In this document: positions 1-64,000 of the stretch, piece after piece
Position numbering within the stretch: position 1 is the stretch's first letter
How the letters are laid out: each line of letters opens with the position of its first letter
DNA from: Hymenobacter radiodurans
GTDB lineage: Bacteria; Bacteroidota; Bacteroidia; Cytophagales; Hymenobacteraceae
Assembly (NCBI RefSeq): GCF_004355185.1
Contig: NZ_CP037922.1
Location: forward strand, 620,001-684,000
Direction: 5' to 3'
DNA: 64,000 bases
Notes under the pieces: generated by a model
The model's input: only the letters and a program-made list of their open reading frames with translations
Databases searched by the model: none
What the model was told of the DNA's origin: nothing
Translations under genes and position numbers: made by a program

Positions 1-825
1 AGAGCATTTGCCAAGAGAGGCGTAGGCTTTGGTGCTAGCCAAGGTGCTGCCAACAGCCGCCTGGATCAGGTAGAATCCTTCGATTTGCCCCCCGTGTATG
101 CTTGCTCGGCTCCTACCATCACGGCCACGGCGCTCGGCGGTACCTTTGTAGAGGAAGGCCAGAGCACGATTTACCTAGGTTATGGCCCGCAGAGCATTCA
201 GTTGCAAGCTAGTGGTGATCCTACATTCGTGTACACCTGGGCATTCGTTCCTGGGCTGAGCAATACTGGCATTGCCAATCCGGTGTTCACTCCCAGAACT
301 GCTGGTACCTACGAACTCACCGTAACCGGTGTGAATGCGGCAGGATGTACCCGGACGGTTACCAAACGAATAGCAGTTGTTGACGTACGCTGTGGCTTTG
401 TTTTCCTGCGGAATAACAAAGTGTTGGTATGCCATAATGGTAAGCCAGTGTGCGTGAGCGAATCGGCGGTAGCAGCGCATTTGAACCACGGCGACTCGCT
501 GGGCGAATGCCAGGGCTCAGCAACAGCCGGCTTCGCAGCCGAGGAACAAGTGGAAGCCGAGGAAGCGCTGACGCTCACGGCAACGCCTAACCCCACCAGC
601 TCGCAAACCTACCTGGACTTCACCCTCACCGAGACGGGCAACTACCGCTTGGAGGTGATGAACATGCAGGGAACCGTAGTGAGTGTAGTAGCTGAAGGAA
701 CCGGTCGTGCTGGCGAAAACTTCTCCTTCAAGTTTACGAAAGGGCGCTTGGCCTCGGGCATTTATATGGTTCGCTTGACTTCAGGTAAGCAGAACAAGTT
801 TACCCGAGTAGTATTGCAGGACTAG
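1..825 (+). CDS. T9SS type A sorting domain-containing secreted protein (5' end outside window)
   Basis: The frame is open from base 1, so the gene starts upstream; 274 residues are visible. From the N-terminal side there is a PKD/Ig-like beta-sandwich stretch (about codons 35-120). Next comes a short cysteine-containing module with the pattern CHNGKPVCV...AVAAHLNHGD..GEC (about codons 143-175). The last 85 residues form a typical T9SS sorting domain: it begins TATPNPTSS, has the YRLEVMNMQG strand, and ends in SGIYMVRL and a basic-rich tail. The family is exported by Sec and then by the type IX system and is usually anchored to the surface or released. The function of the missing N-terminal part cannot be judged. 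Confidence 0.85.
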   Translation, partial: RAFAKRGVGFGASQGAANSRLDQVESFDLPPVYACSAPTITATALGGTFVEEGQSTIYLGYGPQSIQLQASGDPTFVYTWAFVPGLSNTGIANPVFTPRTAGTYELTVTGVNAAGCTRTVTKRIAVVDVRCGFVFLRNNKVLVCHNGKPVCVSESAVAAHLNHGDSLGECQGSATAGFAAEEQVEAEEALTLTATPNPTSSQTYLDFTLTETGNYRLEVMNMQGTVVSVVAEGTGRAGENFSFKFTKGRLASGIYMVRLTSGKQNKFTRVVLQD

Positions 826-852
826 CACGTGCCTTACTTAATAGCCTAGAAA

Positions 853-880
853 GACAAGCCGTGGACATTTACGGCTTGTC
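853..880 (+). repeat. Perfect 10-bp hairpin downstream of the T9SS gene
   Basis: GACAAGCCGT (853-862) pairs exactly with ACGGCTTGTC (871-880) around an 8-base loop. No T tract follows. It precedes the terminator at 899-936 and may protect the 3' end of the mRNA. Confidence 0.55.
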
Positions 881-898
881 ACTTGGAATGTGAGGATC

Positions 899-936
899 AA
901 AAAAGCCCCCGGATAGCTGTCTGGGGGGCTTTTTTT
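899..936 (+). terminator. Rho-independent terminator
   Basis: AAAAAAGCCCCCGGA pairs with TCTGGGGGGCTTTTTTT. The A tract and T tract on the two sides make it usable in both directions. The stem has five C against six G. Confidence 0.8.
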
Positions 937-1047
937 ATTCTGCCGAACCACACGCACGTTACGGTGTCTACCTTTGACGCGTTTTCAAACCAACAGGTCT
1001 TCGTGACCTGGTTTTACCAGCGCTTGGCCGCTGTTCTTCCCTTCTGC

Positions 1048-2493
1048 ATGAACAAACGGTACGTCGTGTGGCTCTGCGCCCTGTTCGTTTTATTTGATTT
1101 AGGGTACTCCTATATTCAAAACTATCAGATACCGCTGGAAGGTGACCTGGCCCCCATCGTGCTGCCTAGCTACTGGTACACCCAAGTGCTGCAAGACCCG
1201 TTCGGCTGGGCCGTAGTAGCCAAAAACGAGGTGTATGCGGGTCCTAACAGATATTTTGCGCACGCAGCCATGGTTGCTTACTTTAAGTCGGTTCCGTTGT
1301 GGCTTCAGCGCTTCACCGACCCCATCAGTAGCATCTATGTGGCTTGCGCGCTGTTCAAAACGGCTGTACAAGCGCTATTGCTCTACTTGCTGGCCGTGTA
1401 CAGCACCGGCGCGCAGCTCCTCACCGACCGCCGCTTGTGGCTGCCCGCGGCGCTGCTAGTGCCGCTGTTTCAAACGGCCGGCTACAATGGGCAAATGGGA
1501 GTCATCGACCATTCGGTTACGTACACTTTTTTCTACGCTTTCCCTTTAGCCCTGCTGCTCTTGCTGCTGTTGCCTTTTTATCGGGCTGCCTTCCATCAGC
1601 AACGCTTGCAGTTACCGGGGTTCATGATTCCTGCCTGCGCCGCCCTCATGGTGGTGCTGGCTTTCAACGGGCCTATCGTGACGGGCGCGGTGCTGGTGCT
1701 ATTTGTGTGCTTCGGGCTTTACTGGACAAAAAGGCATTGGCCAGCAATTCGGGTACGGTCGTATGCAGGGTGGTGGGTGCAGCGGGCGAAACGGGTGCCA
1801 CTCGTTGCGGTGCTGCTATTGGGGGTCTTTGGGTTGCTGTGCCTGTATTCGTTGTACATCGGCCGCAACAACTCCGAAAATCTGACGGCTACGCTGCCTG
1901 TGTGGGAGCGGTATAAGTTGGTGCCGCAGGGCGTATTCCGCCAACTCACGGGCAAGCTCGGCTTCCCATTGCTGGTGCTGATCGGTCTGGTCAATGCGCA
2001 GCTTATTCGTCGATTTTTGCCCCCCAGTGCCGCCAGCCAGCGGTGGCTGCGCATTTTTCAACTGTTAGGCCTTTTTACGCTACTCTATATTCTATTGCTG
2101 CCGCTGGGGGGCTACCGCAATTACCGGCCCCTCATTCTGCGCCGCGATTCTATTCTGCCTATCATTCTGGGCCTGATGTATTTCTACAGCGCTTCTACCT
2201 ATTATCTGCTGCTACATTTGGAAGGGCGGCCCCGCCGCTGGTATATCGGAGGCGTGGTACTGTTTGCGGCCATCTTTATGAATGCCGATAAGCTCAGGAT
2301 GACCAACAATAACCAATGTGAGCGAGCTGGATTGCAGCAACTGGCCCAGTCGACCGAGCCAATTGTACATCTCGACAGCGACTGCACCGTGATGGCCTGG
2401 GAAAAGATAACCGATCCGCTACAGTCAGATAATAACGCGCAGTTGCTGGAGTTTTGGGGCGTAACCAAAGGCAAAAAGCTCTACTATCAATGA
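1048..2493 (+). CDS. Polytopic membrane protein of unknown function
   Basis: 481 residues from the ATG at 1048. The frame stays open upstream to 883, but that stretch runs just past the terminator and has no ATG. About ten hydrophobic segments are visible, for example FLFDLGYSY-like near the N terminus, the Leu-rich run at about codon 170, and LLLLGVFGLLCLYSLYIG. A soluble tail of about 60 residues ends the protein. The layout resembles membrane glycosyltransferase or polymerase-type proteins, but I see no diagnostic motif and do not assign a function. It stands alone between two terminated genes. Confidence 0.6.
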   Translation: MNKRYVVWLCALFVLFDLGYSYIQNYQIPLEGDLAPIVLPSYWYTQVLQDPFGWAVVAKNEVYAGPNRYFAHAAMVAYFKSVPLWLQRFTDPISSIYVACALFKTAVQALLLYLLAVYSTGAQLLTDRRLWLPAALLVPLFQTAGYNGQMGVIDHSVTYTFFYAFPLALLLLLLLPFYRAAFHQQRLQLPGFMIPACAALMVVLAFNGPIVTGAVLVLFVCFGLYWTKRHWPAIRVRSYAGWWVQRAKRVPLVAVLLLGVFGLLCLYSLYIGRNNSENLTATLPVWERYKLVPQGVFRQLTGKLGFPLLVLIGLVNAQLIRRFLPPSAASQRWLRIFQLLGLFTLLYILLLPLGGYRNYRPLILRRDSILPIILGLMYFYSASTYYLLLHLEGRPRRWYIGGVVLFAAIFMNADKLRMTNNNQCERAGLQQLAQSTEPIVHLDSDCTVMAWEKITDPLQSDNNAQLLEFWGVTKGKKLYYQ

Positions 2494-2810
2494 GCCTTCC
2501 GAGAGCATGCAAAAAAGAGTAGCAATGCTTCAGCTTGCGCACGAATTTTTTCGCGCGCGACCCTTTTACTTATAGCTGCAATTCGGTACATTGAATGTAT
2601 ATAAGAGATTGATACACGCAGTGTTAAGCTGAACCGTGGTGAGGCTGATTTCTGAGCGACTCTATTAATTGATAATGCAAATGGTCGCGTTCATGTAGCT
2701 AAAAGCGGCGTTGAAAGAAAATGTCGGCATGGGGAATGCCATTGTGGTAGCTTTGGTCAGAATCATATTTAATAGTTAAATATTGATAATACTATTTACC
2801 CTTCCCAGTC
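2494..2810. other. Intergenic stretch with no recognised feature
   Basis: About 317 bases of AT-richer sequence. I find no open frame of useful length, RNA gene or clear terminator. The AT-rich end (2765-2800) probably holds the promoter of the next gene, but no clean TAnnTTTG is present. Confidence 0.5.
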
Positions 2811-4277
2811 ATGTTTGCTCGCCTTCGCTTCACGTATGCTGTTGCCTTGCTACTGCTGTTTAAAAGCATTGCTGTAGAGGCCCGGATCGGCAGCGACGCT
2901 GATGCTACCGAGCCGATAGTAGGAGGGGGGCAAACAACCACGGATGTTGCCGTTCAGCTCCGTCAGCTGTATGCTACCAAATCATCGTCTGTCGAAGCCA
3001 GTACTCAGGAGCAGGTCCAGCTGTTTTACACGCTTGTGGATTTCATGCCTGTATGGACCACCGACGCTGGGCCAACTGAGAGTGCGCAAGCGGCGCTAGG
3101 TCTACTATTGAAGGCGCCACGGTACGGGCTCAAAGCCACTGACTATGAGGTTGCTGACCTGCGTCTGCTGCTCGATTCATTACAGGCAGCACCATCGAAA
3201 CTCCAGCAGCGCCTGAAGGTCGAAACCCGCCTCACGACGGCGCTCATCCGGTTTTCTCAGCATCTAAGCCACGGGAGGATAGAGGATAGCACGATTCGGC
3301 CCTCGCAGGTGACAGAGAGCGACATCATCAACGTCGCTATTCACCTCCAACAGGCACTCCAAAGCAATAATTTTGAGCAACATATGCTCATGGCGCAGCC
3401 CAACAGTCGGAGCTATGTGCGGCTGCTTTGGTCGTGGCAGCGCCTGTTAGAGTCGGACACGGTAGCGGCCCGTAAAATGGCCCTTACTGTAGCGCTCAAC
3501 CTGGAGCGCCTACGTTGGGAGCCGCGCGCCGATTCTATCTATCTGGTCGTCAATATTCCGGCCTACAGCCTACAGGTGGTACGCGGCCCGCAGGTAGTGC
3601 GTAGCCATCGAGTGGTAGTAGGGAAGGCCGCTACTCCCACGCCGGAGCTCTACAGCGCGGTCAAATTTTTTCAGACGGCGCCCGAGTGGCGTATGCCGCA
3701 TAGTATAGCCACCAAAGAGGTTTTGCCACGATTGAAGCGTGATCCGCGCTACCTCAGCTCCCGTAACCTGCGGCTATATAATCAGGTTGGGGAACCGGTA
3801 AATGCTTCCCGGGTGAACTGGAAAGCTGTGACGCCTGCCGAATTTCCGTATCAGATTAGACAGGCGCCCTCTTCGCGCAATGCCTTGGGCAACGTAGTCT
3901 TTCGCTTTCCAAATCCCTACGAAGTGTTCTTGCACGACACTCCTGATCGGGAACTGTTTGAGGCTAATAGCCGCGCGCTCAGCCATGGCTGTATCCGGGT
4001 GCAGCACGCGTGGGCGCTGGCCCGCTTTCTAGTGGAGCGTGACGCTGGCAAGGCCAGCACCAATCGGGTAGAGAAAATGAGTGAGAGCCTCAACGAGGGC
4101 GAAACTATGTATTTCGGACTCTACGCTTCCGTGCCCCTTACAATACGCTACCAAACTTGCGAGGCCGAGGGAAGTCAGCTCCGGCAGCTACCCGATATCT
4201 ATGGTCTCGACAAAGTGTTGGCAGAAGCATGGGAGAGGGTGGCCAGTCACACAGCAGACGTAGCAAGTAGCCGTTAG
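2811..4277 (+). CDS. YcbB-type murein L,D-transpeptidase
   Basis: 488 residues with an N-terminal signal-like hydrophobic segment (about residues 5-25). The first half matches the scaffold domain of YcbB-type L,D-transpeptidases and is helical. The YkuD catalytic domain covers about residues 240-410. The active-site motif SHGCIRV is intact, with the nucleophile at Cys394 and His392 beside it; the upstream FLHDTP strand also fits the family. The enzyme would make or remodel 3-3 cross-links in peptidoglycan in the periplasm. It is the only gene in its unit, closed by the terminator at 4316-4352. Confidence 0.9.
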   Translation: MFARLRFTYAVALLLLFKSIAVEARIGSDADATEPIVGGGQTTTDVAVQLRQLYATKSSSVEASTQEQVQLFYTLVDFMPVWTTDAGPTESAQAALGLLLKAPRYGLKATDYEVADLRLLLDSLQAAPSKLQQRLKVETRLTTALIRFSQHLSHGRIEDSTIRPSQVTESDIINVAIHLQQALQSNNFEQHMLMAQPNSRSYVRLLWSWQRLLESDTVAARKMALTVALNLERLRWEPRADSIYLVVNIPAYSLQVVRGPQVVRSHRVVVGKAATPTPELYSAVKFFQTAPEWRMPHSIATKEVLPRLKRDPRYLSSRNLRLYNQVGEPVNASRVNWKAVTPAEFPYQIRQAPSSRNALGNVVFRFPNPYEVFLHDTPDRELFEANSRALSHGCIRVQHAWALARFLVERDAGKASTNRVEKMSESLNEGETMYFGLYASVPLTIRYQTCEAEGSQLRQLPDIYGLDKVLAEAWERVASHTADVASSR

Positions 4278-4315
4278 CAAGCACGGTATTCACACTTTTT
4301 GTAATGTGTCTAAAA

Positions 4316-4352
4316 ACAAAAAGCCCCCACCTATATGATGGGGGGCTTTTTA
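4316..4352. terminator. Bidirectional terminator
   Basis: AAAAAGCCCCCA pairs with TGGGGGGCTTTTT. It lies between the + strand transpeptidase gene and the - strand tRNA-Gly, so it can serve both converging transcripts. Confidence 0.85.
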
Positions 4353-4358
4353 TGCATG

Positions 4359-4431
4359 AGCGAGAAACGAGGTTCGAACTCGCGACCCTCAGCTTGGGAA
4401 GCTGATGCTCTACCAACTGAGCTACTCTCGC
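4359..4431 (-). tRNA. tRNA-Gly (anticodon CCC)
   Basis: A full cloverleaf is readable on the minus strand: acceptor GCGAGAG/TTCTCGC, a D arm containing AGCTCAGTTGGTAGAGC, anticodon loop TTCCCAA between TCAGC and GCTGA, and a T arm around TTCGAAC. No CCA is encoded at the 3' end. Confidence 0.95.
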
Positions 4432-4562
4432 GGGAGTTGAGTAGAACAAAAATACGTTGCAGAAATCAATTTGCAATCACCATGCGTATCGGGTAGGGAA
4501 AGCGTTGCATTTGGGCAGCGCTTATGTTCCAGAGTTGCGCTCGGGGGCTTTCGTTCGACGCT

Positions 4563-4570
4563 TATATTTG
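4563..4570 (+). promoter_or_regulatory. Bacteroidota -7 promoter element TATATTTG
   Basis: An exact TAnnTTTG, 12 bases before the ATG of the small membrane protein. I see no good -33 element at the expected distance. Confidence 0.5.
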
Positions 4571-4582
4571 ACCGTATCTGCT

Positions 4583-4831
4583 ATGGCTGACTTGCCGGCT
4601 AACCGTTCGCGTAGCTATTTGTATCTAATAGCGGGAGTCACGCTGTTTGTGCTTCAGCTTATCCGCCTGCCAGGCCATTACGCTGCGTGGCAGAGTGGCA
4701 CCGTAGATACATTTCGCCTCACTATGAGCGTGATTGCTCTGATAGTGGCAGTGCTTATGATTCGATTTGGCTGGCGAATGCGTCGTGATGGCAAAGCCTC
4801 TGACGAGCCCGGCGACCATTCCATCTCCTGA
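4583..4831 (+). CDS. Small two-helix membrane protein, hypothetical
   Basis: 82 residues from the ATG at 4583, chosen because it lies just behind a TAnnTTTG element. Two hydrophobic helices are visible, about residues 13-29 and 46-62. The second is followed by a positively charged loop (RMRRDGK), which suggests both ends face the cytoplasm. No known family is recognised. The promoter of the next gene starts 28 bases after its stop. Confidence 0.6.
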   Translation: MADLPANRSRSYLYLIAGVTLFVLQLIRLPGHYAAWQSGTVDTFRLTMSVIALIVAVLMIRFGWRMRRDGKASDEPGDHSIS

Positions 4832-4858
4832 TTTAGCGGCTGTCGACTGCTCACGGTG

Positions 4859-4866
4859 TAGCTTTG
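4859..4866 (+). promoter_or_regulatory. Bacteroidota -7 promoter element TAGCTTTG
   Basis: An exact TAnnTTTG, 24 bases before the chosen ATG of the GNAT gene. This supports the start at 4891 over an upstream TTG inside the element. Confidence 0.55.
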
Positions 4867-4890
4867 CACCGTCTTTACCAATGGCTTACT

Positions 4891-5427
4891 ATGTCTTCTC
4901 CGCTCCGTATCACCGTAGCCAAGCGTACCGCTTCGGTGGCTGCTCAACTAACCGAATTAGGGCGTCAAACCTTCCAAGCAACCTTCGCCGCCGATAATCG
5001 GCCGGAGGATATGGCCACCTACTTGGCCCAAAACTTCAGTTTGGAAAAGCAGCTGGCTGAACTGCAAGACCCGCAGACCACCTTTTTGCTGGCGCATATG
5101 CAGCAGGAATTGGTGGGTTATGCCAAATTATCGCTCAACTCCGCTTTGGGCCTGGAAGAAGGAAAGCCAGCAACCGGTCGCCTAGAAATCGAGCGTTTGT
5201 ATGTACGCGAAGATTGGCTGGGCACTGGCTTGGGCGCTACACTTATGCGCCGGGCTATTGAGGAAGCACGTACGCATAGCTGTCGCACTATCGTTCTGGG
5301 CGTGTGGGAGCATAATCGGCGAGCCGTAGAATTCTACAAGCGATTCGGATTCAAGGAGATAGGTCGGCATGCGTTCCAGCTGGGTGACGATGTTCAGAAC
5401 GATTTGATCCTGCGCAAAGGGTTATAA
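4891..5427 (+). CDS. GNAT family N-acetyltransferase
   Basis: 178 residues. The acetyl-CoA-binding core is clear: LEIERLYVREDWLGTGLGATLMRRAIEEA contains the R/Q-x-x-G-x-G/A loop (residues about 105-125), followed by the LGVWEHNRRAVEFYKRFGF motif. The family transfers acetyl groups from acetyl-CoA to amines. This one resembles the small-molecule or ribosomal-protein type, and the acceptor cannot be read from sequence. The start was chosen from the promoter position; the frame is also open to a TTG at 4864. Confidence 0.88.
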   Translation: MSSPLRITVAKRTASVAAQLTELGRQTFQATFAADNRPEDMATYLAQNFSLEKQLAELQDPQTTFLLAHMQQELVGYAKLSLNSALGLEEGKPATGRLEIERLYVREDWLGTGLGATLMRRAIEEARTHSCRTIVLGVWEHNRRAVEFYKRFGFKEIGRHAFQLGDDVQNDLILRKGL

Positions 5428-5570
5428 AAGCCCCCAAGCTGGCTAGGCTCTTGCCCTCAGTTGGCATTTTATTCATAGCTCAGCAGTTCGATAAGGCAGG
5501 AACGGAAGTATAAGCACAGCTTCCGCGCTTACTGCGTTACTTTGTCGTATTGCTCACCAACCCTCCTGCT

Positions 5571-6961
5571 GTGCGAAAAGACCGGCGCGCTACCTTTTTG
5601 TATTCTGTTCCATCGGTGCGCCTACTCTGCTGGTGGCTGCCGTTTCTGCTGGTTACTTTGCTCAGTAGCTGCTCTACTGATGGTGGTAAAGCAGCCGATT
5701 TGCCGCCGCCTACTGGGCATTTTGAGGGGCCGATTTCCTACCAAGGCACAGAACTGCGCGCTACGTTGGATTTGCGTGAAGTAAAGCCGGGCCAATTGCA
5801 AGGCGAGGTGCGCCTAGCCGATCGTCAGAATCTAAGCCTGCCGGCCCAGCAGATAACGTATCAGCACCCGCGCCTCACCGTGCGCTGGGCTACGGGCGTG
5901 AGCTCTGATTTTACAATCAATCTGACGCGCGAGGGTGATTTTCTGAAAGGGAAATTTTCTGCCGATAGTACGGCGGCCGAAATCCTGATGGTGCGTCGTG
6001 GAGATGCTGAGCCCTTGCCTTACTTTCAAAAGCCGGTGCGCGTGAATAGTGGCAGCAAGATGTTGCCGGCCACTGTTTTAATTCCCGATGATACACTACA
6101 GGTGCATCCGGCGGTAGTGCTACTGCAAAATGCCCCCCAGCACACGCCGCTGGCTATGCACATGCTCACGGACCTGCTGGCGCGGCGCGGCGTGGTCGTT
6201 ATGCTGATAACCGGGCGCTCTGCTGCTGCAACCGATAGTAGCCCCGATTCATTAGCGGCTGATGTAGTGGCAGCGGCTCGGACACTCAAGCGTGTTGCGG
6301 GCGTCGATACCACTCAGATTGGCTTAGTGGGGAGCGGCGCCGGGGCAACGGCGCTGGCTATGGCTGCCCGCCAAGATGAGAAGGAGAACAGTCTAATAAA
6401 ATACGTGGTGGCTTTGGGCACACCCGGAACTTCCAAGGCGGCTCGCGATGCCGAAGCTATTGACCGCCAGTTACGGCGACAGGATGCAAGTGCAGCCGAT
6501 CGGCGACTCGTAGCGCTTACCCGCACGCAACTAGAGCAGTACATACGGCGCGAGGGACGAGGTGATACAACAAAGTTGCACCGCAATTTGCAGAAAATTG
6601 CCCCCAGCCGTGGGCCGCAACTACTGGTTTGCCCACTCGGGTGCCGAGCAAAGCTGACTTGGAGCAGCCTAAGTGGCGGGAATTGGTTTTTGACCCCCAA
6701 GAGGTTTGGGAGCAAGTGCGCGTGCCCGTCCTGCTACTGTATGGCGGGGCCGACACAACTCTGAATGTACAAGCCAGCGCCAACCGCCTACGGGGAAATG
6801 CTGGTCGCCGGCGGGGATCAGTGGTGCGGATATACGCTGGTGCCGACCAACAACTCTTGTTGCCCGCCGGAACCCAGAATGGTAAATGGCAATGGCCACG
6901 CCCGGTCCCCGGCTACGTGGACGACCTCACCGCTTGGCTACGCGAGCGACTGGAAAGGTAA
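5571..6961 (+). CDS. Alpha/beta-hydrolase-fold lipoprotein, apparently lacking catalytic residues (frameshifted here)
   Basis: Joining two frames gives 463 residues from a GTG at 5571. The N terminus is a lipoprotein signal with lipobox LLSSC (Cys34), followed by a beta-rich domain of about 130 residues and an alpha/beta-hydrolase domain. The frame breaks at the C5 run 6601-6605: with one more C it reads IAPQPWAATTGLPTRV and continues to the stop at 6961. Compared with related esterases, the nucleophile elbow expected as GHSxGG reads GSGAG (residues 254-258), with Gly at the Ser position. The usual catalytic His region reads GADQQL, while the Asp region (YGGADTTL) is kept. It may be non-catalytic. 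I see nothing notable in 5428-5570. Confidence 0.72.
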
Positions 6962-6996
6962 GAAGTGGTGGGGGGCAAATTCACCCTTGTAAGCTC

Positions 6997-9366
6997 TTAA
7001 AAGAGCAACAAACCCTTCTCTCGCAACTTTAGCCAAGCGGCCGAACTCAAGAAACGCTCAAAGGAAAGACCAGCTTCGGCCGTTGGAAAGCTGCTAGCGG
7101 CCTCTTTCAACAGCACTTTCGTGTCGTAGTTGGTGGTGAGCTGAGTAAGAAGGGTATTTAGCCATTGGCCAATGGCGGGCGTTGTCTTTACCTCGAAGTC
7201 TTCGGCCTGCTCGTAGAAAGTTAGTGCGGCCTGGGGGGCTTTTTTGCCTGATTCTAAACGAAGTTCCGGTGCGTTGCCGAGCCAGAAGAGACGCAGATTC
7301 TGCTTCGCAAAGTCCGGCTTGGGTGCTTCCTGTACGGCCTGTTGAATCAGGTGCCGCGGTAACGTAGGGCGCGGCACTTTGAAGTCGAACCAGAAGGAAA
7401 GCGGCTCGGCCAAATTCACGCCGTGCAGATAATTATAAAGCGCTTTCGCCAGGCCGGGCCCGAACTGCTCGTGGTCGGCGCCGGTAGGGTCATCGTGCCA
7501 AAGGTCATTCCAGGCAAAGTCGCCGGGCTCCGGGCCGATGGGCACCACTTGGTACTTCGCCGGATTCTTTCCCACAGGGCTATGCGCCGTCATGGAAAAG
7601 CGGTGCCAGTAGCCCGACTGAATGACACCCGCTGCAAATAGCTGGCGTACTACTTCCAACGAATCAATTGTTTCTTGGGCCGTTTGGGTCGGGAAGCCAT
7701 ACATCAGATAGGCGTGCACCATGATGCCCGCCTGGGTAAAGCCATCGGTTACGCGGGCAACTTGGGCAATGGTTACGCCTTTTTCCATCAGCGCCAGCAG
7801 CCTGTCAGAGGCTACTTCCAAGCCGCCCGATACGGCAATACAGCCCGAAGCTGCCAGCAAGCGGCACAAATCGGGAGTGAAGGTTTTCTCGAATCGAATA
7901 TTGCCCCACCAGGTAATATTGGTACGGCGTTTCAGCAACTCCACGGCCAAATCGCGCAGGGCTAGAGGCGGGGCGGCTTCGTCTACGAAGTGAAAGCCCG
8001 TTTGGCCGGTTTGCTGCACAATCTGCTCGATGCGGTCGGCGAGTAGGGCTGCTGGGGCTGTTTCGTAACGGGAAATATAGTCGAGGGTAACGTCGCAGAA
8101 GGAGCAGCGCTTCCAGTAGCAGCCGTGGGCTACGGTAAGCTTGTTCCAGCGCCCGTCGCTCCACAGCCGGTGCATCGGGTTCAGTACTTCTATCACCGAC
8201 AAATACTCGCTCAAAGGCAGGTCGCTGTAGTCGGGCGTACCTACCTCGTGGTGCGGAATGTTCGGTGCTTCGGTGTTATTCAGATACTCTACCTCACCAG
8301 CTTCATTGCGCAGAAAGGTTCGTTGGAGAAAACTTTTGCCCCCCAACCCGTTAAGCTGCGTGCTATCATCCTCGCGTTGAAGCGTTTCTAAGGCAAGCTC
8401 ACTATCAAACAGAGGCGCTGCCAAGCTTTCCCGCTCGTTGCCAAAGGCAACTTTCGTGTTGTTTAGCAACGACTGGGTATGAGTTACCTCGGCGCTTTGT
8501 GCCTTTATATTCTTCTCAGCTTGGAGATATTCTAGCAGTCGTAGCCAAGGCCCTTCACCGTCGTCTAGCGTCAGATAATCGATATAATCGAAGAAGCGAG
8601 GCTCCTTTATCTGGCGTAGCTCAGTATTGGGATAGCCGCCGCCCATGAGGGTTTTGGCTTCCGGCCGTAGCTCTTTCACCCGCCCGGCGAGGCGTAGCGC
8701 ACCATACAGATTGCCCGGAAACGGCACCGTGAATCCAACAACGTCAGGCGCCGTGCGGGCTACCAGCTCATCAAACGATTCCAGCAGCAGCTGATCCAAT
8801 AAGTTGGGTGGCGCTTGTAGCGCCTCATACAGCGGCTCGAAGCTGGTAGCAGATAAAGCCAGTTTTTCGGCGTAGCGCGAAAAGCCAAACTGCGGCCCTA
8901 CCGTTTCCTTTATTAAGTCGGCGAGGTCTTCGAGGTAGAGCGTAGCTAAGTGACGGGCCTGATCGGTGAGGCCCATGGTGCCAAAAGCCGTATCAAGGTC
9001 GGCTACGTTATCGAAGCGGGAAGCTTCGGGTAGATAGCGGCCATGACAAATACGGGGAGCCAACGTATTGTCTTTGTTCTGCAAAAACCGGATGACCGGC
9101 TCAACAGTAGCCAAGTAGCTGTGTTGCAGCCGCACTATTCGCCGGGCGTTATCCGACAGCTTAAAGCTGCCAGCCTCTATAGCTGCAAATACCCGTCGAA
9201 GCCCGGCCTTCGAAAAAAGCTTCAGTACCAGTTCCAAGCCAAGGTCGGCCTGTGTGCTGGCATAACCGCGCGCACTTAGAAAGCCTTTTAGGTAAGCAGT
9301 AGCCGGGTACGGCGTGTTAAGCTGGGTAAGCGGCGGGGTTACAAGAAGAATGCGAAGACTGGTCAC
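6997..9366 (-). CDS. B12-binding-type radical SAM protein
   Basis: 789 residues. The N-terminal half holds a Rossmann-like B12-binding-type domain (VVGFTVPFPGNLYGAL, then KTLMGGGYPNTEL). The radical SAM core follows, with the cluster-binding motif CYWKRCSFC at residues 416-424. Its spacing is C-x4-C-x2-C, one residue longer than the classical C-x3-C-x2-C. The GG of VSGGLEVAS and the GFPTQT segment fit the SAM-binding parts of the barrel. The substrate is unknown. It is a single gene with its own minus-strand promoter at 9392-9399. Confidence 0.85.
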   Translation of the reverse strand: MTSLRILLVTPPLTQLNTPYPATAYLKGFLSARGYASTQADLGLELVLKLFSKAGLRRVFAAIEAGSFKLSDNARRIVRLQHSYLATVEPVIRFLQNKDNTLAPRICHGRYLPEASRFDNVADLDTAFGTMGLTDQARHLATLYLEDLADLIKETVGPQFGFSRYAEKLALSATSFEPLYEALQAPPNLLDQLLLESFDELVARTAPDVVGFTVPFPGNLYGALRLAGRVKELRPEAKTLMGGGYPNTELRQIKEPRFFDYIDYLTLDDGEGPWLRLLEYLQAEKNIKAQSAEVTHTQSLLNNTKVAFGNERESLAAPLFDSELALETLQREDDSTQLNGLGGKSFLQRTFLRNEAGEVEYLNNTEAPNIPHHEVGTPDYSDLPLSEYLSVIEVLNPMHRLWSDGRWNKLTVAHGCYWKRCSFCDVTLDYISRYETAPAALLADRIEQIVQQTGQTGFHFVDEAAPPLALRDLAVELLKRRTNITWWGNIRFEKTFTPDLCRLLAASGCIAVSGGLEVASDRLLALMEKGVTIAQVARVTDGFTQAGIMVHAYLMYGFPTQTAQETIDSLEVVRQLFAAGVIQSGYWHRFSMTAHSPVGKNPAKYQVVPIGPEPGDFAWNDLWHDDPTGADHEQFGPGLAKALYNYLHGVNLAEPLSFWFDFKVPRPTLPRHLIQQAVQEAPKPDFAKQNLRLFWLGNAPELRLESGKKAPQAALTFYEQAEDFEVKTTPAIGQWLNTLLTQLTTNYDTKVLLKEAASSFPTAEAGLSFERFLSSAAWLKLREKGLLLF

Positions 9367-9391
9367 AACGGCACAACAACGGGAGAGGGCA

Positions 9392-9399
9392 CAAAGATA
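9392..9399 (-). promoter_or_regulatory. Bacteroidota -7 element TATCTTTG for the radical SAM gene
   Basis: Reads TATCTTTG on the minus strand, 25 bases before the ATG at 9366. Confidence 0.55.
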
Positions 9400-9499
9400 C
9401 CGAACCGTGACGGTGCACGATTCCGTTCCGCCACGTTGCCAGTGTTTTGCCTACGAGGTGTAGTTTTCCCGAACACTAGGGAAAAAGCCCCCAGCTATC

Positions 9500-10069
9500 C
9501 TATAATTCGTCCAGCGACATCCGCTTCGGCATTAGGTCGCGGCGGAATTCGCTTACGGAGCGACCCGTTACCTGCCGAAACTGATTGCTCAGATGCTGAC
9601 CGCTGCTGTAGCGCATATGATCAGCTATTTCGCTGAGCGTCAACTCACCATAGCTCAACATTTCCTTGACGCGCTCAATCTTAAGGCGAATCAGGTATTT
9701 CTCGATGGTGAGGTTGGCAGTACGCGAAAAGACTTTGCTTAAGTGCGAATAGGTAGCCGAGAACCGGTCGGTGAGGAACGCCGACGTGGTGAGGGGCATG
9801 CGCGCGGTGCGCAGGTGCTCTAAATATTCGGCGAGGGAGGTTTTTATTTGCTCAGTAAGCTGCTCCGCACGCCCAGTCAGGACATCGAAACCAGCTTCGC
9901 GCAGCAAAGGCGCTACCGTGGCAGGGTCGACGGGCGTGGTGTGCTTTAGTTGGGCATGGCCCAATTTAACTTCTGTAGGTTGATACCCAGCCTGTTCGAG
10001 CACGTGGTGCACGGCTTCAATGCAACGTGGGCAAACCATGTTTTTAATGTAGAGCAGCGTAGTTTTCAC
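9500..10069 (-). CDS. HMA-like domain fused to AraC-type HTH regulator
   Basis: 189 residues. Residues 1-70 look like a heavy-metal-associated fold with the metal-site motif MVCPRC (Cys13, Cys16). Residues about 90-185 are an AraC-type double helix-turn-helix: SHLSKVFSRTANLTIEKYLIRLKIERVKEML, then EIADHMRYSSGQHLSNQFRQVTGRSVSEFR. The natural inference is a DNA-binding regulator that senses a soft metal such as copper. The start is GTG at 10069 and overlaps the stop of the upstream gene by four bases (GTGA), so the two are probably translated together. No metal transporter is adjacent. Confidence 0.8.
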   Translation of the reverse strand: MKTTLLYIKNMVCPRCIEAVHHVLEQAGYQPTEVKLGHAQLKHTTPVDPATVAPLLREAGFDVLTGRAEQLTEQIKTSLAEYLEHLRTARMPLTTSAFLTDRFSATYSHLSKVFSRTANLTIEKYLIRLKIERVKEMLSYGELTLSEIADHMRYSSGQHLSNQFRQVTGRSVSEFRRDLMPKRMSLDEL

Positions 10070-10428
10070 GGGCGAGGTTTTGGTTTTTGGTCTGAACGCG
10101 GAGCCGAACGAGTCGACTTCCGCGAAGGTGAGTTAGGAACTGCAACAGAACGCGCACGCTGATCGGATTTAGGCTGATTTACTGCCCAACCCGGACCGAA
10201 CCAATTAGCTGCTGCCCAATTAATGAAGGGGACAACACCTAAAAAGGTAACGGCTAAGAGCCAGAAAAATAAAAAAAACGCGCCAAACACACGGACCAAC
10301 AATTCATTTTGCACACCGAATACATATACTACCAGCATCACTGCGAGTAATAGACTTATGCCGGCTATTAGGCCTGTACGGCGCCATAACGGACGATAAG
10401 TGACTAGTACAGAGCGACTGGCAGGCAT
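10066..10428 (-). CDS. Small two-helix membrane protein, hypothetical
   Basis: 120 residues with two hydrophobic helices (about residues 17-38 and 45-68) and a basic, Pro-rich cytoplasmic-type tail. It overlaps the HMA-AraC gene by four bases and is the first gene of that two-gene unit, so it may be part of the same response. No known family is recognised. A clear TATCTTTG element lies 23 bases before the ATG. Confidence 0.65.
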   Translation of the reverse strand: MPASRSVLVTYRPLWRRTGLIAGISLLLAVMLVVYVFGVQNELLVRVFGAFFLFFWLLAVTFLGVVPFINWAAANWFGPGWAVNQPKSDQRARSVAVPNSPSRKSTRSAPRSDQKPKPRP

Positions 10429-10450
10429 TGCTAAAGTGTAAGCAGAACGA

Positions 10451-10458
10451 CAAAGATA
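10451..10458 (-). promoter_or_regulatory. Bacteroidota -7 element TATCTTTG for the membrane protein/AraC unit
   Basis: Reads TATCTTTG on the minus strand, directly upstream of the ATG at 10428, implying a leader of only about 15 bases. Confidence 0.6.
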
Positions 10459-10464
10459 TTGTTT

Positions 10465-10850
10465 CTAGAACTTTTGAGCTTTCTGAGCGACTACCAGGTC
10501 TGGTAGCTCCTGTTGCAGTGACTGTCCTTGGTCGTCGGACCAAGGATTCATTTGGTTACTAAGCTGCGAGCCATGCAAGCCGATGTCGGCAGGCAAACGG
10601 TAAAATGATGCCTGGCAGATGTGGGACGCGGGCTCCAGGTACGCAATTTGGTAAGCGTAGCAGCAGCCGAATAGGTAATATTGGATCGGCTGTTTTTGCC
10701 ATTGAACTGATCGGCAGCCATCAAGATAGGATATTCCGAACGAAAAAGGACGAATGAGCCGGTGTGGCCGTCGGATTCCTCAGCGAAATGAGCCGCCTTA
10801 GGCAGCTGGCCAAGCCCGGCTATGCGGTGCCCATTGGCCAGTTGCCCCAC
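10465..10850 (-). other. Unresolved minus-strand region, possible broken or frameshifted gene
   Basis: The spacer 10429-11073 is about 645 bases without a confident gene. On the minus strand one frame is open from 10850 to 10548 (starting MGQLANGHRIAG). A second frame is open from about 10790 to a stop at 10465-10467 and ends MNPWSDDQGQ...AQKF. The two overlap in different frames, as expected if a base is missing, but I recognise no family in either. Between 10851 and 11073 I see nothing besides the leader of the next gene. Confidence 0.25.
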
Positions 10851-11073
10851 TAAAGCCCGAACGCAGAGTAGCTAAGCACAGCGTTGGATGGGGCTGAAGA
10901 AATGAGCATAAGCGAAGGGTTGAGGTTCGGTTTGCGAATTCTAATGTACATACATTCAATTAATTTTTCTAGTTCGAACTGCTATAGTCGGTAGCTAAAA
11001 TCAACTACCGCTTCAATCTGCCGTATCATAGGTTAACCCGTTTACTTGCCTTGTATATACTTGTACCCAACTC

Positions 11074-11376
11074 ATGAAAACTTCCTTTTTGCCTCGAATT
11101 CTGCTCCTGGGGGGCATTTTTGCTATTTCGCTCACTAGCTGCAGCACCGGTACTGACCCAGGCGAAACCAATGTGGAAAGTGGCTCCGCGAAAGAGCAGG
11201 TAAATGAAAATAAATCGGACGCCAACGACCCCGACGATAAACTTTACACGACTTCTGATGCTGCCACCAACGGAGCTACGGCCGATACCTCTACCGTAAA
11301 AACCGGTAAGCAAGTGTATGATGAAGCCGATGACCGGCGCGACGAAAATGTGGATGGCAAGGCCGGCCCACAATAA
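11074..11376 (+). CDS. Small acidic lipoprotein, hypothetical
   Basis: 100 residues. A lipoprotein signal ends at the lipobox SLTSC (Cys23). The rest is hydrophilic and rich in Asp, Glu, Ser, Thr and Lys, with no predicted globular core. It is probably a flexible surface or periplasmic lipoprotein. It is a single gene with an 18-bp perfect terminator right after it. Confidence 0.65.
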   Translation: MKTSFLPRILLLGGIFAISLTSCSTGTDPGETNVESGSAKEQVNENKSDANDPDDKLYTTSDAATNGATADTSTVKTGKQVYDEADDRRDENVDGKAGPQ

Positions 11377-11384
11377 TCAGGACT

Positions 11385-11430
11385 GCACAAAAAAAGCCCC
11401 CCAGACAAGTCCGGGGGGCTTTTTTTGTGC
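11385..11430. terminator. Bidirectional terminator with 18-bp perfect stem
   Basis: 11385-11402 (GCACAAAAAAAGCCCCCC) pairs exactly with 11413-11430 around a 10-base loop. It sits between the converging lipoprotein gene (+) and btuG-like gene (-). Confidence 0.92.
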
Positions 11431-11445
11431 GGTAAAACCTAGGTT

Positions 11446-12537
11446 TTAGTAAAACACAAAGCTGTTCGGGCCGATATTCACGCCAAATGAATCGATAGCC
11501 ATGCCCGTGGGTTGGTAGCGGATAACCTTGCCCGTGGTGGTAAATGGGGCAATCGATCCGTAAATCGTGTTGTCCTGCGGATCGATGCCTAAGCCGTAGA
11601 AGTTACGACGCACAAGAGGCGTAGCCGGTAGCGTTGAGGAAGTTGCGCTAAGCTGATATACGGCGCTCCGATAGCTATAATATAGCTGGTCCTTGGCCGC
11701 ATTAATCACCAGATTGCTGGGGCCGCCGCTAGGGAAAGGCAGTACTGTTTGGTTGGTTGGGCTGCCCGGCGCAAAGCGTATCAAACTGCCGTTAGTAGAA
11801 GAAACTACGGCAAACGTAGGTGCCGGACCATAGCGCGTAATACCAGCGCAGGCCACCCAGAGGTTACCACTTTTGTCCTGCACTATACTGGTAGGGCCAT
11901 CCTGTACCTGAATGGTGGTTTCTACCACGTCAGAAGTGGGGTTGATAACGCTGACGGTGTTTTCATCTGAGTTGGCGACGTACAAGCGGCCATTAGCCAA
12001 AAGCAGCTGCTCGGGCTGCCGGCCTACCGGAATAGACTTGGTTACGGTATTCGTGCGCAGATCTATAACGGCTACTCGGCCCGGCTTGCCGCGCTCAATC
12101 CACTCGGTGAGGTAAGCCTTCGATGAGCTTACCGCTACGAGGTAGCGTGGCTGCTGCAATCGGTCGATGGTGGCTACCTGCTTAAAGTCGGCCATAGTCA
12201 CTACTTCTACCTTGCCAGTGGCATTTACCACAATGTAGCCTTGGTCGCCAACTACCGTCATCGACTGCACCACATCGCCCAGAATGCGGCCATTGACTTT
12301 GGTAAACAAGTTATTATCAACAACTGTCTTAGACGTTTTGCTGAATAAGCTGATGGCACCGTTGGGCGTATTAAACTGGCCCTCGTTAACGACATATACG
12401 TTGGATCCGTTGCCAGCAGGCGCAGGCGGACCGGTAAGCGGACCATCACTCTCAGGGTCGCAGCCAATGAGGGTAAGCGCGCCGACGCCCGTGAGCAGGG
12501 TGCGCGTGAAGAAAGAGGAAAGGCGGAGTTGGAACAT
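11446..12537 (-). CDS. BtuG-like beta-propeller surface lipoprotein (YVTN/DUF5074 type)
   Basis: 363 residues from the ATG at 12537, the in-frame start that leaves a normal lipoprotein signal (lipobox TLIGC, Cys26). The mature protein is a run of beta-propeller repeats, for example GRVAVIDLRTNTV, GRLYVANSDENTVSVI and SGNLWVACAG. It lies 32 bases behind btuB in an operon headed by a cobalamin riboswitch. In Bacteroides, BtuG proteins of this architecture bind cobalamin tightly at the surface and pass it to BtuB; the same role is inferred here from context plus fold. Binding residues cannot be checked by eye. Confidence 0.75.
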   Translation of the reverse strand: MFQLRLSSFFTRTLLTGVGALTLIGCDPESDGPLTGPPAPAGNGSNVYVVNEGQFNTPNGAISLFSKTSKTVVDNNLFTKVNGRILGDVVQSMTVVGDQGYIVVNATGKVEVVTMADFKQVATIDRLQQPRYLVAVSSSKAYLTEWIERGKPGRVAVIDLRTNTVTKSIPVGRQPEQLLLANGRLYVANSDENTVSVINPTSDVVETTIQVQDGPTSIVQDKSGNLWVACAGITRYGPAPTFAVVSSTNGSLIRFAPGSPTNQTVLPFPSGGPSNLVINAAKDQLYYSYRSAVYQLSATSSTLPATPLVRRNFYGLGIDPQDNTIYGSIAPFTTTGKVIRYQPTGMAIDSFGVNIGPNSFVFY

Positions 12538-12569
12538 ATAATAAAAGAGTAAAAAGAAAGGAATCTTGA

Positions 12570-14553
12570 TTAGCGCCAAGTGAGGCGGAGGCTGAGCGCG
12601 ACGTTGCGCGGCGGCATGGCCCGGTAGGCATATACCTGGTAGTTCCGGTTGGTTAGATTGAAGCCTTGCGCCAGCACCGTCACGGCCCAGGTAGGCGTAA
12701 TAGCCAGCGTTCGGCCCAGGCTGGCGTTAAGCAGGGTATAAGACGGCAGGAAATCGACGGCGGAAGCATCGGTGTAGCGGTAGCCGGTGAAGGTGAGGCC
12801 AGTGGTAAGCTGCCATTTGTGCCAGCTCTGATCCGTGGTGAAGGCAAACGAATGCAGCGGCACGTAAGGCAACTGCCGGCCCACCGGGTCAGGATCTTCA
12901 GCGCGGCCTTTCACCTTTTCCGACTGCGTAAAACCGTAAGCCGCCCGAGCCGTGAGCGAATAAGCCCCCCAATGACCAGTCAGCTGCGAACTGGCTTCTA
13001 CACCCCGGGCACGCACTTGGCGCAGGTTGCGCGGCGTGTAGTCGCCTTGGGTATTCGGCAACCATTGCACCCAGTCGTCTACTACTTGGTGATAAGCCGT
13101 GAGTTCTGTTTGGAGGTTCCAGGGGGCATTTTTGGTGAACTGATGCCGCAGGCCAGCCTCATAGCCAAGGCCGTTTTCGGGGCGAAGATTCGGGTCGCCG
13201 GTACGCCAGAAACGCTCGTTCAGGGTAGGGGCACGGTAGCTGCGCGAGGCGCTTACTTTCAGGGATACTTGTTGAGCAGAAGTTTGCCAGAACTGCCATT
13301 CGGCCCCTACGGTAGGGGCAAGCGGCGGTCGGCGGCCAGATATAAATGCCTGCCTTAGGTTAGCTGTGAGCTGCAAGCGAGGGACAGGATCGTAGCGTAG
13401 CAGCCCAAAGCCCGAAAACCGGTTTTCGGACACTGAACGGCCGTAGCCATCTACTTCAGCCGCAAAGTGCTGGGCTTCACCACCAAGTCGCAGGCTCGCT
13501 TTGAGTTGAAAGTGACTGTGTGCTCGGCCTGTGCCTGCGTGGTGCGAACCCGCGAATTGCTTGTCAGGTCGTCGTTTCGGTAATCAATAACGTCCTCAAA
13601 CCACGCCACCCGCACCACCGACTCATGACGCCCGGAGGCTACGTGGCGGTAGCCGGCCAGCAGGCGGCGGCTTTGGTCTCGCTCACGAGCGTGGTTGTTG
13701 CCTGAACCAATGGCCGGCTGAAGCTGCCGGTCGGCATCCGTGAGCCAGATAGCCGCCATTAGCTCGCCCCGCTCACCCAGACGAAGAGTGGCGTCCTGGC
13801 TTAGGCTCCATTGGCGCACTGCCGCATTCTGCTGGTGCCGGCGTACCAAACCCGTTATTTCGGGTGAGTTGTAAGGGAAATCATTTCGGGCTTCGCGGTA
13901 GGAGGCTGCTGTACGTACAGCTACCCTTTGATTGCTGAAGCGCCCTTCCACGCTGCCCGCGCCCAAGCCATACTGACCCGCATCCAGCTGGGCACTTACC
14001 TGTGGGCCTGCCCCCAGCGAATAGGCGAGGAAAGTAGTACGGTGCCGCCCACGGCGCCGGTGCCATACGTAGCGCCGGCCGGCCCATGCTGCACATCGAT
14101 GCGAGTGCTGGCCCCAGCAGGTAAAAGGGCAAAATCAGCCTCTCCCAGCGAAGGTAAGTTGATGTTGAAGCCATTCCACAGCACGGCCGTGTGCCTAGCC
14201 GATGTGCCCCGAATCGTAATAGAAGACAGTTGCCCAGGCCCGTAATTCTTGATAAACAGAGGCGTGCGCGCCGCCAATACATCGGTAAGTGTGCCCGTGC
14301 GGTACTGACTCAAGGCCAGCGAGTCGATAGAGGTAAGGCGGCTGCCCACAGCAAACCGGCCGGGGCGTGCGGCTTGTACCCGCACATCAGGAAGCAGTTG
14401 GACGGTGGAAAGCCGGCTGGAATCAGAAGGTAAGCTACCGGTGGGAGTGGCTTGCTGGGCCTGACTAGGAAAGGCGCTGAAAAAGGCCCCCACTAGTCCC
14501 AAAGCCGATAGTGGCTTAAGCAGCAAGCGCCGCCAAGATATAGATGTACGCAT
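12570..14553 (-). CDS. btuB: TonB-dependent cobalamin receptor BtuB (two frameshifts in this sequence)
   Basis: Three consecutive open frames on the minus strand make one receptor of 661 residues once two bases are restored. The signal and plug domain are in 13996-14553, with LTSIDS, the LFIKNYGPGQLSSITIRG segment and VQHGPAGATYGTGAVGG. The barrel continues in the other two frames and ends in a normal NVALSLRLTWR final strand. Break 1 is the C5 run 14011-14015 (minus-strand TGGGGGCAGG; one more G restores RWGAGPQVSAQLDAG). Break 2 is the TTT at 13500-13502 (one more A on the minus strand restores FNSKASLRLGGEAQ). The cobalamin riboswitch upstream identifies the ligand as B12 or a relative. 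Outer-membrane uptake would use TonB energy. Confidence 0.85.
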
Positions 14554-14728
14554 AATCCGAACTAAATTTTCGGTTTAGGAAAATTCAGTTCAAAACCTCG
14601 CATAAGTCCTCCTAAAGCAGGAAAACTACCGCGAAGCCGAGGCCGAAAACAGGAAAACCGGCCGCCCAAAGCGGCCACTGCATTCGTTCTCCGCCCTTCC
14701 TCCGAAAGCGCTGAACATTAAACTTGTA

Positions 14729-14930
14729 CAGGCAGGTCTCCTGGCTTGCTTCGAGTGGCGCCGCCTTCCCATTTCTCGAACTTCTGCTAGAGCAGAAGCT
14801 TTCAGCGAAACAGTGGCAGGGGGATTGGCCCACCCTCCTTTGAAGCGTACAGTTGCGGGGACAGCTCCCGATTTGAACGGGATTCCCTTTTCAGCCTCGC
14901 CCCACAATCGGGGTCTGGCCACCTATAACA
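14729..14930 (-). ncRNA. Cobalamin riboswitch
   Basis: On the minus strand the conserved elements appear in order: GAAAAGGGAA (near 14885-14895), the GCTGTCCCCGCAACTGT core (14849-14865), a GCCACTG segment near 14811, and the B12 box AGCCAGGAGACCTGCC (14731-14746). It lies between a TAnnTTTG promoter and btuB, with about 175 bases from the B12 box to the start codon. High cobalamin would be expected to shut off btuB and the BtuG-like gene. The exact ends are estimated. Confidence 0.93.
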
Positions 14931-14933
14931 GCA

Positions 14934-14941
14934 CAAAGATA
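14934..14941 (-). promoter_or_regulatory. Bacteroidota -7 element TATCTTTG for the riboswitch-btuB operon
   Basis: Reads TATCTTTG on the minus strand, placing the transcription start just before the riboswitch. Confidence 0.6.
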
Positions 14942-15051
14942 GCGGCATTCGGTCGAATACAACGCGTATCATGTCAGGCGGAAGGTAATGAAGGCGAGTA
15001 CAAACTCGTCGGTAGTCGTATAGAAGCTTAAATGACCCTTCAGTTTAGATA

Positions 15052-15660
15052 ATGGCCACCAAATTGCCCCCCAGCTTCTACCGTCGTCCCGACCCGGTCC
15101 AGATTGCCCACGAACTGCTCGGTAAGCATGTATTTTCAAACCTTAATGGCGAGCTAACCGGTGGCCGCATCGTGGAGGCTGAAGCATATTCCCACGTCGG
15201 TGACCAGTCACTCACCATGCACATCAAGCGTCGCGGAGCCCACTCGCAAGCTTTATTGGAGCCAGGTGGACGTGCTTACCTCTACCAAGTATATCAGCGG
15301 CATACCTTATTCAACATCAGCACCAATGAGGCAGAAAAGCCTGATACAGTGCTTATTCGGGCTATTGAGCCGTTGCAGGGAATAGAAATCATGCTACAGC
15401 GACGAGGGCAAACGACAGTCTCACCGAAGCTTACTGCTGGTCCGGGCTTGCTGACGCAGGCGCTTGGTATCACGCCTGCCCTTACCGGTGCGGATTTGCA
15501 AGGCGATGTGCTATGGTTAGAAGATCATGGCGAAATAGTGCCTGAAGAACAGGTAAAAAGAAGCGCCCGCGTCGGGCTGGCCTATGCTGGCGACGAAGCC
15601 GCTAACCTGCCCTGGCGCTTTCGCATCATTGGCAACCCGTGGACCAGCAAAGCCTCATAG
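15052..15660 (+). CDS. DNA-3-methyladenine glycosylase (AAG/MPG family)
   Basis: 202 residues, the usual size of the bacterial AAG family. Diagnostic segments are LLGKHVF near the N terminus, GRIVEAEAYSHVGD with the catalytic Glu (about residue 43), and YLYQVYQRHTLFNI. TAGPGLLTQALGIT follows later. The enzyme removes alkylated purines such as 3-methyladenine from DNA to start base-excision repair. The start is ATG at 15052. It is a single gene closed by the terminator at 15693-15736. Confidence 0.92.
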   Translation: MATKLPPSFYRRPDPVQIAHELLGKHVFSNLNGELTGGRIVEAEAYSHVGDQSLTMHIKRRGAHSQALLEPGGRAYLYQVYQRHTLFNISTNEAEKPDTVLIRAIEPLQGIEIMLQRRGQTTVSPKLTAGPGLLTQALGITPALTGADLQGDVLWLEDHGEIVPEEQVKRSARVGLAYAGDEAANLPWRFRIIGNPWTSKAS

Positions 15661-15692
15661 TCATGTACACTAGCGCAGTAATATTTCTTAGA

Positions 15693-15736
15693 ACCCAAAA
15701 AAGCCCCCCAGACTAGTTCTGGGGGCTTTTTTGGGT
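15693..15736. terminator. Bidirectional terminator
   Basis: ACCCAAAAAAGCCCCCCAGA pairs with TTCTGGGGGCTTTTTTGGGT. The left arm has six C and the right arm five G, a possible one-base undercall. It lies between converging genes. Confidence 0.85.
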
Positions 15737-15761
15737 GATTATATCGGCCAATTTGTTTCCG

Positions 15762-16979
15762 TCAACTCAACCAATCAGAAAAGTCTGCGGTTTGGCTTTT
15801 CTCGCAGACTAGCACCATCAGACGGCCGCGCAGATCGGTAGTAGCAAACAGGTAAGTGTCGCCGCCTTCCCGAATACCCGTACGCAGGCGAAACTCGGCT
15901 ACTGAGTCAGGGAAGTTGCGTGTTGTGACGTGGGCCCGCGCCTCAAAGCCAAGGTGGGGGAGAAGGGCGTCACGGTCGTAGCGCTCGGTGGCTCGAATGC
16001 GGAAAATACGGCCTGGAAAGTCGGGTCGAAGCGTATCGGCCGTATATAAGTGGCTATGCTGGTGAAGCTTTAGTAGCTCAAAAGCCGTTCCTATACTTTT
16101 GAAGCCTCCCGCCTTCAAAACCGCTACGTTGGGCTCGTATAAGTACTGTTGAGGCTCAGCGTAGCGTGGTATCGCACGCGCCTCCCGGGCCTTGTTTAGT
16201 CGGAATTCCTGCTGCTCCCCATTTCGCAATAGATTGACGGTAAACCGCTCCGGGTCTATTGCTGCCTCTGGGCCAAGCTCGTACAACACCTCTTTGCACT
16301 CGTTATCAACAGCTACTACCCACAGGCGGCGCACTTGTCTGAGTTCGCTCAGTGCCTGCTCAATATCAAGCATGGGCGAGGTTTTGAGCAGTACCCGCCG
16401 GCTTTTATGAAGCAGCAAAGGCAACAGACGCAACACATCCGGCTCGCAGTCCTGGAGGCGGAATATCTTGCGGGCTGCTGTATCGCGCCGGGCCGGATCG
16501 AGGTAAATCCAGTCGAACGTATCGGGCGTGTTTTTAAGGAAATTTATGGCTTCGCTGGCATGGCATTGCACATTGCGAATACCCAATTGTGCCAGATTAT
16601 ACTCTACTACGCCTACTAGTTTTGCGTCGCGCTCAACATAATGCACCTCCGGTATCCGGGTAGCAAAATACGTGGCATCAACTCCAAAGCCACCAGTTAA
16701 GTCGGCTAAGCGTTGGCCACTTACAAGGCTGGCTTTAAAGGCTGCGGCTCGAGCTGAGGAGGCTTGCTCGACGGAAACTGCGCTCGGAAAAATCAGGTCA
16801 GGATTATCAGCCCAAGCGGGGATTTTGGTGCGGGCTTTCTGGCGCGCCTGAATCTGGCGTACCAAGTCGGGCACAGGCAGGCCCGGAAAGCGTCGGGCCT
16901 GAAGGGCAAGTTGGGCGGGGTCGTGGTGCAGGTGGTCGGCAACGTACTGCCGAGCCGCGTCGGGCAGCGGAAAGTCCAT
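15762..16979 (-). CDS. Class I SAM-dependent methyltransferase with THUMP-like C-terminal domain
   Basis: 405 residues. The SAM site is clear: LADLTGGFGVDATYFA (motif I, about residues 92-107), VHYVERDAKLV, then FDWIYLDPARRD (motif IV with the DPxR signature). The C-terminal third matches the THUMP-like domain found in this Bacteroidota family. The family is thought to methylate RNA or protein, but the substrate is not established. The gene converges on the glycosylase gene and shares its terminator. Confidence 0.85.
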   Translation of the reverse strand: MDFPLPDAARQYVADHLHHDPAQLALQARRFPGLPVPDLVRQIQARQKARTKIPAWADNPDLIFPSAVSVEQASSARAAAFKASLVSGQRLADLTGGFGVDATYFATRIPEVHYVERDAKLVGVVEYNLAQLGIRNVQCHASEAINFLKNTPDTFDWIYLDPARRDTAARKIFRLQDCEPDVLRLLPLLLHKSRRVLLKTSPMLDIEQALSELRQVRRLWVVAVDNECKEVLYELGPEAAIDPERFTVNLLRNGEQQEFRLNKAREARAIPRYAEPQQYLYEPNVAVLKAGGFKSIGTAFELLKLHQHSHLYTADTLRPDFPGRIFRIRATERYDRDALLPHLGFEARAHVTTRNFPDSVAEFRLRTGIREGGDTYLFATTDLRGRLMVLVCEKSQTADFSDWLS

Positions 16980-17016
16980 AGCTATGCTTACGCAAAAACT
17001 GGCTCTTTAGCGCAAT

Positions 17017-17606
17017 CTAGCGCAAATTCCAGCGCAATGCGAGCTGAGGTTGGCCAGTAGGAGCCGCCGTAAGACCCACAGCCGTGGGCGATACACGCTG
17101 GAAAAGGCTCCCCCGCGCTGCTGGCCAGCCAGCATTATGAGCTTCTACTGCGCGCTGAAAATGGGTATTAGTGTTACGGCTAATGAATACGTTTGCCAGC
17201 AAACTGGCAGCGGCCACCCCAATAGCCACCTTCTGCGGATTGCTAAAATAGCGCTGCTCGCCTTCGCCAGCCAGCACCTGCTGACCATAGAATCCTAAGG
17301 CACCCACAAAGGTCAGACGCTCCGCCAAAAACAGCCATTTCTGCTGCCGGTAGCTATTTAGGTGCTCCAGAGCCTGGGTGTTACCGGCCAAATAAGGACG
17401 CAAGCGCTGCCCAAAAAAGCCAGCATTCTGGTACTCATTTGTGCCCTGGGGGCAAAATAGAAGTTCTTTTGAGAGCCGTTCAGGCCACGGCCTTGGTCCT
17501 CGGGGCTGAGGCGTAAAATGGTAGGCGTTTGCTGGGCTTGTGCAACACTAAATACCAGCAAGAAGCTGAGCAATAAGGCAAAAGAACGAAAAGGGTGCAT
17601 ATTCAT
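17017..17606 (-). CDS. Hypothetical exported membrane protein (frameshifted here)
   Basis: 196 residues after restoring one base. A signal peptide (LLLSFLLVFSVAQAQQ) starts at the in-frame ATG at 17606. After a short linker containing NFYFAPQG, two hydrophobic segments follow (FVGALGFYGQQVL; VAIGVAAASLLANVFIS). The break is the G5 run 17448-17452: one more base joins the frames as FAPQGTNEYQNAGFFGQRLRPYL. No known family is recognised. The 150-base spacer downstream to the next + strand gene holds only a probable divergent promoter. Confidence 0.6.
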
Positions 17607-17762
17607 AGGAGCAGTAAGCAGCAATAGGTAGGGAAAGGTAATTGACTACAGGGCGGCGGAATTAGTTCAGTGAGAGCAAAATCTTTCAACCGCTAACTCA
17701 ACAAAAGGGCCAAGCTCTACGTTCTGAGGCCAGTTTACTTAGGTTCCACATTTAATTTGCTT

Positions 17763-18503
17763 ATGACAACTCTCGCAACTGCTTTTCGCCGCTACCTCCT
17801 GCTGGCTGCAATGCCTGCCGCCGCGCTAGCCTTCTCCGGCTGCGGCGACGATGATGACAATGGTCCGGGTAATGGCCGAGTAATGGCTGTACACGCTGCT
17901 GCCTCCGCCAACGTGCGCGTAAAAGTGCTGATCAATAATTCGGAAGTAGGTCAGCTTAACTATGGCCAGAATTCGAGCTACCTGAATGCTCCAGCTGGCG
18001 CACAGGAAGTAAAGATTAACGTTGCTGCTTCCGACCAGAACGCTGCAACGCAGACCGTTACTATTGAGCGCGACAAGAATCAGTCACTGTTCGCCTACGC
18101 TCCCAGCACGACTGCGAATGCAGTTGCTCTGCTCGCGGTATCCGATGATTTGACTGCTCCAACAGCAGGAAAGGCCAAAATCCGGTTGGTTCATCTGGGC
18201 CAGGGTGCTCCTAGCCCCGTAAACTTGGCGCAGGCTTCGGCATCGGGCGCTCCGGTGAACGTTATTCCTACGGTAGCATTTCCGACGGCTTCAGCTTTTG
18301 TAGAGATAACGCCCGGTGATTACAACTTTGTAGTGACGAACAGCACCAATGCCACGGTAACCTCAGTTGGCAACGGCACGGGCGCAGGTACCGGCACCCG
18401 GAACTATGCGGTCGGCAAAATTTACACCGTGCTTGTACGCGGCGTAGCCAGCAGCCTCGATCAAACCTTGCAGCCGAGAGCAACGGTAATTGAGAATAAC
18501 TAG
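17763..18503 (+). CDS. DUF4397 domain-containing lipoprotein
   Basis: 246 residues from the ATG at 17763; a TTG two codons upstream is less likely. The lipobox is AFSGC (Cys27), followed by an acidic Asp-rich spacer. Two DUF4397-type beta modules follow: MAVHAAASANVRVKVLINN and IRLVHLGQGAPSPVNLAQ, each with the VRVxHASP-like opening strand. These are secreted or periplasmic beta-sandwich proteins of unknown role. The gene is closed by a terminator at 18534-18570. Confidence 0.82.
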   Translation: MTTLATAFRRYLLLAAMPAAALAFSGCGDDDDNGPGNGRVMAVHAAASANVRVKVLINNSEVGQLNYGQNSSYLNAPAGAQEVKINVAASDQNAATQTVTIERDKNQSLFAYAPSTTANAVALLAVSDDLTAPTAGKAKIRLVHLGQGAPSPVNLAQASASGAPVNVIPTVAFPTASAFVEITPGDYNFVVTNSTNATVTSVGNGTGAGTGTRNYAVGKIYTVLVRGVASSLDQTLQPRATVIENN

Positions 18504-18533
18504 CTCAGCAGCAGCTACTAATTAGCTCTAAAA

Positions 18534-18570
18534 GAACCTGTTCCTTATCGGAGCAGGTTCTTTGTTTTTC
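18534..18570 (+). terminator. Rho-independent terminator
   Basis: GAACCTGTTCC pairs with GGAGCAGGTTC (one G-U pair), followed by TTTGTTTTT. Unlike most terminators in the window it does not use the C5/G6 stem. Confidence 0.85.
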
Positions 18571-18591
18571 ATCTCCAACTAACAATTTGAT

Positions 18592-18599
18592 TACCTTTG
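18592..18599 (+). promoter_or_regulatory. Bacteroidota -7 element TACCTTTG for ahcY
   Basis: An exact TAnnTTTG, 28 bases before the ahcY ATG. Confidence 0.6.
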
Positions 18600-18627
18600 C
18601 AGTTGAATAGCAAAAAAACACTATATC

Positions 18628-19938
18628 ATGGTTGATACGACCTACGTTCCTTACAAAGTAAAAGACATGTCGCTGGCCGAATGGGGCCGCAAGGAAATCC
18701 GTTTGGCGGAGGCTGAAATGCCGGGCCTGATGGCTTTGCGCGAAGAGTTTGGTGCTTCGCAGCCGCTGAAGGGTGCCCGCATTGCTGGCTGCCTGCACAT
18801 GACTATCCAGACCGCCGTACTCATCGAGACGCTTATCGCGCTGGGTGCTGACGTAACTTGGTCATCGTGCAATATCTTCTCTACTCAGGACCATGCTGCC
18901 GCTGCTATTGCTGCTGCGGGCATCCCGGTCTATGCTTGGAAGGGCATGAATGAGGAGGAGTTCAACTGGTGCATCGAGCAGACCCTGTATTTCGGTGCAG
19001 ATCGTCAGCCCCTGAACATGATTCTGGATGATGGCGGCGATCTGACTAATATGGTCCTCAACAACTTCCCTGAGTTGGCTGCTGGCATCAAAGGCATTTC
19101 TGAGGAAACCACTACCGGCGTATTGCGTCTGTTAGATCGGGTAAAGAATGGCAGCCTGCTCATGCCTGCCTTCAACATCAATGACTCTGTGACCAAGTCG
19201 AAGTTCGACAACAAGTATGGTTGCAAAGAGTCGGCAGTAGACGCTATCCGCCGGGCAACTGACGTAATGATGGCTGGCAAAATTGCCGTTGTAGCTGGTT
19301 ACGGCGACGTAGGAAAAGGTACGGCTGCTTCGCTGCGCGGTGCTGGTGCTCGCGTTATCGTTACCGAGATTGACCCAATTTGCGCACTGCAGGCTGCTAT
19401 GGACGGCTACGCGGTGAAGAAGATGGCGAACGCCATCAAAGAGGCCGACATCGTGGTAACGGCTACCGGCAACTGCGATATCATCACCGAAGAGCACTTC
19501 CGCGCGCTGAAGGACAAGGCTATCGTTTGCAACATCGGTCACTTCGACGATGAAATCGATATGGCTTGGCTCAATGGCAACTATGGCCACACCAAAGACA
19601 CAGTGAAGCCCCAAGTTGATTTGTACAACATCGACGGCAAAGAGGTCATCATCTTGGCCGAAGGCCGCTTGGTGAACTTGGGCTGTGCTACAGGCCACCC
19701 TTCATTCGTGATGTCAAACTCGTTCACCAACCAGGTATTGGCGCAGCTAGAGTTGTGGCAGAACGCTGACCAGTACGAGAACAAAGTATACACGCTGCCT
19801 AAGCACCTCGACGAGAAAGTAGCTTATCTGCACTTGGCCAAGATCGGTGTAGAATTAGATGAGTTACGGCCGAAGCAGGCTCAGTACATCGGTGTAGATG
19901 TACAAGGCCCGTTCAAGTCGGACTTGTACCGCTACTAG
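18628..19938 (+). CDS. ahcY: Adenosylhomocysteinase
   Basis: 436 residues. It hydrolyses S-adenosylhomocysteine to adenosine and homocysteine, which keeps SAM-dependent methylation running. Visible landmarks are [15 protein letters not shown], the [13 protein letters not shown] substrate segment, the NAD-binding glycine motif [15 protein letters not shown] (about residues 227-241), GHFDDEID and the C-terminal dimer-locking tail ending SDLYRY. The start is ATG at 18628, just behind a TAnnTTTG element. It is a single gene with a terminator at 19957-19989. Confidence 0.97.
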
Positions 19939-19956
19939 GATTCGGTTTAATTAATA

Positions 19957-19989
19957 AAAAAGCCCCCAGATGATATCTGGGGGCTTTTT
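19957..19989 (+). terminator. Rho-independent terminator
   Basis: AAAAAGCCCCCAGAT pairs with ATCTGGGGGCTTTTT around a three-base loop. Confidence 0.85.
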
Positions 19990-20104
19990 GTTGTTTTAAT
20001 ACATTCTGCCAAAACCCTTATACCTGCTTTGCCTTCTTATTCGAGCATTATAGATTTAACAGAAAAGGCCAGCGCTATGCAATCATTACAGATATTTGCC
20101 CCCC

Positions 20105-20872
20105 ATGTCCCTTTCTCTCTCCGTCGTCATTATTACGTTCAATGAAGAGCGCAACATCGGCCGATGCCTGGATGCACTTGGCGACATTGCCGATGAAGTA
20201 GTAGTAGTTGATTCCTTCTCGACTGATGAGACGGTAAGTATCTGTGAGAGTCGGCAGGCCCGGGTTGTTCAGCAGGCTTTTGCCGGCTACGTGGAGCAGA
20301 AGAATTTTGCCACGGCCCAAGCTCGCTTTGATTATGTGCTCCAACTCGATGCCGATGAGGTGCTGACGGAGGAACTGCGCCAAAGCATTCGGGAAGCGAA
20401 ACAGAATTGGCAGGGTGCGGGCTACACCTTAGCTCGGCTCACCAACTATTGTGGTACCTGGGTGCGCCACGGTGGCTGGTACCCCGATCGCAAGCTACGC
20501 CTCTACGACCGGCGCTTGGGGCGCTGGACTGGCTTGCTTTTGCACGAGCGCTACGAAGTGACTGTGGGGCAACATGTCGGTGCATTATCGGGCGACTTAC
20601 TCCATTACTCTTACGATTCGGTAGCACAACACGTCACACAACTCAACCGTTTTACCAGCATCGCAGCTGAGGAGCTGGCGCTACGCGGAAAGCAAAACGC
20701 CACGCTTTTTCATCTTCTGCTCAAGCCTATCTGGAAGTTCGTGCACGGTTATTTTCTGCGTTTGGGCTTTCTCGATGGGTTTGCTGGCCTGTGCATTGCG
20801 AGCATTTCTGCGGGGGGCGTTTTTTTAAAATACGCCAAGCTGCGTACTCAGTCTACACCTTCCGCTAAATGA
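20105..20872 (+). CDS. Glycosyltransferase family 2, LPS-core WaaE/KdtX type
   Basis: 255 residues. The GT-A fold begins LSVVIITFNEERNIGRCLDAL, followed by VVVDSFSTDETV, the metal-binding DADEVLTEEL (about residue 86) and HGGWYPDRKLRLYDR, a hallmark of the WaaE/KdtX-like subgroup. The product probably adds a sugar to lipopolysaccharide core on the cytoplasmic face. The ATG at 20105 directly follows a GCCCCCC run. It overlaps the next gene by ATGA, so the two are translationally coupled. Confidence 0.9.
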   Translation: MSLSLSVVIITFNEERNIGRCLDALGDIADEVVVVDSFSTDETVSICESRQARVVQQAFAGYVEQKNFATAQARFDYVLQLDADEVLTEELRQSIREAKQNWQGAGYTLARLTNYCGTWVRHGGWYPDRKLRLYDRRLGRWTGLLLHERYEVTVGQHVGALSGDLLHYSYDSVAQHVTQLNRFTSIAAEELALRGKQNATLFHLLLKPIWKFVHGYFLRLGFLDGFAGLCIASISAGGVFLKYAKLRTQSTPSAK

Positions 20873-21911
20873 AAACCTTTCTGGTAAGCCGGACAGATGC
20901 CATTGGCGACGTGGTACTGACCTTGCCCGTTTGCGGGCAGTTGAAGCGCTTATTTCCGGCGTGCCGGGTCGTGCTAATAGGCCGCACGTACACACAGGCC
21001 GTAGCCGAATCCTGTCCGCAGGTGGATGGGTTTATCAACGTAGATGAACTACTAGAAAAGCCCCCCAGCGCACAAGTTGAGTTGCTTAAAGCAGAAGGGG
21101 CTACCGCCATTCTTCACGTTTCCCCCAACAAAGCTGTAGCCCGGTTGGCGCAGCAAGCCGATATTCCTGTGCGTATTGGCACGCGCAACCGCTGGTTTCA
21201 TTGGCTGACTTGCAACCGATTGGTGGCTCTGAGTCGTCGCCATTCTCCTTTGCATGAAGCTCAACTGAATCTTCGTTTGCTGGGTCCGCTTGCTGCTTCA
21301 ACTGATGGTTTGCCTTTGGCCGAGGTAGCGACTTTAAGTAAGCTGCAGCCAGTTGAAGCGCTGGGGGCTTTTTTCAACAGCTGCTTCGAAATCGTAAAGC
21401 GGGCCAGCTCAATATTATTTTGCATCCTAGTTCCCGAGGTAGTGCGCGCGAATGGGGCCTCGATCATTTTGGCACCTTAGCACAGCTACTACATGAGGCT
21501 GGGCATCGCGTGTTTATTACGGGCACCGCTGCCGACGGTGAAATGCTGCGTCCGTGGCTAACGGCCCATGCTGCCGCACTTACCGCCGACTTAACTGGAC
21601 AACTCTCTCTGCCCCAACTTCTGGCATTCATTCACGCGGCCGATGGATTAGTAGCGGCCAGTACGGGGCCTCTACATCTGGCCGCTGCGCTGGGCCGACA
21701 AGCACTAGGAATTTATCCACCCCTGCGACCTACGGACCCGGGTCGGTGGGCGCCGCTTGGGCCTCATGCCGAGTACCTCGTGTTCGACCGTCCCAACTGT
21801 ACCGATTGCCGAGCTCAGCCCGCAGCGTGCACTTGCATACGTGCTATTCAGCCAGCGCAAGTGTTGGCACGTATTTCGGGGTGGCAACCGTTAGCTAGTC
21901 CCGCATCCTGA
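20869..21911 (+). CDS. Glycosyltransferase family 9 (heptosyltransferase type, frameshifted here)
   Basis: 347 residues once one base is restored. The N-terminal half has the GT9 opening VSRTDAIGDVVLTLPVCGQLK and VVLIGRTYT. The second half has the donor-binding region: FITGTAADGEM, then VAASTGPLHLAAALGRQALGIYPP (the D/STGPxHLA motif). The break is the G5 run 21363-21367: with six G it reads LGGFFQQLLRNRKAGQLNIILHPSSRGSAREW. GT9 enzymes add heptose or related sugars to LPS core. It is coupled to the GT2 gene by an ATGA overlap. Confidence 0.85.
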
Positions 21912-21915
21912 TATT

Positions 21916-23223
21916 TTGGCGCTAATATCTAATTCTGCTCCTCCTACTTCCTCGTTGTCACGCTTGCGGCAAGCATGGCAACAAGGCCGCGTATCGCAAT
22001 ACTTGCTGCTGCTAGCTTGTGTGGCTGGGGTAGCTGGGCTTTTTGCTTCGCGGGCACTAGTCGCCCTGAGCCCGCTGGTAGGTGTGGCAGCTGCCTTAGC
22101 GAACCCCAAGGCACGCTTAGCCTTAGTGCCATGGCTGCGCAATAGATCAGCTTGGGGCTTAGCACTGCTGTATCTATTGTTAGTAGTAAGTGGCTTGTAT
22201 ACCGAGGATTGGCCGGTTTGGAAGCACCAGATATATCGGCAGCTTCCCTTGATAGGAGTACCGCTGGCTTTTGCTTTAGCTGTACCACTGAGCGCCCAGC
22301 AGCGCTACGCCGTCGGTTGTTTGTTTGTAGCTGGAGCGTCACTAGTAGGTGGTGCTACGGTTATTCGTTATTTGCTCAACCCGCTGGCCAACAATGAGTT
22401 GATTATGATGGGTCAAAACACTGCTTCCGTAACGGGTATTTTTCACATTCATTTTGGCCTGATGCTGGCCTTGGCTGCTTACTTCGGTCCATTATTAAGC
22501 AGTAGCAGATATGCGGGAAGAGTAGCGCAGGGGCTATTAATTCTGGGGGGCATTTCGGCGGCCGTAGCGCTACACGTTCTAGCTTATCGGACGGGGTTGC
22601 TAGTGCTCTACGCCGCTTTATTGGTAAATGGGGTCTTTCTTATTGTAAAGCAGCGGCGTTACCTGTTGGGGGGCATTTTGTTGGCTTTTCTGCTCATTGC
22701 GCCTTTCCTAACCTATAACCTCCTAACTTCTTTCCGCTACCGGGTGCTAGGTACAGCCTATGATATAGCGCAGTTTTCGGCGGACCGGGATATCAACGAT
22801 TTTTCCGTGTCGCAGCGCTTTGCAGCCTGGGAAACGGCCCGCGTCATCACCACTTTCCGGCCGTGGGTGGGCGTAGGCATAGCCGATGTGCGGGCTGAGA
22901 TGATGCGCCAATACGAGTGGCGTGACTATGGCCTATCACCCGCCAACCGCGTCATGATCCATAATCAGTACCTGCACTACTTGGTAGGCGGTGGCGTAAT
23001 CGGATTATTTCTTTGGCTACTGGTTCTGCTTGGACCGCTAGCGCAACCTAGTTTACGTAGAAACCCGTACGTGATACATTTCCTGGTTGTAATGGGCACC
23101 GGAATGCTGGTTGATTCACTGCTGGAGCTCCAAATCGGCTTCAACTTGTTCGTGTTTCTTTACAGCTTTCTAGTGGTAGCTGGCGAGCGACGCGGCCAAA
23201 TGGCTGCCGCAAACCTTCCCTAA
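21916..23223 (+). CDS. O-antigen ligase-like (Wzy/WaaL family) membrane protein
   Basis: 435 residues with about ten to twelve hydrophobic helices. The family's periplasmic loop is visible: RPWVGVGIADVRAEMMRQYEWRDYG, then MIHNQYLHYLVGGGVIGLFLW (about residues 315-375). Proteins of this type polymerise O units or ligate polysaccharide to lipid A core, so it fits the two LPS glycosyltransferases just upstream. The best start is TTG at 21916, four bases after the previous stop. A similar gene sits at 48466-49743. Confidence 0.85.
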   Translation: MALISNSAPPTSSLSRLRQAWQQGRVSQYLLLLACVAGVAGLFASRALVALSPLVGVAAALANPKARLALVPWLRNRSAWGLALLYLLLVVSGLYTEDWPVWKHQIYRQLPLIGVPLAFALAVPLSAQQRYAVGCLFVAGASLVGGATVIRYLLNPLANNELIMMGQNTASVTGIFHIHFGLMLALAAYFGPLLSSSRYAGRVAQGLLILGGISAAVALHVLAYRTGLLVLYAALLVNGVFLIVKQRRYLLGGILLAFLLIAPFLTYNLLTSFRYRVLGTAYDIAQFSADRDINDFSVSQRFAAWETARVITTFRPWVGVGIADVRAEMMRQYEWRDYGLSPANRVMIHNQYLHYLVGGGVIGLFLWLLVLLGPLAQPSLRRNPYVIHFLVVMGTGMLVDSLLELQIGFNLFVFLYSFLVVAGERRGQMAAANLP

Positions 23224-23299
23224 GCGAACGGGTATAGTAGTATACGTTTCTTGGCTGATTGTCCTTTTTTGGTGATATTCGGCCGTAATTTTAGCCTCC

Positions 23300-23943
23300 A
23301 TGAGCGATTCTCCCGAACGGGTACCCAAGCTGAGCAAGGAAGAAAAAGACCGGCGGTTTCAGGCCGAACTGATGCCGGTGCTCGACCCGCTCTACAACTT
23401 TGCCTACCGCCTTACTCTCGACGAAGACGACGCCAACGACCTCGTGCAGGAGACCTATTTAAAGGCCTATCGTTTCTTTGAGTACTTCGAACAGGGAACC
23501 AACGCGAAAGCGTGGCTGTTTCGCATCCTGAAAAACTCGTTCATAAACGACTTCCGAAAAAGAGTAAGCAACCCGCCAAAGTCGACTACAGCGAAATTGA
23601 GGGTTACTACAACACGGAAGATGTGGAGGCCGAGGGCGATGTGGGAAGCACTTCGTCGGATATGCGGCAGCAGTCTGTGCGCGACCTCATCGGCGACGAG
23701 GTAGCCAGCGCGCTCAACTCGCTGCCCGTAGATTTCCGCACCGTCATTATTCTCTGTGATCTGGAAGGATTCACTTATGAAGAAATGGCTAAGGTGCTGG
23801 ATATTCCCATCGGTACGGTGCGTTCCCGTTTGCATCGGGCTCGCAACTTCCTGAAAGAAAAATTAGAGAAATACGCTAAATCAATGGGCTATGGCAACGA
23901 CGACGAAAACGAAGCTGACGCTCCCAATACAGACGAAGATTAA
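23300..23943 (+). CDS. ECF-type RNA polymerase sigma factor (frameshifted here)
   Basis: 214 residues once one A is restored. The region 2 core is PLYNFAYRLTLDEDDANDLVQETYLKAYRFF and AWLFRILKNSFINDFRKK. Region 4 is DFRTVIILCDLEGFTYEEMAKVLDIPIGTVRSRLHRARNFLKEKL. The break is the A5 run 23557-23561: six A joins DFRKKSKQPAKVDYSEIEGYYN. It is followed closely by a zinc-type anti-sigma gene, so the pair probably controls a stress or envelope regulon. Confidence 0.9.
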
Positions 23944-23965
23944 CAATAATACTTCTGGCTCCCTT

Positions 23966-24250
23966 ATGGAAACTACCTCTACCACAGCCCCCAACCAGCA
24001 AGCCGCCGCTCCTGGACCTGATTGTGAACGTGTAAACACAATTCTCGACCAAATTATTGTGGGGCAGGATCCTAACGAGGAGGATGAAGAATATTTCATC
24101 AATCACGCCGAAGACTGCTCTCCTTGCTTCGATAGCATTGATAAACAGCAGGTTTTCGTTGATTTTATCAATGAGAAAGTAGGTCGTAAGGGTGCTCCTT
24201 CTTCCCTTCCCCACACCATCATGGCGAGAGTTCAGGCAGAAATGGCCTAA
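23966..24250 (+). CDS. Putative zinc-binding anti-sigma factor
   Basis: 94 residues from the ATG at 23966. The frame is also open upstream into the sigma gene, but that part has no sense. The key motif is H47-x3-C51-x2-C54, as in the zinc-binding anti-sigma (ZAS) domain, with Cys20 as a possible fourth ligand. There is no membrane helix, so it would be a soluble anti-sigma that could respond to oxidation. It lies 22 bases behind its partner sigma gene. Confidence 0.72.
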   Translation: METTSTTAPNQQAAAPGPDCERVNTILDQIIVGQDPNEEDEEYFINHAEDCSPCFDSIDKQQVFVDFINEKVGRKGAPSSLPHTIMARVQAEMA

Positions 24251-24259
24251 TTTCGCCTC

Positions 24260-24844
24260 ATGCAGGGTAAAATCATCGTGTTTTCGGCCCCTTCCGGAGC
24301 CGGCAAAACTACTATAGTCCATCGGCTGCTGGAGCGGATTCCAGAGCTAAGCTTTTCGATTTCAGCCTGTACCCGCGATAGGCGTGGCCGCACGGAGGCG
24401 AATGGCAAAGACTATTACTTTATCTCCGTTCAGGAATTTCAGGAGAAAATCCGCCACGATGAGTTTGTCGAGTGGGAAGAGGTATATGAGGGGGCTTTTT
24501 ACGGCACTCTCAAATCTGAGATTGAACGCATCTGGGAGAGCGGTAAACACGCTGTCTTGGATGTTGATGTCAAAGGAGGGTTGAGTATCAAAGAGTTTTA
24601 CAAAGACCGCGCATTAGCGGTTTTCGTAAAACCACCTTCGCTGGAAGTGTTAGAAGAGCGACTAAAATCGCGTGCTACCGACTCCGCGGCCAGTATATCG
24701 GCTCGATTGTATAAGGCAAACTTCGAACTTACATTCGAGGATCGCTTTGACGTAACCATAGTCAATGATGACCTTGATGAGGCAATGGCGCAAGCTCAAA
24801 AGCTGGTGCGTGAGTTTATAACCGCCGAACCTGCTATTCTGTGA
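24260..24844 (+). CDS. gmk: Guanylate kinase
   Basis: 194 residues. It phosphorylates GMP (and dGMP) to GDP with ATP. The P-loop SAPSGAGKTT is at residues 8-17. The GMP-binding region FSISACTRDRRGRTEANGKDYYFI follows, then EVYEGAFYGTLKSEI and VDVKGGLSIKE. It is nine bases behind the anti-sigma gene and overlaps nadD by four bases (GTGA). Confidence 0.96.
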   Translation: MQGKIIVFSAPSGAGKTTIVHRLLERIPELSFSISACTRDRRGRTEANGKDYYFISVQEFQEKIRHDEFVEWEEVYEGAFYGTLKSEIERIWESGKHAVLDVDVKGGLSIKEFYKDRALAVFVKPPSLEVLEERLKSRATDSAASISARLYKANFELTFEDRFDVTIVNDDLDEAMAQAQKLVREFITAEPAIL

Positions 24845-25442
24845 GCTTAGCAGCAGAGCAAGAGCATAAAAAGGTAGGATTGCTTTTTGGCTCATTCAAT
24901 CCTGTTCATACCGGCCACCTCATTTTAGCGCATTTTATGGCCACCCACACCGATTTAGACGCGGTGTGGCTGGTGGTATCGCCCCAGAGCCCCTTCAAAG
25001 TTGGTCAGGAAATGTTGCCCGAAGAGGAACGACTAGCGCTAGTCGAGTTGGCTATTGCTGGCAACGACCGACTGCGGGCATTAGATATTGAGGCGCACAT
25101 GCCGAAGCCCAGCTATACGATTGATACGCTCGATGAGTTAGTTCGGCGTTATCCGCAACATCGCTTTGTGTTATTAATGGGCGAAGATAATCTACCCGAT
25201 TTACCGCGCTGGAAGCAAGCAGACCGCATTCTGGCCGAACATGAGGTATATGTGTATCCGCGGCCCGATGTGGATTCCACAGAACTGAAAGTGCACCCCA
25301 GCGTGCGCGTAGTAGAGGCGCCTCTACTTGACATCTCCGCCACGTTTATCCGTGATTGTGTGCGGGGGGGAAATCTATTCGCTATCTGGTCCCTGAAGCA
25401 GTAGAAGATAGAATAATGGCAGCTGGTTATTGGCAGCAATAA
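24841..25442 (+). CDS. nadD: Nicotinate-nucleotide adenylyltransferase (C-terminal frameshift here)
   Basis: 200 residues once one base is restored. NadD joins ATP and nicotinate mononucleotide in NAD synthesis. The nucleotidyltransferase motif GSFNPVHTGHL is at the N terminus and DISATFIR near the C terminus. The break is the G7 run 25364-25370. With eight G the tail reads GGKSIRYLVPEAVEDRI, the usual family ending, and stops at 25442; as given the frame ends early at 25404. The start is GTG, overlapping the gmk stop. Confidence 0.93.
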
Positions 25443-25483
25443 TAAAAAAGCCCCCCAGATTAGTCTGGGGGGCTTTTTTTATT
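25441..25483. terminator. Bidirectional terminator
   Basis: AATAAAAAAGCCCCCCAGA pairs with TCTGGGGGGCTTTTTTTATT around TTAG. It separates converging nadD (+) and frr (-), and the nadD stop overlaps its first bases. Confidence 0.9.
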
Positions 25484-25497
25484 AAAAGCGACAGAAA

Positions 25498-26061
25498 TCA
25501 AACCGTCATAATTTCGGCTTCCTTCTTACTCATCAAATCATCAATTTTGGTGATGTAGCTGTCGGTAGCTTTCTGAACTTTAGCTTCAGCGTCCTTCACT
25601 GCGTCTTCCGCAGCGCCCTCTTTCAGCAGCTTGCGCAACGACTCGTTCACGTCTTTGCGAATACCACGAATGCGTACTTTACCACCTTCCGACTCGTTTT
25701 TCACCTGTTTCACTAGGTCGCGGCGGCGCTCCTCCGTCATTGGCGGAATGTTCAGGCGAACACCTTCCGCATCCGACTGTGGATTAAGACCTAAGTCACT
25801 GTTCTTAATAGCCTTTACGATCTCACCAACGATATTTTTTTCCCACGCTTTGATATAGAGTGAACGAGCATCGGGAGCGGAAATATTTGCTACTTGGCTA
25901 ATGGGAGTAGGCGTACCATAATAGTCAACCCGGATGCCTTCAAGCATAGCCGGTGAGGCCTTGCCAGCCCGTATGCGACTCAGCTCCAAGTTGGTGTGCT
26001 GCAGAGCCTTACCCATTGATTCCTCTGCCTCGCTCAGATAAAACTGAATTTCTTCGTCCAT
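25498..26061 (-). CDS. frr: Ribosome recycling factor
   Basis: 187 residues, standard size. It splits post-termination ribosomes together with EF-G. The three-helix bundle has the conserved RIRAGKASPAMLEGIRVDYYG (about residues 30-50), LNIPPMTEERRRDLVKQVK and IRGIRKDVNE segments. It lies about 100 bases downstream of pyrH on the same strand, the common pyrH-frr arrangement. Confidence 0.97.
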   Translation of the reverse strand: MDEEIQFYLSEAEESMGKALQHTNLELSRIRAGKASPAMLEGIRVDYYGTPTPISQVANISAPDARSLYIKAWEKNIVGEIVKAIKNSDLGLNPQSDAEGVRLNIPPMTEERRRDLVKQVKNESEGGKVRIRGIRKDVNESLRKLLKEGAAEDAVKDAEAKVQKATDSYITKIDDLMSKKEAEIMTV

Positions 26062-26158
26062 TGTGAAAATATGTAAATGTTAAAAGTTGAGTTCTGAAGA
26101 ACTGCGAATTAATTTGGCAGTTATTATTCGGCACTCATGATGTCAGGTGTGCGAATTG

Positions 26159-26935
26159 TTACGCTGGTAAATTCAGGTTAGGTTGTAGGCTGCTGTGCTT
26201 GGCATCCAAAATTTGCCCCCCAGCGCCTTCCATCGACACGCGCGTACCGATGTTCTCGCCATCGATTAGCCGTTGCAAGTTGCCGGTTTTGTTCATGTCG
26301 AATACAACGATGGGCAGGTTGTTTTCCTTGCAGAGCGTGAACGCAGTCATATCCATCACGTTCAGGTTCTTCTCTATCACCTCATCAAATGAGATTTCGG
26401 GGAAGCGCACAGCGGAAGGGTCTTTCTCTGGATCGGCCGAGTAAATGCCGTCTACGCGAGTCCCTTTTAGTACCACGTCGGCCTCAATCTCGATGGCTCG
26501 CAACGAAGCTGCCGAGTCGGTTGTGAAGTATGGTGAGCCGATACCAGCTCCAAAAATAACGACGCGGCCTTTTTCTAAATGCCGCAGAGCACGCCGCCGG
26601 ATGTACGGCTCGCATACCTGCTGAATAGTAAGACCAGAAAGCAGGCGAGTATTCACCTCAAGCTTTTCGAGGGCGCTCTGCAAGGCCATGGAATTGATAA
26701 CCGTGGCTAGCATGCCCATATAGTCACCCTGAACGCGGTCGAGACCAAAGGTTTCGGCCTGCACGCCCCGGAAGATATTGCCGCCACCAATTACTACCGC
26801 TAACTGAGTGCCTGTAGCCGCCACAGCCTTTATTTCTTCAGCGTACTGCATCAGTCGAGTGGCGTCGATACCGTATTGCTGTTGGCCCATCAGCGCCTCA
26901 CCGCTTAGCTTGAGCAGAATTCGTTTGTACTTCAA
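26159..26935 (-). CDS. pyrH: UMP kinase
   Basis: 258 residues. It phosphorylates UMP to UDP. Motifs of the amino-acid-kinase fold are [53 protein letters not shown] (here [13 protein letters not shown]) and [16 protein letters not shown]. The last 21 residues after [10 protein letters not shown] go past the usual family end; this tail is encoded across a TGGGGGGC motif at 26216-26221. Confidence 0.94.
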
Positions 26936-27003
26936 AGTGGTGGAAGTTGGTGAATAAGATGCTTACAAAAATGGGTAGCTTCTAATACCCATTCCAAACG
27001 CAT

Positions 27004-27507
27004 TTATGTGAACTGTACGAGCACTTGGCCCTTCTGCACGTTATCGCGCAAATTTATTTTAATGGCCCCAATCGTAACGTCGCTTGGGGCTTTTAGGATG
27101 TTCTCCATTTTCATCGCTTCTAATACCAGAAGCGGCTCACCCTTTTGTACCGTTTGGCCGGGCTCTACCCGAATATCCACGATCAGACCGGGCATTGGGG
27201 CTTTTAACTCGTGCACTTTGTTGGCCGCGGCATTGCTCATGCCCAGCTTATCAAGTAGCAGGTCGAAGCGGTCTTTGGCCTGCACCTCTACGAGCCGATT
27301 GTTCAGCTTTAGTTGGATGGTTTTGGCTGCATAATCACTAGTGATTAGCTCAGCAGAATAGGAGCGCCCTTCATAAAGTATGTGATAGCGACCAGAACCT
27401 AACGGTACGATATCCCAACTAAATGGCTCGTTATCTACGCTAATAGAGCCGTTGGCTTGGTACTCAATGTCCCATACTTGATTGGGGCCGGTGCGTACTT
27501 GCAGCAT
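27004..27507 (-). CDS. Biotin carboxyl carrier-type protein
   Basis: 167 residues from the ATG at 27507. The longer open frame reaches 27606, but a TATCTTTA promoter-like element inside it favours the shorter start. The C-terminal 70 residues are a biotinyl/lipoyl domain with the biotinylated-lysine motif EAMKMEN (about residue 130), preceded by MPGLIVDIRVEPGQTVQKG. The protein would carry carboxybiotin for an acyl-CoA carboxylase, but no carboxylase subunit is adjacent. It diverges from the M1 peptidase gene. Confidence 0.82.
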   Translation of the reverse strand: MLQVRTGPNQVWDIEYQANGSISVDNEPFSWDIVPLGSGRYHILYEGRSYSAELITSDYAAKTIQLKLNNRLVEVQAKDRFDLLLDKLGMSNAAANKVHELKAPMPGLIVDIRVEPGQTVQKGEPLLVLEAMKMENILKAPSDVTIGAIKINLRDNVQKGQVLVQFT

Positions 27508-27604
27508 AGGGGAGGGGCGGTAAAAGACGGAAAGGGGCTTAAAGATAGGCCAAATCTGAAATAATTTCGGAACTTTAGCCATCCTTTCCTTATTGCCACC
27601 CAGC

Positions 27605-30205
27605 ATGAAATACTCGGTCCTCGGCGCTCTTAGCCTGGTCCTTACGTGTCACTTCGGGGCTCCGGCTCAGGCGGTGAAATCCAATAAGCCGGCGGCGAAT
27701 AAGGCTGCTGTAAACAAAAAAGCTTCTTCTTCTGCTTCCTCGCCAGCCGCTCAGACGGCTCCAGTTGCCCCATTGGTAGTACCTTCTTGGCTACCTCCTA
27801 CCAATCCTGTCCAGCCATCAGCTACTATCATCACCAACGTACTTGATACGAAGCTCGATGTGCGGTTTGATTGGGCCAAACAACAGTTGCTTGGCACTGC
27901 TTTGCTCACGCTCCGTCCGCACTTCTATCCCCAGAACCAAGTTGTCCTCGACGCCAAAGGCTTTGATATCAAAAATGTGCGTTTGGTTACGGGCAATAAA
28001 GACAAGACGCTTACCTACGGCTACGACAAGCGCAAACTGACGATCAATCTCGACCGGCAGTACACGCGCTCCGAGACATATCAAGTCCGTATCAACTACG
28101 TCGCAAAGCCTAATGAACTACCTGCGAATGGTAGCGCCGCTATTACTTCAGATAAGGGTTTATATTTCGTAAACCCGCTCGGCACTGAGAAAAATAAGCC
28201 TAAGCAAATCTGGACGCAGGGGGAGACTGAGGCTAACTCGTGTTGGTTTCCGACTATTGATAAGCCAAATCAGCGGATGACCCAGGAAATTGCCATGACA
28301 GTGGAGGCGCAGTACAAAACGCTTTCGAATGGTCTGCTGATTTCCTCCAAGAAGAACTCCGATGGTACCCGCACCGATGTCTGGAAACAGTCATTACCCG
28401 CTGCGCCTTATTTGACCATGATGGCCGTCGGTAATTTTGCTGTGGTAAGCGACACTTGGAGAGGCAAAGCAGTAGATTATTACGTCGATCCACAGTATCA
28501 AAGCACGGCTAAGGCAGTATTTGGGAATACGCCCGAAATGATGGAGTTCTACTCCCAGAAACTTGGTGTTGACTTTCCGTGGGAGAAGTACTCTCAAATC
28601 GCTGTGCATGATTTCGTGTCAGGAGCGATGGAAAATACGACTGCTGTTACGTTCGAACAGTCCATCGTACAACGGTCGGCCCGTGATATTCAGGACATGA
28701 ACTACGATGCCGAGTCGACTATCACCCACGAGCTATTCCACCATTGGTTTGGTGACTACGTTACGAGCGAGTCATGGTCCAATTTGCCCCTCAATGAGTC
28801 GTTCGCCGATTACTCGGAGTTTTTGTGGGCTGAACACAAATATGGCGCTGATGCTGCTGCCTTGGTACAGCAGAAAAGCCTAGGTCAATATTTAGACGAA
28901 GCAAGAAGTAAGCGCGAACCACTTGTGCGCTATCAATATGCTAGCCAAGAAGATATGTTTGATCGTCATTCCTATAACAAGGGAGGGCGCGTACTACATA
29001 TGCTTCGTAAACATGTTGGCGACGAAGCTTTTTTTGCTTCTCTGAATCGCTATCTCACCCAGCACAAATACACAGCTGTTGAGCTATCCGAGTTGCGCAC
29101 GGCATTCGAGGACGTGACCGGCGAGGACTTAATGTGGTTCTTCGATCAGTGGTTTCTACAACGAGGCCATCCCGAGTTGCGTGTTACGCATAGTTACGCT
29201 GGGGGGCAAATTGCGCTACGCGTTCAGCAGCTCCAAGACTCTACCTTCTCACCTATATATCGGCTACCCATCACTGTCACAACGTGGGTAAATAATCAGG
29301 CTACCGATCATCGGATCGTTATTACGAAAGCCAATCAAACATTTCAACTACCCGCAAGTCAGCGCCCTACTTTAGTTAAGTTTGATTCTGGGGGGCAATT
29401 ATTAGCGGACATTGATGAAGAGCTAACCCAGGAGGAATTAGTTTATCAATACTATCACGCTCGTAATTATTTGCAGAAATACGAAGCCATCGAAAAGCTG
29501 CGCCCCAAGCTAGCAGACTTAGCCGTGAGCGGTATGATGCGCAACGCCCTCAACGATAATTTCTGGGCCGTGCGCCAAGCTGCTGCAGAAGCGTTACGCC
29601 GCTATAAAGGAGCGGAAGGCAACGCTGTACGAACTGAACTGCAACGGGTGGCCACTAAGGATAAGAAAAGCCAAGTTCGTGCTGCTGCAATAGCAAGCCT
29701 ATCTTCCTTTCAAAACGAAGATTTTGGATCTGTATACACAATCGCTCTAGCGGACAGCTCTAATCTTGTAGTTAGTGCTGCCATCAACGCCCTTGCTAAG
29801 GCACCTACTATTGAATCGAGGGCACAAATAAATAAGATACAGGAAAAAGCTAGTCCCAGCCTATTAAGTGCCTTGTCGAATTACTATGCTCTTAACGGCA
29901 GCGTAGATCAATATCAATGGTATTTAGGCCGTATGAGTGAAGTAAGCGACGAGGATCTGTATGAATCCTACTTGCAGAACTTCGCCACCTTTATGTTACG
30001 AATGCCCCCTGTGGAGCGTGACAAAGGAGTACAGCGCTTAGAAAGCTATGCCCGGTCTCACTCACGCGACATCGTTCGGCTCGGCGCATATAAGGCCTTA
30101 AGCGCAATGGCTCCTAGCATGCCGACCATAAAAACGCTATTGCAAGACATTCGCACAAAAGAAAAAGACCCCAACTTGAAGACCATGTATACTTTGCTTC
30201 AATGA
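27605..30205 (+). CDS. M1 family aminopeptidase with HEAT-like C terminus
   Basis: 866 residues with a signal peptide (ending near AQA). The catalytic zinc site is intact: HELFH at residues 375-379 and Glu398 in the LNESFADY segment. The exopeptidase motif GAMEN lies upstream (about residue 340). After the catalytic part, residues about 640-866 form alpha-helical HEAT-like repeats. It would remove N-terminal residues from peptides in the periplasm or outside the cell. No close gene partner. Confidence 0.92.
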   Translation: MKYSVLGALSLVLTCHFGAPAQAVKSNKPAANKAAVNKKASSSASSPAAQTAPVAPLVVPSWLPPTNPVQPSATIITNVLDTKLDVRFDWAKQQLLGTALLTLRPHFYPQNQVVLDAKGFDIKNVRLVTGNKDKTLTYGYDKRKLTINLDRQYTRSETYQVRINYVAKPNELPANGSAAITSDKGLYFVNPLGTEKNKPKQIWTQGETEANSCWFPTIDKPNQRMTQEIAMTVEAQYKTLSNGLLISSKKNSDGTRTDVWKQSLPAAPYLTMMAVGNFAVVSDTWRGKAVDYYVDPQYQSTAKAVFGNTPEMMEFYSQKLGVDFPWEKYSQIAVHDFVSGAMENTTAVTFEQSIVQRSARDIQDMNYDAESTITHELFHHWFGDYVTSESWSNLPLNESFADYSEFLWAEHKYGADAAALVQQKSLGQYLDEARSKREPLVRYQYASQEDMFDRHSYNKGGRVLHMLRKHVGDEAFFASLNRYLTQHKYTAVELSELRTAFEDVTGEDLMWFFDQWFLQRGHPELRVTHSYAGGQIALRVQQLQDSTFSPIYRLPITVTTWVNNQATDHRIVITKANQTFQLPASQRPTLVKFDSGGQLLADIDEELTQEELVYQYYHARNYLQKYEAIEKLRPKLADLAVSGMMRNALNDNFWAVRQAAAEALRRYKGAEGNAVRTELQRVATKDKKSQVRAAAIASLSSFQNEDFGSVYTIALADSSNLVVSAAINALAKAPTIESRAQINKIQEKASPSLLSALSNYYALNGSVDQYQWYLGRMSEVSDEDLYESYLQNFATFMLRMPPVERDKGVQRLESYARSHSRDIVRLGAYKALSAMAPSMPTIKTLLQDIRTKEKDPNLKTMYTLLQ

Positions 30206-30366
30206 TGTGAAGGCAGACCTTTATAGCTCTTACGCAGATAATTGGCTTCGTAAATCAGTAGCTCAAATTCTAGCCGTGGGGGGCAATTTCGAAAGATCGC
30301 TCCCCATTGCTAGAAAAAATATTGAAAGCTTTTCGGCTGTGAGCTTGACTTACATCAGAAAGCCGT

Positions 30367-30374
30367 TAATTTTG
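30367..30374 (+). promoter_or_regulatory. Promoter of the tRNA-Tyr/Gly/Thr-tuf unit
   Basis: TAATTTTG preceded by TTG at 30345-30347 with a 19-base spacer, a good match to the Bacteroidota housekeeping promoter. It lies about 85 bases before tRNA-Tyr in a 250-base spacer that otherwise holds nothing recognisable apart from a GGGGGGC motif at 30278. Confidence 0.6.
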
Positions 30375-30457
30375 CAACTCCTTTTGCCACCCTACCACTT
30401 TCAGGTCAGGGTTTTTAAAGGAAAATATTCTCTGCGAATGGTGGAGGAAATATACTT

Positions 30458-30540
30458 GGGGAGGTTCCAGAGCGGCCAAATGGGACAGACTGTAACTCTG
30501 TTAGCGTAAGCTTTCGAAGGTTCGAATCCTTCTCTCCCCA
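30458..30540 (+). tRNA. tRNA-Tyr (anticodon GTA)
   Basis: Class II tRNA with a long variable arm. Acceptor GGGGAGG/TCTCCCC, anticodon loop CTGTAAC, T arm GAAGG TTCGAAT CCTTC. Confidence 0.96.
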
Positions 30541-30556
30541 CAGAGTAAGTTGAAAA

Positions 30557-30619
30557 ATTCAAGAATTGAGTCTCTAACATGTAGCTATCATGCTGCTTTT
30601 GAGGAATCAATTCTTGAGA
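30557..30619 (+). repeat. Hairpin in the tRNA-Tyr/tRNA-Gly spacer
   Basis: TCAAGAATTGA (30559-30569) pairs exactly with TCAATTCTTGA (30607-30617), with a further short extension beyond a bulge. It may be a processing signal between two tRNAs of the same transcript. Confidence 0.5.
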
Positions 30620-30635
30620 TTTTAAACTTTATATC

Positions 30636-30708
30636 GCGGGAGTAGCTCAGTTGGTAGAGCGACAGCCTTCCAAGCTGTAGGTCGCGAGTTCGAACCTCGT
30701 CTCCCGCT
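30636..30708 (+). tRNA. tRNA-Gly (anticodon TCC)
   Basis: Cloverleaf with acceptor GCGGGAG/CTCCCGC, anticodon loop CTTCCAA between ACAGC and GCTGT, T arm GCGAG TTCGAAC CTCGT. Confidence 0.96.
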
Positions 30709-30778
30709 CTTTATCATCTTCTATCAATAACGGTTGGTTGATTAAAGATGATAAGAGGACGATAATGTTTTACATCAA

Positions 30779-30850
<72 letters not shown>

Positions 30851-31023
30851 CTTAATATCTAGTACTAATACCGGCGGAGCAGCGCGACTGCACCGTTTGG
30901 ATCTTTCAGCAAGGCAAAGCGACATGCAGAAGCTTTTCAAATAGCGCTGCGTTTCGCTTTCTTGTAGGTTAGCTCAGTCGCGTTTTCCTCTTATTACCAC
31001 TACATTTCTCTAATCTCTTTACA

Positions 31024-32214
31024 ATGGCTAAAGAAAATTTTGATCGTTCCAAACCGCACGTGAACATCGGTACCATCGGGCACGTGGACCACGGCAAAAC
31101 GACCCTGACCGCTGCTATCACCTCGGTACTGGCGAACAAAGGTTTGGCCGCTAAGCGTGACTTCTCCTCGATCGACAATGCTCCTGAGGAGAAAGAGCGT
31201 GGTATCACTATCAACACGGCTCACGTTGAGTACGCTACTGAAAACCGTCACTATGCTCACGTTGACTGCCCTGGTCACGCTGACTATGTGAAGAACATGG
31301 TTACTGGTGCCGCTCAAATGGACGGTGCTATCCTTGTAGTAGCTGCTACTGACGGCCCAATGCCTCAGACCCGTGAGCACATCTTGTTGGCTCGCCAAGT
31401 AGGTGTACCTCAGTTGGTAGTGTTCATGAACAAAGTCGACATGGTCGACGACCCTGAATTGCTCGAACTCGTTGAGATGGAAATCCGCGAGTTGCTCTCT
31501 TTCTATGACTTCGACGGCGACAATATTCCAGTTATTCAGGGCTCTGCTCTGGGTGGCCTGAATGGTGATGCTAACTGGGTTCCTAAGATTGAGGAACTGA
31601 TGGCAGCTGTTGACAGTTTTATTCCAATTCCAGCTCGTTTAACTGACCTGCCCTTCCTGATGCCAGTAGAGGACGTGTTCTCTATCACAGGTCGTGGTAC
31701 TGTAGCAACTGGTCGTATCGAGCGTGGTATCATCAACTCTGGTGAGCAAGTTGATATCCTTGGTATGGGCGCTGCTCCTGGTTTGAAGTCGACGGTTACA
31801 GGCGTGGAAATGTTCCGCAAAATCCTTGACCGTGGCGAAGCTGGTGACAACGTTGGTCTGTTGCTGCGTGGTATTGAAAAAGAAGCCATCCGTCGCGGCA
31901 TGGTTATTTGCAAGCCAGGTTCAGTAACTCCTCACCAAAAATTCAAGGCTGAGGTATACGTGTTGTCGAAAGAGGAAGGTGGCCGTCACACTCCTTTCTT
32001 CAACAACTATCGTCCTCAGTTCTATCTGCGTACCACTGACGTAACGGGTATCATCACTCTGCCAGAAGGCGTAGAAATGGTAATGCCTGGTGACAACATC
32101 ACTATCCAAGTGGAATTGATCAGCAAAGTGGCTATGGAGAAAGGTCTACGTTTCGCTATTCGCGAAGGTGGCCGTACTGTAGGTGCTGGTCAGGTGACCG
32201 AAATCCTCGACTAA
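31024..32214 (+). CDS. tuf: Elongation factor Tu
   Basis: 396 residues. It delivers aminoacyl-tRNA to the ribosome. G1 GHVDHGKT (residues 19-26), G3 [13 protein letters not shown]4 NKVD and G5 GSAL are intact. The switch regions and beta-barrel domains are complete up to the C-terminal [10 protein letters not shown]. It follows the tRNA-Tyr/Gly/Thr cluster, a common bacterial arrangement, with its own terminator at 32231-32266. Codon use is more biased than in the surrounding metabolic genes, as expected for a highly expressed protein. Confidence 0.98.
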
Positions 32215-32230
32215 TTATTAACAGTCAAGA

Positions 32231-32266
32231 CGATCCGCCTCCGATTTTTCGGGGGCGGATTTGTTT
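32231..32266 (+). terminator. tuf terminator
   Basis: ATCCGCCTCCGA pairs with TCGGGGGCGGAT (one G-U pair), followed by TTTGTTTTG. The -33 element of the next promoter overlaps its end. Confidence 0.82.
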
Positions 32267-32290
32267 TGAACCTATATTACCTTACATTTG
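32260..32290 (+). promoter_or_regulatory. Promoter of tRNA-Trp-secE-nusG-rplKAJL-rpoBC
   Basis: TTTG (32260-32263), 19-base spacer, TACATTTG (32283-32290). This matches the Bacteroidota housekeeping promoter closely. Confidence 0.75.
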
Positions 32291-32331
32291 CACTCCCAAT
32301 TGAGACATTTGTTTCGTGGGGTGCATTTTTT

Positions 32332-32402
32332 ACGGGCGTAGTTCAAGGGTAGAATAGAGGTCTCCAAAACCTTTGATGGGAGTTCGAATCTCTCCGCCCG
32401 TG
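32332..32402 (+). tRNA. tRNA-Trp (anticodon CCA)
   Basis: Cloverleaf with acceptor ACGGGCG/CGCCCGT, anticodon loop CTCCAAA, T arm GGGAG TTCGAAT CTCTC. It precedes secE, the usual place for this tRNA. Confidence 0.96.
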
Positions 32403-32453
32403 CAAAAAGGTCGTTTGTGCGGCCAATCTTTAAAGCCTAACCTGGCTCCAGAC

Positions 32454-32648
32454 ATGAGTAAGCTGACAAATTACATCCGCGAGACTACTGAGGAGATGCG
32501 CTACAAAGTAACGTGGCCTTCTTTTGAGGAACTGCAGAAAAGTGCCGGTTTGGTACTACTTGGCTCACTCATCTTTGCTGCTGTTGTTGGTCTGATGGAC
32601 TTAGTGTTCAACACAGGCTTGGAAGCTTTCTACAATTCATTCCGTTAA
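32454..32648 (+). CDS. secE: Preprotein translocase subunit SecE
   Basis: 64 residues from the ATG at 32454. It is the short single-helix form: an amphipathic TEEMRYKVTWPSFEELQKSA segment, then one transmembrane helix (LVLLGSLIFAAVVGLMDLVF). It stabilises SecY in the inner-membrane channel. Twelve bases upstream of nusG, the usual order. Confidence 0.95.
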   Translation: MSKLTNYIRETTEEMRYKVTWPSFEELQKSAGLVLLGSLIFAAVVGLMDLVFNTGLEAFYNSFR

Positions 32649-32659
32649 TCGGCTGATCA

Positions 32660-33220
32660 ATGGGAGAATTGAAGTGGTATGTAGTTCGCTCTGTGAGCGG
32701 ACAAGAAAAGAAAGCTAAGCAATATCTGGAAACGGAGCTTGGCCGACACAATCTGACGGAAATGGTACCACAAGTGCTAATTCCTATTGAGAAAGTGTTC
32801 GAAATGCGTAATGGTAAGAAGCGTGTTCGGGAGCGTAACCTGTACCCAGGTTATATTATTATCCATGCCGATCTGACCCACGGTGAGGTTGATCATATCA
32901 TCACTAGCACTCCAGGAGTCATTGGTTGGGTAGGCGATAAGGACAGTAAGACTGCTTCCAGCAAACCCGCCCCGCTACACATCTCAGAAGTTAACCGCAT
33001 TCTGGGCATTGTAGATGAACAGGAGGAGCAAACCGCATCCCTAGAGACTCCTTTCATTACTGGTGAGCTAGTAAAAGTGATTGACGGCGCATTCAGTGGT
33101 TTCTCGGGTACAGTTTCCGAGGTATTTGAAGAGCGTAAGAAGCTTAACGTAATCGTTAAAATCTTCGGTCGTAGCACTCCAATGGAGTTAAGTTACACTC
33201 AAGTAGAAAAAGAATCATAG
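32660..33220 (+). CDS. nusG: Transcription termination/antitermination factor NusG
   Basis: 186 residues. The NGN domain (WYVVRSVSGQEKKAKQYLE; LYPGYIIIHADLT) covers the first 110 residues and the KOW motif (GELVKVIDGAFSGFSGTV) the last 55. It binds RNA polymerase and couples it to translation and Rho. About 130 bases separate it from rplK, within the same unit. Confidence 0.96.
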   Translation: MGELKWYVVRSVSGQEKKAKQYLETELGRHNLTEMVPQVLIPIEKVFEMRNGKKRVRERNLYPGYIIIHADLTHGEVDHIITSTPGVIGWVGDKDSKTASSKPAPLHISEVNRILGIVDEQEEQTASLETPFITGELVKVIDGAFSGFSGTVSEVFEERKKLNVIVKIFGRSTPMELSYTQVEKES

Positions 33221-33240
33221 TATATAAGATCTTATCGTCG

Positions 33241-33262
33241 CTGGCTAGTCGCTTCGAGCCAG
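33241..33262 (+). promoter_or_regulatory. Hairpin in the rplK leader, possible L1 operator
   Basis: CTGGCT (33241-33246) pairs with AGCCAG (33257-33262) in the nusG-rplK spacer. In many bacteria L1 represses rplKA by binding a leader hairpin in this place, but I cannot confirm the L1-specific loop by eye. Confidence 0.3.
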
Positions 33263-33349
33263 TGATGCTTCCACATAGTAACTCGAAGCAAATTTTAAAC
33301 TGAGGGCCCATGGTGTTACGACCTGCAAGCCCGAAGCCTTTTAACACCA

Positions 33350-33793
33350 ATGGCCAAAGAAATTAGAGGTTATCTGCGATTGCAGATAAAGGGAGGCGCC
33401 GCGAATCCTTCGCCGCCGGTTGGACCTGCACTTGGTAGCAAAGGCCTTAACATCATGGAGTTTTGCAAGCAGTTCAATGCTCGCACCCAGGATAAGGCCG
33501 GCCAAGTATGTCCCGTTTTGATCACCATGTACACCGACAAGTCATTTGACTTCGTGGTGAAAACGCCCCCCGCGCCGGTATTGCTGCTCGAAGCTGCAAA
33601 AATCCAAAGTGGGTCGAAGGAGCCTAACCGTAATAAGGTAGGCTCGGTTACTTGGGATCAGGTGCGCCAGATTGCTGAAACCAAAATGACTGACCTCAAC
33701 GCATTTAAAATTGAGTCAGCTATGAAGCTTGTGGCTGGTACAGCCCGTAGCATGGGTATCACTGTCAAGGGCGATTCTCCCTTTGCAAACTAA
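33350..33793 (+). CDS. rplK: 50S ribosomal protein L11
   Basis: 147 residues. L11 binds 23S rRNA at the GTPase centre. It has the N-terminal [34 protein letters not shown] and C-terminal RSMGITVKG segments typical of the family. Start ATG at 33350. First gene of rplKAJL; 21 bases to rplA. Confidence 0.97.
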
Positions 33794-33814
33794 CTTTTAA
33801 ACCTAGAAAATCTC

Positions 33815-34510
33815 ATGGCAAAAGTTAGCAAAAAACGCAAGGAAGCCCTTGCCAAGCACGACCTGACGCAAGTACGTTCACTGGTTGAGGCAGCGAAAAT
33901 AGTAAAGGACATCACCTATACTAAGTTCGACTCATCCGTTGACATCGACGTGCGTCTGGGCGTTGACCCCCGTAAAGCTGACCAAATGGTGCGTGGCGTA
34001 GCCACATTGCCCCACGGTACCGGCAAAACCGTTCGTGTACTAGCTCTAGTAACGCCCGATAAAGAAGCCGAAGCAACTGCTGCTGGTGCTGACTTTGTTG
34101 GTCTTGATGACTATATCTCGAAAATCGAGAAAGGCTGGACTGACATCGACGTGATTATCACGATGCCCTCAGTAATGGCTAAAGTAGGTCGTCTGGGTCG
34201 TGTGCTCGGTCCTCGTGGCTTAATGCCCAACCCTAAGTCGGGTACTGTTACCACTGACGTAGCTAAGGCTGTTCAGGAAGTGAAAGCTGGTAAAATCGAC
34301 TTCAAAGTTGATAAAACTGGCATCATTCACTGCAGCGTAGGCAAAGTATCTTTCGACGACAACAAACTCGCCGAAAATGCTTTCGAGGTAATTCAAACGC
34401 TAACGCGTCTGAAGCCTTCATCGGCTAAAGGTACTTACATCAAGAGTATTACGCTTTCGAGCACGATGAGCCCGGCTGTTCCGGTAGACACGACGGTAAC
34501 TTCCGCCTAA
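33815..34510 (+). CDS. rplA: 50S ribosomal protein L1
   Basis: 231 residues. It forms the L1 stalk and often represses its own operon. It has the [25 protein letters not shown] opening and the [10 protein letters not shown] motif. Eighteen bases to rplJ. Confidence 0.97.
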
Positions 34511-34527
34511 CTAACTGACGACGAACT

Positions 34528-35082
34528 ATGACTCGGGAAGAAAAACAAGACCTCGTCAACGAGTTGAGCGAAAAGTTTCAATCGCACAACGCGTTCTATA
34601 TCACGGACGCTTCTACAATGTCCGTAGCGAAGATCAACGATTTCCGTCGCCTGTGCTTCAACCGCGGGATGGAGTACAAAGTGTACAAGAACACGTTGAT
34701 CCGCAAAGCTCTCGATACCCTCGGTGGCGATACCACCGAGATGGATGAGGCTTTGAAAGGCCAATCAGGCATCCTGTTCTCGAAAGAGTCAGGCAATGCA
34801 CCAGCCAAATTGCTGAAGGATTTCTACAAGCAGCAGAACTACAGCAAAACTGCAGTTCCTAAGCCAGCCCTCAAGGGGGCATATATTGACAGCGGCGTTT
34901 ATGTCGGTGTTAATCAGCTAGAAATGCTTAGCACTATCAAAGGCAAGCAGGAACTTCTCGGTGAAATCATTGGGTTGCTGCAATCGCCTGCTAAGAATGT
35001 TATATCTGCTCTATCGAGTGGCGGCAGCAAACTGGCTGGTATCCTCAAAACACTTTCCGAAAAAGAAGAGGTTGCAGGCTAA
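34528..35082 (+). CDS. rplJ: 50S ribosomal protein L10
   Basis: 184 residues. L10 anchors L7/L12 to the ribosome. It has the DFRRLCFNRGMEYKVYKNTLIRKAL rRNA-binding core and the C-terminal L12-binding helix. Sixty-eight bases to rplL. Confidence 0.96.
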   Translation: MTREEKQDLVNELSEKFQSHNAFYITDASTMSVAKINDFRRLCFNRGMEYKVYKNTLIRKALDTLGGDTTEMDEALKGQSGILFSKESGNAPAKLLKDFYKQQNYSKTAVPKPALKGAYIDSGVYVGVNQLEMLSTIKGKQELLGEIIGLLQSPAKNVISALSSGGSKLAGILKTLSEKEEVAG

Positions 35083-35150
35083 CCGCTGCTCATCTTTTTC
35101 ACTTTCAATTTCCAAACGATTCAATAACCTTTTTTTAACAATCTACAGAA

Positions 35151-35531
35151 ATGGCAGATTTGAAAGCATTCGCTGAGCAGCTCGTTAGCCTGACGGTGAA
35201 AGAAGTAAACGAACTGGCTACTATCCTGAAGGACGAGTACGGCATTGAGCCTGCTGCGGCTGCTCCAGTAATGATGGCTGGCGGTGGCGGTGGTGCTGCT
35301 GCTGAAGCTCCCGAGGAGAAAACCTCGTTCGACGTAATTTTGAAGGCTGCTGGCGGCGCTAAGCTGGCTGTAGTTAAATTGGTAAAAGACCTGACTGGTC
35401 TTGGCTTGAAAGAAGCTAAAGAACTAGTTGATGGTGCTCCTAAGCCTTTGAAAGAAGGTGTTACCAAAGACGAAGCCGACACGCTGAAGAAGCAACTGGA
35501 AGAAGCCGGCGCTGAAGTAGAAGTTAAGTAA
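35151..35531 (+). CDS. rplL: 50S ribosomal protein L7/L12
   Basis: 126 residues. It has an N-terminal dimer helix, an Ala/Gly hinge ([19 protein letters not shown]) and the C-terminal factor-binding domain ([12 protein letters not shown]...[12 protein letters not shown]). The acidic stalk protein recruits translation GTPases. Confidence 0.97.
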
Positions 35532-35568
35532 GCTGCGGCCCGCTTTTTCTCCTATAAACTTGGATAGG

Positions 35569-35592
35569 CCTGGCAACTAAGCCAGGTCTTTT
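35569..35592 (+). terminator. Likely attenuator between rplL and rpoB
   Basis: CCTGGC (35569-35574) pairs with GCCAGG (35581-35586), followed by TCTTTT. A partial terminator here would let cells make more L7/L12 than RNA polymerase, as in many bacteria. Confidence 0.65.
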
Positions 35593-35734
35593 CCTGTTTG
35601 TAGGCTATAAGTTTTAATAAATTGCCCCCCAGCGCCGCATTGCGGCTTTTCGTGCCTACGGGTACGTAGGTGGGAATGGTCAGGTTGACCAGAGTTAGTA
35701 AGCTTCAGTGTCCATTTCTTAAGACCCAAACGCA

Positions 35735-38700
35735 TTGGCTACACCGAAAGCAGAGGCTTTGCAGAAAGCCGTTGAGCGAATCAATTTCGCCAAGATTAAA
35801 AAAGTTATCGAGTATCCGGATTTCTTGGACGTGCAGTTGCAGTCGTTCCAAGATTTCTTCCAGTTGGAGACTGCGGCCGAAAGCCGTGCCGATGAAGGCC
35901 TGTTCAAGGTGTTTGCGGAGAACTTCCCAATCTCGGACTCGCGCGAGAATTTTGTGCTACAGTTTATGGATTACCACGTCGACCCGCCGAAATATTCGGT
36001 CGACGAGTGTATTGACCGTGGCTTGACTTACTCCGTACCGTTGAAAGCTAAGCTCCGTCTTATTTGCAACGATACGGATAACGAAGATTTTGAGACGATT
36101 GAGCAGGAAGTGTTTTTGGGAAATATCCCTTACATGACCGAAAAGGGCTCTTTTGTGATCAACGGTGCCGAGCGTGTTATAGTATCACAATTGCATCGTT
36201 CACCAGGTGTGTTCTTTGCGCAGAGCAAGCACACCAACGGTACTAAGCTGTATTCAGCGCGTATCATCCCGTTCAAAGGTTCGTGGATTGAGTTTGCCAC
36301 AGACGTGAACAACGTGATGTACGCCTACATCGACCGTAAGAAGAAATTTCCGGTAACAACTCTGCTCCGTGCTATCGGCTACGGAACTGACAAAGACATT
36401 CTCGACCTGTTTGGTTTGTCGGAGGAGGTAAAGGCAGAGAAGAAAAGCTTGAAGAAGGCAGTAGGCCGTAAGTTGGCTGCTCGGGTTCTACGCACCTGGA
36501 CTGAAGACTTCGTAGACGAGGATACTGGTGAAGTAGTGTCGATCGATCGTAACGAAGTTCTGTTGGAGCGTGACTCCACTATTCAAGAAGAGGACATCGA
36601 TGTAATCCTCAACGCGGGCCCCAAGTCCATCATTCTTCATAAGGAGAATGTGAATATTGCGGACTTCGCTATTATTTATAACACCCTACAGAAAGACAAC
36701 TCCAACTCGGAGAAGGAAGCTGTGGAGCAAATCTATCGTCAGCTCCGTAATACAGAAGCTCCTGACGAAGAAACTGCTCGTGACATCATCCAGAAACTGT
36801 TCTTCTCTGATAAGCGCTACGACCTCGGCGACGTTGGTCGTTACCGCATCAATAAGAAACTAGGTCTTGATAAGAACTGGGAAGCCCGGGTATTGACTAA
36901 CGAGGACATTGTTCTCATTGTCAAGTACCTGATCGGTCTTATTAACTCGAAGGCAGTAGTCGATGATATTGACCACTTGTCTAACCGCCGGGTACGTACG
37001 GTAGGGGAGCAGCTTTATGCCCAGTTCGGCGTGGGTTTGGCCCGTATGGCGCGTACTATTAAGGAGCGTATGAACGTGCGCGACAACGAGGACTTTAAGC
37101 CAGTTGATCTAATCAACGCTCGTACGTTGTCGTCGGTTATTAACTCCTTCTTCGGTACGAACCAGCTTTCCCAGTTCATGGACCAGACTAACCCATTGGC
37201 TGAGGTGACGCACAAGCGTCGCGTATCGGCACTGGGGCCAGGAGGTCTGTCGCGTGAGCGTGCTGGTTTCGAAGTACGTGACGTACACTATACCCACTAC
37301 GGGCGTCTGTGCACGATCGAAACTCCTGAAGGACCAAACATCGGTCTGATATCTTCACTCTGCGTTCACGCTCGCGTGAATGGTATGGGCTTTATCGAAA
37401 CTCCTTACCGTGCTGTAAAAGAAGGTAAGGTAGACGTAAGTCATGAGGTGAAGTACCTGACCGCTGAAGAAGAAGACACTCACCACATCGCGCAAGCTAA
37501 TGCCCGTATTGATGATAAGGGCAACTTCTTGTCAGAATTGGTAAAAGGCCGCTTCGAAGGCGACTTCCCGGTGGTAGAGCCGGCGGAGTACTCTTACATG
37601 GACGTTGCGCCAAACCAAATTGTATCGGTAGCTGCCTCGCTGATTCCCTTCTTGGAGCATGATGATGCCAACCGCGCACTGATGGGCTCGAACATGCAAC
37701 GTCAGGCTGTGCCGCTGCTCCGTCCTGAGGCTCCTATTGTGGGCACAGGCTTGGAAGGTCGTACTGCTATTGACTCACGCACGCTGGTTGTCGCTGAAGG
37801 TGATGGTGAAATTGATTATGTAGATGCTAATAAGATCATCGTTCGCTATGATCTGACTGCTGAAGATGTGCTTGTAAGCTTCGATGCCGAGCGAGTGTCA
37901 TATGATCTGATCAAATTCCGTCGTACTAACCAGGACACTTGCATCAACCTCACGCCGCTGGTGAAGAAAGGTCAGCGCGTAACGAAGGGCGAGCCGCTAT
38001 GTGAGGGTTATGGCACGAACAAGGGTGAGCTAGCTCTCGGTCGTAACATGCAGGTGGCCTTTATGCCATGGCAAGGCTATAACTTCGAGGATGCCATTGT
38101 AATCTCGGAGCGTGTTGTTCGCGACGACATCTTCACTTCTATCCACATTGAGGAATTCGAACTGGAGGTTCGGGAGACGAAGCGTGGTGAGGAAGAGTTG
38201 ACTTCGGAAATCCCGAACGTGAGCGAAGAAGCTGTTCGTAACCTCGACGACAACGGTATCATCCGTCTGGGCGCAGAGGTGAAGGAAGGCGACATCCTCA
38301 TCGGTAAGATTACTCCCAAGGGTGAAACTGATCCAACGCCTGAAGAGAAGCTCCTCCGCGCCATCTTTGGTGACAAAGCTGGTGATGTGAAAGACGCTTC
38401 GCTTAAGGCGCCGCCATCCTTGAATGGTGTGGTTATCGGTACAAAGCTGTTCTCGCGTCCCAAGAAAGACAAGAATTTACGCGCGAAGTCGAAGAAGGAA
38501 GTAGAAGAGTTGAAAGACCGCTATGCCCAAGAGCTTCGTAGTGTGAAGGCAGTAATGGTTGACAAACTGGTGCAGCTTCTAGAGGGTAAAACCTCTCAGG
38601 GTGTAAAGCACAAATTTGGCGATGAGATCTTGTCCAAAGGTGTGAAATTCGGTAAGAAGAACGTCACCGAAGCGCTCTTCCCCGAGAAGAACCCTTATAA

Positions 38701-39625
38701 GGATGAGAGCAACTATGCTGTACCGGAAGAGGTAAACATGTTCAAGGATCTAATCCTAGAGAACTGGACTGCCGATGAGAAAGTGAATAGCATGCTGCTT
38801 CAATTGGTGAAAAACTACGCCAAGCGTCGCAACACTATCACGGCTCGTTTCAAGCGCGACCGGTTTACCCTGGAGGTAGGTGATGAACTTCCCGCAGGTA
38901 TCGTACAGCTGGCCAAAGTATACATTGCCAAGAAGCGCAAGCTGAAGGTGGGGGACAAAATGGCTGGTCGTCACGGTAACAAAGGGGTTGTAGCCCGCAT
39001 CGTGCGCGATGAGGACATGCCTTTCTTGGCTGATGGTACGCCAATGGATATTGTGCTCAACCCGCTCGGCGTACCAAGCCGGATGAACATCGGTCAGATC
39101 TATGAGACTGTACTTGGTTGGGCTGGCTTGAAGCTAGGCCGTACCTACGCTACCCCAATTTTCGATGGTGCTACCGAAGAGGAAGTATCACGTGAGTTGG
39201 CAGAAGCTGGACTGCCGCACTTCGGTCGCTCCTACCTACACGATGGTTTAACTGGTCAGCAGTTCGACCAGCCGGTGACCGTGGGCGTTATCTATATGCT
39301 GAAACTGGGTCACCTAGTTGATGATAAGATGCACGCTCGTTCTATCGGACCATACTCGCTTATTACCCAGCAGCCGCTAGGTGGTAAAGCACAGTTTGGT
39401 GGACAGCGCTTCGGCGAGATGGAAGTGTGGGCGTTGGAGGCCTTCGGTGCGTCGAACGTGCTACAGGAAATCCTGACGGTGAAGTCGGACGACGTTGTCG
39501 GCCGGGCCAAAGCGTACGAAGCCATCGTGAAGGGCGACGTGCTACCCAAGCCAAATATCCCTGAGTCATTCAACGTACTTATTCATGAGTTGCGTGGTCT
39601 GGCGCTGGAAATCACGCTTGACTAA
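35735..39625 (+). CDS. rpoB: RNA polymerase beta subunit
   Basis: 1296 residues. It forms half of the polymerase active-centre cleft. The rifampicin pocket is of the wild-type form ([15 protein letters not shown]...[13 protein letters not shown], about residues 470-500). The C-terminal switch regions ([24 protein letters not shown]) are complete. The start is TTG at 35735: an in-frame TAA at 35720 rules out anything further upstream and no ATG or GTG is nearby. It begins a 4-kb run into rpoC. Confidence 0.96.
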
Positions 39626-39633
39626 TTAGAAAA

Positions 39634-39672
39634 GGCGCGGTTTGCTTCCAAGCAATTGGAACGGGCCGCGCC
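39634..39672 (+). repeat. Hairpin in the rpoB-rpoC spacer
   Basis: GGCGCGG (39634-39640) pairs with CCGCGCC (39666-39672), and an inner palindrome TTCCAA..TTGGAA lies in the loop. With no T tract it is more likely an mRNA stability or processing element than a terminator. Confidence 0.5.
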
Positions 39673-39728
39673 AGCTCTAGTGTTACGATAGGCTGCAAAG
39701 CACATTTTACTTCTGACATAGTTTTTAG

Positions 39729-44089
<4,361 letters not shown>

Positions 44090-44107
44090 TATTTGATACG
44101 TGAGTAA

Positions 44108-44151
44108 AGAGAAAAGCCGACTGGATACTTTCCGGTCGGCTTTTCTCTTTT
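44108..44151 (+). terminator. Terminator of the rpoBC unit
   Basis: AGAGAAAAGCCGACTGGA pairs with TCCGGTCGGCTTTTCTCT (18 bp, one G-U pair), then TTTT. Confidence 0.92.
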
Positions 44152-44197
44152 CACTAATTTTGACCTCATTCTATTATTTGCCCCCCAACCTTATCCT

Positions 44198-44530
44198 ATG
44201 AATCTGCCTCCTGACCAAAATGCCCCCCAGGACCCGAACGCAATCAATATTGAATTGTCAGAACAAATTGCTGAGGGTGAATACGCCAATCTGGCTATGA
44301 TAGCGCATAGCAGCGGGGAGTTTGTTATTGACTTCATCCGCCTAATGCCGGGATTGCCGAAAGCGAAGGTTAAAGCTCGTATTATCATAACGCCAGAGCA
44401 TGCTAAGCGTCTGCTAGCCGCGCTGGCCGATAACGTAGACCGCTTTGAGCAGACTTTTGGATCAATAAAAACGCAGCCTGACATGCCAAACTTCCCAATG
44501 AATTTTGGCGGTACGATGGGAGAGGCGTAA
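44198..44530 (+). CDS. DUF3467 domain-containing protein
   Basis: 110 residues. Small protein with the DUF3467 pattern: EYANLAMIAHSSGEFVIDFIRLMPG, then KARIIITPEHAKRLLAALADNVDRFE. The family is widespread in Bacteroidota and has no established function. Its place between rpoC and rpsL is a commonly seen context. Two GCCCCCCA motifs lie at 44181 and 44223, just before and just inside the gene. Confidence 0.85.
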   Translation: MNLPPDQNAPQDPNAINIELSEQIAEGEYANLAMIAHSSGEFVIDFIRLMPGLPKAKVKARIIITPEHAKRLLAALADNVDRFEQTFGSIKTQPDMPNFPMNFGGTMGEA

Positions 44531-44590
44531 ACATTGTATGTAAGCTGAACACTATCAGAGGCTATGCAACTTAATTATAAGTAACTCGAA

Positions 44591-44628
44591 AAAGCTCCCA
44601 GTTACTATTTGAGGCTTCTGGGGGCTAA
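44591..44628 (+). terminator. Weak terminator-like hairpin
   Basis: AGCTCCCAG pairs with CTGGGGGCT around an 18-base loop, followed by only a short T-rich stretch. The rest of 44531-44715 shows no other feature. Confidence 0.35.
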
Positions 44629-44715
44629 TTTGATAGTGTTATATAAGGTTAAGTGTAGTAATAGATAAGTCACTTGTAGTAAAGTACTTTCCCTAAAACA
44701 AACTATTTCAACCTG

Positions 44716-44747
44716 TTTGCTATTGTAAAGCAACTTCTATACCTTTG
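44716..44747 (+). promoter_or_regulatory. Promoter of the rpsL-rpsG-fusA-rpsJ unit
   Basis: TTTG (44716-44719), 20-base spacer, TACCTTTG (44740-44747), about 50 bases before the rpsL start. Near-consensus Bacteroidota promoter. Confidence 0.78.
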
Positions 44748-44796
44748 CAAGCCTAATTTTTTGGGAGAGAACCCTCCTTGACAAACCATTCCGTAG

Positions 44797-45225
44797 ATGC
44801 CTACCATCAATCAGTTAGTACGAAAGGGAAGAGAAAAGCTGACGACTAAGTCAAAGTCGCCGGCACTCGATTCCTGCCCGCAGCGCCGTGGCGTTTGCAC
44901 CCGTGTATATACCACTACGCCCAAGAAGCCAAACTCGGCGATGCGTAAAGTCGCTCGTGTGCGTCTCACCAACGGCAAAGAAGTCAACGCCTACATTCCA
45001 GGCGAAGGCCACAACCTGCAGGAGCACAGCATCGTGCTGATTCGCGGTGGCCGCGTGAAGGACCTTCCCGGCGTACGTTACCACATCATCCGCGGTGCTC
45101 TTGATACTGCTGGCGTAGGTGGTCGTACCCAGCGTCGTTCCAAATATGGTGCTAAGCGTCCGAAGCCAGGACAGCCCGCTGCAACCGGCAAAGGTGGCAA
45201 GCCAGCACCCGGCAAGAAAAAGTAA
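44797..45225 (+). CDS. rpsL: 30S ribosomal protein S12
   Basis: 142 residues, about 18 more than E. coli because of a basic Pro/Gly/Lys tail after KRPKPG. S12 sits at the decoding centre. The streptomycin-related lysines are in wild-type context ([12 protein letters not shown] and [13 protein letters not shown]). First gene of the str-type unit. Confidence 0.97.
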
Positions 45226-45246
45226 TTAAATAAGAGATGAGTAGTA

Positions 45247-45291
45247 AGAAGTGAGAGGTGAGACACAGTTCTTATCTCACTTCTCACTTCT
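45247..45291 (+). repeat. 17-bp inverted repeat in the rpsL-rpsG spacer
   Basis: 45247-45263 pairs with 45275-45291 around an 11-base loop, with one mismatch. Each arm is made of repeated AAGTGAG/CTCACTT units. It has no T tract, so it is not an ordinary terminator. Confidence 0.65.
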
Positions 45292-45311
45292 CGGTACTCA
45301 CTTCTGATAAA

Positions 45312-45779
45312 ATGAGAAAGTCAAAACCAAAGAAGCGCATTCTCCTGCCCGACCCTAAGTACAAGGAGACGCTGGTAACCCGTTTCGTCAACTACATGAT
45401 GTATGACGGAAAGAAGAACCTAGCCTACACCATTTTCTATGATGCGTGCGAACTAGTAGAGCAGCGCACCAAAGAGAATGGCCTCGAAATGTGGCGCAAG
45501 GCTCTGAATAACGTGATGCCGACTGTAGAAGTAAAGAGCCGCCGTGTAGGTGGTGCTACCTTCCAAGTGCCGATCGAAGTTCGTCCTGACCGTCGTATTT
45601 CAGTAGGTGCCAAGTGGATGATTCAGTACGCTCGTCGTCGTGGTGAGAAGACCATGAAAGATAAGCTGGCTGGCGAAATTATCGCCGCTGCTAAAGGCGA
45701 AGGCGCTTCAGTGAAAAAGAAAGACGATACGCACCGGATGGCGGAAGCCAACAAGGCTTTCTCGCACTTCCGTTTCTAA
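45312..45779 (+). CDS. rpsG: 30S ribosomal protein S7
   Basis: 155 residues from the ATG at 45312; the longer frame upstream runs through the spacer repeat. S7 starts 30S head assembly and often represses the str operon. It begins MRKSKPKKR and has [20 protein letters not shown] and the [25 protein letters not shown]-binding loop. Confidence 0.97.
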
Positions 45780-45795
45780 AGGAGAAAATTAGGGA

Positions 45796-45855
45796 CTTGG
45801 GGACTAAGGAGCTTCAGGAGATGTTGTATCATTTCTACGCTCTTTGGTCCCCAAG
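45796..45855 (+). repeat. Imperfect 17-bp inverted repeat in the rpsG-fusA spacer
   Basis: CTTGGGGACTAAGGAGC (45796-45812) pairs with GCTCTTTGGTCCCCAAG (45839-45855) with two non-Watson-Crick positions around a 26-base loop. Together with the repeat at 45247-45291, both spacers of this unit carry long hairpins without T tracts. Confidence 0.6.
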
Positions 45856-45877
45856 CTCTTAAGACCCTACAAATAAA

Positions 45878-48019
45878 ATGGCTAAACAAGACCTCAAGTA
45901 CCTCCGCAACATTGGGATTATGGCGCACATCGACGCCGGTAAGACCACGACTTCGGAGCGCATTCTGTATTACACAGGCAAAACCCACAAGATCGGGGAA
46001 GTGCACGAAGGTGCCGCCACGATGGACTGGATGGAGCAAGAGCAGGAGCGGGGCATCACGATTACGTCGGCTGCTACTACTACCTTCTGGAACTACCCAA
46101 CGGACGCAAGTGGTGAACCTACTAGCGAAACCAAGCAGTACAAGATTAACCTGATTGATACTCCCGGCCACGTAGACTTTACTGTAGAGGTAGAGCGCTC
46201 ATTGCGTGTATTGGATGGTGCTGTCGCGTTATTCTGCGCAGTATCAGGCGTGGAGCCTCAGTCAGAGACTGTATGGCGTCAAGCTGATAAGTACAAAGTG
46301 CCACGTATCTGCTTCGTCAACAAGATGGACCGTGCTGGCGCTGACTTCTTCAAGGCTGTAGCTGAGATTAAGGATAAGCTAGGAGCTAATCCAGTTCCAT
46401 TGCAAATTCCGATTGGCGCTGAAGACACCTTCAAAGGTGTTGTTGATCTGCTGACCGGTAAAGCAATCGTATGGGACGATGCCACTCAAGGTAAAGCCTA
46501 TCACGAGATTCCCGTACCTGAGGATTTGGTGGAGACGGTAGCTGAATGGCGTCAGAAGTTGGTAGAAAGCGTCGCTGAGTATGACGATGCTCTGCTGGAG
46601 AAGTTTTTCGAAGATCCAGAAAGCATCACGCGTGAGGAAATGATGGTTGTTATCCGCCAAGCGGTTATCGACATGAAGTTTTCGCCTGTAATGTGCGGCT
46701 CGGCTTTCAAAAACAAAGGTGTACAGTCCATGCTAGATGGCGTTATGGCTTACTTGCCTTCGCCGTTGGATATGCCCCCCATCATTGGTACCAACCCGGA
46801 TACCAACGAGGAAGAGGTTCGTCTACCTACCACTGATGCACCGTTTGCTGCATTGGCCTTTAAGATTGCAACTGACCCTTTCGTAGGTCGCTTGTGCTTC
46901 TTCCGTTGCTACAGCGGTACGCTGGAAGCTGGTTCGTATGTGTTTAATAACCGCACAGAAAAGAAAGAGCGTATCTCGCGTTTGATGCAGATGCACTCTA
47001 ACAAACAGAACCCTATCGACCGCCTTGAGGCTGGTGATATCGGCGCTGGTGTTGGTTTCAAAGACATCAAAACGGGTGATACCCTCACCGATGAGAAGCA
47101 CCGTCTGGTATTGGAGTCGATGAGCTTCCCTGAGCCCGTAATCGGCTATGCTATTGAGCCCAAAACTCAGGCTGACGTTGATAAGATGGGTATGGCAATC
47201 GCCAAACTTGTAGAAGAAGATCCAACCTTGACCGTAAATACTGACCCAGAAACGGGCCAGACTGTACTACGTGGCATGGGTGAGCTTCACTTGGAGATCA
47301 TCATCGACCGTATGCGTCGTGAGTTCAAAGTGGAAATCAACCAAGGTGCTCCTCAGGTTGCCTACAAAGAGATTCTGACTAAGAAGGTAGAGCACCGCGA
47401 AACATACAAGAAGCAGACTGGTGGTCGTGGTAAATTCGGTGATATTGTCTTCGAAATTGGTCCGAAAGAGACTGAGCCAGAAAAGGCAGGCTTTGAATTC
47501 GAAAATGCTATCGTTGGTGGTGTAATTCCCCGTGAATTCATCGCTCCGATTCAGAAAGGCTTTGAGGAAGCTATGAAAAATGGTCCTCTGGCCGGCTTCC
47601 CCTTGGATTCAATGAAAGTGCGCTTGTTTCACGGCTCCTTCCATGACGTTGACTCGGACGCCCTATCGTTCGAACTTGCAGCTCGTGGTGGTTTCCGTGA
47701 GGCAGCCCGCCAGGCTGGTCCCAAATTGCTTGAGCCTATTATGGCTGTAGAAGTAGTTTGCCCAGATGAGTATACTGGTCCTGTAACTGGTGACTTGAAC
47801 CGTCGTCGCGGTATTATGAAGGGTATGGACACCAAAGCTGGTGCTCAGCTCATCAAGGCCGACGTGCCACTGTCGGAGTTGTTTGGTTATGTAACGGACT
47901 TGCGTACCATTTCTTCGGGTCGCGCTTCTGCTTCGCTAACCTTCTCTCACTATGAGCAGGTACCATCAAACTTGGCTGAAGGCATTGTTGCCAAGACTAA
48001 AGGTCACGCCGTTCGCTAA
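45878..48019 (+). CDS. fusA: Elongation factor G
   Basis: 713 residues. It drives translocation of tRNA and mRNA. G1 AHIDAGKTT (about residues 17-25), switch [12 protein letters not shown]4 NKMD and the domain IV/V segments ([19 protein letters not shown]) are all present. Long spacer to rpsG, short (21 bases) to rpsJ. Confidence 0.98.
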
Positions 48020-48040
48020 TTCGCTTTCAAGACTTAAGAC

Positions 48041-48346
48041 ATGAACCAGAAAATTCGCATTAAACTCAAGTCCTACGATCACAACCTCGTAGACAAGTCG
48101 TCCGAGAAGATCGTGAAAGCGGTGAAGGCTACGGGCGCTATCGTTAGCGGTCCTATCCCGTTGCCTACAAAGAAGGAAAAGTTTACGGTTCTTCGTTCGC
48201 CCCACGTGAACAAGAAGTCGCGTGAGCAATTCCAGCTTTGCACATACAAGCGTCTAGTAGACATCTATTCTACTTCGTCGAAGACAGTAGATGCGCTGAT
48301 GAAGCTTGAACTGCCCAGCGGTGTAGACGTAGAAATCAAAGTCTGA
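48041..48346 (+). CDS. rpsJ: 30S ribosomal protein S10
   Basis: 101 residues. It has the family segments [46 protein letters not shown] and VDIEIKV-like end (VDVEIKV). It is part of the head of the 30S subunit and of NusB/S10 antitermination. It is the last gene before a terminator, whereas in most bacteria rplC follows directly. Confidence 0.97.
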
Positions 48347-48368
48347 GGCCTGATTTCTCTGAATGCTA

Positions 48369-48404
48369 AAAAAGCCCCCGGATTATTTCTGGGGGCTTTT
48401 TTTG
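48369..48404 (+). terminator. Terminator after rpsJ
   Basis: AAAAAAGCCCCCGGA pairs with TCTGGGGGCTTTTTTT. It closes the rpsL-rpsG-fusA-rpsJ unit. Confidence 0.88.
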
Positions 48405-48409
48405 CTTAT

Positions 48410-48417
48410 TAAGTTTG
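48410..48417 (+). promoter_or_regulatory. Bacteroidota -7 element TAAGTTTG for the O-antigen-ligase-like gene
   Basis: An exact TAnnTTTG, directly after the rpsJ terminator, so the inserted gene has its own promoter. Confidence 0.5.
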
Positions 48418-48465
48418 CCGCATTCTTATATAAATACCGTTCACCTCCTATCACATTTCACCAAG

Positions 48466-49743
48466 GTGTTTGTAGCTACTCCTCTTAATGCCGACCGAAC
48501 TGAGTTGGCGACTACAGCGAGTATTGCGCTGATACTTGTTGGTCTCTTTAGTACTAATCTCCTGCCACATGTTTCTAGTATAGGTGTGCTCTGCTTATTA
48601 CTAACAGCTTTGCTACATCTTATCCTACATCAACAGATCGTACAGAAGAAGCATTGGCGAGTATATGGTGCACTAACAGGCATCTTCTTTTTACACCTTT
48701 TTTCCGGGTTGAATACGAGTGAAGTAAATAGAGACGCTTTCTGGATAGATCTCTTTCAACAAATACCATCTCTATTAATGCCTGTATCATTCTGGCTTCT
48801 GCCACCATTATCGCTGCAAGCTTTACGGAGAATCTACTTACTGTTTTTTTACCTGGTGGTAATATCGGCAATTGGAAGTACCTGCTACTATCTAATGCAT
48901 AGAGAGGAAATAAATCAACTCTACTATCAATCGCAGATTATGCCGACCGTCCCAGACTACATCAGATTCAGTCTTATGGTCACTTTAGCTGTTGTCATAG
49001 GATTATTGCTGGTAGTAAAGAACTTAGTTCAGGGACGGCATCGGGTACTAGTATTGCTAGCTATAGCGTACTTGATTCCATACTTATACTTGCTGTCAGT
49101 ACGAAGTGGGTTAGTAGCTTTCAACGTGCTAGGTATCGCAACACTACTTTGGCTTCTCTTTAAACATAAGTACAAACAAGCCCTAAGGGTGGGGGCTCTG
49201 CTATTAGCACTACCATGGTTAAGCTTTCTATGCTTCCCTACGTTTCATAATAAATACTACAATACTAAGGATGATGTGAGCAGAGTAAAAAAAATAAGTT
49301 CAGCTAACAATTTTTCTTTGGTAGGTAGGGTGTATTCTTATAGAGTTGGGCTTCAGGTTGCGCAGACCCATCCTTTCATAGGAGTAGGGAAAGCGGATAT
49401 CGAGGATGAGGTAGCAGCTTATTATAAAGCTGATTTCCCTGATATTAAGCCAGCCGCTTACCTATTACCACACAATCAGTTTATCTATTACTTGGTAGCC
49501 TTTGGCGGTATAGGCCTACTACTCTTCATTGTGTTCTTTTATTACCCATTTTATTGGGCATGGGCCAGAGTGGGGCCTTTAATGATAGCTCAATACGTAA
49601 TTATTTCGCTTTCTTTTTTAGTAGAATATACGCTTGATCAAAAAAATCAAGTAGGCCTATTATTCACTTTACTATTTCTATTACTACCAATAAATGGCTT
49701 AATGCGGCCTGCTCGTCCAGAAGTAGGTTGGAGGCCTAGCTAG
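48466..49743 (+). CDS. O-antigen ligase-like (Wzy/WaaL family) membrane protein between rpsJ and rplC
   Basis: 425 residues from the GTG at 48466; no ATG is in frame nearby. About ten hydrophobic helices. The family loop is visible: HPFIGVGKADIEDEVAAYYKADFPD, then LLPHNQFIYYLVAFGGIGLLLF. It resembles the protein encoded at 21916-23223 in the same motifs (P.vGVG.ADv, HNQ..YYLV). The gene is richer in A+T than its ribosomal neighbours and uses many TTA/CTA codons, which suggests relaxed codon bias or later arrival. Its position inside the S10 region says nothing about function. Confidence 0.85.
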   Translation: MFVATPLNADRTELATTASIALILVGLFSTNLLPHVSSIGVLCLLLTALLHLILHQQIVQKKHWRVYGALTGIFFLHLFSGLNTSEVNRDAFWIDLFQQIPSLLMPVSFWLLPPLSLQALRRIYLLFFYLVVISAIGSTCYYLMHREEINQLYYQSQIMPTVPDYIRFSLMVTLAVVIGLLLVVKNLVQGRHRVLVLLAIAYLIPYLYLLSVRSGLVAFNVLGIATLLWLLFKHKYKQALRVGALLLALPWLSFLCFPTFHNKYYNTKDDVSRVKKISSANNFSLVGRVYSYRVGLQVAQTHPFIGVGKADIEDEVAAYYKADFPDIKPAAYLLPHNQFIYYLVAFGGIGLLLFIVFFYYPFYWAWARVGPLMIAQYVIISLSFLVEYTLDQKNQVGLLFTLLFLLLPINGLMRPARPEVGWRPS

Positions 49744-49832
49744 CTTAGTAGCTTGTAATCGGAAATGATTGATAGAGAGCTTCTAGCTTTAGACGCTTAC
49801 ATAGGTCTACCTTGAAAATATTTTAGGGCTGG

Positions 49833-49864
49833 TTTGAATAAAGCATTAAAATTCCCTAGCTTTG
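49833..49864 (+). promoter_or_regulatory. Promoter of the rplC ribosomal protein unit
   Basis: TTTG (49833-49836), 20-base spacer, TAGCTTTG (49857-49864), about 65 bases before rplC. Same spacing as the rpsL promoter. Confidence 0.78.
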
Positions 49865-49928
49865 CACTCCCATTACGAAAACGTCATGCGGGCGTTTTCT
49901 CTGTGTCTTTTAATTAATCTAAAAACGA

Positions 49929-50549
49929 ATGCCTGGCATCATCGGTAAAAAAATCGGTATGACAAGCCTCTTCACTCCGGACGGGAAGAACATTCCCTGC
50001 ACGCTCATCGAAGCGGGTCCGTGCGTAGTGACGCAGGTTAAGACTATCGAAAAGGACGGCTATACAGCTGTTCAACTCGGTTACGGCGAGAAAAAAGCCA
50101 AGAATACTACCAAAGCACTGGCTGGTCACTTCGCCAAAGCTGGTACTACTCCTAAGAAAAAACTTGTTGAGTTTCGTCTCGATGCAGAGTCTACGTACGC
50201 TGCCGGTGCCGAAATCAAGGCTGACCTTTTTGAGGAAGGCGAGTTTGTTGATGTAGTAGGAACCTCAAAAGGTAAGGGTTTCCAGGGTGTTGTGAAGCGT
50301 TACAACTTTGCTGGTGTAGGTGGTCAAACCCACGGTCAGCATAACCGTCTTCGTCACCCTGGTTCTATCGGTGCCTGCTCCTGGCCTTCACGCGTATTCA
50401 AAGGAATGCGCATGGGTGGTCGTATGGGTGGTGATCGTGTGAAGATCCAGAACTTGAAGGTGATGCGCATTGTAGCCGACAAAAACCTGATTCTGGTTAG
50501 CGGCTCGGTTCCCGGCGCCAAGAATTCTTACGTGGTCCTGGAAAAATAA
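49929..50549 (+). CDS. rplC: 50S ribosomal protein L3
   Basis: 206 residues. Segments [45 protein letters not shown] and [12 protein letters not shown] mark the family and the methylated-Gln region. First gene of the S10-spc block here. Six bases to rplD. Confidence 0.98.
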
Positions 50550-50555
50550 CGCGAG

Positions 50556-51194
50556 ATGGAACTGTCAGTATATAACATCAAAGGCGAAGACACAGGCCGC
50601 AAGGTTACGTTGTCTGACGCTATCTTCGGTTTAGAGCCGAATGAGCACGTGATGTACCTCGACGTGAAGCAGTACTTGGCCAATCAGCGCCAGGGCACGC
50701 ACAAGTCGAAGCAGCGTCATGAAGTGCAAGGCACTACCAAGAAGCTTAAGAAGCAAAAAGGTACGGGTGGTGCCCGTGCTGGTAGCATGAAGTCGCCAGT
50801 ATTCATCGGTGGTGGTCGCGTATTTGGCCCCCAGCCCCGTGACTATGGCTTCAAGCTGAACAAAAAGACGAAGCGGGTTGCTCGTTTGTCGGCTCTGAGC
50901 ACGTTGGCTCAAGAAGGCAAAGTAGCGTTGGTAGAAACCATCACGTTAGATGCCCCCCGTACGAAAGATTTCCTTTCGATTCTGACTGGCCTGAAGCTGA
51001 ACAACGGCAAGAAAACCTTGCTAGTGACTGGCGAAGCCAACAAGAACGTGCTGCTATCGGCGCGCAACATTCAGAAAGTGACCGTGGCTACGCCTGTCGC
51101 TCTGAACACGCACGACCTGCTTAACACGGACACTTTGTTATTGTCAGAGGACGGGCTGAAGTCGTTGGAACAACTTTATACCCCTGCTGAGTAA
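50556..51194 (+). CDS. rplD: 50S ribosomal protein L4
   Basis: 212 residues. Extended loop GTKKLKKQKGTGGARAGSMKSPVFIGGGRVFGPQPRDY lines the exit tunnel. Overlaps rplW by one base. Confidence 0.97.
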   Translation: MELSVYNIKGEDTGRKVTLSDAIFGLEPNEHVMYLDVKQYLANQRQGTHKSKQRHEVQGTTKKLKKQKGTGGARAGSMKSPVFIGGGRVFGPQPRDYGFKLNKKTKRVARLSALSTLAQEGKVALVETITLDAPRTKDFLSILTGLKLNNGKKTLLVTGEANKNVLLSARNIQKVTVATPVALNTHDLLNTDTLLLSEDGLKSLEQLYTPAE

Positions 51195-51481
51195 TGAGCA
51201 CGTTGAAGAAACCTATCGTGACCGAGAAGGCCACGGCTCTGAACGAAAAAGGTCAGTATGCTTTCGAAGTAGAGCGCACGGCTAATAAGGTTCAGATCAA
51301 AAAAGAGATCGAGCAGCTGTATGGTGTAACGGTAACGGGCATTAGCACGATCCGCACTAATGGCAAGATCAAGTCTAAATTCCAGAAAGGTGGTGCTGTT
51401 ACAGGTCGTCGTTCCCATGGAAAGAAGGCTATCGTAACTGTGAAAGAAGGCGATATTATCGACTTCTATAGCGGGATATAA
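51194..51481 (+). CDS. rplW: 50S ribosomal protein L23
   Basis: 95 residues. KKPIVTEKATALNEKGQYAFEV and NKVQIKKEIEQLYGVTV are the family core at the tunnel exit, where SRP and trigger factor dock. Confidence 0.96.
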   Translation: MSTLKKPIVTEKATALNEKGQYAFEVERTANKVQIKKEIEQLYGVTVTGISTIRTNGKIKSKFQKGGAVTGRRSHGKKAIVTVKEGDIIDFYSGI

Positions 51482-51515
51482 GGAGAGCTTACTAGAAAGC
51501 GCATTTTAAGATAAA

Positions 51516-52343
51516 ATGGCACTCAAAAAACTAAGACCAACATCACCGGGTCAACGATTTCGCATCGCCCCGGCCTTCGACGAGATAACCACGTCGACGC
51601 CGGAGAAATCGTTGTTGGCACCCATGGAAAAATCCGGTGGCCGAAACAATTCGGGTAAAATGTCTAACCGCTACATCGGTGGTGGACATAAGCAGAAGTA
51701 TCGTATCATCGACTTCAAGCGTGATAAAGCTGGTGTTCCAGCCACGGTGAAGACGATTGAGTATGATCCTAACCGCACGGCGCGAATCGCATTGCTTAAC
51801 TACGCAGATGGTGAGAAGCGTTACATTATAGCTCCCGCTGGTTTAGAAGTAGGAACAACAGTAGTTGCCGGCCCTGGTGTCGCTCCTGAAGTTGGGAACG
51901 CTTTGACATTGCGTGAAATGCCGCTTGGTACCATTGTTCATAATATCGAACTGATGCCCGGTGGTGGTGCTGCTATCGCTCGTTCTGCTGGCACGTATGC
52001 TCAACTAGTTGCACGTGAAGACAAGTACGCTACGCTGAAATTGCCTTCGGGTGAGATGCGCATGGTACTAGTTACCTGCATGGCTACGGTTGGTACCGTT
52101 TCAAATGGCGACCACATGAATGTGCGTCTTGGCAAAGCCGGTCGCAATCGTTGGATGGGTCGTCGTCCACGTGTTCGCGGTGTTGCAATGAACCCAGTCG
52201 ATCACCCAATGGGTGGTGGCGAAGGCAAATCGTCAGGTGGTCACCCACGTAGCCGTAATGGTATTATTGCCAAGGGTCAAAAGACTCGCAATAAGAATAA
52301 GTACTCCGAGCAACTCATCGTAAACCGTAAAGGCAAAAAGTAA
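51516..52343 (+). CDS. rplB: 50S ribosomal protein L2
   Basis: 275 residues. [26 protein letters not shown] near the N terminus and [25 protein letters not shown] near the peptidyl transferase centre with the key His. Four bases from rpsS. Confidence 0.98.
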
Positions 52344-52346
52344 GCA

Positions 52347-52625
52347 ATGGCACGTTCGCTAAAAAAAGGGCCGTACATTGACTTCCGGCTCGAGAAGAAA
52401 GTAACGGCAATGGAAGATTCTGGTAAGAAATCAGTGGTGAAGACTTGGTCGCGCCGTTCGATGATTTCGCCAGACTTCGTAGGCCACACCTTCGCAGTAC
52501 ACAACGGGAATAAGTTCATCCCAGTGTACGTGACTGAAAATATGGTTGGACACAAGCTCGGCGAGTTCGCACCTACACGCAACTTCCGTGGCCACGTAGC
52601 CAAAAAAGATAAAGGCAAGCGCTAA
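52347..52625 (+). CDS. rpsS: 30S ribosomal protein S19
   Basis: 92 residues. [35 protein letters not shown] and [12 protein letters not shown] are diagnostic. S19 is in the 30S head near the A site. Confidence 0.97.
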
Positions 52626-52626
52626 G

Positions 52627-53106
52627 ATGGAAGCAACAGCTAAACTCCGCAATGTGCCTACCTCGCCTCGCAAGATGCGCATGGTAGCCAATCTGGTCCG
52701 CGGTCAGAAAGTGACCCGTGCCTTGGGCTTGCTAAAGTTTGAAGCCAATTCAGGTGCTGAGCGTATCGAGAAACTACTTCTCTCCGCTTTGTCGAACTGG
52801 CAGCAGAAGAACGAAGACGAGCGTATCGAAGATGCTAATCTCTATATCAAAGAGATATTCGTTGATGAAGGTCGTCAGTTGAAGCGTTTGCGCCCGGCAC
52901 CTCAGGGTCGCGGTCACCGTATCCGCAAGCGTAGCAATCACGTGACACTGACAATTGACTCGAAAGTTGAGCCGCTAGGCAGCAAAGCTGCTGTGAAGCA
53001 AGCTTCAGAGCAAAAGCCAGTAGAAGCGAAAGCTGGAGCTACTCGTACCCGTCGTAGCTCGACCAAGAAAACCACTACTGAAAATAAGGCAGAAGCCACC
53101 GTATAA
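52627..53106 (+). CDS. rplV: 50S ribosomal protein L22 with long C-terminal tail
   Basis: 159 residues against about 110 in E. coli. The tunnel-lining hairpin ([24 protein letters not shown]) is normal. The extra 45 residues are Ala-, Lys- and Thr-rich with [12 protein letters not shown], probably disordered at the surface. Confidence 0.96.
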
Positions 53107-53111
53107 GCACT

Positions 53112-54005
53112 ATGGGACAGAAAGTAAATCCGGTTGGCTTCCGCTTAGGTGTCATCAAAGGATGGGACTCGAACTGGTACGGCGGTAAAGACTTCGCCGA
53201 TAAACTGGTAGAGGACGAAAAAATCCGTAAGTACATTCTCGCGCGTATTCCGAAAGGCGGTATCTCACGCATCGTAATCGAGCGTACTCTGAAGCGTATA
53301 ACTATTACTATCAACACGGCTCGTCCAGGTGTAGTAATTGGTAAAGGCGGTCAGGAAGTTGATAAGATTAAAGACGAGCTAAAGCAGATCACCAGCAAAG
53401 ACGTTCAGATCAATATCTTCGAAATCAAGCGTCCAGAACTTGATGCAAAGCTAGTAGGTGAGAGCATTGCTCAGCAGCTACAGGCTCGTATTTCGTTCCG
53501 CCGTGCGATGAAGCAAGCTATTCAGGCTGCTATGCGCGTTGGTGCTGAAGGTATCAAAGTGCAGTGTGGTGGTCGTCTTGGCGGCGCTGAAATTGCTCGC
53601 TCGGAGCAATACAAAGAGGGTCGCACTCCACTGCACACTTTGCGTGCTGACATAGATTATGCTTTGTCAGAAGCTCAAACTGTGTACGGTAAGATCGGTA
53701 TCAAAGTGTGGATCATGCGTGGTGAGGTATTTGGCAAGCCTGACTTGTCGCCTAACCAGCAGCCTACCAACCAAGGCGCCGACACCCGTGGTGGCGGTAA
53801 CGATCGTGGCCCACGTGGTGAGCGTGGCGACCGTGGTGGTGATCGTGGCCCACGTCGTGATCGTAATGATCGTGGCGGTGAAGGCCGTGGTGATCGTGGC
53901 GGTGACAACCGTGGTGGTCAAGGCCAAGGTGGTGGCCCACGTCGCAATAGTGGCACTGGAGCTGCTGGGGGGCAAAACCGCGGTGGCGGTGCTCCTCGTC
54001 GCTAA
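53112..54005 (+). CDS. rpsC: 30S ribosomal protein S3 with long Arg/Gly-rich C-terminal tail
   Basis: 297 residues. The KH domain ([22 protein letters not shown]) and the C-terminal core are normal up to about residue 215. The last 80 residues (about 53760-54002) are an RGG/RG repeat: [19 protein letters not shown] and similar blocks, ending GGAPRR. S3 forms part of the mRNA entry channel, so the tail lies at the entry site. Confidence 0.96.
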
Positions 54006-54042
54006 CCCTTTCTCATTTTTCGAATCTATATTTTCGATAATC

Positions 54043-54465
54043 ATGTTACAACCGAAAAGGACCAAGTATCGCAAGATGCAAAAGGGTCGCGTAACAGGCT
54101 TAGCCTACCGCGGCAGCTCCATTGACTTCGGTTCATTCGCTATCAAGTCGCTGGAAACTGCGTGGATTACGGCTCGCCAAATTGAGGCGGCTCGGATCGC
54201 TATGACCCGTGCTATGAAGCGTGAAGGTCAAGTTTGGATCCGCATTTTCCCTGACAAGCCTATTACCAAGAAGCCTGCTGAAGTGCGGATGGGTAAAGGC
54301 AAAGGCTCGCCCGAGTATTGGGTAGCTATTGTACACCCTGGCACTATTATGTTCGAATCGGATGGTGTCCCGCTCGAGGTAGCCCAGGAGTCACTGCGTC
54401 TTGCGGCGCAAAAGTTGCCCGTGAAGACCAAGTTTGTTGTTCGTCGCGACTACGTAGAAAACTAG
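54043..54465 (+). CDS. rplP: 50S ribosomal protein L16
   Basis: 140 residues from the ATG at 54043; the frame is open further back only because it passes through rpsC repeats. It starts [16 protein letters not shown] and has [23 protein letters not shown]16 helps accommodate tRNA in the A site. Confidence 0.97.
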
Positions 54466-54469
54466 TAAG

Positions 54470-54682
54470 ATGAAAAACGCTGATATCCGTGCTCTCTCAG
54501 TAGAAGAGCTGAAGAACCAGATTAAAACCGAACAGACTAGCGGTCAGTCGCTGCGTTTCGCGCACGCTATCTCTCCCCTAGAGAATCCGATTCGCCTGAA
54601 GCATAGCCGCAAGAACGTAGCTCGTCTGAAGACCGAGTTGACCCGTCGCGAGAACGAGCAGGCAAACCAAACTGCTAAATAA
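54470..54682 (+). CDS. rpmC: 50S ribosomal protein L29
   Basis: 70 residues, a helical hairpin ([19 protein letters not shown]...[13 protein letters not shown]) near the tunnel exit. Four bases after rplP. Confidence 0.95.
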
Positions 54683-54684
54683 CG

Positions 54685-54975
54685 ATGGCAAGCAACACAG
54701 ATCAGCAGACTACCGCTACCGTTGAGCGGAACATGCGCAAAGAGATTACTGGGCGTGTCTCTAGCTCCAAAATGGATAAATCTATCACTGTTGTGGTAGA
54801 GGAAAAGCAAAAGCACCCCATCTATGGCAAGTTTGTGAGCAAGACTACTAAGTTTATGGCTCATGATGAAAACAACGAATGTGGCGAAGGTGATACCGTA
54901 CGGATTATGTCCACTCGGCCGCTAAGCAAAAACAAGCGTTGGAGATTAGTAGAAATCGTAGAGCGCGCCAAGTAA
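54685..54975 (+). CDS. rpsQ: 30S ribosomal protein S17
   Basis: 96 residues. The OB-fold core is [41 protein letters not shown]; the N-terminal 15 residues are an extra hydrophilic extension. Two bases after rpmC. Confidence 0.96.
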
Positions 54976-54976
54976 G

Positions 54977-55345
54977 ATGATACAACAAGAATCCCGTCTG
55001 ACCGTCGCTGATAATAGCGGCGCTAAAGAAGTGCTCTGCATCCGTGTCCTTGGCGGCACTGGTAAGAAATATGCTAGTGTAGGTGATAAAATCGTTGTTT
55101 CGATTAAATCAGCTATACCTTCTGGCAACGCTAAAAAAGGCACTGTATCTAGAGCAGTAGTTGTTCGCACGAAGAAAGAAGTGCGTCGTAAAGACGGCTC
55201 TTACATTCGTTTCGATGATAATGCTGCGGTACTGCTCAATAACAACGATGAACCCCGTGGCACCCGCATCTTCGGACCTGTTGCTCGTGAGTTACGTGAG
55301 CGTCAGTTTATGAAGATTGTTTCACTGGCCCCTGAGGTTCTATAA
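54977..55345 (+). CDS. rplN: 50S ribosomal protein L14
   Basis: 122 residues. [27 protein letters not shown] and [29 protein letters not shown] are the family signature. L14 sits at the subunit interface. Confidence 0.98.
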
Positions 55346-55357
55346 GCATAGTAGCAA

Positions 55358-55660
55358 ATGGCAACGAAAGCAAAAGACCAAAAGCCAGTGAAATTGCACG
55401 TAAAAACTGGCGATACCGTTAAGGTGATTGCTGGTGATGAGCGTGGCAAGACTGGTACCATCAAATCGGTTAATCGCACTTCACAGCGCGTTATCATCGA
55501 GGGTTTGAACCTAGTAACGAAGCACAACAAGCCGAGCGCTAAAAACCCTCAGGGTGGTATTACTAAGATCGAGGCTCCCATTCATGTGAGCAACGTGCAG
55601 CCCATTGACCCCAAGACGGGTGAGCGGGTACGCAAAAATGCCCCCCAGCAAAACGCCTAA
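55358..55660 (+). CDS. rplX: 50S ribosomal protein L24
   Basis: 100 residues. KOW motif [21 protein letters not shown], then [20 protein letters not shown]. The end reads RKNAPQQNA across a GCCCCCCAG motif. Confidence 0.96.
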
Positions 55661-55675
55661 CCCGGCTTTACGACA

Positions 55676-56236
55676 ATGGCTCGACTCAGAGAAATATATC
55701 AGAAAGACGTGGTGCCTGCGCTCCAGGAGAAATTCCAGTTCAAGAGCGTAATGCAGGTGCCACGCATCACTAAGATCTGTATTAACCGCGGTATCGGTGC
55801 AGCAGTAGCTGACAAGAAACTGGTTGATAATGGTGTAGATGAGCTGACGACCATCACTGGTCAGAAAGCTGTTCCTACTATCGCTAAGCGTTCGGTATCT
55901 AACTTTAAGCTTCGTGAGGGCATGCCCATCGGTGCTAAAGTTACCTTGCGGGGCGAGCGCATGTATGAGTTCATGGACCGTCTTTTGACGGTTGCTTTAC
56001 CTCGTGTACGCGACTTCAAAGGCATTAACGATAAGGGCTTCGATGGCCGGGGTAACTATACCCTCGGTATAAAGGAGCAGATTATTTTCCCAGAAATTTC
56101 TATTGACAAGATCAAGTCGATTTCTGGTATGGATATCACCTTCGTTACAACCGCCGAGAACGACGAGCAGAGCTATGAGCTGCTTAAGGCTTTCGGAATG
56201 CCCTTCACTAACGCCAAGAAAGAAAACAATGGCTAA
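55676..56236 (+). CDS. rplE: 50S ribosomal protein L5
   Basis: 186 residues. [39 protein letters not shown] and RDFKGIN are conserved. L5 contacts 5S rRNA and the P-site tRNA. Overlaps rpsN by eight bases. Confidence 0.97.
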
Positions 56237-56498
56237 GGAATCCGTTAAAGCAAGAGAAAGAAAGCGTATCGCTACAGTTGCTCGTTATGCTGAGAAGCGT
56301 AAGGCACTTAAAGCTGCTGGTGATTACGAAGGTCTGGATAAGTTGCCACGCAACGCTTCCCCAGTACGTGTTCACAACCGCGACAAGATTAATGGTCGTC
56401 CCCGTGGTTACATGCGTAAGTTCGGCATCAGCCGTGTTACGTTCCGTGAAATGGCACTAGCTGGTAAGATTCCCGGAGTAACTAAGTCGAGCTGGTAG
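56229..56498 (+). CDS. rpsN: 30S ribosomal protein S14
   Basis: 89 residues from the ATG at 56229. The form lacks the two CxxC zinc pairs: [28 protein letters not shown]..., ending [31 protein letters not shown]. Last gene before a terminator. Confidence 0.96.
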
Positions 56499-56499
56499 T

Positions 56500-56546
56500 A
56501 AAAATAGCCAGTATGCCTTATCAAACGGTGTGCTGGCTATTTTTTA
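56500..56546 (+). terminator. Terminator between rpsN and rpsH
   Basis: AAAAATAGCCAG (56500-56511) pairs with CTGGCTATTTTT (56533-56544), 12 bp perfect, followed by more T. It splits what is usually one spc transcript. Confidence 0.8.
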
Positions 56547-56655
56547 ATCCACCTACGAAGTAGACTCAAGAAACCATTGGCCGCGCCCCGATAACCGAGC
56601 CAAGTAGTCTTAACTGAAAATTTCGCTGTTGCTTTCTGCAGCTGCGAAATTTTCT

Positions 56656-56663
56656 TATCTTTG
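56656..56663 (+). promoter_or_regulatory. Bacteroidota -7 element TATCTTTG of the rpsH unit
   Basis: An exact TAnnTTTG, 36 bases before the rpsH ATG, restarting transcription after the terminator. Confidence 0.65.
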
Positions 56664-56699
56664 CGCTCCCTAAAAAGGAGTGTAGCTTTTCTATATCAA

Positions 56700-57098
56700 A
56701 TGAATACAGATCCAATTGCCGATTATTTAACTCGCGTGCGTAATGCCATCAAGGCAAATCACCGGGTAGTAGAAATACCGGCCAGCAACATCAAAAAGGA
56801 AATCACGAAAGTGCTCTACCATAAGGGTTACATTCAGAGCTACCGCTTTGATGACTCGTCGGTACAAGGCACGATCAAGATTGCGCTTAAGTACAATCCT
56901 GCTACCAAGCAGCCAGCTATCACGAAGCTAGAGCGTGTGAGCACGCCTGGTCTGCGTAAGTATGCTCACGTGGAGAATCTGCCACGCGTATTAAGCGGCC
57001 TTGGAGTAGCTATCCTGTCTACGTCGAAGGGCGTGATGACGGAGAAAGAAGCCAAAAACGAAAACGTGGGCGGCGAGGTGCTGTGCTACGTTTACTAA
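56700..57098 (+). CDS. rpsH: 30S ribosomal protein S8
   Basis: 132 residues from the ATG at 56700, behind the new promoter. NTDPIADYLTRVRNAIKANHRVVEIPAS opening and ISTSKGVMTEKEAK-like end (LSTSKGVMTEKEAK). S8 nucleates the 30S platform and in many bacteria represses the spc operon. Confidence 0.97.
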   Translation: MNTDPIADYLTRVRNAIKANHRVVEIPASNIKKEITKVLYHKGYIQSYRFDDSSVQGTIKIALKYNPATKQPAITKLERVSTPGLRKYAHVENLPRVLSGLGVAILSTSKGVMTEKEAKNENVGGEVLCYVY

Positions 57099-57116
57099 GC
57101 GAGAGGAAATAGAACT

Positions 57117-57671
57117 ATGTCACGCATTGGTAAACTGCCGATCAGCCTGCCCGCTAACGTGCAGATTGATATCAGCAAAGAAAACGAAGTAACCGTTAAG
57201 GGCCCGAAAGGAAGCTTGACAACTCCCGTAGACCGCGACATCACCGTTTCTACTGCCGATGGTCAACTCGTAGTAGAACGTCCTACTGAGCAGAAGCGTC
57301 ACAAGGCTATGCACGGTTTGTATCGCTCGCTTATCAACAACATGGTTGTTGGTGTGAGTGATGGCTACACGGAGCGCTTGGAGTTAGTAGGTGTAGGTTA
57401 CAAAGCTGCAATGGCTGGTACTACCCTCGAACTTTCTTTAGGTTACTCGCACAATATTTTCTTGGCCCTGCCTAAGGAAGTAACTGCTACTGCTCTTACA
57501 GAGAAGGGTAAAAACCCTATCGTTACTCTGACTAGCATCGATAAGCAATTGTTAGGTCAAGTAGCTGCAAAAATTCGTTCGTTGCGTAAAGTCGAGCCCT
57601 ATAAAGGGAAAGGGGTACGCTTCGTGGGTGAGCAGATTCGTCGCAAGGCTGGTAAAACGGCTTCGAAATAA
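57117..57671 (+). CDS. rplF: 50S ribosomal protein L6
   Basis: 184 residues. SRIGKLPISLPANVQ, VTVKGPKGSL and the C-terminal GKGVRFVGEQIRRKAGKT motif. It lies near the sarcin-ricin loop. Confidence 0.97.
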   Translation: MSRIGKLPISLPANVQIDISKENEVTVKGPKGSLTTPVDRDITVSTADGQLVVERPTEQKRHKAMHGLYRSLINNMVVGVSDGYTERLELVGVGYKAAMAGTTLELSLGYSHNIFLALPKEVTATALTEKGKNPIVTLTSIDKQLLGQVAAKIRSLRKVEPYKGKGVRFVGEQIRRKAGKTASK

Positions 57672-57680
57672 TTTCGCATT

Positions 57681-58034
57681 ATGGCTTTTGATAAAGCAAC
57701 AAGAAGAAAGCGGATCCAGCGCATCATCCGTACGCGGGTGGCTGGCACGTCCGATCGGCCGCGTTTGTCGGTGTTTCGCAGCAATAAGGGCATTTACGCC
57801 CAAATTATTGACGACACCATTGGCCAAACGCTGGTATCTGTATCATCTAAGCACGTAACAACGGCTGATGATGCTACCCCAGTAGCTTCTGCTGCTGCAG
57901 TAGGCAAAGAAATTGCCTCCCGCGCTCAGGAGAAGGGTATCACCAAAGTAGTGTTTGACCGCTCAGGTTATCTCTACCACGGCCGCGTAAAATCATTGGC
58001 AGAAGGAGCCCGCGAAGGCGGCCTCAATTTCTAA
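57681..58034 (+). CDS. rplR: 50S ribosomal protein L18
   Basis: 117 residues. [18 protein letters not shown] and [28 protein letters not shown] mark the 5S rRNA-binding family. Confidence 0.97.
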
Positions 58035-58040
58035 ATCATC

Positions 58041-58637
58041 ATGGCAGAATTTAATAACAGCAACCGTGGTGGTGGCAATGACCGTGGCGGCAACGATCGT
58101 CGCGGTGGTGGCAATGATCGTGGTGGTAACCGGGATCAGACTCCCCGTGCTGGCGACACGGACTTAAAAGAAAAAGTAGTAGCCATCAACCGAGTAGCCA
58201 AAGTGGTTAAAGGTGGTCGTCGTTTCAGCTTCTCTGCAATTGTAGTAGTAGGTGACGGCAACGGTACTGTAGGTTTCGGCCTAGGTAAGGCTAACGAGGT
58301 AACTGATGCAATTGCAAAGGGTATCGATGATGCTAAGAAGAACCTAGTAAAAGTTCCTCTTTATAAGCATACGGTTCCTCACGTGATGGAAGGTAAGTAT
58401 TCGGGTGGCTTCGTATTGGTACAGCCAGCAGCAGCTGGTACCGGTGTAATTGCTGGTGGTGCTATGCGTGCCGTTTTCGAAAGTGCTGGTATCAAAGATG
58501 TACTGGCTAAATCTAAAGGCTCGTCTAACCCGCACAACGTGGTAAAGGCTACCTTCGATGCTCTTTTGAAGATGCGCGACCCCATGCAGATCGCACAGCA
58601 GCGCGGCATTACTCTCCAACAAGTTTTTAACGGCTAG
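58041..58637 (+). CDS. rpsE: 30S ribosomal protein S5 with Arg/Gly-rich N-terminal extension
   Basis: 198 residues. The first 36 or so are RGG-like: [17 protein letters not shown] and similar. The double-stranded-RNA-binding core follows ([32 protein letters not shown]), then the usual C-terminal half. S5 lines the mRNA entry channel next to S3, whose tail has the same composition. Confidence 0.96.
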
Positions 58638-58642
58638 ACGAG

Positions 58643-58822
58643 ATGGCGCAGATCAAAATCAAATTGGTAAAAAGCGTGATTGACCGCCCTGAGCGTCAAA
58701 AACGTACGGTTCAGGCCTTGGGGCTGGGTAAAATCGGTAGCACCTCGGAAAAAGAAAACACCCCCCAGATTGCTGGTATGGTGGCCGCAGTGCAGCATTT
58801 GATCGAAGTAACCGAACTTTAA
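58643..58822 (+). CDS. rpmD: 50S ribosomal protein L30
   Basis: 59 residues: AQIKIKLVKSVIDRPERQKRTV, then LGLGKIGS and MVAAVQHLIEV. A short gene of normal size and sequence, six bases after rpsE. The codons for TPQIAG run across a C6 motif at 58761. Confidence 0.93.
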   Translation: MAQIKIKLVKSVIDRPERQKRTVQALGLGKIGSTSEKENTPQIAGMVAAVQHLIEVTEL

Positions 58823-58835
58823 GAAGTAACTCAAC

Positions 58836-59282
58836 ATGAATCTCAGCAATCTAAAACCTGCCGTCGGCGCTACGCGCAATGAGAAGCGCATCGGTCGCGG
58901 TACGGGTTCGGGCCGTGGTGGTACATCTACCCGTGGTCACAAAGGGCAGAAGTCACGTTCGGGCTATTCTAAGAAGTCAGGCTTCGAAGGTGGTCAGATG
59001 CCTCTGCAGCGTCGTGTGCCTAAGTTTGGTTTCACGAACATTAATCGTGTGGAGTATAAAGGTATAAACCTTGATGCTCTTCAGAGCCTAACAGACAAAG
59101 ACAGCACAACCACTATGGATGTTGCTTACTTCGTGTCTAATGGACTTGTTTCTAAGAACGCTAAAATTAAAATTCTTGGCCGCGGTGAAATCACTCAAGC
59201 TGTAGAAGTGCATGCACATGCTTTTTCTAAATCTGCTGTTGAGGCGATTGAAAAGGCGGGTGGCAAAGCAGTGACTTTATAA
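58836..59282 (+). CDS. rplO: 50S ribosomal protein L15
   Basis: 148 residues. MNLSNLKPAVGATRNEKRIGRGTGSGRGGTSTRGHKGQKSRSG opening and GFEGGQMPLQRRVPKFGF. Eight to fourteen bases before secY. Confidence 0.97.
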   Translation: MNLSNLKPAVGATRNEKRIGRGTGSGRGGTSTRGHKGQKSRSGYSKKSGFEGGQMPLQRRVPKFGFTNINRVEYKGINLDALQSLTDKDSTTTMDVAYFVSNGLVSKNAKIKILGRGEITQAVEVHAHAFSKSAVEAIEKAGGKAVTL

Positions 59283-59295
59283 AGCCTGATTGGCA

Positions 59296-60612
59296 ATGAA
59301 GAAGTTTATCGAGACGATAAAGAATATTTTTGCGATTGAGGATCTGCGTATGCGGATTCTCAATACGCTTTTTTTCATTGCTATCTACCGGCTCGGTTCC
59401 TTTGTTGTGCTGCCTGGGGTAGATGCTACTAAATTAAAGCAGGGAGCTGAAGGCCTTTTTGGAATCCTTGATACCTTACTAGGTGGAGCATTTAGTAATG
59501 CTTCTATCTTCGCACTAGGTATAATGCCTTACATCTCAGCTTCTATCGTACTGCAACTGTTGACAATAGCAGTTCCTTACTTTCAGAAGCTACAAAAGGA
59601 AGGGGAATCTGGGCGTAAGAAGATCAATCAATACACCCGTATTCTGACCATCCCGATTGTAATGGCTCAGTCGATTGGCTTCATTGCGACTATCACTCCT
59701 GAGGCTATCATTTCTCCCGGCACATTCTTTACAATTTCCACCATGATAATTATCACGGCTGGAACATTGTTCTGCATGTGGCTCGGTGAAAAGATTACTG
59801 ATAAAGGCATTGGTAATGGTATTTCCATGATCATTATGATTGGAATCGTCTCCCGATTCCCAGGAGCCATTATTGGTGAAGCAGCTGCTAAAGGGATGCG
59901 TGGATCATTGATCTTTTTGATAGAGATGGTAGTGCTTTTCCTAGTCGTAATGGCTGTGATTGTACTAACACAAGCGGTTCGTCGTATTCCAGTACAGTAT
60001 GCGAAGCAAGTAGGTGGAACTACACAACTCAACGCTCAGCGCCAATTCATTCCATTGAAAGTGAACGCGGCTGGTGTAATGCCAATCATTTTTGCTCAGT
60101 CATTGATGTTTGTGCCCGCTATTGTGGCTTCAATATGGCAGAATGATAGTGAAACGGCTAGCTACATTGGTGTTAAGTTTTCAGACTACACCTCTTGGCA
60201 GTACAACCTTGTGTTCGCTACTCTTATCATTGTCTTTACTTATTTCTACACCGCTATTAGCGTCAATCCTAATCAGATTGCTGATGACTTAAAACGTAGT
60301 GGTGGCTTTGTCCCTGGAGTAAAGCCGGGTCGTGATACATCCGAGCATATGGATGAGATTCTGACTCGTATTACTTTACCTGGCGCAATTGCTTTGGCTC
60401 TAATTGCAATCTTTCCTGCCTTAGCATTGTTGGCTGGCGTAACTCGTCCTTTCTCTGCTTTCTATGGTGGTACCTCACTGATTATCATGGTAGGAGTTGT
60501 ATTAGACACACTCAATCAGGTAGAAAGTTATCTACTCATGCGTCACTATGATGGCATGATGAAAACAGGTAAGCTGAGGGGAAGATCGCAAAACGTGGCG
60601 ATGGCTTCTTAG
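59296..60612 (+). CDS. secY: Preprotein translocase subunit SecY
   Basis: 438 residues from the ATG at 59296, chosen over a TTG at 59290. Ten transmembrane helices; plug and pore segments (MPYISASIVLQLLTIAVPYFQKLQKEGESGRKKI) and the GGFVPGVKPGRDT loop are present. Main channel of the Sec system. Confidence 0.97.
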   Translation: MKKFIETIKNIFAIEDLRMRILNTLFFIAIYRLGSFVVLPGVDATKLKQGAEGLFGILDTLLGGAFSNASIFALGIMPYISASIVLQLLTIAVPYFQKLQKEGESGRKKINQYTRILTIPIVMAQSIGFIATITPEAIISPGTFFTISTMIIITAGTLFCMWLGEKITDKGIGNGISMIIMIGIVSRFPGAIIGEAAAKGMRGSLIFLIEMVVLFLVVMAVIVLTQAVRRIPVQYAKQVGGTTQLNAQRQFIPLKVNAAGVMPIIFAQSLMFVPAIVASIWQNDSETASYIGVKFSDYTSWQYNLVFATLIIVFTYFYTAISVNPNQIADDLKRSGGFVPGVKPGRDTSEHMDEILTRITLPGAIALALIAIFPALALLAGVTRPFSAFYGGTSLIIMVGVVLDTLNQVESYLLMRHYDGMMKTGKLRGRSQNVAMAS

Positions 60613-60614
60613 TC

Positions 60615-61385
60615 ATGATCTTTTATAAGACCGAAGAAGAAATAGAACTCATTCGGGCTAGTGCGAAAGTTCTAGCCCAGGCTCACGGAGAAGTTGCGAG
60701 TCTTATTAAGGAGGGAGTAACCACCCGTGAGCTTGATAAGCGTGCGGAGGAGTTTATTCGAGATAGTGGGGGGCAACCTTCATTCAAAGGCTATAATGAC
60801 TTTCCTTATAGCCTTTGTATCTCACCAAATTCAGTTGTAGTACACGGATTTCCTAGTGACTATACTTTGAAAGGTGGAGATATAGTTTCGATTGATTGTG
60901 GTGTATTCCTCAATGGTTATCACAGTGACAGCGCTTATACTTACCCAATTGGGGAGGTAGATACTGAGGTGCTAGACTTATTGGCTCATACTAAGCAGTC
61001 TTTGTATCTCGGTATAGAGCAGGCAGTGGCCGGCAACCGGATGGGTGACATTGGCTATGCAATTCAGAGCTTTGTTGAAAAGCAAGGTTATGGAGTTGTA
61101 AGAGAGTTGGTTGGCCATGGCTTAGGCAAAAAGCTACACGAGCGACCTGAAGTACCTAATTACGGTAAACGTGGTTCAGGACTTAAGTTGCAAACGGGGT
61201 TAGTAATTGCAATTGAGCCAATGGTTAATTTGGGTGTCAAGAATATTGTCCAAGAGAAAGATGGATGGACCATCCGTACCAAGGATAAGAAACCTTCAGC
61301 TCATTTTGAGCACACTGTTGTAGTTAGAAAAGACAAGGCGGAAATTTTAACCTCCTTCGATTACATAGAAAAAGCCTTACAGTAG
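60615..61385 (+). CDS. map: Type I methionine aminopeptidase
   Basis: 256 residues. It removes the initiator Met. Metal ligands are in place: [18 protein letters not shown] (two Asp), [10 protein letters not shown] (His), AIEPMV (Glu) and FEHTVVV (Glu). Three bases after secY, the usual place. Confidence 0.97.
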
Positions 61386-61389
61386 CCTT

Positions 61390-61608
61390 ATGGCCAAACA
61401 ATCCTCCATTGAGCAGGACGGAGTAATTCTAGAAGCACTCTCTAATGCGATGTTTCGTGTAGAGTTGGAAAACGGTCACCAACTGGTGGCTCATATTTCT
61501 GGGAAGATGCGTATGCACTACATCAAAATTCTGCCTGGAGATAAGGTGAAGCTGGAAATGTCACCCTACGACTTGTCAAAGGGACGCATTGTTTACCGTT
61601 ACAAATAA
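61390..61608 (+). CDS. infA: Translation initiation factor IF-1
   Basis: 72 residues with the OB-fold core: [45 protein letters not shown], ending [10 protein letters not shown]. Four bases after map. Confidence 0.97.
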
Positions 61609-61623
61609 TTTACTAACGACGAC

Positions 61624-61740
61624 ATGAAAGTCAAAGCATCGGTCAAAAAGCGCAGCGTTGACTGTAAGGTAATTCGCCGCAAAGGCAAACTTTACGTCAT
61701 TAACAAAAAGAACCCTCGCTATAAGCAGCGTCAAGGTTAA
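61624..61740 (+). CDS. rpmJ: 50S ribosomal protein L36
   Basis: 38 residues: [38 protein letters not shown]. It keeps only one of the zinc cysteines (DCKV), so it is a zinc-poor form. Standard place between infA and rpsM. Confidence 0.93.
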
Positions 61741-61762
61741 ACCATTCGTTTTATAAAAGCAT

Positions 61763-62140
61763 ATGGCTCGTATTGCAGGGGTTGATATCCCGGACAACAA
61801 GCGCGGCGAAATCGCCCTCACGTACATTTTCGGCATTGGCCGTTCTTTAGCTCAGAAGATTCTTGGCCAAGCCGGCATCTCTGTGGACAAGAAGGTTAAA
61901 GACTGGACGGAGGCTGAAGCCAGCGAAATCCGTGCTATCATAGCCGCCCAGCACAAGACTGAGGGTGTACTGCGCTCAGAAGTGCAGCTCAACATCAAGC
62001 GCCTGATGGACATTGGTAGCTACCGTGGATTGCGTCACCGTAAGGGACTGCCAGTTCGTGGTCAGCGCACCAAGAACAACTCACGCACTCGTAAGGGTAA
62101 GCGTAAGACTGTTGCCAACAAAAAGAAGGCTACTAAATAA
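61763..62140 (+). CDS. rpsM: 30S ribosomal protein S13
   Basis: 125 residues. [31 protein letters not shown] and [22 protein letters not shown]. It contacts the head and intersubunit bridge. A 72-base spacer precedes rpsK. Confidence 0.97.
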
Positions 62141-62212
62141 ACAGTAGCGGAAATCGGTGCTTGCTTATACGAAGTGAGCATCAACACCTTCCGCATTTTT
62201 TGCGATAACTAA

Positions 62213-62605
62213 ATGGCACAAAAGAGAAAAGACAAAGCCAAGAAGCGCGTTGTCGTTGTAGAGCAAGTAGGTCAGATTCACATCAAGGCCTCCTTCAACA
62301 ACATCATCATCTCCATCACCAACAACAACGGCCAGGTTATTTCTTGGGCTTCTGCTGGTAAGATGGGCTTCCGTGGCTCAAAGAAGAATACTCCATACGC
62401 TGCTCAGATGGCAGCCACGGATTGCGGTAAAGTTGCCCATGATCTGGGTATGCGCAAAGCCGAAGTATTTGTAAAAGGACCAGGCTCAGGTCGTGAGTCG
62501 GCTATCCGTACCCTCCAGAATGTGGGCATTGAGGTAACTACCATCCGCGACGTAACACCGCTGCCCCACAACGGCTGCCGTCCGCCTAAGCGTCGTCGCG
62601 TCTGA
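62213..62605 (+). CDS. rpsK: 30S ribosomal protein S11
   Basis: 130 residues. [44 protein letters not shown] and [17 protein letters not shown]...[18 protein letters not shown]. Platform protein. Confidence 0.98.
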
Positions 62606-62748
62606 TATACTGAACAGGCAAAGCGCAGGCTAAATGTCTGCGAATTTGCCCCCTGGTGTCGGGTTTCCGATGCGTATGCACCCGTTGCAACGCGTCTGCG
62701 AGGCTCGACATTCGTGGTTCAACCCCTGCAAAACTCAACATCCTCGAA

Positions 62749-63353
62749 ATGGCACGTTATACCGGTCCTAAAACCAAGATTGCCCGTCGCTTTGCTGAGC
62801 CGATTTTCGGTCCGAGCAAGGCACTCAACAAAAAGAATTATCCCCAGGCCAGCATGGTCGTGGCCGTCGCAAGAAGCAGTCGGAATATGCTATCCAACTG
62901 ATGGAGAAGCAAAAGGTGAAGTACATGTACGGTGTACTAGAGAAGCAATTTGAAAACCTATTCCATAAGGCTGCTGCACTTCCCGGCATTACTGGTGACA
63001 ACCTGTTGGCTCTGCTAGAGTCACGCCTAGACAACACAGTATACCGCTTAGGAGTAGCTCCTACCCGTCGTGCTGCTCGCCAATTGGTGTTGCACAAGCA
63101 CATAACGGTAAACGGTGAAGTGGTTAACATCGCTTCGTACAAGCTGCGTCCTGGCGACATCATTGGCGTTCGTGAGAAGTCAAAGTCGCTGGAAACTATC
63201 ACTACTAGCTTGAGCGCCCGCAACGCCCGCGCTTTCTCGTGGTTGGAGTGGGACGGCAAGGAAATGGTGGGCAAGTTCACCAACGCCCCCTCACGTGAGT
63301 TGATCCCGGAAAAAATCCAGGAGCAACTGATCGTCGAGCTTTACTCGAAGTAA
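62749..63353 (+). CDS. rpsD: 30S ribosomal protein S4 (one-base frameshift near codon 32)
   Basis: 201 residues once one C is restored. The first part ([21 protein letters not shown]...KNY) is in one frame and the rest (from [19 protein letters not shown]) in another. The C4 run 62842-62845 needs five C to read [19 protein letters not shown]. The S4 domain ([30 protein letters not shown]) is complete. S4 is essential, so this is almost surely a sequence error. Confidence 0.95.
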
Positions 63354-63406
63354 TTGCCTTTTGGCATTCTTCGTTTTTCCCTTGTTGTATTTTTAAAGCC
63401 CCACTT

Positions 63407-64000
63407 ATGTCAATCTTAGCTTTTCAAATGCCGGAGAAAGTTGTGATGGAGAAATCCGATGACTTTTACGGAACGTTTGAATTCAAACCGCTGGAGAAAG
63501 GCTACGGCGTCACGATCGGCAACGCTTTGCGCCGTATCCTGCTGTCGTCGCTGGAGGGCTATGCCGTTACATCGGTTCGCACGCCCAGCGTGCTGCACGA
63601 GTTCATGACCATTGAAGGTGTGATTGAGGACATGTCCGAAATCATTCTGAACCTGAAGATGGTCCGCTTCAAGAAGGTAAGCGACGCTATTGAGGACAAG
63701 ATTACCGTCCGCATCAAAGGTCAGGAGACATTCACGGCCGGCGACATCAATAAGTTTACCAACGGCTTCCAGGTGTTGAACCCAGATTTGGTTATCTGCC
63801 ATGTAGATGCCAACACTGAGCTGGAGTTTGAACTGGCTGTGCAGAAAGGTCGGGGCTATGTACCCGCCGAAGAAAATAAGCCTACCGATCAGGTATTCGG
63901 GCAAATCGCTATTGATGCCATCTTCACACCTATCAAGAATGTGAAATATAGCATCGAGAATACCCGCGTAGAGCAGAAGACTGACTATGAGAAGCTTCTC
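63407..64000 (+). CDS. rpoA: RNA polymerase alpha subunit (3' end outside window)
   Basis: 198 residues are visible and the frame is open to the last base. The N-terminal domain is clear: [37 protein letters not shown] (dimerisation and assembly), then [23 protein letters not shown]. It follows rpsD by about 50 bases, the usual order. Confidence 0.96.

Follow-up and report, generated by a model that had tools for sequence, protein, structure and literature searches.

The stretch of DNA analysed here (the window, 64,000 nucleotides of the Hymenobacter radiodurans chromosome) carries rpoC, ORFs resembling an M1 peptidase, fusA and rpsC, and a series of terminator hairpins. The octamer TGGGGGGC recurs within these ORFs, between them and in hairpin arms. 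An exact count gave 32 copies, 16 per strand, compared to 1.1 expected from a second-order Markov model and a mean of 1.55 (maximum 7) in 100 dinucleotide shuffles, and the octamer ranks first among the 8-mers of the window. Six Gs followed by a C (G6C) occur 38 times in any context. Terminator hairpins account for seven of them, six being the octamer (922, 4339, 11396, 15703, 25450 and 25466) and the seventh the variant CGGGGGGC at 11412, in agreement with a preliminary description that had put the number outside terminators at about 30. All 23 coordinates given there fall on TGGGGGGC/GCCCCCCA sites, off by 1-2 bases at most. The sites are as follows; the tail is the five bases after the C, and named species carry the identical octamer unless otherwise stated.

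87-94, minus strand: variant CGGGGGGC, tail AAATC
922-929, plus: TGGGGGGC and T-run, right arm of terminator hairpin 905-929
2019-2026, minus: dispersed site within ORF 964-2493, tail AAAAA
2105-2112, plus: octamer within ORF 964-2493, poor tail TACCG
2924-2931, plus: variant AGGGGGGC, tail AAACA
4339-4346, plus: octamer, right arm of terminator hairpin 4323-4346
6132-6139, minus: dispersed site, tail ATTTT; BT188, H. qilianensis
6969-6976, plus: intergenic site, tail AAATT; H. qilianensis
7232-7239, plus: dispersed site, antisense within ORF 6997-9366; BT188, H. qilianensis
8338-8345, minus: dispersed site within ORF 6997-9366, tail AAAAG
11108-11115, plus: dispersed site, tail ATTTT; BT188, H. 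qilianensis
11396-11403, minus: octamer, arm of terminator hairpin 11396-11419
11412-11419, plus: CGGGGGGC, opposite arm of terminator hairpin 11396-11419
12964-12971, minus: dispersed site coding for WGA (PGA in YC55 and H. norwichensis)
15066-15073, minus: dispersed site, tail AATTT; BT188, H. qilianensis
15703-15710, minus: octamer, arm of terminator hairpin 15703-15726
19962-19984, no strand: terminator hairpin with two G5 arms
20098-20105, minus: intergenic site, tail AAATA; H. qilianensis
20811-20818, plus: variant CGGGGGGC, tail GTTTT
21060-21067, minus: dispersed site, tail varying among species but remaining A/T-rich
22544-22551, plus: dispersed site; BT188, H. qilianensis
22667-22674, plus: dispersed site; BT188, H. 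qilianensis
25450-25457, minus: octamer, left arm of terminator hairpin 25450-25473
25466-25473, plus: octamer, right arm of terminator hairpin 25450-25473
26215-26222, minus: dispersed site coding for AGGQ (AAPP in H. norwichensis)
29200-29207, plus: dispersed site in the M1-peptidase-like ORF; all three other clade species
29389-29396, plus: dispersed site in the M1-peptidase-like ORF; BT188, H. roseosalivarius
30277-30284, plus: intergenic site, tail AATTT
33565-33572, minus: variant CGGGGGGC, tail GTTTT
35624-35631, minus: intergenic site, tail AATTT (ATTTT in relatives)
39886-39893, plus: octamer in rpoC, on an apparent frameshift (BT188 has seven Gs)
40549-40556, plus: dispersed site in rpoC, tail GTTTT; all three other clade species
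44180-44187, minus: intergenic site, tail AAATA; H. roseosalivarius
44222-44229, minus: intergenic site, tail ATTTT; BT188, H. roseosalivarius
46774-46781, minus: octamer in the fusA-like ORF, shared with none of the three other clade species
48374-48396, no strand: terminator hairpin with two G5 arms
50952-50959, minus: variant CGGGGGGC, tail ATCTA
53966-53973, plus: dispersed site in the rpsC-like ORF, close to its 3' end, tail AAAAC
55640-55647, minus: dispersed site, tail ATTTT; BT188, H. roseosalivarius
60767-60774, plus: octamer within ORF 60615-61385, poor tail AACCT

The octamer at 39886 may be a run of seven Gs undercalled through a homopolymer miscall.

Genome-wide excess and limits of the motif

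The preliminary description had called the octamer over-represented and had named genome-wide counts at expectation as the result that would speak against this. The excess is real and was understated: TGGGGGGC occurs 2,564 times in the genome (1,273 on the plus and 1,291 on the minus strand), vs. 44 (20 and 24, respectively) for its reversed control. In 404 kb of chromosome, 215 copies were counted where the same kind of Markov model expects 15.2. This 14-fold excess is smaller than that in the window because the model takes up part of the G-runs.

The true unit is longer than the octamer. It consists of a pyrimidine, six Gs, a C and about five A/T bases that avoid TpA steps (an A-tract), written YGGGGGGCWWWWW. 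The octamer of the preliminary description was not the right unit: the first base of the motif is T or C, and the A/T-rich bases seen there after the C belong to the motif itself. The core has a sharp length optimum at six Gs, with YGnCW5 in the 404 kb observed vs. expected 95/73 times for n=3, 22/16 for n=4, 86/3.7 for n=5, 196/0.82 for n=6 and 1/0.18 for n=7, and most of its single-mismatch forms are not enriched. At least four of the five tail bases are A or T in 203 of the 215 octamers, vs. 16% at random positions. A TpA-free AnTm form is taken by 69 of the 88 all-A/T tails of genic sites, vs. 28% after other [ACT]GC contexts. The 13-letter YGGGGGGCWWWWW, asymmetric and, as can be read from the sequence itself, not palindromic, is present 2,330 times (1,148 plus and 1,182 minus), vs. 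7 for the control and about 10 expected, an enrichment of about 240-fold over the Markov model.

The A-tract is also conserved between species. It carried 8 substitutions in 214 positions, five of the eight being A-T exchanges, vs. 78/469 in the upstream and 89/492 in the downstream flank and 11% in other A/T-rich 5-mers, a rate of change 4-5 times below that of the flanks. Conservation of the octamer alone was marginally above that of G-rich controls: it was unchanged at 17/27, 16/28 and 10/15 alignable sites in BT188, H. qilianensis and H. roseosalivarius, respectively, vs. 125/259, 102/260 and 38/102 controls (Fisher p 0.16, 0.07 and 0.05; with indels excluded, 0.05, 0.0005 and 0.02). Several sites differ by one G between species. 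In two outgroup alignments the octamer was kept at 0/16 and 0/18 sites, which says little alone because G-rich controls were also seldom kept there (12/167 and 15/170).

Placement, terminators and distribution

Most sampled sites are single and intragenic, in either orientation (87 sense and 66 antisense among genic sites). Octamers were present in all 17 sampled stretches of the chromosomal contig, at 5-15 per 20 kb, the sample covering 8.5% of the contig. Assigning replication halves by GC skew, from which alone the origin is inferred, we placed 190 sites from 16 of the 18 chromosomal segments, 92 of them leading and 98 lagging (p 0.72; p 5e-15 vs. a 75% bias, the leading-strand share of Chi in E. 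coli). The sample shows no overall polarity of the Chi or segregation (KOPS/matS) type. Two stretches beside the apparent origin, outside this count, lean to one strand (20 plus vs. 5 minus). Spacing is random, with a coefficient of variation of 0.92 vs. 0.95 +/- 0.06 in simulations, ruling out regularly spaced sites.

Pairs of arms facing each other within 25 nt occur in one orientation: 37 in -+ and none in +-, with 11 in the same direction. The 37 hairpins of GCCCCC and GGGGGC arms in the 404 kb are followed in 34 cases by TTTTT, as judged by eye, and GGGGGC hairpins ahead of T-runs are also seen in two probable sister species (L011 and L012). However, only 22 of the 279 tailed G6 sites lie in such pairs (counting pairs with G5 or G6 arms) and 257 are single, which rules out terminators as the entire explanation. 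Terminators look like a by-use of the tag, since among tailed arms in pairs G5 prevails (50, vs. 22 G6) and dispersed tailed G6 sites are mostly single. The shared arm noted in the preliminary description is borne out.

Among 120 Hymenobacter genomes, the tag has 1,954-2,727 copies in four and 1-18 in the other 116. Octamer counts are equally high in BT188 and H. roseosalivarius, and the four tag-bearing genomes form one group in a quick tree built from named relatives, where the branch of H. qilianensis is long. The tag is nearly absent from the second contig of H. radiodurans (C1, 190 kb), with 8 copies vs. about 93 expected at chromosomal density. Other Hymenobacteraceae have different high-copy motifs, including GGGGGTAGG; in two relatives these are the palindromic octamers ACCTAGGT and GGGGCCCC, with 9 and 15 sites in 22 kb (18 and 30, respectively, when counted per strand). 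This list, drawn from 22-kb loci, is incomplete and misses weak motifs.

No secretin (PF00263) or T2SSE/PilB-type ATPase (PF00437) of a type IV pilus uptake machine was found in seven Hymenobacter genomes (controls match in 6 and 14/14). ComEC-like and DprA genes are present in nine of nine genomes, the ComEC matches all below the TIGR00361 cut-off, and do not discriminate because relatives without the tag have them too. No clade-specific neighbour of comEC was seen in loci of about 4 kb, and PF00145, the one methyltransferase family covered (C5), had no match in the four tag-bearing genomes. Our literature search, over sources other than subscription papers and preprints, found no description of a motif like this one in Hymenobacter, and none of natural transformation in the genus; papers containing the octamer letters were unrelated by title, among the matches listed. 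A survey of terminators that covers the uptake sequences of Neisseriaceae and Pasteurellaceae contains no Bacteroid- or Hymenobacter word (PMC13020248). For another Bacteroidota species, Riemerella columbina, a preference for its own DNA in transformation has been reported (PMC7965970).

A candidate self-DNA tag and its relation to known systems

The evidence speaks for recognition and spread at the level of DNA, in support of the earlier suggestion of a dispersed signal that works through DNA and not through protein, and singles out no one process. The tag resembles those by which naturally transformable bacteria recognise their own DNA. We tentatively prefer, without calling it probable, the reading that it is a self-DNA tag accumulating by biased DNA acquisition, through some putative machinery. 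YGGGGGGCWWWWW would be a clade-specific double-strand recognition tag, of which we infer that one protein reads the G6-C core and the TpA-free A-tract in either orientation; this reader most likely takes part in acquiring DNA or in recognising it as self. Tagged DNA would be preferentially taken up, or spared, and then recombined in, spreading the tag across the chromosome by molecular drive, as has been argued for the Haemophilus and Neisseria tags (PMC1939737). Copies would be tolerated where the cost to protein is least, recent imports would lack the tag, and facing pairs would have been co-opted as terminators. In favour of biased acquisition we count a copy number in the range of uptake signal sequences (USS) and DNA uptake sequences (DUS), equal strands, the sharp G6 length, the A-tract and its conservation, restriction to four of 120 genomes, one-way facing pairs, scarcity on C1, ComEC/DprA, and the own-DNA preference reported for R. 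columbina; against it, the missing secretin and ATPase, ComEC matches below cut-off, occurrence of ComEC/DprA in relatives without the tag, the lack of a published case of transformation in Hymenobacter among the sources searched, marginal octamer conservation and random spacing.

A clade-specific nucleoid or chromosome-organising protein, for which thousands of G6C/A-tract sites kept by selection would anchor or bend the chromosome, is a doubtful but real contender. The TpA-free A-tract beside a run of Gs suggests that a double-strand-binding protein reads the shape of the DNA, and the conserved tail and occurrence in every sampled stretch would suit such a role; the 240-fold enrichment is hard to attribute to weak selection per site without drive, and the sites are not regularly spaced. 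We think it unlikely that the tag is an iterated sequence of the HIP1 kind, functional or not, arising from a methyltransferase together with biased mismatch repair or from some other bias in repair. It recalls HIP1 and the alternate HIPs (PMC4390886) in being abundant, confined to a clade and exchanged for different motifs among relatives, and palindromic ACCTAGGT and GGGGCCCC point the same way. The likeness to HIP1 in abundance suggested in the preliminary description is supported; the tag itself is not palindromic, most mismatch forms are not enriched, and the lack of PF00145 in all four genomes speaks against a C5-methyltransferase model. An asymmetric, G-rich, clade-specific octamer in thousands of copies could also be a site of the Chi type, at which a RecBCD/AddAB nuclease halts or changes its action, protecting self DNA or stimulating recombination. 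The lean of the two origin-side stretches would fit; we consider it improbable given leading and lagging counts that are nearly equal, which do not support a polar site, and a conserved A-tract is a poor fit to a site read as a single strand.

That the tag is a transcription signal, made of terminator arms and decayed or nascent halves, is very improbable. The hairpins with their T-runs would be accounted for, but not the mostly single tailed G6 sites, the use of both orientations within genes, or genic tails outside hairpins that are often AAATT (25/150) and T5 in 17. Some other sequence-specific DNA process, such as defence self-marking or gene-transfer packaging, has a slighter chance still; recognition and spread of DNA would be compatible with it, and nothing supports it specifically. 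Least credible of all is the mutational bias of the preliminary description, or homopolymer slippage. The homopolymer core and the one-G differences between species recall it, but the G6 optimum with a single G7 form and the conserved A-tract are grounds to reject it; the octamer is equally frequent in BT188 and H. roseosalivarius, and the tag is nearly absent from 116 of 120 genomes.

Tags this strong have been described for Pasteurellaceae and Neisseriaceae (USS and DUS) and for cyanobacteria (HIP1). A recently gained Bacteroidota tag, common to four genomes and near-absent from 116 of the genus, allows direct questions on the origin of such tags, on their readers, and on whether they are maintained by uptake drive or by selection. 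Should an uptake system without a pilus prove to read it, this would point to a route of sequence-specific import of DNA not known so far. It is conceivable, if speculative, that Hymenobacteraceae recognise or acquire self DNA sequence-specifically without a type IV pilus, by a word that switches completely between clades (YG6C-A-tract, GGGGGTAGG, perhaps also ACCTAGGT and GGGGCCCC), and that molecular drive lets each word rewrite its genome.

Like Chi, the tag is an asymmetric G-rich octamer in many copies; unlike Chi, it has no overall leading-strand bias in our sample, and an A-tract is part of it. With HIP1 and the alternate HIPs it shares shortness, high copy number and the fact that some relatives have different motifs instead (PMC4390886), whereas HIP1 is palindromic and linked to a methyltransferase and the tag is asymmetric, with an A-tract. 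The DUS dialects of Neisseriaceae are likewise clade-specific and high-copy (PMC3630211, PMC1852404), and the orientation bias of tag pairs has its counterpart in that of Neisseria DUS pairs in terminators (PMC1852404); the dialects, however, are versions of a single sequence with CTG in common, whereas the other Hymenobacter motifs are unrelated sequences, and DUS species have the pilus-type machinery that was not found in our seven genomes. Because the secretin and the PilB-type ATPase of USS species were likewise missing from all seven, we do not class the tag as a USS or DUS. Its core differs from that of the USS and it has one AT tract rather than two. Nevertheless, its anatomy is closer to the Haemophilus uptake signals than to HIP1 or Chi: USS of H. 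influenzae and other Pasteurellaceae also have an asymmetric GC-rich core with AT tracts after it (PMC1852404, PMC7811141), occur in about 1,000-1,500 copies equally on both strands (737/734 in H. influenzae; PMC1852404, Table 5) and form pairs that serve as terminators (PMC1852404), and strong USS contain rigid, narrow-groove AT tracts that matter for uptake (PMC7811141).

The unit behind an over-represented octamer

The octamer TGGGGGGC is the most enriched 8-mer of the window, with 32 copies vs. a mean of 1.55 (largest value 7) in 100 shuffled sequences. A preliminary description had pointed to frequent G6C runs, perhaps a dispersed signal; all 23 coordinates it listed are TGGGGGGC sites, and the over-representation was borne out by the whole Hymenobacter radiodurans genome (4.92 Mb, two contigs; the window is 620001-684000 of contig C2), which contains 1,273 + 1,291 copies, compared to 20 + 24 of the reversed octamer as a control. 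Sequence context was analyzed in a 464-kb sample, made up of the window plus twenty 20-kb stretches and containing 228 octamers, and all context statistics rest on this 9.4% of the genome. In its 404 chromosomal kb, TGGGGGGC was found 215 times vs. 15.2 expected from a second-order Markov model.

In the 464-kb sample, A/T is preferred at the five positions past the core (+8 to +12), more weakly at +13 and little further out, while C is favoured before the core (0.55). At least four of these five bases are A/T at 203 of the 215 chromosomal octamers, compared to 16% at random, and the tail is also seen at 150 genic sites lacking a hairpin arm. The similar octamer CGGGGGGC occurs 68 times in the 404 kb (15.8 expected), 64 of them with the tail; AGGGGGGC has the tail in 12/12 cases, yet is not enriched, and most other single-mismatch forms are near expectation. 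Tag tails avoid TpA: the form AnTm accounts for 69/88 all-A/T tails at genic sites (background after [ACT]GC, 28%) and for 42/48 at intergenic unpaired sites. Core length is sharply defined, with observed/expected values for YGnCW5 of 95/73, 22/16, 86/3.7, 196/0.82 and 1/0.18 for n = 3 to 7, respectively. Given the tail preference, the TpA avoidance and the sharp G-run length, the unit is YGGGGGGCWWWWW, which has 2,330 copies in the genome, compared to 7 for its control and about 10 expected, scaled from the sample's model.

Distribution and conservation among relatives

Genes were called by our own ORF scoring (coding fraction 0.80); the names rpoC, fusA, rpsC and M1 peptidase are our own reading of the translations. 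Features of the window are as follows:

14714-14941 (-), cobalamin riboswitch, within 12570-14941
12570-13433, 13451-13966 and 13996-14553 (-), ORFs adjoining the riboswitch; from the ORF list and translations they look like a single TonB-dependent receptor in broken frames
20869-21911, heptosyltransferase-like gene, which in the ORF list appears split into overlapping ORFs 20869-21480 and 21420-21911
27593-30205, ORF whose protein was compared between species
39741-39925, rpoC, present as two ORFs with an apparent frameshift exactly at a G-run (G6 in the window vs. G7 in Hymenobacter sp. BT188)

The window was assigned to Hymenobacter because the 27593-30205 protein shares 92-96% identity with its counterparts in BT188, H. 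qilianensis and H. roseosalivarius (≤74% for the other loci listed) and a quick 44-row tree groups these four with support 100. The tag YGGGGGGCWWWWW was counted in 120 genomes of the genus, H. radiodurans among them. Besides its 2,330 copies, there are 1,954, 2,331 and 2,727 in genomes G010, G064 and G170, respectively, and 1 to 18 in the remaining 116. Octamer counts of G010 and G064 equal those of the genomes behind the H. qilianensis and H. roseosalivarius loci; G170 may be BT188, which has 3,188 octamers.

Within this clade, the contrasts between the octamer and G-rich control 8-mers are modest.

Octamers (32 in all) and G-rich control 8-mers unchanged at alignable window sites
Species; octamer; control; p; p, indels excluded
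BT188; 17/27; 125/259; 0.16; 0.05
H. qilianensis; 16/28; 102/260; 0.07; 0.0005
H. roseosalivarius; 10/15; 38/102; 0.05; 0.02

The clearest conservation signal is the tail: at sites with an intact octamer in both species, 8/214 tail positions differ, five of these eight by an A<->T exchange, compared to 78/469 upstream and 89/492 downstream; for other A/T-rich 5-mers the figure is 11%. In the outgroups YC55 and H. norwichensis the octamer is unchanged at 0/16 and 0/18 sites (substitutions account for 14 and 15, respectively). Few G-rich controls are conserved in these species either (12/167 and 15/170), so the argument that the clade gained the tag depends on the genome counts.

Single-base homopolymer losses in H. 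radiodurans and H. qilianensis look like assembly errors; octamer counts are equally high in BT188 and H. roseosalivarius. The rpoC G6 is probably such a miscall. H. qilianensis has an indel at 9/28 alignable tag sites, mostly one missing G and including genic sites (e.g. M1 peptidase), which suggests homopolymer errors; its real tag count may exceed 1,954.

Placement relative to terminators, genes and replication

A search for G5/G6-C arms up to 25 nt apart gave 37 reverse-then-forward pairs, typically AAAAAGCCCCCAG...CTGGGGGCTTTTT, 34 of them followed by TTTTT as judged by eye, 11 same-direction pairs and none in the opposite order. Paired tailed arms comprise 50 G5 and 22 G6, compared to 98 and 257 tailed single sites; tail-less single sites comprise 101 G5 and 16 G6. 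Most tailed G6 sites in the sample are thus single (257 vs. 22 paired); terminators make use of the motif, yet do not account for it.

Of the 228 octamers, 153 are genic (87 sense, 66 antisense; p 0.11) and 75 intergenic, at about twice the genic density. The three reading frames are used unequally (e.g. 50, 28 and 9 in sense). The amino acid is kept under core codons in 24/37 cases vs. YC55 and 22/37 vs. H. norwichensis, compared to 471/575 and 455/560, respectively, at flanking codons; core sites thus lie at changed or changeable protein positions.

Replication halves, and with them the apparent origin, were set by the sign of GC skew alone, which is near zero in several stretches. By this measure 92 sites are leading and 98 lagging (190 sites, 16 segments), omitting two stretches near the apparent origin and three (13 sites) on the smaller contig, C1. 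Octamers in the two stretches beside the apparent origin (the first 20 kb of the chromosome and 4.64 Mb) favour one strand (20 + / 5 -), unlike the rest of the sample. Spacing is random in the 404-kb sample, with no regularity. C1 (190 kb), the contig with which the list of matches begins, has 8 tailed copies among the matches listed vs. about 93 expected at chromosomal density, and the three C1 stretches agree. Their GC content is high (57-65%), and C1 is probably a plasmid or recent import. One 20-kb stretch of H. qilianensis contig C2 has no tailed copies.

Possible roles and known systems

Other words are abundant in relatives. A second one, GGGGGTAGG(G), seen at loci of Hymenobacter sp. 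UV11 and genome G014, is graded in copy number over the genus: GGGGGTAGG, which has no A-tract, reaches 2,419-3,530 copies in 5/120 genomes, while a further nine have 294-1,259 and H. radiodurans has 17. ACCTAGGT stands out in a 22-kb H. cavernae locus (9 sites) and GGGGCCCC in one of H. coccineus (15 sites). At 22-kb loci of different Pontibacter species, AAGTATAA, CTATAGTT or AGGTATAG is in high copy; CTATAGTT, largely intergenic in Pontibacter sp. Tf4 (25/33), may be something else. At four loci the high-copy octamers are or contain palindromes (ACCTAGGT, GGGGCCCC, AGCTAGCT, CACCTAGG), and these resemble HIPs. One C5 methyltransferase was found in H. cavernae and one in UV11; a search in H. 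coccineus found none.

A DNA-level site in either orientation, with >2,000 copies, recently gained, kept in genes and scarce on C1, would need a reader together with strong selection per site or a drive. Such a putative reader would recognise the tag in DNA, whichever way it points. By analogy, the tag could work like an uptake sequence (USS), a reading we favour only tentatively. ComEC-like genes (hits below the curated cut-off) and DprA occur in 9/9 genomes, tag-bearing and tag-free alike. Searches of seven Hymenobacter genomes for a secretin and a PilB-type ATPase found neither in any of them; for these reasons we do not file the tag as a USS member. Next we would rank reading of the tag by a chromosome-organising protein, then its production by a HIP-like repair bias, and after that a Chi-like role.

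Uptake sequences are the known tags that share the anatomy of this one. The AT tracts of the H. influenzae uptake tag are described as rigid, narrow-grooved and important for uptake (PMC7811141), and pairs of uptake tags as acting as terminators (PMC1852404). One Bacteroidota species is reported to prefer its own DNA in transformation, simple k-mer counts there having yielded A/T-rich words only (PMC7965970).
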